Of a DNA stretch of 64,000 nucleotides, positions 1 through 64,000 are shown one piece after another. Position 1 is the stretch's first letter; each line of letters starts with the position of its first letter. A model generated the notes under the pieces. It did not search any database. It saw only the letters and a list, made by a program, of their open reading frames with translations, and was not told the DNA's origin. Source of the DNA: Branchiostoma floridae (Eukaryota; Chordata; Leptocardii; Amphioxiformes; Branchiostomatidae); contig NC_049989.1 of NCBI RefSeq assembly GCF_000003815.2, positions 5,113,227 through 5,177,226 of the forward strand. The letters are read 5' to 3'. Made by a program: the position numbers and the translations under genes.

Positions 1-2
1 AC

Positions 3-3000
3 AAGATTGATCTTGAGCTCGACAAGACGAACGAAGGAGTTGAACCATTCGTTGTGGAGAGAGCGACGATAGATGTGGAGCCATTACAAGAGATATCCAG
101 TCCTTTGTACGTGTCCCAACAGGACGCAATACTTAATCCCCTCCCGATCCACGAAGCGCAGGAAGAGGAGGCACCCAATTGGGAGACAGGAGAGGAAACG
201 ATGTTTGAGGAGATGAATCTGACAAAGGCCAAACCATCAGTAGCTCTTGGACAGTTATGTAAGGCAGATAAAAGACAACCAAAGGTGCAACTTGCCCCGG
301 AGCCAGCTCCAGTCATAGCAAGTGAGGTCAGCCAAGTTCAACGATCCATTGAACCTCCTCCAAGACGCAGGTTCCGTTTGAAAGAAAAGGTACTAGATCA
401 GCCATTGGAGGAGACTGAAGAGATACCCCAAGTAGTGCAAAATACAGTCGAGGCTAAATTGGTGCCGAAAGAAAAACATGAAACTGTCATCAGCAGCCAG
501 ATACGGACATACCTCATGGATATCAAGTTTGCAAAAGAACAGGATGAAGAGATAGAGCTAGGTGAACTCGAGGAGTTACTTGCATATATCATGAATAACG
601 CAAACGAAGACATGGAAGAATTGATAACATTTGGCAAGGTGGAAGTTGTAGACCAGAAGGTGGCCAAATTGGACCTTCCCAAGTTGGAATTCCATGAAGA
701 AGAGCAGCAATTTACCGCTCCAGATCTTAATCTTGCTCCAGTTTCTCGAGCTCTCCTCAAACAGCCTGTCGAAAATACTGTGAAAGATGTTGACACGGAT
801 ACCGTCTATGAAATCCCAGACACCGCATATGAACAAAAGGAGGGAGATACCGTATTTCAAGACACAGTGCACACGGCAGAAGAAAATGTCGTTGACATTC
901 ACAAAGCCCCAATGATATACTACGGAGAAGAGAATGTCTCCAATGTTGAAACCGGGGAGTTTGAAGTGTTTGCAGAGCCTTTCAAATCTTCAGCAATAAT
1001 GGGCGAGGAAGAAGCGCTAGAGCTATGGAAAGCTTTGGTTGAAGAGTCCATTCTCAATATGCACACGTTGGAAGCAGAGGAGGGCAAAGTTGAGGAGGTC
1101 GGATTGGAGATCATCTCTGACATTGCTCCAATGTCTCCGGAAGAAGCAAAGGAGTTCAAGCTGCCAGAGGAACTCTACCTTGAAGCTGAGCATCATTCCT
1201 TGAAGAGTTTGGCCCCTCTTTATCAGTCGGAAGAGGGTGTTATCGAGCTAAAAGAACAGACTGTTACTACTATACCTCCGAAGCTGCCTGGAGAAAGTGC
1301 ACAGATCATTGCAGTGCCAACACAACGACTCGAAAATGTGACGTCATCTACGGCAGAGGTCATGAAAGCGCAACACTTTGGGGATGAAGGAGTCATAGAG
1401 GCCAGAGAAGAATACATCTACATTATTCCACCTTTTGAGGAAGATGATGCAGAAATGAGTACGTTGCCTATCCCCGAGATGAGCCAAGCTTATTCCGTTG
1501 CCTCTAGAACCGAATTGTCACCGGAAGAGCACAGTATCTATCTGAAGGAACAATATGTCAACACCATTGCGCCTGAGTCGGTTTCTGATACGGCAAACAC
1601 GTCCACTCTTCCTCATCTACAGATGGACCAGGCACACATTGGGTCTTCCAGAATGGAACGGTTCCCTGAAGAACATTCTCTGGATGTCAAGGAACAATAT
1701 GTTGGCACCATCGCGCCTGAGTCGGTTTCTGACACGGCAAACACGTCCACACTGCCTCATCTACAGATGGACCAGGCACATGTTGGGTCCTCTAGGATGG
1801 AGCGATTCCCGGAAGAACATTCTCTGGATATCAAGGAACAATATGTTGGCACCATTCCTCCGGCTTCGACTAGTGACACTGCAAACCTATCTTCACTCCC
1901 ACACTTGGAGATGAGTCGTGCTCAGGCGCAAGCCTACAGGATTCAGTTGCTGGCCAGAGAAGACACTGATGACTTTGATGACCACAGTGTTCACGGACTG
2001 GCATCTGATGAGACTGACAAGGCACGGGAATCAAACCTCCCTCATCTGGAAATGGACCGTGCCAGAATCGAATCCTACAGGGTCCAACAACTAGCCAGGG
2101 AAGACATAGACGACTTTGATGACCACAGTGTTTACGGATTGGAATCGAATGCTTCTGATAGGGCATATGAATCAAATCTTCCTCATCTGGAAATGGAACG
2201 TGCTAGAGTCCAATCCTACAGGGTCCACCAACTAGCCAGGGAAGACAGGGATGACTTCCAGGAACACACCGTGGGTTCCTTTGAATCACATGATACGTAC
2301 AGAGCAAGAGAGTCCGATCTCCCTCATCAGAGAATGGACCGCGCTCGCGCCGACACTTACAGGGTCCATCAGCTGGCACAGGAAAACGTCATCGCCGCCA
2401 GAGAGCAACAGGTCTACGTCATAAAGCCATCTTCATCCGAAAGAGCACGATCATCTTCCTTACCATATTTGCGATTAGACAGAGCTCGTGCAGAGTCCTA
2501 TCGCATCCAACAGCTAGGCAGAGAGCAAGTAATCGGCACCAGAGAGCAGTACGTTAGCACCATTCAGCCGTCATCATCAGCACATGCAAGGTCGACAACC
2601 CTCCCTTCTGAACGCTATCGGTATGTTATCCCTGCCCCGCAAAGGCAACCCCCAACCTTGGTAAGAGTGAGAGATGTTAGATGGCAGCCGCTTCTTGTGC
2701 ATGCTGCACCGATCCGGGATCTGCACCAAGATCGCGTTATAGCTGTCCACGGGGTGCGGGCAGGTTATACAAAGAAAATGAAAACGGATATACTAGAAGC
2801 ACCAGCGGTGGAAACTGAAGTTATCGATGTCATCCCACCGCTTCCATCAGACGCTGCCATGATGGGTCGTATTCCTGACGATGTTGTACAGAAGGTACAA
2901 GTCCAAAGTGTGGAGAGTTACCAAGCACCCATCGAGAGGGTCGTCGGGGAAAGAGTAGAAATCGCCTCTGTCATCCCCCCACTTCCACCTGGCATCTTCC

Positions 3001-5707
3001 AGCAGAGCGACTCCCCAGTTGATGTCTTCCGAAAGACTCACGCGCAGCATGTTTACAGTCACGGGGTGGTCGAAAGACAAGAAACTATCCCTACAAATCT
3101 GCCAGCAGCGCAGTTGCCTCCGCTACAACACCGGACGTCTGTGTGGCGACTGGTTCCATCGGGAAGTCCATCCTCTCCCATTTCTCCGGTAGAACAGATG
3201 GCACCTAGGCAACACGTGGTCACTTCTGATGACTTCCACAGAACAGACTCCTCAACCCTACACAGTAACTGGGTACCAGCCGAAATACAGGTTGTAGGGG
3301 AGCTGGACTCACTCATGCAACAAGGAATCATCAGGTATAACCCTCTCAGCAAAGGGGTTGAAGATGACGTGGATGCTCATCGATACAACGATGTCTTCAC
3401 GGGCAAAGACAACAGCGGACAGAGGCCACAAGCTTGGACTGTCTATCGGCCTCCCACGGCTCAGCAGTCTGGCAATGTCAAAGTCGGGAACATCCCTAGA
3501 GTTGGATATCCGACTAGGCAGTGGCCCTCAACACAGTCGTTGGTCTCGGAAACGGCGGCAGATAGAGGTGAGGATGACTTCGACTACGACAAAATCATCA
3601 AGATGACCACCGGAGGAAAACATGAACTGGGCGAACATGGCGAACCAAGGTCTGGCTGGTCAACTGTGTCAGTAGAAGGCAGCGAGCTCAGCCCCGTACC
3701 ACCGCCAGAACCTCGTATGTTCTTCAAAACGGTTCCCAGCAGCCAAGAGTCAATTTACGTAGAGCAACATCGAGCAGGAATGGTACAAGAGACACATATG
3801 TCACAGCAATACCAACAGCCAAGAATGGTCCGACAATCGTCACACCAGTCACAAGTACAACACGGACCGCAAGAAAGAAGCAACAGACCGCCATTTGCCT
3901 TTGACTTCGGTCGCCTGGTTCACTGGACGGTTGGTCGGCAGAACAAGATCCAGCAACTCCAACCAGAGCGGGGTGCCGTACCGCAACATCTTGTGCCGTT
4001 CGACTTTGACAAAGCCACGACGTGGACCGTATCAGAGAAATCCCGTGACGGCAGGACCAGCGAGGAGAAGACGTACGTCAGCGTAGGCGTACCGGTCCGG
4101 GTGAGAAACAACTATTTCATCAACGATACCAACGATCGTCAACAGACGTCACAAACTCATCAGTCCGCACCACCGACAAGGGATGTCCACCCGAGAAAGA
4201 TAGCTGAAAATCTGCATTGGACGCCTGCAGATGGTAGAGGCCGACAATCATCACTTAATTCTTACCAAGGTACGTTTCATTTTGTTTTGTATCAAGCAAT
4301 CGTGCATGTTGCGGAACTCTACATATGTTAACTGCATCACACAACTGTGTCTCAGCTGTAAACGTTGTTGAATATTTGAGAATGTTTTCATAGGCATCGT
4401 CTGTCTGCATCTCTCAGCTCAAACATATCGCAGTTGTCCTTCCTTCGTTTCTTACTTTATCCATCCATTAATTGAATAATTAATTAATTCATCCGTTCGT
4501 TCATCCGTTCGTTGATTCATTCATACATTGCTTTATTCCTCTATATTTAGTCCATGCAGGTCAGCAGCGTGAGTCGCAACAATACGCACCGCCTCCCCCG
4601 GCTTACCCGGGCAGCCCGTCCCCGGGTACCGACGCTTCAGCTCCCGGGAGACGGTCATCTCAGCGTGACTCTCAGGATCCCTTCTCGTTAGGTGAGTTTA
4701 TATGAACACTTTACCACACGAGCAGTTCATATGAATACTTTGCCACACTAGCACATGTTCATTGCTAGTAGTACTGTTCAGCGCATCTGTAGGAACGACA
4801 TTACAACAGCTACACTGCTCAGTCTGTACTAACCGTTCGAAACCCGGTTCGTCAGCAGAATATGTCATATCATTGACCCATATTTTATTTATATTCTCAT
4901 ATGAATATATGACGCTATGTGAGTGTTGAAAATTGTACTAGACGTGCAATTTGTCAGCATCTGCTAATTAGTGATACAGAGGCTATATCTAGAAAGTAAA
5001 GATGTTACTTGATTTGATGGGGTTCTATTGTTTGTTTCTTATTTGACTTGGTCGTTCTATTATTGTACGTCCCATTTTTACTTTACTCTGAAGACAGACA
5101 GTAATATGACTTTTCGTGTGTTGCAAACGCGACTTGATGCCGTTTTCAGGCTACCTTGAAAAACGGAGGCGGTCCAGCCAGGCCAGCTCCATCAGTGACC
5201 GGTGGCTGAACCGGACCGGGCAAAACGACTCGGACGACGATGACAACGCGTCTCTGCACTCGTGGTCCAGTTACGATAGTTCACAGGTAGGTGGGAATGG
5301 TGCCGGTGTATGTCATTTTACAGATGAACAGCACATTAGATCAGCAACAATATCCTCCTATCAAAATCAAAGGACGCAACTCTTTCAGAAAGATATGGGT
5401 CGTCTGGAAGCCTTCGACCAGAAGGAAATAGCCTTGCTAATGTACATAGAACGGTTACGTGTGTATACAGTATGAAATAAGTTGGTTTCCTTTGAACACA
5501 GACAGTCTATACTTTTACATGGGGAGTTTTTTTTTACTTTTTATATTGTTAGATATTTTGATATTAACAATCGATTTTAACAGATATTTTGCCTTGTTGC
5601 TTTTTACCACTCAGGTGAGAAAACTGGACCCCAGTCGACTCAAAATGTTCGAGAAGTACAAAGCCAAGAAGAGAGCAAAGCGACATCTGGAAAATGGACA
5701 TGTCTGA
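3..5707 (+). CDS. Large acidic repeat-rich protein, 3' part of gene (5' end outside window)
   Basis: I do not recognise the family. The first exon is open from the left edge to 4269, so its start lies upstream. Exons 3-4269, 4560-4691, 5150-5286 and 5615-5707 have GT-AG borders and compatible phases (1, 1, 0), and the stop is at 5705-5707. The visible product is about 1,540 residues. It is rich in Glu, Asp, Gln, Ser and Pro, has no clear enzyme domain or membrane segment, and is probably largely disordered or extended. The middle is a tandem 48-residue repeat. The C-terminal third repeats a W-T/S-V motif (QAWTVYR, VHWTVGR, TTWTVSE). The end is basic (KYKAKKRAKRH) and follows a Ser/Asp-rich tract. 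A cytoskeletal or scaffold role is possible but unsupported. The exon structure is well supported; the function is unknown. AATAAA signals lie at about 6207 and 6439. Confidence 0.8.
1227..2640 (+). repeat. Coding tandem repeat, about ten 48-residue (144-nt) units
   Basis: Units of 46-50 residues run head to tail inside the large exon. Each has a K/R-E-Q-x-V-x-x-I-x-P start, a middle Ser/Ala/Thr tract, then L-P-H-L-x-M-D-x-A followed by a Y-R-x-x-Q-L-A type end. Units at 1527-1670 and 1671-1814 are almost identical, while the outer units are well diverged. Units six to eight replace the REQ-V core with D-D-F-D-D-H-S-V. The pattern suggests repeated unequal exchange inside an exon, with the third and fourth units the youngest pair. 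Confidence 0.85.
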
Positions 5708-7113
5708 TGAGCAAGACGCACAAGGCAGATGTTTGTACATGTACAGTACAGTACATAAGATAGTCTTTGGGAGGGATAGTCTAACAGAGATTAGTTTATT
5801 TTGTTTGCCTTAGAATGGTAATAATAGACGTACAGGCGACTTAGAATCGACTCAATGTGCATGAATACTAACAAATGCACTACTTGATGATAATAGAACA
5901 CGTTACATTCTGTATTCTCAAGCTTTGTTAGTCGATTGTAAGGTAGTTCAGCGCTGAGTACTGATCATGGTACATTTTGAAGAAACAGCAACATACCAAA
6001 TGAGTCAATGTACAAAACTTATTAACGTTACGTTACTTTTAGTTTACAATCAAATATCTAATGTCTGTATAGTTGGCATCCTTGTCTCTTCAGTAAAACC
6101 TATAGCTACACAGACCTTGTCCTTTTAGTTTTGATATCTGGGCAGTTGTATCCAGTAAGGGTTTCGGGATTTGTGAATATAGATTTATATTTTCACCACT
6201 AGCATAAATAAAACAGTCTATTTTGCTCAATATTTTATCATGTTTGCTATGTGTATGTTACATATCAAAGTATGCGAATAGCTTTCTTATGTAGATCAAG
6301 CTGTTGAAAATACGAATAGAACAGCCAGTCTATTTGTTGACTTACATACTGCTGGACAAAGATGTAGAGATTTCTAGAAATCTGACATCAATGCTTTGGG
6401 GCATCTCGTACTGAACGCGTTGCAGCGCAATTTTTATCAATAAAGTGTCGATGATTATGTGTCAATGTCTCTAGCTAGTTCACTAATGTAGTATTGTTGC
6501 TAGTATTTTTAACCACCTGTCTATTCAAGTTGGCTGGTCTACGAGTTACACGAAACCGAAGTACTTGTACATGTAAATTGCAATAATGAACCAACCAACA
6601 TACACACAGAAAAAAACTAAATAGAAGCGTTGAATAGATTTGCGATACATCATTATGATTTACATAAAACGCACCATTGATATAGGCAATATATTAAACA
6701 CAAAATATCATTCTAGAGGAAAATGAGTCATAAACATGCGGTGTACGAATTGAGACGACAAGATTCCAATTCAGAAATACGTACCCCATCAAGCCCAATT
6801 CCCCCTTGAGAATTACGATGACCAGTGTAATATCTAGGTCATTATTTCGTTAGTGTAACAAATGTGACAAGAAGCTAACACAGTCAGGTGCGGCTAATTG
6901 GATTGAACATCCTTGATCTCAAGAATGAACATACATATGCAAATGATTTTAACGATCACGTGAACGACGTTCCAAGATTGCCGATACATTTCTGTCTGTC
7001 AGTACAAATTAAATCATCCGTATGCTAATCTCCTTACCTTTCGAATTACTTAATGATCACCGTCAGCACAGGTGTTTCCCTAAGACAGGAGGGCGTGCCA
7101 CGTCATAACTGTC
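5708..7113 (+). other. 3' UTR and intergenic spacer
   Basis: This AT-rich sequence has no credible exon. Two AATAAA signals (about 6207 and 6439) follow the upstream stop codon and are likely poly(A) signals. The region just before 7114 should contain the promoter of the next gene, but I see no TATA box I would defend. Confidence 0.6.
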
Positions 7114-10100
7114 ATGGTGGCGCCCGTGTGCAGAGCAGACATGGCAGTCAAATCGCTCATTTTAACGCTGCTTTTCAATAATCTGGTACTTTGTGCGGCA
7201 GATAAAGGTATGTGATTTTGAGGAAGAGATATTTCTAAGCTAAGCTTGGGTGAAGATTCCATGTAGCTGTTTTTTAATCGCGCGAAAGCAGTTTCTTGAA
7301 ATGGTAACACGTTCACGTACATGTAACTTTTTTTCCTGCCAGTCGCTATACTATTGTTGCTTGGGTAGCCGCTATTGTCAGTAATAGGTCTTAACTCTTC
7401 TGCCAGTGATTAAGCCCGTAACTCGGTTTCCGTTTAAGATTGAAAAATACGTTTTTCAATTTATCATAATGATTTACATTTTTTGTCTAATGTAACAAAT
7501 AGAATCAAGTTTAAACCATATAGGGAATCTCTTTGAGTTATTCATAGAAACCGTTGGCTACCACAATGTAATAAATAGAAAACACAAAACAAAAAACACA
7601 ATCAAATATGATGATGGTACTGTATGTTATGAAATATGTTCACGTGAGGACACTGTGTCAAACTTAAAGGACCTTTACATGAGATCCCTCTACTATGAAA
7701 TTCTCAATGGAATGTTCTTAAAGTTGAATGTTCTCTTACTGTTGTTACTGTTAGTGACTGTAAGAGTGCAGAAAGATGAGCCACAATGTGTGAACGGACG
7801 ATGCCATCTGCCCACCGGACGGGGGATGAGTCAGGACAGTTCCATTGGAGGCGACAGGGGTGATAAAGAACCCACACCGTCTTCAGAGGGTCTCCTGAAA
7901 CTACTGAGGGACACGGCGGTCCATACAAGATGGATGGGTAAACGTGCTAGGACTCACCAAACCCAAGGGAGAAGGTAATAAGCCCTTTCACAGAGACCAG
8001 AACGCATGTGCGGCGACAGGTGAAGGCCCCGATAAAGAAAACAGTCCTTGTCTCGACCATTGTTTTGATTTGCATAACAATCAATATCCAGATGGGTTTT
8101 CTTTTCTTTTTCAGGGCTTTTACCCTTGTTATATCACCTAGAATTCTTGTCGCCGAACATGAGTCCTAATCTCTGTGAAAGAGGCTATACTAGAACGTAG
8201 TAATGATTGTTGTATCTTCATTTTAGTGGTTCAGCGAGAGCAAAAAGGAAGGGGGACGCCATGTACTTAAGAATTATTCTATCTTCAGTTTAATTGTGCA
8301 CGTGATTATACGACCACGAGTCCGCATGATGTTATTGTTTGTTTTATTCACATCTCAGGTACTGGACAAACTATGTCTGTAACGCTCGCGAGGTGGTGCC
8401 GTCTCTCTGGGTCTGTGATGGGACTGCCGACTGTATGAACTCTGAGGACGAGAGCGCTTGTCTGGGTACGAAACCAAGACATGCTAGCTTGACAATACGT
8501 ACACCATGTTCAAATACACAGTTAGACACAAATTGAGGTTGCTAGTAATTACTCTGGTCAAAACGCAAAGCAAACAACGAAAAGCAAAGTTCCCTCTACC
8601 ATGCCATCAATGTATGGAATACCCTAACACTCAATATGAAATCTCTGCCCGGCCCTTTTAACTTTTTAAGAGAACAAATTGTGAATTTAGTAAAGAAAAA
8701 ACAATCCACCATTTGTTCTCAAGTTCATTACCTGAAGTTCGTTGAATGTTTTATGATATGATTATGTACATGTATGTTTCTTTTAATCCTGTAATCCGCT
8801 TGTCTGTATGGCGATTAATCTTTTGCTAATGGGTATCTCAAGAAACACAACAAAAAATAGAATCTAACATCCAGCCAATCCTGTATGTTTGAATAGGTTA
8901 CTGTGGAAACTACGGCTATCCAGTGCCCGGATGTGAGTGTGACGTGGGATTCTGCATGAACGATAGACCTTCCCCCGTCTGCGCATGCGGCTTCAGGGAC
9001 TGTCTGTTCCCACTACCGAGATCGTGCAGACGTTTGTATACTGCTCTGGGTTGTGTTTATATGTTCACAACCCAGACTCCAGATCCTTTTGATAGCTTTG
9101 TATGAATTTCGGTATCTGAGTAGATATAGAGATCCCAAAGATACATGGCGATTCTGAGCCCTAGCGGTATTGTAGGGTACTGTTGCATCAAAGACCGACA
9201 CCCCCATCCTTAAGATATTGTAGTATACTCAGCTAGGCAGCCGTCCCCGACCAATTACCCCTCATGGGAAGGAGATTGCTTGGCTTGATTAAGGAAAGAA
9301 GGGAACGATTTTAATAGAAATGTGAAATGTCACATCGCGGCATGATGGTGTTATGTATCCCATATGATTGTGTCTCCCCTACCAGGACCTGTATTTCTGG
9401 CGCTGCCGGCCTTCAACCCGACCTCCATCGGACTGAAAAACCTGCAGGAACCACAGTGTCAGGCGGAGATGGACCTCATCTTCCTGCTGGACGGATCCGC
9501 CAGCGTCGGGCATCTCAACTTCGAGAAGGAGAAAAAGTTCTGTCGACAGCTAGTCAGTGATTTCGACATCGGGCCAGACAAGACACGTGTTGCTACCATC
9601 CAGTACAGGTGTGCGCTGGTGTGCGCGCGTTTGTGGTTGTGTATGAGTGTACTAGTATGTGTGTTTGTGTGCGAGATTGTTTGTGTGTGTGTGTGTGTGA
9701 TTATCTCTTTGTGTGTGTGTCAGTGCTTGTGTGTGCGCGCGTGAATGCCCGTGTGTGCGTGCGTGAGTTCCTGCGTGTGTGTGAGTATGCGTGTGTGTTT
9801 GTCACGGTTATATGTGCCCCTTGTATGTGTGCCCCATACATGTGCATTTAACACGGTTATGGTCAATGTATATCTACGTACATACAATTTCTACTTCTAC
9901 GTTGTGACGCTCATTGCAAACTTACGTCATAAATACGTCATCGACGATCACTACTATCATTTTACAGCATTGATCAGCAGGACGAGTTCTGGTTCAACCT
10001 GACTGACGTGCACAGCCTGAGGAACGCGCTGGGACAGATCGTGTACATGGACGGGCCGGGCACGGAGACGGGGAAGGCCATCATGTACATGGTCGGCAGG

Positions 10101-13100
10101 TTCCAACAGAGACAGGGCGCCAAAAAGGTCAGAAGGCAGATGTGACTGTCGACGTCTCGTATGGTAAAACTAGTTTGCCTTAACGGAACTAAGCAGTAAA
10201 CATGCACAGGCATCTTTTGCTTCTATATATATATATATGTCCGACAAAGGTCCGTACCAGTTTATCATAACCTGAAAGAATTCTACTTAGTAAGATGCCC
10301 ATTTCAGCCATCAATAAGGATATAAATTTGAATTCATATCAACTTGAAGACAGTCTAAGTACCACCTTCTGTAGTGAGCCCTGGCTCCATACTTTCGCTT
10401 GCAAACCACGGAGCTACCAGTAACTTTGCATGTTGTATGATATCATAAATACGTGAATTACATTGCATGTACAAATTCACATTTACCTGTTTCGACATCC
10501 AGCATGCCAGACAGTACTTACGTTAAAGCCAAAACGAATACACACCCCCTGTAATGTACAGCATAACCTAACTAAGGCATTTCAGCACCAAGGACAGATG
10601 CCGTCCTCCAATAGAAAACTACTGTAGTATACGTCGTCAGCGGTTCGTAACATTACTGAAACCGATCGTTGACTCTTCCCCAGATTGCCATCGTGATCAC
10701 AGACGGTAAGAACAACCCCGAGTCGCGGGTGGGGTGCGCATGGCGGCAGACCTGTAAATTTGCGCATTGTGTAATATTCAATAGCTTAGTATGTGATTTA
10801 AATTGCGTGATTTACCTGGTAACTTCAAAGTTTAAACATCCAGCATTGCTGACAATACGTAAAGCAAGCCACGAGAACACACCCACACCCTATAATGTAC
10901 AGAACAGTTAATGGAGGGCATTTCAGCACCAAGGACAGATTCCGGCCTTCTATGAAAGCTATTGAAATATACGTTGCTAGCGGTTCGCCACACAATACAA
11001 ACCGTTCTTTGACCCTTCCCCAGATTGCCATCGTGATCACAGACGGTAAGAACAATCCCGAGTCGCGGGTGGGGGTGCGTATGGCAGCAGACCTGGCGCG
11101 GGAGGACGGCATCACGCTGTACGCTGTGGGGGTGGGCGCCGAGGTGGACATCCGGGAACTTACAGACCTGGCGGGAGATCCAAGCAGAGTCTACAAGTAA
11201 GGAGGGTCCGTTATATGTGGGAGGGATGGTTATGGTCGTGGAATCTTTTGTCAATGTATTGGAAGTCGGACAAGAAAACCGGAGGCAGTCGAAGCAGTGT
11301 TTAAAACCACAGAGTGGAGTCATAGCTACAAAACCAAGTTCTTTTAGTTAGTAAATAACGTTTATAACGTTATATTCAAAGAGTAAGGTAAAATGTTCTG
11401 AATCTCTCTGTTTCACCTGTTATTTTCCAGCGTTGAGGACTTTCAGTCGCTGTCCGCGTTTGCAGAACAGGGTCCGCTGCAGACGGAGTTATGTCTGTCT
11501 GAGACAACGTCAGATAACCGAACTTCTGGATTCCCGGGGAGCAGCCGGTCGGGTCCTATTTCTTCAGAAGGTGATTTTTGGTAACACCTCAGGTGCTCGC
11601 TGAGACATTTTAGGTTTACAAATGATAACAGACAGGCTCACCATGCAACATATGAGCCTGTATCAGTAATTTATCTGGGACAGGCAGCATGATTGCACTT
11701 CTATCTTAAAGCATATAAGGTGCTAGAATTTATATAAAGGGGTGAAAAGCATCAATATGGGTTGGAACAGTCCCAGCATTACGTTTACCTTCTGTTGTAA
11801 TTGACGACTTCTGTTTTTTCAGATCTCCGCACATACGCCATCATATCCTGCTCTTCGTTCTACATGCAAGTGGACTTCCCACGGAAATATTTTCCACAAG
11901 TGTACGCACCAGCACTCCACCTAGCGGATCAGTCCTGTACTGCACGGAGCAACAGTACTCACGTCAGCATCCTGGCCCCACTGGTGGGATGTGGAACAAC
12001 CAGCTCGGCAAGTATATAGGAAATAATGCAAATGTGATATATAAAGTTGACATTCATACTTCATGAATTGCGATCTACATTAAAATAGACATTGAAAGAG
12101 AAAAAGGAAAATTGTTTGGTTGGAGCTGATCCACGAATGATGAGTTAATTTTACCTTTGCGTTTTTACAACCTGAACATTTACTTATCGATTACTCATGA
12201 TATGAAAGATATATCTCACTTCAAAAGTGCTCACTGAAAGTTTATTCTTTCTTCTCTAAATTCCAATAGAACAGAAATATCAAACTCTAAACATGCTTGT
12301 CTATTTGTTAATTTCTTTGTCTTTGATTCATTTGAATTTCGAATTTGAATTTTCAAAAACAGAAGCCTAAATTACAACGGAGATTACAATTGTGAGATTA
12401 TAATTTTCTCAGCCACTTAATTTGTGACATTGAAGTATCAAGACAACTGTCTCTTGCACGTTGCTAGATTGAAAATGAGCTGATGTTTTTTTTACTTTGC
12501 ACCATTCCAAATTAAATCTAACCATTCCATCTCTACACAGATGACTCCAGACTCCATCCTGTACCGTAACAAGGTGATAGAGGACGGGCGCTTGCTCCCT
12601 GGCTCCTCGTCCTCCCCGATCACCCGGGCCTGCGGGTTTGAGCTGGACTTCACCTGCCAGATGCCACGGCGCAAGTCCCTCCTGACCGACTACAACCCCG
12701 TAGTCCAGCCAGACAGGTTCTACGAACAGGGCATGGGGAAACTACAAGCTGTTTTAAGGTGGGAAACAAGAACTCATTTTACAGTGGCAAGTGAAAACAG
12801 TTTACACGTTACAATAGTGAGACAAAGATGTGAAAAGAAAGAGCATTTTTTGCAGTGATATGTTTGTTTACGGTGACAAGTACAAACATGTTTTTAGGGA
12901 GAGAACTAAGAACCTATAGACACTGTGTGGTCGTTTCCTATGTGATAATACTGAAATTTCGGCGTTTCTCACATCTACCTTTCTTCAGCTTCCAACCGAC
13001 TGTTTCTTCTTTATTCCTTGTTGATCAAACTTTTACTGAAAACCAAACAACCATCTCAGGTTCTGCCGTGATGCCGACTGCCTGTCGTACAACACTGACT

Positions 13101-14014
13101 CCCCGCTTGTCGTCAAGATCGGTGGCAACATAGTGGTAGAGATCGAGCTCCTGAACTCTGACCCTGATCTCAGCATCATGGTGGAGGACTGTATGACCAC
13201 GGACACGCCCGCTAACACTGGTGGGGGGTACCGGTGGCAGATCATTCAGGAGGGGTGAGTCTGTGTTTTGTTTTGTTTATTAGGTTGGAAAAAGTACACA
13301 CACTTGGTACACGATGCAGAGTCATTGTGGTGCTTTTAGTCACTGCAACTACATGTACAGTACAGCATATATAAAGGAGGGTGCCCTACTTTTTTCTAAA
13401 ATTATATTTAGGGCCTCCTCTCCTCTGATACACAAAAAACAAAAGTACATATGGCGGTTGGGAGAGAAAAATTATTTTGGGGCAATACTGTTTTCAAATA
13501 CTCAACATGCTAAACTTATATGTGAAAATGGACTAAGAAGGTGCGTAATGCTGTTGACATGCCAAGCATTAAAACAAGCCTACATGTTGTTTCCCAGGTG
13601 CGGTGTGGACCCCACCTACCACCAGCTAGCCGCCCCACGCCACTCGGCCGAAAGGTTCAAGTTCCAAGCCTTCAACTTTGTCAGTGATGTCACCAGGGTC
13701 TACCTGCGGTGTGGTGTCCTCGTCTGTAGGGCTTCTCAACCAGGGAACAGGTGATGAATTGTACCTTTCTTCTATTTGATCTCTGAATACATGCCGAAAG
13801 GGAATATGGTAACATTTTCTGCCCGTTCTGAAACACTTAGGATATCAGAAATAAAACTCTGACTTCCACCATATCTAACAGGTGCGCCCGTGGGTGTGTC
13901 AGACCAAGGAGGTTGAAAAGAGGAATGAGATCAGTGGTGAACCTTGATGATGTCATCATCCACGTCATCTCTGGCCCTCTTGTTCTCCTGCTACAGACGA
14001 CACCGCGACCCTAA
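7114..14014 (+). CDS. Secreted LDLa - vWA - ZP domain protein
   Basis: Exons: 7114-7207, 7755-7974, 8359-8465, 8897-about 9049 (or 9031), 9386-9608, 9968-10127, 11024-11196, 11431-11570, 11823-12007, 12541-12758, 13060-13254, 13598-13750 and 13882-14014. Phases agree throughout; the product is about 711-717 residues. The start gives a hydrophobic signal peptide (LILTLLFNNLVLCA). Next come an LDL-receptor A-like module (VPSLWVCDGTADC...SEDESAC), a Cys-rich segment, and a vWA domain with a full MIDAS set (DGSAS, the T of GTETG, and ITDG). A ZP domain spans 11823-13750, and a furin-type RLKR site is followed by a short hydrophobic tail (VISGPLVLLL). Members of this class are exported and can polymerise through ZP modules; adhesion or matrix function is inferred. 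The exon-4 donor is weak, and the intron after 12007 uses a GC donor. Confidence 0.85.
9609..9845. repeat. (GT)n-rich microsatellite
   Basis: An imperfect TG/GTGTG-rich stretch lies in the intron just after the vWA exon donor at 9608/9609. Long apparent reading frames across it (Val/Cys-rich) are artefacts of the repeat. Confidence 0.8.
10581..10597 (+). promoter_or_regulatory. RE1/NRSE-like 17-mer
   Basis: TTCAGCACCAAGGACAG: both half-sites of the vertebrate RE1 (TTCAGCACC and GGACAG) are exact with the 2-bp spacer. It lies in an intron of the vWA/ZP gene, inside the duplicated segment. Confidence 0.4.
10684..10754 (+). pseudogene. Truncated, frameshifted copy of the second vWA-half exon
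   Basis: This 71-nt block has an intact acceptor (CCCCAG) and reads IAIVITDGKNNPESRVG like the real exon at 11024-11196. One G is missing in the G-run, and similarity stops after GACCTG. Splicing it in would shift the frame and lose the rest of the vWA domain, so it is a broken exon copy, not a usable alternative exon. Confidence 0.8.
10922..10938 (+). promoter_or_regulatory. RE1/NRSE-like 17-mer (duplicate)
   Basis: Identical 17-mer in the second copy of the tandem intron-exon duplication. It is kept while much of its surroundings diverged. Confidence 0.4.
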
Positions 14015-14843
14015 GGACAAGTGAGTCCAAACTGCCAAAACAGACTTGTTTTGCATACTTTATATATTATAGCGATGATACTGTTTTTTGGGCCTTAGTG
14101 GTATTCAAGTAAAAGTCCATTCCACGCCAGTTCATCGCCAAATTGATTAATTCCATGGCCCCAGCAGACTAGTTTAATTGCATCCGCCATTGTAGAGTTC
14201 ATCACTCATTAATCCATTGTCTCTGGGTATACCTTGTTTGTGGAAAGATTTTACTGTCCAATGTGTTTTGAAATGATTTTTCTTTTGCTCTATGCAGATT
14301 GGAGACTACTGAAGCTTGATATTCGTGACATGACAACTGCTCTCGGATTGAATGAAGAGTTCGACAACCAATGAAGATATTTCTCAAGAATTCGACCAAA
14401 TGTGCATAAATGAATCTAGATTTATATGATAAAATACTATTCATATAACTGTCATTCTGTTGAGTAATAATAATGATGAACTTGCATGGAGATAAATTTC
14501 AGAGTTTGTGTCTTTCATGTATATATGTGTGTTTTCTAACTAAACACTAAACACATAAGAACATTTACCTCTTAGAAGACCCACAAATTTCATGAACTGC
14601 TTATTCAAATTTCCCGCCTAGTTCAAATTAAATTCTATTTCTTCAATTTGCCATCACCTACCAACAGACATGCCAAATATCATCAACAACAGTTATTTTG
14701 TTCACAGGCAAACAGACAGACACACACACACACACACAAACATAACCATCTCAGCCAGAGTATATGTATTCTTCACATCTGCCAATTTTACTGCCACTTC
14801 ACAATCTATAACAGTTGCCTCTTAGGGTATTTGGGTATTTACT
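14015..14843. other. Spacer between two convergent genes
   Basis: This holds the 3' UTR sequences of the vWA/ZP gene (+) and DPH1 (-). A GTGAGT donor at 14031 and a CTATGCAG acceptor near 14298 suggest an intron in the 3' UTR of the plus-strand gene, or an alternative C-terminal splice form. A short (CA)n run sits near 14720. No other gene is visible. Confidence 0.5.
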
Positions 14844-17800
14844 TTACTGTTGTGCATTTTTTGAACACGACTCATTTCCACAACATGATTTCTTCAGAGC
14901 ATACTGTGCCAGGTTTTCAACATCAGGTTTTCTATCAGTTCTGTTATCACACGAGCTTGTTGGGGTAGTCTCCTGCGGACTTGACGTTGGCTTCGCTGTA
15001 ACAGTTCTTTTCTGTCGGACGGGACGTGGCGGCCGGTGCTTCTCGTTATTCACAGTCCAGGGCCCCAGGCTGGAGTTAGCGTAGTAGTCCATGGGATAGG
15101 TGTTCTGCCAGGATATAGCATCAAGTGCAACTGAGGCCTGGGAGAAATAAGAGAACATGATTCAAACAAAACGAACATTACACATATGTATATACAATAA
15201 GGTAATAAGAGATAGAGGACTCCACCCAAAAGTAAGAGCACTGAGGATGATAGCGATGATGTATTGCGCATATAGGGAATCACGTAAACACATGCATACA
15301 CAAGGATACACATGCACACACAAGGACACATGCTCAAATATGTAAGTGCTAAGATACTATGCTAGAGATGGACTCTCTCTCGGACGGACAGAAAGATATA
15401 TATATAAGATTTCCACACCTCGTAAGGTGAGAGGAGAGGCTTGGTGAATGCTGTTCCCCAGTCTATGGACAGTCGTGGACATGCCACCTGGATCCATCTG
15501 CAGAAACAACATTAATGTGGACATCTTAACTTTTACTGGAGACAAGCTGGAAACAGATAGAGATCCATCTCATGTACTTTAACAGAGATTGTTTTACTGA
15601 AAATGCTAGGGCAGCAAAATGATTTGTTCCACCTTTATGATTGAACAGGTTAAGCAAAAGATACACACAGACAGATTGATATAGATAAATATAGAAATAA
15701 CTTACGCGTCTACGTCTGAGAACATGTTGAGTTTGTCTGGGAAGACTTCTGACAGTAAGACTGTGACATACTCCTTACCACACTGCTGTAGCTTCTCTCC
15801 AATGTGCTGTAACAGTGGACACAAGAAATCCTCATCATACATACTATCAAACCTGCAGCTGGTACATAAAAATTCCACAGCTTACGAGGGGCGTTCAAGA
15901 AGTAATCCACCTGACCCACTTCCAGTTGTCTGATCTAGATGAAATTTTGCATATGTAATGATTCATATCTCTATGGGTTATGTTGCAAAAAACAGCTCTG
16001 AACTAATTTTGGTTTTTGATTTAAAGGTGTTTGAACTGAGTCAGGTGTGAAATGGACCAGGTGTGAAATGGAGCCAGTTGAGTGTCGCGCAGTGATCCGG
16101 TTTTTGTATTTGAAAGGACGCATACCAAATGAGACTTTTGATGAAATAAAAGAAACTTATGGTGATGATTCCCCATCATATGACCTTGCAAAACGCTGGC
16201 ATTGTGAATTCAAACATGGCCGGAAGTCTGTGGAAACAGCTCCCAGACCTGGTCGTCCCTCTTCTGCCATTGATGAGGCATCTGTTGCAGGACCAACCTG
16301 GGGCGTCCTACAAAAACGGTGTATAGAGCTGCATCAAACGATGGTAGAAAATGCATAACTCTGGGTGATTCCTATGAAGAGAAAGACTAATAACTGCACC
16401 AAGTTTCATTAATCTCCTCCTTTGGGAAATGGGTCAGGTGGATTACTTCTTGAACGCCCCTCGTATAACCTTAAGCTAAGTGTATCTCTATACTGGTACA
16501 GTACTGATACTGATACTGAGACATTTGGAACCTGTACTTTTTCCTGTACTAGTACTGTGCTGTACTGTGTGTGATCCTGAAGCCCTACATCATAGTTTAC
16601 TTGAACAAATAATCTTCAGAGTTAACCTGAACAAATGATAAACACATCATCCAACAAAACCTGATTCCTTACCTCCAGGACCTTAGGAGACCCCTGTCTG
16701 CCCAGGGTACCCAGGATCAGCCCAAACTTGTTCCCCTGTGCAGCTGTCTGGATGGCCTGGTGTCTGTTGTGGTGCATTAGGTCAATGTCATAGTACTCAC
16801 GGGAGAACACCTTACTGTAGGGGTCATACCTGTGCATGGGGGGAGAGAGGTACATACAGCAGATGAACAGGGAATAATTGCATTATGTTTCTCCTATAGC
16901 AGCACTTCCTAGCAGAACAGACCTAAAGTGCAGTCAGAGACTATAAACTGGTACAGTACATGTAGTTTCAAATTCAGTTCAATCTCTGCAAATCACTGGA
17001 TGATATAGGAAGATTATACATGAGGATTACTGCAGTTAGTGACTTCATCATCTTCTACCAGTTTTTACAGTTTGGGCTTTGAATGTATAGCACTGACTCC
17101 TTCTGCAAGTCCACTCTAGTGACACTGAAGAAGAGTACTGAAAGTCACTCCAGTTGCAGGGATTGACTTGTCTAAAACCGTGGTTTACCTGGACTTCAAA
17201 TCTTCACTAATGTATGAAATGAAGAAATGAAGAAGCTGTTTGAGTCTGACCTGTACGCTGGAACTTCAGGGTTGGCAATCATGATAGCCTCCAGGTGGAA
17301 CCGGCCGTCACCTAGGTAACTGGGGTGGGAGGGCGGCAAGAGGAACAGCATTCAGACATTTCTTCATTTTGCAAAAATTACTTTTGACTCGTTACTGTGG
17401 GAAGCAGTACTTAACATCAAACTATATATATGTGAACACACAAACACTTTGTAAGTGATATAGTGACATATGGTTTTTGTATGTTGTACTCTTTGTAATA
17501 ATCCCTTCTCTTACAATACTGTGTCTTAAATCTAACAACAGATGATTCATCGAACAAGAAATTTATCTTTGCTGGTTACCTATTGACATTTGATACACAT
17601 CCAACCATCAAAGTAAAATGCATACTACCATGATGTTCATTCTGTTATATGCAGCATCTTTTGCTGTTTCTATTATGGGTTTCTCAGGGCTGATATCAAT
17701 TGTCATCTTATCATGGTCATTGATGACCAAAGGGGGCCATATATGGATGGCTAGCGCTGTTTCTGTTCCTAGATACAAGCTAGTACCACTCACATGATGG

Positions 17801-20800
17801 CATCCGTGTCCTGTAGTCTGGGGGCAGTACAGCCCAGGATCTCCCCTGGGGACAGGGGTTTGGACTGGGGAACATGAACTTTGTAGTCTGTACTCAGCTC
17901 TTGCTTAGCAGCCTGTGGGAAAGGAAAACAAAATGGGTGATCAAAAACTAGACACATTTAAACTACATAACTATGAATGTGGTTCTATCTTCCCACCACT
18001 TTTGATTCACTTCTGATGTCATAGCACTTCCAGTTTCAGGAAAGTCTGCACATGTACAGTGAATGAGACATTTGATGAACTGCGGCGAGATCAACTGAAA
18101 ATTCATGATTCCTCTGTGAGGGAACAAAGCTTTTACGACTTAAAAGTCAGGAAACCAAGAAGTTTAGTAGTGTAGGTACCATTTGATTACTACCAGCCCT
18201 GGTAGTAATTGGTAGCCTGGAGTCCAGCCTTGTTCGCTTTAGTCTGCTCCTGAAGAACTAAAGCGAACAAGGCCGGACACCAGGCTAAGTAATCAGATGA
18301 TACCCAGGCTAGTAGATTAGGACCAAAAGATGCCTCCTATATCAGCACCCTCTGGCAGAACTTACCTGAAGTGCAGCCACAAACTGTATGGTGCTGACCA
18401 GTGCCAGGGAGGAGGGAGGGCTGAAGTTGTGCTTCACGGTCTCAATGAAGTGCATGGTGTCGATCTTAATGTCCACAAACACATACAGCATCTTCATCCC
18501 AGAGGTGGTATCAATGGGAACTGTATAACACAGGGAAAAAGAAATTTTTGCAAAAAAAATGAAAACGGGAATAATGAACCTTGCAGCTTGCTGTAAAGAG
18601 GGTCAATATACATGCATCTTGGTAGGATAGCCATGAAATGATTCTAGATCTTGAGAAAGACATACCCATAATGTCCAAACAATTTGAAATGATCAGAGGT
18701 CTTAGACTTTGTTCTCCTGACCCTTTGTTTGTCATGAAATGCAGTTTATCATGTTATTTCTTTGACTTTGACTTTATTCAGATCCACTTTTAGCTATTAC
18801 AAAACAATTCTGCCAACTAACATCCTAAAATGCCATAGAGTACTTACTTATAGCAAACTATCAGAATGACTACACTTGCCAATTCCAATTATGCATTAAA
18901 GGATAGCACTACCTACTCTATATACTGATCGGTTCATCATAGTAGTAAAAACAAGAATGAAAGATGGAATAAATGGATGGATGAAAAATAGATGAATGAA
19001 GATAAATAAGGAGAAAATAAATAGGTGAATAAATGAAAGAAGATAGACATCAGTGTGTAAGTAAGTGTGAGCAAGGATGTTATAGAAAGAGTAGAAAGTT
19101 TCCTTACTGAGGCAGCTGTGCCCATAGTGCACCATGAGGCCGGCACCCAGAGCCTTAGCAGTGAAGTCATCCACACAGCAGGCACCGTATGTCACATCTC
19201 CCATTATCAGGGTGTCTGCTTCTGTAAATCTGACAAACAAAGAAGAAAAATATATACTCTAATCCCAATCTTTTCGGTGCAATGGCTGTGTGGGTAGGGT
19301 GTTTGCATTGCATTCGGTAGGTCGAGTTATACCAAAGACTTAAGAAATGGTACAGCTTTCTCTGCTAAGCACTCAGCATTCGGGAAAGAGTATGGAAGTG
19401 AAACCCACTACTATAGTGATTGCACAAAGTTGTGTCGCCAAGGGCTACTGAAATGGAGATGGATGGTGCCCTATCAGGGCATAATTGGGAAGGACTTTGA
19501 TGAATCCTAATCTTTGTAGCACAAAAACCTGTAAAACGCTTATGGTACAAATTTTTTTCATTGTTAAAAGCTTAAGGTTCTGCCATTTGCTGTGCCTTCT
19601 TTTTACTCTCTGTTTATTTACTTGCAAGTGTTACAAAACACTAAACAGGCTCACAGGCAGCGTAGCTGATTACACTAGTTAACATTAATTTACTCTTAAT
19701 TAATGTAAATACTAGTGACCAAATGTAAAGGCTGTCAGAAGAATTCCATGTCTGCGTCAAATAAGATTCCTCATTTTGTGGTATCGTCCTGTTTCTGGAA
19801 AAGTTAGTCACTTGAAAAACAGAAGAAAGGACAAACCTTTCTATGATGTCTGCTATGGTGGTTGCAAACATCAGGAGACCTTCTGGGAACTGTAAGGCCA
19901 CTGTAAAATGAACAAGAGTTGAACTTTATCATTGTTTAGCATTAGGAGGTATAATGAGCAGGAAAAAGTTGAAATGCTGAATTTTTTTTTTTTACAAAAA
20001 AGCAAGTCAATGATACCTTACAAAGTAACAGCAACAAAAGACACTCACCTCTTTTGGCTCCTGAAGATTTCACTCTCCAAACTGTCTTGAAGATCTCAAA
20101 GTTGTAGTTTGAAGGCAACTGAAACAGGCAATGAAAATTGACTAGTAACCACTTTCATTATACTAATCCTAGAAAAAATGACCTCCGTGTGTAGTGTAAC
20201 GTTACATACATACTGTCAAAGTCATATAGATCCCTAATGAAGCTGAACTATGCTAAAGGTTTATTGGTCCTCGGGTGACTAAATGATGCCACATCAATAC
20301 AATTAGCGATGCCCCTCCCCCACCTGTTTGACTGCCTGCTGTAGTTCCACATTGTTGAGGATGTCCTCTGGGATCTGATGTGCCAACCGTGCTGTAGCTC
20401 CACCTGTTAAGCACACATGGAAACGCAAAAAATAGTCATGTTGTTACTTTTATTGTGTTGTCACTTAAAACTTTATAATCTATATGCTTCAACTGTGTTG
20501 CTGTTGTTGTCCTTATTCAACCTCTACCATTTGATACACTTGTCTCTAGCTGCTAGGTTACACTGGGTTCAATTTACTATTATTTAGTGCAGGTAAACTT
20601 TCTTGGTTTCGCTTTTAACGCTACATTTCCAATCACGCAAAAAAAGAAAACGTACGCCCCCCTCCCACCCTATGCACGCACGTACACGTTCATATGCATA
20701 CATATCATCACAATCGACATTTCATACAGCAAGATACAATCGTTGATATGTACTATATCATTGTTACCCATACCCTTTGGTCCTGTAAATCTCCTCCTCT

Positions 20801-20867
20801 TTTCCGCTGAAGTTTTCGCGGAAATTACTTTAGGATCGCACAGTTCTGAACCGGAAACGGCAGCCAT
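14844..20867 (-). CDS. DPH1: 2-(3-amino-3-carboxypropyl)histidine synthase subunit 1 (diphthamide biosynthesis)
   Basis: Twelve exons (high to low): 20774-20867, 20324-20403, 20049-20118, 19837-19900, 19108-19229, 18366-18520, 17794-17912, 17251-17319, 16673-16829, 15706-15806, 15419-15497 and 14844-15137. They total 1404 nt, 467 residues, all in phase; human DPH1 is about 443. With DPH2 it forms the radical [4Fe-4S] enzyme that transfers aminocarboxypropyl from S-adenosylmethionine to a histidine of elongation factor 2. Recognisable blocks are [81 protein letters not shown] and SLGPWTVN. The cluster-type cysteines are expected in GACCVDD, GCTAP and ACPRL, and all are present. The tail after SLGPWTVN is longer than usual and ends in a Cys-rich segment (CCGNESC). 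Identification is secure. Confidence 0.97.
15885..16463 (+). mobile_element. Internally deleted mariner-type element (579 bp) in a DPH1 intron
   Basis: Perfect 34-bp terminal inverted repeats (15885-15918 and 16430-16463, beginning CGAGGGGCGTTC) are flanked by TA on both sides (15883-15884 and 16464-16465), the target duplication of Tc1/mariner elements. Inside is only the N-terminal DNA-binding part of a transposase. The catalytic region is missing, so it is non-autonomous. It lies antisense to DPH1, in the intron between exons 9 and 10. Confidence 0.93.
16068..16358 (+). pseudogene. Remnant of mariner transposase, helix-turn-helix part only
   Basis: The reading frame from ATG 16068 gives about 96 residues. 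The first about 65 match the Mos1/SETMAR-like DNA-binding region ([16 protein letters not shown], then [12 protein letters not shown] and a PRPGRPSSA linker). After EASV the protein joins an unrelated stretch and stops, showing a deletion of the whole D,D-D catalytic domain. Confidence 0.88.
18213..18287. repeat. Short hairpin (MITE-like) inverted repeat
   Basis: Arms of 31 bp (18213-18243 and 18257-18287) pair with few mismatches around a 13-bp loop. The core CTGGAGTCCAGCCTTGTTCG recurs inverted near 46.5 kb, so it is a dispersed repeat. It lies in the DPH1 intron between exons 6 and 7. Confidence 0.75.
19276..19500 (+). mobile_element. tRNA-derived SINE copy, degenerate
   Basis: It begins GGTGCAATGGC, continues through GCATTCGGTAGGTCG and ATACCAAAGACTT, and ends AAGGGCTACTGAAA...GGGAAGGACTTT. 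The same ordered blocks occur at 33354-33654, where tRNA-like A-box and B-box sequences are clearer. It lies in the DPH1 intron between exons 4 and 5. Confidence 0.7.
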
Positions 20868-21911
20868 GTTCTAGCAGACGATGCCTCTGCAGTGCGGAGC
20901 AAAATGGCTAGGTGACGTTGCAACATAGAATAACTTTATTGCACTATACTCGTAACGTTGCCACCTTTGTGTTACCGTTACATTGAACTGAATTCAGTGG
21001 AATGAATTTTTTTTCCATCAGACGAAACATCTTTCTAGATGTTCATTCAAATTCATTCTCATATAATTCTGTTTCCAAAATTGCAAAAGAAGTGTGTTAA
21101 ACAACGCAGTAACGTTATAGTCTCTATAATAATGTTGATATAAAGATCACTAACGTTACCAATTCAAGGTTATAAAGACAACTTTATGAGAACTTATTTA
21201 CTTGAACAATACATAGTGTGTTCTCCTTCTTATGTATTTTTATTTTAAGTAAATACACTAACGTAACCAGAAAATTTAAGGTTATAAAGACACCTTTAGG
21301 TTCAATATATAAAGACACCTTTAGGTGCGCTGCAGTTGTAAGTTGAAGTAGTCATTACTGAATTCAAAACTCAAATGAATAATACATACATCCATTTACA
21401 CATAATTTCACCAGGTTATATAAAAAGAAAGCCCCTGAAATCCTCCATTTTCCCAAGCGATGATAGAGCCCGTGATACTACACTTGCACTTGTCCTCAGC
21501 TGACCCGCATGGTGTCCCACGCCATTGACGTCACGTTTACGAGACCGCAACAGAACGAACCCGTTCTCCCAGAATGCAAATGAATATTAACAACGAGCCT
21601 TAAGCCTTAAGGCTATTTCACCATCGATATCGTATGCAACAATAGCTCTTTTGATACCATAAAATATCATCGAGTCTATATTTTCTGGCTGTGTAATTGT
21701 GGAGCTAACAGATAAGAAACGATCGGGCGGGTGAAAGTTCATTCCGAGTCCATGTGTCAAGTGTTACATGCAGAGAGACGGGTCAACTAAGAAGGACGGC
21801 ATCGCGACAAGGTGAGACCGGGGCGGCGGCACCTTGAATCACATTCAGGGACTGCCCTAGCATTGTGTTTGGCGATGCTTTGTTCTCCAGTCGCCAGACC
21901 AGCCTTCCACC
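20868..21911. other. Divergent spacer between DPH1 and sulfotransferase
   Basis: The start codons are 1,044 bp apart and face away from each other. The 5' half is AT-rich with simple local repeats (AAAGACACCTTTAGG occurs twice near 21290-21325). The 3' half is richer in CpG and should contain the sulfotransferase 5' UTR. A palindromic CRE is at 21526. No coding exon is visible. Confidence 0.6.
21526..21533. promoter_or_regulatory. Palindromic cAMP response element TGACGTCA
   Basis: A perfect TGACGTCA lies 386 bp upstream of the sulfotransferase start and about 660 bp from the DPH1 start. Its position in the divergent spacer makes CREB/ATF binding plausible. It is an 8-bp motif, so chance occurrence cannot be excluded. 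Confidence 0.4.
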
Positions 21912-24900
21912 ATGCCGGTTCTACACAGAAACCATTCCGTAGTTCCCCTCCAACCGTCTGACTATAGGGAATATCAGGGAGTCATGTTTTCGGCGCTATA
22001 TCCGCCTGAAGACATCAGAGCACTTCAGGGATTTCAAGTTCGGGACGACGACGTTTTCATCGCGAGCTATCCACGGTCAGGTGAGAAAATGTTTGGTAGC
22101 ACTCGAAGAACCAGCAATAATTTGTACGACTGCGTGGCGTTAATTAATTGAAGCTAATTTCAAGTCGTAACGTTAAGTTTGTTTAACGCTACACTTTGCT
22201 GAAGCTTGAAACAGCAGTAACATGAACAAGTCTTCGATTAGGTAAGGATTCTGTAATTTGTAACGATACCTCCTTTTCCAACAACAAAATCTAACCAGGT
22301 GCAACTGTGTACAAAGTGCATAGTCTCACCAGTAGAACGTTGCACGGCACCGTTATGAGTGCAGTTTCCGATCATAACAGATGTACGAATTTAGCTCATA
22401 TTAGGCCGAACTATTCGTAAAATTACATTCATCATCTAATTGCATAAACTGTCGTCTAACGGCGTTTCTCACAAGTGCTTGATCATGGCGGCTGCACATG
22501 TTATTAGTGATACACATTTTGCTATATTATATAACCATAGTAACATATGTATGGTCAAAAACTCACCAGATTAATATTGCTAGTTCTAGTACATGACCAA
22601 CAAAGGATGCACATACCACGAATTGAGTCTGTAGTAATGGCAACAAAAAATTAAAAATGGTCAAATTTTTCACAGTGCTATTCTTGTGTTCGATTTCGCA
22701 CGACCACAGTATAACTATGATGTTAAAACGTTCCCCATACAAATAAAGCTGTTGATAGAAAATATAGCATTTCAAACGTATTGTAAGCAAAGGGCAATGT
22801 GAAATCATGTCTACATTTAAATGTGCTCTAGAGTTATTAGTTATATATGGCAACAACAGTAAAAATCCCCTGAACAACGGCTTAAAATCTGCGATCCTGT
22901 TGATATAGACGGTGGTTACACATCCAGGTGATACGATGTTCATGATAACAGTTACTCAACAAACTAGATGATTTTTGTCCAAAATCTATCCAGGTGCTTC
23001 AGTAACTATTATTTGCATATCTTGTGTATGATATACAGTGAATATCCCATCCCCAGATGGTGGTACTCTACCACATGGACAATGATTTACATGATGCGTA
23101 TGTAAAATTGGCTACACAGCACGAGCCAGGGACACTGTATTGAAAATAGCATCCTTGAAAGAACTAGACACATTTGCCACGTGTATGTTTTGTCAAGATA
23201 GAGCTCATTAAAATCCTAGCCATATAAACAACTCACTTCTTTTTTTTTTTTCATTAGTCACTTCTTTACTGATAGCGAAAACACAACGAGGTGAAAATCT
23301 TAAAACATTTCAATGTCTGTGCACCAGAAGAAAGTGAATAATGTTACAGCTCATCGTAGGATTCAGCTTTATTAATATTCAACAACGTCTCACAAACCAA
23401 CGTTACAGGCGTTTCCTTTTTTTCACTCCTATAAATTCAGCTACGCCAAACAAGGTTTATATTTCCGTTCCCAGCGGCCATTGAAACAGTAGCCGGGCGT
23501 AAATTTGGCAAAGGTTAGTGTCCCAGGGCAGGGCATGGCAGTGTCCTCCAGCCAGGCCAAGGTCAGCAACGTAATACATCAGGGTCACGTTCACAAATTG
23601 AATCTCCCTCCATCCGAGATTTCACCCGACTGTTACGTGTTGGAATCACACCTTTGTCTCTTGGTGATGGCTTCAGTGTGCTCAGTTATAACGTACAACA
23701 AGGGCCGTGAACGTAACATCAGTACAATACTGAGGCCCTGAAACTGGGGCGTGTTTGTTCTAACCCGCTGGAACTGTCGTCCTGTATTCGCGCCCTCCCC
23801 ACCCCACGCGTCCTTGTCCCCCCGCTCGCGCGTATGTTTTGTTGCACCAGTAAAAGGGATAAAAACCGGCATCCGTAGAGAGATTGACCCTGACCTTGCG
23901 TAACCTCTGTCCCGTCTGTAAACCCGAACCGATCAGAAAAACATCTAATCTCCTCCACATCCGTCAACACGGGCCTCGGAGGTAAAGAAATACCTGTTAA
24001 ATATTGATGGAGTCGCGGTTTTAAAGACTTGTCAAGGGCGCCATTGATCGAAATACCAAAATCGGAGGCGACTTTCGTGTTATTGGGACTTGACAAATGT
24101 AGATTTCATTTCTTTTATTCATATTTGTATGCAGGTGCGCAAAAACGTGCCCACGTATGAATACTGGGGTGATAAAGGTCGTTTCAAATATACATGTTTG
24201 TCTTGCATGCTCCAAAGCGTTTGGTAAATATACATGGAACGCAGTTTATAGCCTCAAGCCTCAAGTATTCGTCATTGAACGAACACTGTACAATTACAGT
24301 ACGCAAAATCAATTTAACACGGTACGTTATTCTTAAAATCAATAGTTGTACAGATAAACGACGACCGCGCATTGTCACAAAGTTAGTTCTAAGGTATCAT
24401 CAAGAATTTATACCTCGCACACTGCTATATCTCGTTTTTTATGCCGGCGCGCCCATTTAGACATACGAATATGATGCACACGTAATTAAGACTTCGTAAA
24501 CAGACAAAAACTACAAATAGATACAAAGACAACCAATAGTATTATTTGATTTAAGAATGTATGATTAAACAAAATACGTTTGCTATGTATCAAAGATTCT
24601 TTAAAATTCTAGCACGTTTTTCTACCTTTTACCGTTCTGAAGTTCTGAACCGAAAAGGTTGAAAAATTACTTAGATTCACCATACTCCGTAAGTAAGTAA
24701 TTATAAGTACTCTACTTTTGGATTCTACACCCTTAAAGTTTGGTCTGTTAGTCATAGCTATCACCTTCACCAAGAAGGTTATGTTTTCTGTGGCGTTTGT
24801 TCCCGTGTATGTCTGCCTGTAGCTAGCATGCGCATAACTCGAGAAGCTGTGGATGGATCATTCTGGTATTTGTTAGGGAAACGAAGGTCGGGTTCGATTA

Positions 24901-27660
24901 TGGGCCTCCTAGCGACATTCTATGGTACTGCAGCGGAGGGTTGGTATCTTGTTTTTTTTTTGTGTGTGCTTCGCTTACAAGCCCGACTTTCTGTTCCAGG
25001 TTCCACGTGGATGGAAGAGATCGTGTCTCTCATCTTTAATGGCGGGGATGTGAGCCGGGTGGCGACCGTGCCGGTGTACGAGCGGGTACCGTGTCTGGAG
25101 GAGCGGCCGGTCGGGACCAGGGTGCCGAACCGCCGCCTGCTGGACGCCGCCGCGGGCCCCAGAGTCATGAAGACCCGCCTGCCCTGGAGCATGGTCCCGC
25201 CTCAGGTCCGGCAGGGGAAAGGCAAGGTGATTATGAGATAAACGAAAATGTGCCAGTTTTACGGCTCTGTCATATAACGTTATGACAGATGTTCCCAGTG
25301 CTGCAAAAGAACCAAACACACTTTTAATTATCGAGAAGAGTAGGGGTCACACGATGTGCTTGGTTAAAGCCGCAAGCTATAGCAAAGCCGCTTTATTGTA
25401 ATACTGACTTCAAAGATCATCATGCTTCATTTCAATTGAGGACATGATAAAAAATGAGTATCTGTCGCTTTAGGTTTGGAAAGTTCCCCATCTCTTCATG
25501 TTTCTACACAATGCTCACGCTCCAATTTTCGTTACTAGAAGTTCCTTCACTATTGCTAATTGTATTGTAGACCTAAATTTGTTTGTGTACTAGACTAGTA
25601 GTAGTACTTCATATGTAAGATTATCTCAGTGCCATGATCTGGAAGTAGATTGTTCCTTCTAGACCTGACTTGGAAAGCGCCCCCTGTCCCATCCCTACAG
25701 GTTGTGTACCTCGCCAGGAACCCCAAAGACACGTGTAACTCCCTTTACCACTTCCACCGCATGAGCCGATGTCATGTCACACCCGAGTCCTGGGCGGAAT
25801 TCTTCTTTCACTTTGTCGAAGGCAAAGGTTTGTTCTAGAAAGATATTCATTCATTCATTTCCTTTCATTTCATGCATTAATTCGTTTTTTTGTTCGTACT
25901 TTCGTTAGCTCGTTCGTTCATTCTGAATATTTAATGGTAAAATCCCACCCAGAAACCATATATATGTGATATACTAGTATTCTATACAACCGTTGACAAT
26001 TTATCAGTGACATTTTCTTCCTTTAACAAAGAGCAGTCAAATTCAAAGATTATTCGTGCATTGATATACCTTTCACTCTGCCCAATATAAACCATATGCA
26101 GTATAATATTTTTGATGGGTATAATAAAAAATGCAACTGTATTCTTTTGCGTAAATTTACTATTCTGTTGTTTCAGTTGAGTTCGGGTCTTGGTTCGACC
26201 ACATCCTCGGCTGGCAGACACATGCCAGCACCTATCCCACAAAGATGCTGTTCGTCAAGTATGAAGATTTACACAAGGTAAGCTATAAACATTCATTAAC
26301 GTTTTTATGATCATAGCGTAAACGTTTAACACCTTGTCAAAGGTGAATGACACGCTCTTGTACGTGGTGACACACCGGGCAGTTACCTTGCTGTTATTAC
26401 CTTGCCGAGTAAACACTCGTATTATTCACGAACGTTCTGTTGTTGTAGTTCAACGTTTGCGCAGTACGGTGTCAATGCCCCACTACCAGGTTTGATCAAA
26501 TAAACATGATATGCATCCCACATGGCATATCGTGCAGTTGAACTCTAGCGTGTGGAGGGGATATAAATAAGTTACCTATCATTGTGATGTGAACGGGGAT
26601 CGTATCTGGTGTCAGGTACTGGCTTTACCCAGTTACGCACAACTCAGTGATGACATCTAGCGGAGTTGATAGAAAGATCAAGTCGTACTGCACGTTGTGA
26701 TGGTCTATCTGCCAGAACGATCCACGAGCATTTGAAACATGAATTAGGCCACAGCAAGTAAACTTTATAGACGACATCCTCTGTGGAATCCAAACCTAAT
26801 GCAAGCTTCGAAAAAATCAAGATGGGGAAAAACAAGTGGCTATAAAATCTACTTACTGTGGCTTTACACACAAATAAATACGAAACTCATTATTGTTTTT
26901 TCGTACCGTAGGACCCTCACATGGTCGTGGCGCGAGTGGCACAGTTCCTGGGCCGGCCCCTGCCGCCACAGACCGTGGACACCGTCGTCAAACACTGTCG
27001 GTTCGACAACATGAAGGCTAACCCCATGACCAACTACTCTAACGATGACCGCTTCGACTTCAGCCAATCAGAGTTCTTGAGAACAGGTGGGGAGATGACG
27101 TAGTTGTAAAGGCAGTGATGTAATGTACAGAACATGCAGAAGAGCCGACGTACTTTGAAAGCAGGTGTAAATTTTTGTCACGTTTTGGACGAAGTGCGGA
27201 AAACCGCATGTTCATCTCGTAACTAATTGATGTAACACAACATATGAAAACACTTTGTTCGGGTCCCTTGTATATTTATAAGCAAATGTGTGTACATCAT
27301 GATCATCAATTATGAACAACGACTGCTTATAGGTGCCTTCTGTTAAATGTGTTCAATTTGTATCAAAATAATACCTACTAATCATTGCCTCTAACAATAA
27401 TACATCATGACAATCAGTCATTCTCACCAGGTGTATGTTCACAATTGCGGTTTTCAACATTATGCTCAATGGACTGTTTTTGTTTTTCATGTCATTCAGG
27501 AACTGTGGCTAACTGGAAAAAGTTCTTCCTGGTCATCAACAGCCTGGATTTTGACCGGATCTACGCGGAGCGGATGCAGGCGAGCGGTCTGCAGTTTGAT
27601 TACGACAGGACCGGCGAGTTCGGGGCGGACAGAGACCTGGACGATTATTGTTTCAGATAA
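21912..27660 (+). CDS. Cytosolic sulfotransferase (SULT family)
   Basis: Exons 21912-22080, 25000-25226, 25701-25827, 26177-26277, 26912-27086 and 27500-27660 sum to 960 nt, 319 residues, all in phase; SULTs are usually 285-305. These enzymes move sulfate from PAPS to small hydroxyl or amine acceptors. The 5'-phosphosulfate loop YPRSGST (53-59), the 3'-phosphate residues in LARNPKDTCNS (R138 and S146, correct spacing) and the C-terminal RTGTVANWKKF (the RKGxxGDW region) are present. The catalytic-base position in the usual KTHLP motif reads K-T-R-L-P (Arg 116), so activity is uncertain. There is no signal peptide or membrane segment. Subfamily and substrate cannot be read from sequence. Intron 1 (22082-24999) is nearly 3 kb and holds a block repeated at 29.3 kb. 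Confidence 0.93.
22382..23248. repeat. 867-bp block duplicated at 29319-30185
   Basis: This intronic block of the sulfotransferase gene is repeated 6,937 bp downstream with essentially no differences (I noticed one substitution, CTCATTAA versus CTCAATAA). The second copy fills the whole contig between two N runs. A real old duplication would be more diverged, so a misplaced haplotype contig is the likely cause. Confidence 0.9.
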
Positions 27661-28445
27661 AAAGATTCAAAAAAGTTAAGGCCATATTGATTTGATTGTA
27701 TGGATGACATACTCTATGAATACCAAACTGATGCGAGCGTGCGAATAAAAAAAAGTATGGTAAAATGAAATCTTAAGTGGTCAGGAAGGTTGAAGAACGT
27801 ACTTAACACAAAGAGTATGGTGTACCTTACAATAGATTCTTCATTTTTGTTCTTTCACATCTTCTTCTTTGACCTTGAAAATAACCTTGGCATCCGATGA
27901 CATAAGAACACGTTTTTCTATATTTTGTTTTGAAATCTACAGCATGTATTGGCCCTACTTTGTACGACTAACAGTGTGGCTGAAAAGTTTTCTTTTTGGA
28001 AAAGGTCGAAAATTCATGCGGGCACGGATGTTATCCATATAATCAAACCCAACATGGCCTTATGTCAGGAAAATCACAATGGTGCTAAAGAAATAGATAA
28101 TAAGTGAAATGCTTCGTCCAAATGATTTTCTTTACTTTTTTCTGACCACGTAAAATAGGAGTAGATCAAGTGGTGAATAGGTTGCAGTGTTTTTTTTTCT
28201 ATCCTTTGTGTTTCTCATGATTTGCTGGTTACAAAAGGGAACGTGCATTGACCTTATGATTAAGGCTTTGAAAATACCTCAGATCATTATATGATCCTCC
28301 AAAACATGAATCTAATATCACTACAAATGCGTAAAATTACATTATGATACGGACATTGATTATTGCCAATGGTGCGCTTGTATATTCAAAATCTTTATTC
28401 AACCGTTGAAACAGCAGTTGAGTTGTGAATTGTATATGGTGTATT
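27661..28445 (+). other. 3' flank of the sulfotransferase gene
   Basis: AT-rich sequence with no credible exon. AATAAA-type signals occur near 27745 and, beyond this stretch, at about 28524; either could end the sulfotransferase transcript. Confidence 0.5.
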
Positions 28446-28554
28446 TGACCACTCTGCTGTTTCAGCCTCGGCAGCTAACTATTATAAAGCAACAGGAATA
28501 TCGTCCTAACGTATTTTCCATCCAAATAAAGTCTTTTAACTGAAAACGATTATT
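28446..28554. repeat. 109-bp block duplicated at 30631-30739
   Basis: The two copies look identical and each abuts a piece of the same retroelement: after the block at 28555, before the block at 30630. This geometry would fit a long target duplication around one insertion, or collapsed and mis-joined haplotypes. Confidence 0.85.
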
Positions 28555-28869
28555 CTTACCGAAAACAGTGGATGAGTAGTACTGCGTCATGACATCTTCA
28601 GCTGCTTCCTCCCATCAATGGGGGTTTCGCCCCCTAGCAGGACCCCCTCCGGGAGGCGGGGCAGGCAGTGTGGCCAATACTGCCTAGTCATGACCTTTCC
28701 AATCACGTTCATTGCTTCGGATCCAGATCCATCGTGATGAGCGTTCTGCTTCTTCGGTTAGTCTTCTGGTAGCATCTCTCCTCCTTTTCCCATTTACACC
28801 AACTGCTCCTAGTGTCTTCCATACTGACTGGCCAATAAAGCCTCTGGTCCCAACCTCCACTGGGTCGTG
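28555..28869 (-). mobile_element. 3' end of a LINE-like retroelement, C-terminal ORF fragment
   Basis: Read on the minus strand, 28869 down to the stop at 28684-28686 gives a C-terminal segment with PVEVGTRGFIG, a GVNGKRRR run and EEAERSSRWIWIR. This pattern is common at the end of reverse-transcriptase ORFs of invertebrate non-LTR elements. A GC-rich 3' tail follows. The fragment is cut at its 5' side. Confidence 0.7.
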
Positions 28870-29192
28870 AAACTATGGAAGGCACTACTTTCCTCGAATA
28901 CGCACTAGTACTTGGTACTGTTCACAAAGAATAGAAAGTGCGGAACTGTGCAGCTGTATTTGTGTTAAACTTACTGTAAAGGTGGTTGTGAACCTGCAGT
29001 CGATATTTTGTAGTTTCAGTTTCCATGAAATCGGGAAAACGCAAGAGACGTTCGTACTCGCAGAAAGTAAGAACGGGAATTTTGAAAGAGCACCCGGAGG
29101 TACGGTAACGGAGGTTCACCTTTATCCGTAGGGTAACCTCTATCGGTTCGTATTAAGAACTATGTATTTAGGGGTATCAAGTCAACAGATGG
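28870..29192. repeat. 323-bp block duplicated at 31033-31355
   Basis: The two copies look identical over their length. The first ends exactly at an N run; the second continues into unique sequence. It contains no gene: the repeated 65-residue minus-strand frame has no recognisable features. Confidence 0.9.
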
Positions 29193-29313
29193 NNNNNNNN
29201 NNNNNNNNNNNNNNNNNNNNNNNNNNNNNNNNNNNNNNNNNNNNNNNNNNNNNNNNNNNNNNNNNNNNNNNNNNNNNNNNNNNNNNNNNNNNNNNNNNNN
29301 NNNNNNNNNNNNN
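29193..29313. other. Assembly gap (121 N)
   Basis: Run of N. Sequence on both sides is duplicated elsewhere in the window, so the join is unreliable. Confidence 0.99.
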
Positions 29314-29318
29314 ATCAC

Positions 29319-30185
29319 TGTACGAATTTAGCTCATATTAGGCCGAACTATTCGTAAAATTACATTCATCATCTAATTGCATAAACTGTCGTCTAACGGC
29401 GTTTCTCACAAGTGCTTGATCATGGCGGCTGCACATGTTATTAGTGATACACATTTTGCTATATTATATAACCATAGTAACATATGTATGGTCAAAAACT
29501 CACCAGATTAATATTGCTAGTTCTAGTACATGACCAACAAAGGATGCACATACCACGAATTGAGTCTGTAGTAATGGCAACAAAAAATTAAAAATGGTCA
29601 AATTTTTCACAGTGCTATTCTTGTGTTCGATTTCGCACGACCACAGTATAACTATGATGTTAAAACGTTCCCCATACAAATAAAGCTGTTGATAGAAAAT
29701 ATAGCATTTCAAACGTATTGTAAGCAAAGGGCAATGTGAAATCATGTCTACATTTAAATGTGCTCTAGAGTTATTAGTTATATATGGCAACAACAGTAAA
29801 AATCCCCTGAACAACGGCTTAAAATCTGCGATCCTGTTGATATAGACGGTGGTTACACATCCAGGTGATACGATGTTCATGATAACAGTTACTCAACAAA
29901 CTAGATGATTTTTGTCCAAAATCTATCCAGGTGCTTCAGTAACTATTATTTGCATATCTTGTGTATGATATACAGTGAATATCCCATCCCCAGATGGTGG
30001 TACTCTACCACATGGACAATGATTTACATGATGCGTATGTAAAATTGGCTACACAGCACGAGCCAGGGACACTGTATTGAAAATAGCATCCTTGAAAGAA
30101 CTAGACACATTTGCCACGTGTATGTTTTGTCAAGATAGAGCTCAATAAAATCCTAGCCATATAAACAACTCACTTCTTTTTTTTT
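29319..30185. repeat. Second copy of the 22382-23248 block
   Basis: This makes up almost the whole contig between two gaps and matches sulfotransferase intron 1 almost perfectly. It carries no extra coding information. Confidence 0.9.
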
Positions 30186-30332
30186 NNNNNNNNNNNNNNN
30201 NNNNNNNNNNNNNNNNNNNNNNNNNNNNNNNNNNNNNNNNNNNNNNNNNNNNNNNNNNNNNNNNNNNNNNNNNNNNNNNNNNNNNNNNNNNNNNNNNNNN
30301 NNNNNNNNNNNNNNNNNNNNNNNNNNNNNNNN
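30186..30332. other. Assembly gap (147 N)
   Basis: Run of N between a poly-T end and a retroelement fragment. Apparent reading frames crossing it are meaningless. Confidence 0.99.
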
Positions 30333-30630
30333 TAACTTCCTCCTCTTTCCTTCTCGTTTCTCTCTGTACCATCTCCCTTCTCTCTCTTGGTCCTGCTGTG
30401 CACCAGCTCTGGTGGTCAGTTTTCCCTGCTCCTAATCCCAGTCTGCCTTGGGCCACCACTCCCACTATGTCACGATGTCTAAGACTACTCTTGGCCTCTT
30501 GTACTGCCTTTGCCACAGACCACTTCCGTCCTGACCTCAGTTCCACGCCTGCCTGACTGACCTTTTCATCCTTACTCCCCTCCAAGGTCATCAGGGCCCT
30601 TGTCTTGCACACCTTAAACTCTTCCACTAC
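30333..30630 (-). mobile_element. Internal ORF fragment of the same LINE-like retroelement
   Basis: The minus-strand frame from 30627 reads EEFKVCKTRALMTLEGSKD, then LRSGRKWSVAKAVQEAK, SLRHRDIVG and GRLGLG. This is a conserved stretch upstream of the C-terminal piece seen at 28555-28869 in this type of element. It runs into the gap. No complete element or catalytic reverse-transcriptase core is visible here. Confidence 0.65.
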
Positions 30631-31558
30631 TGACCACTCTGCTGTTTCAGCCTCGGCAGCTAACTATTATAAAGCAACAGGAATATCGTCCTAACGTATT
30701 TTCCATCCAAATAAAGTCTTTTAACTGAAAACGATTATTAATTGGCTGTGTTATTTTTTTCTAGTCTTTACACGTTGATAGACTTATGGTTGCATGCATT
30801 TTTACATTTTTTTGTTTTCCAATTGAGTCCTATTAGACGTAAGAAATATGTCGCTACCAGTTCGTTTACTAATGTTTCATACATCCATACATAGTCTATA
30901 CATTTTCCTAACATTGCGTTGTAACAAATCTAACCGCCCAAACTATCAAGTTGATACCTCGTATTGCTTTTGCTGATACTGATCGCACTATGTACATGTA
31001 GATATTGATATGTAATTTAGCCTAAGACATTTAAACTATGGAAGGCACTACTTTCCTCGAATACGCACTAGTACTTGGTACTGTTCACAAAGAATAGAAA
31101 GTGCGGAACTGTGCAGCTGTATTTGTGTTAAACTTACTGTAAAGGTGGTTGTGAACCTGCAGTCGATATTTTGTAGTTTCAGTTTCCATGAAATCGGGAA
31201 AACGCAAGAGACGTTCGTACTCGCAGAAAGTAAGAACGGGAATTTTGAAAGAGCACCCGGAGGTACGGTAACGGAGGTTCACCTTTATCCGTAGGGTAAC
31301 CTCTATCGGTTCGTATTAAGAACTATGTATTTAGGGGTATCAAGTCAACAGATGGTGGTTTCAAACTGCAATATTTTGAGAATATCACAATTTAAAACTA
31401 CCGTCCATCGGCTTGATATCACTGGATACCCTGTTAAGCAACATAACGGATATAGGTTACCCCGCGGATAAAGGTGAACTAACGGTACTTCGGCTTAAAT
31501 CCGTTAGGGCACGGTGATGTAAAAACGTAGCAGCAATATGGTGCCAATTTGTCTTTTG

Positions 31559-57336
<25,778 letters not shown>

Positions 57337-60300
57337 CAGCAACTTGAGCCCGACGATGTCCCCCTCTCGGTACAGCTAAGCAGTCCTCTACCAGATGTAG
57401 TTGGTATCAGTTAAATGTGCACCGTAGACACCTTTCAAAAGACGCACAATATTCTGTCTAACGCTGTCGGCACACAGTAAGCAGAAAGGACAGCCCTGAT
57501 GAACTTTCCTCAGATGTGACACTGCCAGCAAATCCTCTAAATGGCAGCTGATTTTCCAAGAATATCCAGTAACCAGAGGTCTCCCACCTCCAACACGGAT
57601 CAAACGCGTGCGATTAGCTCTCTAAATAAAAGATTGTCCCTGACCCGTGGTGATGCAGAGATGCTCCTAGTCACCGATGGTGCTTATACTTACAGCGACC
57701 TCCTCTCCGGAACGTGCTGACGGATGAACGATAACCGCGTGTCTCTGCGCGAGCTCCGTCCTATTTCATACTAACTTCAGTCTCGCTTGCCTTGCGGAGA
57801 GTCCAATGGGTGATGACGTTAAAACTCATCGAAAATTTATGAGAAAATGTGCAGAATAGTCTGGTCGAGAAAAGCTGCACGTCTCTGAAGGTTAAGCTGC
57901 GAGTAAAGTGAAATATTAAAGGCGTTCCTTTCATCATCACTGCTCGGATTCACGCCTTGATGAATCCGCCTCTTCCCCATTGCCCTATCCGCCCAAGTCT
58001 ATTACTGCCCACCCAGCCTTGCAAAATTGCACATTCGAAGAGGATTCAATCCCAGTGCACAGTGTGCCGAGGGAGTCAGAGAAGCTCTACTGCAGAGGAA
58101 AGGACTGGAACGGGCAGGCATTATGGAGAAGGCTGGTAACAAATATCGTTTACTCGGATGTCTATAACCTTCATTAACGACGGAGGCTGGAACAGCCTGG
58201 AATGGCTCAATATTCATTTCAACTCTAACGCTGACAAAGACAGCATGTCGACGGGTGATTCCGTCAGGAATTAATCAGAAAACCAGATGGTGCCCGACTA
58301 TGGGTGAGCACAAACAACCATTACTCATTTTCTGCTTCGTTCATGAAAACATGCACAGTTCAAAAATGTAGTAGCAATAAAATGGGATACCCACACCCAC
58401 TAACTGTTTGCTGAAAATAGGTGTTGCAATCATCGTATAATGTAAAGTTCAATGTATATGCACAGCAGTGCTATTATGTTACCCTTTTCGCCTGTGCATA
58501 GCATCGAACTATGCATGCGAGATTGTAACGTATCGCCTCATTTCGTCAACGCGCTTCTTTTGATTTATTATTATGCGTTGTGGGATGCAACATTTAAGAT
58601 GACGTGTGGATACTGAACCGCAACTTACTGCTTCGCATCAGCAGCGCTGGCAACCGTACAACCTATATCGCTTCAAGCCCGCTATACTTCAGAATTAACG
58701 GTCGCACATTCAAAGGTTGGCGTCGTTAAGGGACAGTTTCATCCGATGAACGATAACCCGGTGCTGTAAGACGATTCTGATAACGTGTCAGATTTGGGGG
58801 GTCCAGTGAATTAACGGGGTGGGCAGACCCCCCCCCCCTTTTTCCAAACAAAACCCCCAATCATCTCCACAAGGCCGCAGGACGTGTTGCCGATGCTAAA
58901 GATTTCATTCACGTGGGGTGAAGATATTTTGATGTAACCCCCAGATCATCTTCCAGAGGAACTTTCACAAAGCAGGCTGCCAGCTCCGGGCAGGTTGCAT
59001 TAAATCAGATCAGTTTTCCGGGGGGTGTCATCATAAATCATTGATCTACGAGCCTGGAGCTACGTGGAAATATCATCGCCTTGCGTCTCATCTGAAGGTT
59101 ACCTTGGAAGTCAGTACTAGTCAGTACTTGTCTAACTTGTCATTAGTTCCCGCAGCACACACAAGACAAAATTACTTCTCTATCGCACCATTCTTTGAAT
59201 CAAAGTGGTATGAAATATCAAGCAGATATCGAAAGAATCACAGTTGATATTTAAAATGTGTATGTGTGTATGATACACTACTTTCATCAAAACTACCCTT
59301 TCATGTAAGGGTGAACAGTCTAAAGGTATAATCAAAGCAGAATAACCGACGCTTTCAGACAGACTCGATGGGTGTCTGCAACCACGTTTTCAACCCCAGC
59401 AGAGGCAGAGAAAAGATTTACCGGCACCGAAAGGGCATACATGACTAGCTATCCGCGCCCGGGGGTATATGATGGATTTGTGAGTCCGTTTCCTCAGGTA
59501 TAAACTATTACGTTAGTACCTGTCCTTGGTGCTGAACAGTCACCACAACAGTCAGTAACAAAATCATCGCCTGAAGTCGTATGAATATTGTGCAGGGAAC
59601 AGTGAAAATTCTCCTAAGCCTATCAGCTACAGTAACAGCCGTGTCGATTGCAGCATAAGCCTCGCTTCCCTCCGTCCATCCAAACTAGCCGCTGGGTGGA
59701 AAGCTCAAACTGCGTATGCTCCAATCACCACGTTAAGTTCATGGGGGATTTTGTGAGATTAAAATGGGCGTCAAGATGGTTTAGTGTGTGTACACGCTTC
59801 CCAGGTTTGATATTAGGTGATGAGCAATTCAACCCACCGCGTTGGTAGGAGTAATCGAGTACTGGTCAGGCGGAACCATTCTTCCACAAGACAACCCAAG
59901 GGTAGAATTGCTGTACGTATGCTGATCGCGCTAGTCCAGGCTCCTATTCAAGTTCAGAAATTCAAGTATAAAATATCAGCAGACTACACACCCATTCTAG
60001 ACAGCAATGTCTAATCTCATTTTGATACCGAAGTAACCAATATAATCGATGATTAATACTGTCCTTTCAATCACAGCCCTCTGAGTCCAGGGCCCTCCTT
60101 GCAATCAGATATGACTGTATCTAATATATCTAACTTAATTGTGTTCCTCTGAGAAAGACACTTCATTGTAACAAAATAGTTAATGAAAATTACAGGACAG
60201 CAATGCTGCATCTGAATCGGTAACGACTTTTCAATAGACAACAAGAGTGCAATGGTCTAAAGATATCTCTGCGATGTTTGTCGACATAACAGAGCACTTA

Positions 60301-60958
60301 CACCTAAGATTACTTCAAGCTACAACTTATGATGAATCATTAACAACATTATTACAGGAAATATTCCTTGCTTACATCCGATAATCTGGTACTTTTCTTG
60401 CCATTTGATAAGAATGAATAATGCATCTACCTCTCGTACGCTTGGTAATGTTCCGGTTGGAACATTGGATGGTTGGGAGCATTAACTTTGTACATCACAC
60501 AAGATAAATGAGGAAACATCAACCACTGATCCCATTCTGTCAACGCCTTCTTCTCTTTCATATTGAACTCAGCCATGTGTAGTCTCCAAGCAGACGTGTC
60601 ATTTGGATGGCAAAAGAGAAAAATAGGGACAAATAAGTTACCATGGTATCTCTGTCAGTCTTTTGCAGTCTATCCCACCGGCCGGTCAGTTCACTCCTAG
60701 GCCAATTAATTCCTACTGGGCTTTTATTCCTAACTTGGCCACAGTCCCCTATTACTATTCGGCCAAGTGATACAAATACAAATACAACCACGGTAATCAC
60801 CAACTGTACCAAAATGCCTCAATTCCCAGGGTTTTGGGAAAAATTATTTCATCTTATCAGGAACTAAGATTTAGTGATGTGCTTCTTCGTACAATAAACA
60901 AGCCCAAGAAAAGTCTGTGTAATCAACGTTTGTGAAGGACTCCCTATCTGGGTCGTCC
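57337..60958. other. WSCD 5' flank and spacer to TTC38
   Basis: This should hold the WSCD promoter and 5' UTR near 57337-57800, a somewhat CpG-richer part, and the TTC38 3' UTR near 60.9 kb. A poly-C run sits at about 58831 and an RE1-like site at 59520. No coding exon is credible; the frames of 60-84 residues have no recognisable features. Confidence 0.5.
59520..59536 (-). promoter_or_regulatory. RE1/NRSE-like 17-mer
   Basis: Exact 17-mer on the minus strand, about 2.2 kb upstream of the WSCD start codon. Its flanks (TACC before, CA after) match those of the 32.6- and 32.8-kb copies. Confidence 0.4.
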
Positions 60959-63762
60959 TTAGACAGTTACAGATGCCGCTGCCATCATCCTGTCAGTCAT
61001 TGGTGAGTTCTCCTTCAGTGCCTTCCTCTCGGCCAATAGGGCCCTGGAGTATAGATGGGTCTGTGTTATCATATCTTAGCTGAAGCAAGACTTAAGGCAA
61101 TTAAAAATCCGCGCTTATAGAATTTGATTAGATTTACTTTCAATACTGTCTTAATCTAATTCTTTCCCTTTTAAGATATTTGTATATTGATGTAAATTAA
61201 GGGGCGTTTTTTGTAAGATCCGGACCAAAACATTCGATCGGGGATGATCTGAATATTCTGCCACCAGCTAAGTAATTACACCAGATTACCCAATTACGTT
61301 GAGACAGAGATAGAGATAGCTAGAGAAAGAGAAAGATATCTGGTAAAAGCCTAACCCAGCGGCACTGAAAAGTACACATACATGGGAAATATTGCAAGTA
61401 AGTGGTGTCCATGTAAACCTGATCATGAAACCTGATAATGAACAAACCTGGCTAACTGATGGTGCCGTGTCTCGGGTGACTTGATGGCGGCGTGGATCAG
61501 GAAGAGGTGGAACAAGTCCAGCTGGAAAAACATAATAGCGAAGCGAATAAATATATTTGAGGCCAAGCACACAAGTATTAGATTCTAATCAACACAACTA
61601 CTTTCGGTAGTCATCCGCTCAAACAAAGCAAATGAAAAGACAAAGAACGAGACGGCTGAAAACAGTCCAAGGGCTTGTTCAAAATGTGGACCAAGAATCC
61701 ATAGGGATGTTCACAGCTTGATGGCTAATCTGTTGATCAACTGTAACTGCACATGTTTGATTGCCAAAGATCGTATCTGTCCTCACCTGTGCCTTACTGC
61801 CTCCTATCGATCCCACCCGGTACCGCACGGGCGCCATGAGTTCCACAGCTCTGGCATAGTCGCCCTCATCATAAGCTACAAGAGCTTCACAAATAGGAAC
61901 TCCTACCTCCCTAGCAACAGTAGACTGGGTACCCTCTTCACTGTAAAAAAACAAACAAAACAAATCTGTGTTAGTTTTGCTCATTGATTTGCGAGGAGTG
62001 ATGGAAGACACAAAAATGCATAGTCTGCATGTACCTGACGAAACTTCTGAGAGACTCCATCATCTTCTTGGTGGAGTCCTGCTGCTTGGCCCCCAGGCAG
62101 GACAGAAGGAGGTGAACATCTTTGAAGACTGCGACTCGTTCTTCCAGGTCAGACTGGCACATTTGGTACGTGTCGTCCCATCTGTCTGCTACGTCCACTC
62201 CTGTACAGTGTCAGTGAGGAAGGGTCCGCGGTCGTCAATAGGTTGGTAGATTACTGGTTAACTAAGCTATATTTGCGTCCATCAAGGTTAGACATCCAGG
62301 TAGCGTGAGCTATATTTACACCACGAAAGAGCTAATACCTAGCCGGGTTTGTTAACGAGAAATACGATTCGTAACTAGGGACTATCACAGCTCCAATACG
62401 TAATTCGACCGGTTTGGACTTAATCAGTTCTTTCTCAAGAATCTTGTATATCGGTCTAAAGCGAGAAACAATTCTGACCACGGAGATCACAAAGCCGGCT
62501 TTGTGAACAAAGGAAAAATTGTTCTGACTACAGAAATCACCTCCAAAAAACATTGGATGACTCCCGTTTCTACATTTATTTGTTTAAAAAAAGTTTATTT
62601 CTAGTGATAAATGACCTTTCATACCAACAAATTGTGAGCACTCTTTCCTGAGCAATCACACCCCTGTCAAAGTTTGTAATTCATCTACAGAGACAGATAT
62701 TTCGTAACCTCTCTGTTTAGTCTACAGTCCTGCTAGCATACAGGGCTGCCTGATGAATAAGGACTTTTCACACCTTCCATGTTGAGTCTGAAAAGAAGAG
62801 AACTGGTGTCCGTGATGAAAGCATCTTTCCTGCCCCTGTATTGGCTGTCAAAGATGTCAAGAGCTGCAGAATAGTCCCCTTTCTCCATGTGGTACAGCGC
62901 CCAGTGCCAGTAGCAATGACCCGCAAACAAGTTGCAGCTCTAGATCATATTTAATAAACCGTTTTTTGTTAAAATCATTCCCACATCTAACGAAGTATCC
63001 AGTGTATGAACGTATATGTATGACGAATACCTTATCTTAAAATGTTTATCACAAATGGATAGTTTCACAAGTCTATTCCTACAAACTTACTAAAAATTTC
63101 CACAAATGTTTATCCCACATGGATAGTTTCCCAAGTCTATTTCCACACAATTACTATACGTGTGACCGGATTATATCAAACGAGCTTAATTTGGCAGTTT
63201 GGGTGCCCATTCATGTGACTACTTTTAAGCGTGAAACCTAGCCTATCATAATCCTCTACCCCGGGCACATATTTACCGTATACTTACAGTCCAGTCTTGT
63301 AAGGTGTTTGATAAGAAGCTGATGCCTTCTTCCTGTTTTCCCTCCATCTCCAGGACATGGCACACAGCATGGGTAGCCCAGATGTCCCGCGGGTTCAGCT
63401 CAAGAGCCTTTCAAAAACAGCATAGTTTAATTCTGTGAGCCACTTTGACAGCGATTATTGTACCTTTGCTTTTACGTCCTGTCAAGGCTGCTGGCCTAGT
63501 TGAATCTGTAATATAATAAAATGCTGCACTTCTTAGCTTCGCAACGACTTAGTTTTTAAGTTTCGTACATTGTAGTCTAAATCGAGAATAGACGTAAGCG
63601 TTCTATTGACAGAGCAAGTTAGTATATAACCATATACTATAACGGCAGGCTATCATTTGTGATATTTCAAAAGCAGTAAATCTCACCTTTCTTGCCGATT
63701 TTTCAGCTTGACCGTAGAAGTTGGTTTCAACCAGCCCAAAGGCGTGCATTCCGTGCAGGTAC
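60959..63762 (-). CDS. TTC38: Tetratricopeptide repeat protein 38, 3' seven exons (5' end outside window)
   Basis: Exons (high to low): 63687-63762, 63288-63407, 62774-62939, 62035-62200, 61787-61940, 61448-61521 and 60959-61043. All junction phases agree and yield 279 residues of C-terminal sequence; human TTC38 is 469. Diagnostic blocks are GMHAFGLVETNFYGQAEKSA, ALELNPRDIWATHAVCHVLE, GHCYWHWALYHMEKGDY, SLLFRLNMEG, EVGVPICEALVAYDEGDY, MAPVRYRVGSIGGSKAQ, LFHLFLIHAA and RALLAERKALKENSPMTDR. TPR proteins are protein-interaction scaffolds; the specific role of TTC38 is not established. Further exons should lie beyond 64000. Confidence 0.95.
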
Positions 63763-64000
63763 CTGTTGTGGTCCGAACAAACAAAACGTGTCTTAGACGT
63801 CCATTACGATGTTGTCGGCCCAAAATAGATAGAAAGGAATACAGGCTAGGCTTCTGTGGATTCGACGTTGAGTGAACTGTGTTGTGGCTAGTATGGTACC
63901 TTATGTACGACACACGTCTAGCGAAATAATAGACGCAAAACAAGGACAACAACAACAACGTTTCCCCCTGGGTAATCATGTACATGTATAAGATTATTTT

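Follow-up and report, generated by a model that had tools for sequence, protein, structure and literature searches.

A sharply bounded 17-bp word, TTCAGCACCNNGGACAG, recurs six times in the window (the whole 64-kb stretch of Branchiostoma floridae DNA analysed here) and 7,427 times in the 513-Mb genome, both alone and as the core of tandem repeats, and it may well be read by something in the lancelet genome. It matches the core of RE1/NRSE, the element that, with REST, is usually presented as a vertebrate system. Judging from its sequence, the word may be a constrained 17-bp box bound by a zinc-finger protein of REST-like specificity and also found in, or seeding, minisatellites, a reading to which we give an even chance.

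The sequence-only reading had placed six copies in the window, all of which are exact at their positions and on their strands, five with the spacer AA and one with AG. The copies, and the repeats that surround some of them or contain near-copies, are as follows.

10581..10597, plus strand: RE1-core word, exact, spacer AA, by direct match in the window
10922..10938, plus strand: RE1-core word, exact, spacer AA, local-duplication counterpart of the 10581 site
32589..32605, minus strand: RE1-core word, exact, spacer AA, placed by the exon at 31562-31981 in a probable intron of a sulfotransferase-like gene
32825..32841, minus strand: RE1-core word, exact, spacer AA, paired with the 32589 site by a decayed local duplication
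46433..46449, plus strand: RE1-core word, exact, spacer AG
59520..59536, minus strand: RE1-core word, exact, spacer AA
10489..10754, plus strand: duplicated intron end and exon start of a VWA-domain gene, first copy, with putative exon borders, resembling a lancelet "mirage"
10830..11095, plus strand: second copy of the same VWA-gene duplication, its intron part 70.7% identical
53184..53625, plus strand: minisatellite of nine units of about 50 bp, seven with a core at 0-4 mismatches to TTCAGCACCAAGGAGAG and two more degenerate

The word had been said not to be expected by chance in the window, and indeed 0.00 copies are expected (100 dinucleotide shuffles, none of which matched). In a word census of the window that was blind to RE1 and skipped low-complexity words, it heads the list at k=14 and k=16 and shares the top place at k=12. 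Genome-wide, the reversed word occurs once, and allowing up to one mismatch yields 16,728 copies of the word against 22 of the reversed control. The shuffles, the census and this genome count all speak against a chance origin, which was rejected. Near-copies with 1-3 mismatches, beyond the six already known, lie at 53206, 53396, 53495, 53594 and 43758, the first four being members of the 53-kb minisatellite. The CpG observed/expected ratio is 0.77, as befits an organism that is very probably no vertebrate. The site at 32.8 kb has a two-pore potassium channel gene at a distance of 2.2 kb.

Two pairs of copies had been ascribed to local duplications, and both duplications are real. The one at 10489-10754/10830-11095 has a 24-bp perfect run over the word in an otherwise 70.7% identical intron part, and the decayed one around 32589 and 32825 has a 21-bp perfect run over it; its flanks both score 18, where the null 99% value is 15. 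Lancelet mirages likewise copy an intron end and an exon start, as does the 10.49-11.10 kb duplication. They are described together with lancelet minisatellites in PMC3087553, which gives units of 10-160 bp; the accessible part of that paper mentions no common RE1-like core in minisatellites or mirages. When the window was compared with itself after masking the word, the 10-kb duplication was found, the 53-kb array weakly and the 32-kb one not at all, so we claim no statistical tie between word and duplication in the window. The additional bases said to be shared at 32.6, 32.8 and 59.5 kb, taken earlier as a hint of a repeat, proved partly real: CTG...GTA edges are present at 32.6 and 59.5 kb, but no homology above the null extends farther out.

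The same sharp borders recur elsewhere in the genome, where only the 17 bases are common in 40 of 44 contexts (from the first 100 places listed). Extrapolation from contig C1 puts the number of separate contexts at roughly 2,600. Among the 40 sampled contexts, the base after the word is G in 22, and 34 hold a single exact copy; in 19 of these 34 the stretch fetched has no degenerate copy at 1-4 mismatches either. A high number of copies, dispersed and on both strands, could point to a fragment of an interspersed transposon, for example a MITE. However, within the window the flanks show no relation between one context and another, and flank homology links just 4 of 780 pairs among the sampled contexts, so the word does not look like a transposon. 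Many copies are, moreover, in tandem on the same strand, the 40 contexts have no common ends beyond the word, and the copies do not align outside it to one consensus. We regard a transposon origin as hardly credible, and the suggestion that a mobile element spreads the motif finds no support.

A second rejected reading assigns the word to the miR-2060 family of microRNAs and treats the six sites as loci of such a microRNA. The whole 17-mer is contained in bbe-miR-2060c-3p of Branchiostoma belcheri, of which it makes up most, and the G before and G after it in that microRNA are also found at 32589, 32825 and 59520 (PMC5650284, accessible part). The window sites nevertheless lack a microRNA-type hairpin: across nine sites (the six words and three array units) there is neither a complementary arm nor a precursor hairpin with the word in its 3' arm, the best reverse-complement match within 90 bases reaches 10-11 of 20, and no Rfam family attains its gathering score in the window. 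The count of 7,427 is also much too high for a microRNA gene family, and we consider the reading very improbable. Conversely, a warning is due on the annotated microRNA of the lancelet, which may itself be a piece of a repeat word of very high abundance.

The tandem-repeat option of the sequence-only reading was right for part of the copies. The genome scan places many of them on the same strand in tandem arrays with one word per unit, as minisatellite cores, whereas the 34 sampled contexts with a single exact copy stand apart. Large word-cored arrays were found in 3 of 20 blind 10-kb stretches (L071, L072 and L073). The unit of the 53-kb array, nearly unchanged, builds the 36-copy array of L073, and with units anchored on the core, between-unit identity in the 53-kb array is 0.74 for the 14-bp core versus 0.54 and 0.39 for the flanks. 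The fixed C9 is lost in one array (TTCAGCACT, L071). The units of different word-carrying minisatellites differ, with a few related: among 28 pairs of units, three are alike at P<=0.002 and six more at 0.01-0.05, so the arrays may partly be one old family.

Such arrays could also be explained neutrally, the word promoting or accompanying tandem duplication, with single copies as remnants of arrays, no reader needed and the RE1 identity coincidental. This is possible, though we would not bet on it. It would account for the many copies within arrays, the large word-cored arrays in the blind stretches and the related pairs of units, and also for the further degenerate copies (1-4 mismatches) near 21 of 40 word contexts, the reversed word having such copies near 3 of 40. 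Against it, flanks similar to one of eight array units (P<=0.003) were seen in L025 and L032 alone among the 34 single-copy contexts and at none of the six window sites, and the L052 unit, unlike the other seven (P>=0.148), still carries the exact word.

The likeness to RE1 bears on the same question. According to the accessible text of PMC4430910, the vertebrate 17-bp NRSE consensus is NTYAGMRCCNNRGMSAG, with position 1 free, position 6 variable and position 5 fixed. This degenerate consensus has seven matches within the 64-kb window, and a random 17-mer fits it with a probability of 2.4e-7. Given this figure and the rank of the word as the top dispersed word of the window, chance is an improbable cause of its fit to RE1, and a coincidence of about 2.4e-7 per word also weighs against a neutral core. 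The word agrees with vertebrate RE1 at every specified core base and in having a 2-bp spacer, which begins with A in 33 of the 40 sampled contexts. Its tolerance to change is uneven in the same sense, positions 1 and 6 varying more than 5, these being the only three positions counted genome-wide. One-mismatch copies number 1,928 at position 1, 1,769 at position 6 and 201 at position 5, a ninefold contrast by copies, those within arrays not being independent of each other; when the places listed for the first 26.4 Mb of contig C1 are grouped into separate contexts, the numbers are 40, 47 and 9, a four- to fivefold contrast that neutral decay leaves unexplained. The 24 distinct one-mismatch variants in the sampled loci agree, 20 falling at variable positions (P 2.5e-4) and 12 being of the allowed type (P 1e-3). 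The usual variant at position 6, however, is T in all but 9 listed places (all on C1), whereas the vertebrate consensus has A.

The description of the motif as vertebrate-like is apt for its core alone. The RE1 reading has support over those 17 bp and partial support from the positions at which the word tolerates change; the 21-bp RE1 lends it none, and no REST orthologue was recognised among the candidates scored. The canonical 21-bp RE1 ends in CGCC (PMC3529185, accessible part), a tail that the lancelet word lacks, having usually G next and not C. The CGCC form is absent from the window and is found in 9 of 7,427 copies genome-wide, versus about 29 by chance, and the canonical 21-bp element was rejected on this count. 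Since the available text of PMC4430910 ranks these four bases as lesser-conserved, their lack weakens the RE1 reading but does not kill it.

In its stricter form, the box explanation would have a genuine orthologue of REST in the lancelet bind the copies as true RE1 sites and silence neural genes. The specified core bases, the A in the spacer and the positional tolerance would fit such sites, as would the potassium channel gene near the 32.8-kb copy. Against them stand the missing CGCC and the abundance of the word, about ten times the 742 copies reported in Xenopus with a looser pattern (PMC4430910, accessible part). No REST orthologue was recognised among the about 150 of thousands of candidates scored in each protein search. 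The best match to eight REST fingers reached 151.7 bits, with contact residues that differ by our own reading, and a search with fingers 2-4 gave no outlier and a best score of 61.4 bits (about 150 candidates scored in each). The finger-4 helix pattern has 48 matches versus 41 for a control, and at the 4 of these 48 places that were fetched no frame resembles REST. Pfam PF24540 matches 21 times in the genome, again with about 150 candidates scored, and the 10 loci inspected are generic C2H2 arrays by our own reading. From this we judge true RE1 sites unlikely.

We favour instead the broader reading of a protein-bound box, of the form TTCAGCACC-(A)(R)-GGACAG, most often followed by G. Its putative reader would be a DNA-binding protein with many zinc fingers, REST-like over the 17-bp core and not over the CGCC tail. 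Binding would preserve the box while the flanks decay, which the perfect runs over the word in the two local duplications and the higher identity of the core in the 53-kb array would fit. Some of the roughly 2,600 contexts would have grown into minisatellites by local tandem duplication, each unit with one box. What we observe is the word, its copy number, sharp borders and tandem arrays, and its uneven tolerance at the three positions counted; what we infer is the reader and the act of binding, as well as silencing of any kind and an ancestry common with vertebrate RE1. The CENP-B box, also a protein-binding element of 17 bp, is likewise retained within satellite units whose remaining sequence diverges. 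The lancelet word differs from this analogue in sequence, and many of its copies stand singly, scattered over chromosome-sized contigs; it differs from vertebrate RE1 in lying often within minisatellites.

Thousands of sharply bounded RE1 cores in a non-vertebrate chordate would make the origin of the REST/RE1 system testable, and the word offers a ready binding assay for a possible ancestral reader while linking a transcription-factor site with minisatellite growth. One rather speculative scenario, which we think more probably wrong than right, is that the RE1 core predates vertebrates and once served, or serves even now, as a genome-wide chordate box in minisatellites and single sites, through which a lancelet zinc-finger reader keeps thousands of repeats in check. 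On this view the recognition passed down to vertebrate REST, which added the CGCC contacts and turned to silencing neural genes.

No description of the word as a lancelet repeat was found in the accessible portions of the open-licence literature searched. In public prokaryote genomes a 19-mer was found 3 times, about the chance level, and in viral contigs the 17-mer was found 3 times. In print, the forward 17-mer occurs in one paper and its reverse complement in three others, titled on mouse hearts or heart cells.

The 17-bp word TTCAGCACCNNGGACAG occurs 7,427 times (3,462 + 3,965) in the Branchiostoma floridae assembly, while the reversed pattern that served as control occurs once; at up to one mismatch, the counts are 16,728 and 22. 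The assembly comprises 513,431,437 bases in 431 contigs, the chromosome-sized ones spanning 17-35 Mb, and the observed/expected CpG ratio is 0.77, unlike in vertebrates. In the excerpted text of PMC4430910, the whole Xenopus genome has 742 matches to a consensus looser than this word. All six copies named by the sequence-only reading are exact in the window (chance expectation below 1), and near-copies sit in a minisatellite:

10581 and 10922, plus strand: word, spacer AA
32589, 32825 and 59520, minus strand: word, spacer AA
46433, plus strand: word, spacer AG
53.2-53.6 kb: ~50-bp minisatellite with near-copies of the word

An RE1-blind census of the window ranks the word top among dispersed 14-mers and 16-mers and joint top among 12-mers. 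The window, chosen for richness, holds four exact contexts (groups of copies within ~1 kb) in 64 kb vs 0.3 expected from genome density.

Grouping the first 100 listed copies at ~1 kb gave 44 contexts over 8.7 Mb of contig C1, which scales up to roughly 2,600 genome-wide. Forty of these were analysed, all but two arrays (417 kb, L007, and 911 kb) and two further sites (8.62 and 8.73 Mb); a single exact copy is present in 34 and two to nine in six; around the single copies, the surrounding stretch holds a degenerate extra copy (1-4 mismatches) in 15 cases and none in 19. Conservation ends at the word's borders, a check that the sequence-only reading had proposed: the 40 contexts share 17 bases and, beyond them, only a G as next base in 22. 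Within the spacer, 33/40 contexts have A first, while the second base is A in 20, G in 10, C in 5 and T in 5. With exact words masked, flank homology at E<1e-3 links four of 780 context pairs, one of which reflects local duplication over a distance of 2 kb, another being a 21-bp match overlapping an unmasked degenerate word, and no different-context pair in the window exceeds the 95% null score for flank similarity. Spread by a mobile or tandem repeat had also been suggested; these rarely linked flanks, with none in the window, argue against a mobile element, while word-cored arrays favor the tandem option for part of the copies. By our own calculation, 9,301 one-mismatch copies beside 7,427 exact ones would imply ~8% divergence at each core position under neutral decay, while the flanks of separate contexts are beyond recognition.

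Minisatellite arrays built on the word
L044, period 24 bp: word at two mismatches
L007, period 40 bp: unit carries the word
L038 and L040, period 43 bp: units carry the word
L052, period 51 bp: unit carries the word
L016, period 53 bp: word at one mismatch

Large word-cored arrays with units of 43, 39 and 50 bp were found in 3/20 blind 10-kb stretches (a small sample of 185,756 bases, of which they make up ~3% by our own sum), where the reversed word is absent within two mismatches. The 50-bp unit of stretch L073 is nearly identical to that of the window's 53-kb array. Independence does not hold for every unit: pairwise comparison of eight units (28 pairs) showed likeness of L040 to L071, L072 and L016 (P<=0.002), and six further pairs reach P 0.01-0.05; the remaining pairs show no likeness, L052 being the least alike of all.

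Where locally duplicated, the word outlasts its surroundings. In the 10.49-11.10 kb duplication, a 24-bp perfect run covers the word and the intron part is 70.7% identical (P 0.002). A 21-bp perfect run covers it in the decayed 32-kb pair, whose P is overstated as the alignment takes in non-homologous ends. Across the nine units of the 53-kb array, anchored on the core, identity is 0.74 in the 14-bp core vs 0.54 and 0.39 in the flanks. These constraint tests are not selection-free, because the duplicated pairs were noticed through both copies carrying the word. In the 10.49-11.10 kb duplication, a VWA gene has the end of an intron and the start of the following exon copied, a pattern resembling lancelet 'mirages', presented in the excerpted source as intron end plus exon start duplications (PMC3087553). 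The likeliest reading of the word is a protein-binding box that its reader would preserve and that tandem duplication would have multiplied locally.

One-mismatch copies, counted genome-wide at positions 1, 6 and 5, number 1,928, 1,769 and 201, figures inflated by arrays; by separate context (own grouping of listed places, first 26.4 Mb of C1), they are 40, 47 and 9. The vertebrate consensus, as excerpted, leaves position 1 free, admits either A or C at position 6 and holds position 5 fixed (PMC4430910). Of 24 distinct variants in the sampled loci, 20 lie at variable positions and 12 are of allowed type. Unlike in vertebrate RE1, position 6 mostly turns into T here, and array L071 has T at position 9, fixed in vertebrates. 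The proposed vertebrate-like RE1 motif stands for the 17-bp core, which the word matches, but not for the 21-bp form, seen in 9 of 7,427 copies genome-wide vs ~29 by chance; on sequence grounds, the word is therefore labeled RE1-core-like, not RE1. The last four bases of the 21-bp form are described as lesser-conserved in the excerpted PMC4430910.

A query of REST fingers 1-8, recognised by Pfam PF24540, matched 608 places in the genome; among the candidates scored, the best (151.7 bits, the next 125.9) is L085, a protein of tandem C2H2 fingers. By our reading, its contact residues are unlike those of REST. Searching the genome with fingers 2-4 gave no outlier (best 61.4 bits among candidates scored), and the finger-4 helix pattern matched at chance level. 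A REST orthologue was not recognised among the ~150 candidates scored per search, and one may have been missed because these were drawn from thousands. C2H2 zinc-finger families are large (L055-L064, L085, L086 and the finger-search places), with many listed matches crowding on contigs C158, C10, C16 and C323. Such families are candidate readers of repeat words; the reader may or may not share ancestry with REST. Silencing by the word would follow by analogy, from its resemblance to RE1 only.

Among the open-licence papers searched, the forward 17-mer was found in one, on Branchiostoma belcheri, and its reverse complement in three whose titles concern mouse hearts or heart cells. The excerpted PMC5650284 gives bbe-miR-2060c-3p of B. 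belcheri as containing the word, and the likeness includes flanking bases at 32589, 32825 and 59520. Considered as loci of this type, the window sites formed no microRNA-type hairpin. Since the word has thousands of copies, a small RNA of identical sequence is assignable to a single locus only by unique mapping, and the annotated bbe-miR-2060c-3p may be repeat-derived.

Other features of the window are as follows:

22382-23248/29319-30185, 28870-29192/31033-31355 and 28446-28554/30631-30739: direct duplications, 99.9-100% identical
16035-16355, plus strand: open reading frame that encodes a Mos1-transposase HTH_48 domain
19275-19324 and 33353-33402: 50-bp repeat at 86% identity, part of which looks by eye like a tRNA B box
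35017-36321, minus strand: two-pore-domain potassium channel, single unbroken 435-aa frame, ~2.2 kb from the 32.8-kb word

The near-identical duplications are either recent or unresolved assembly haplotypes, and the HTH_48 frame could represent a domesticated gene or the remains of a mariner-type element. ARAGORN reports no tRNA at the 50-bp repeat, which is possibly a SINE. The potassium channel is only distant kin of the solved vertebrate K2P channels.
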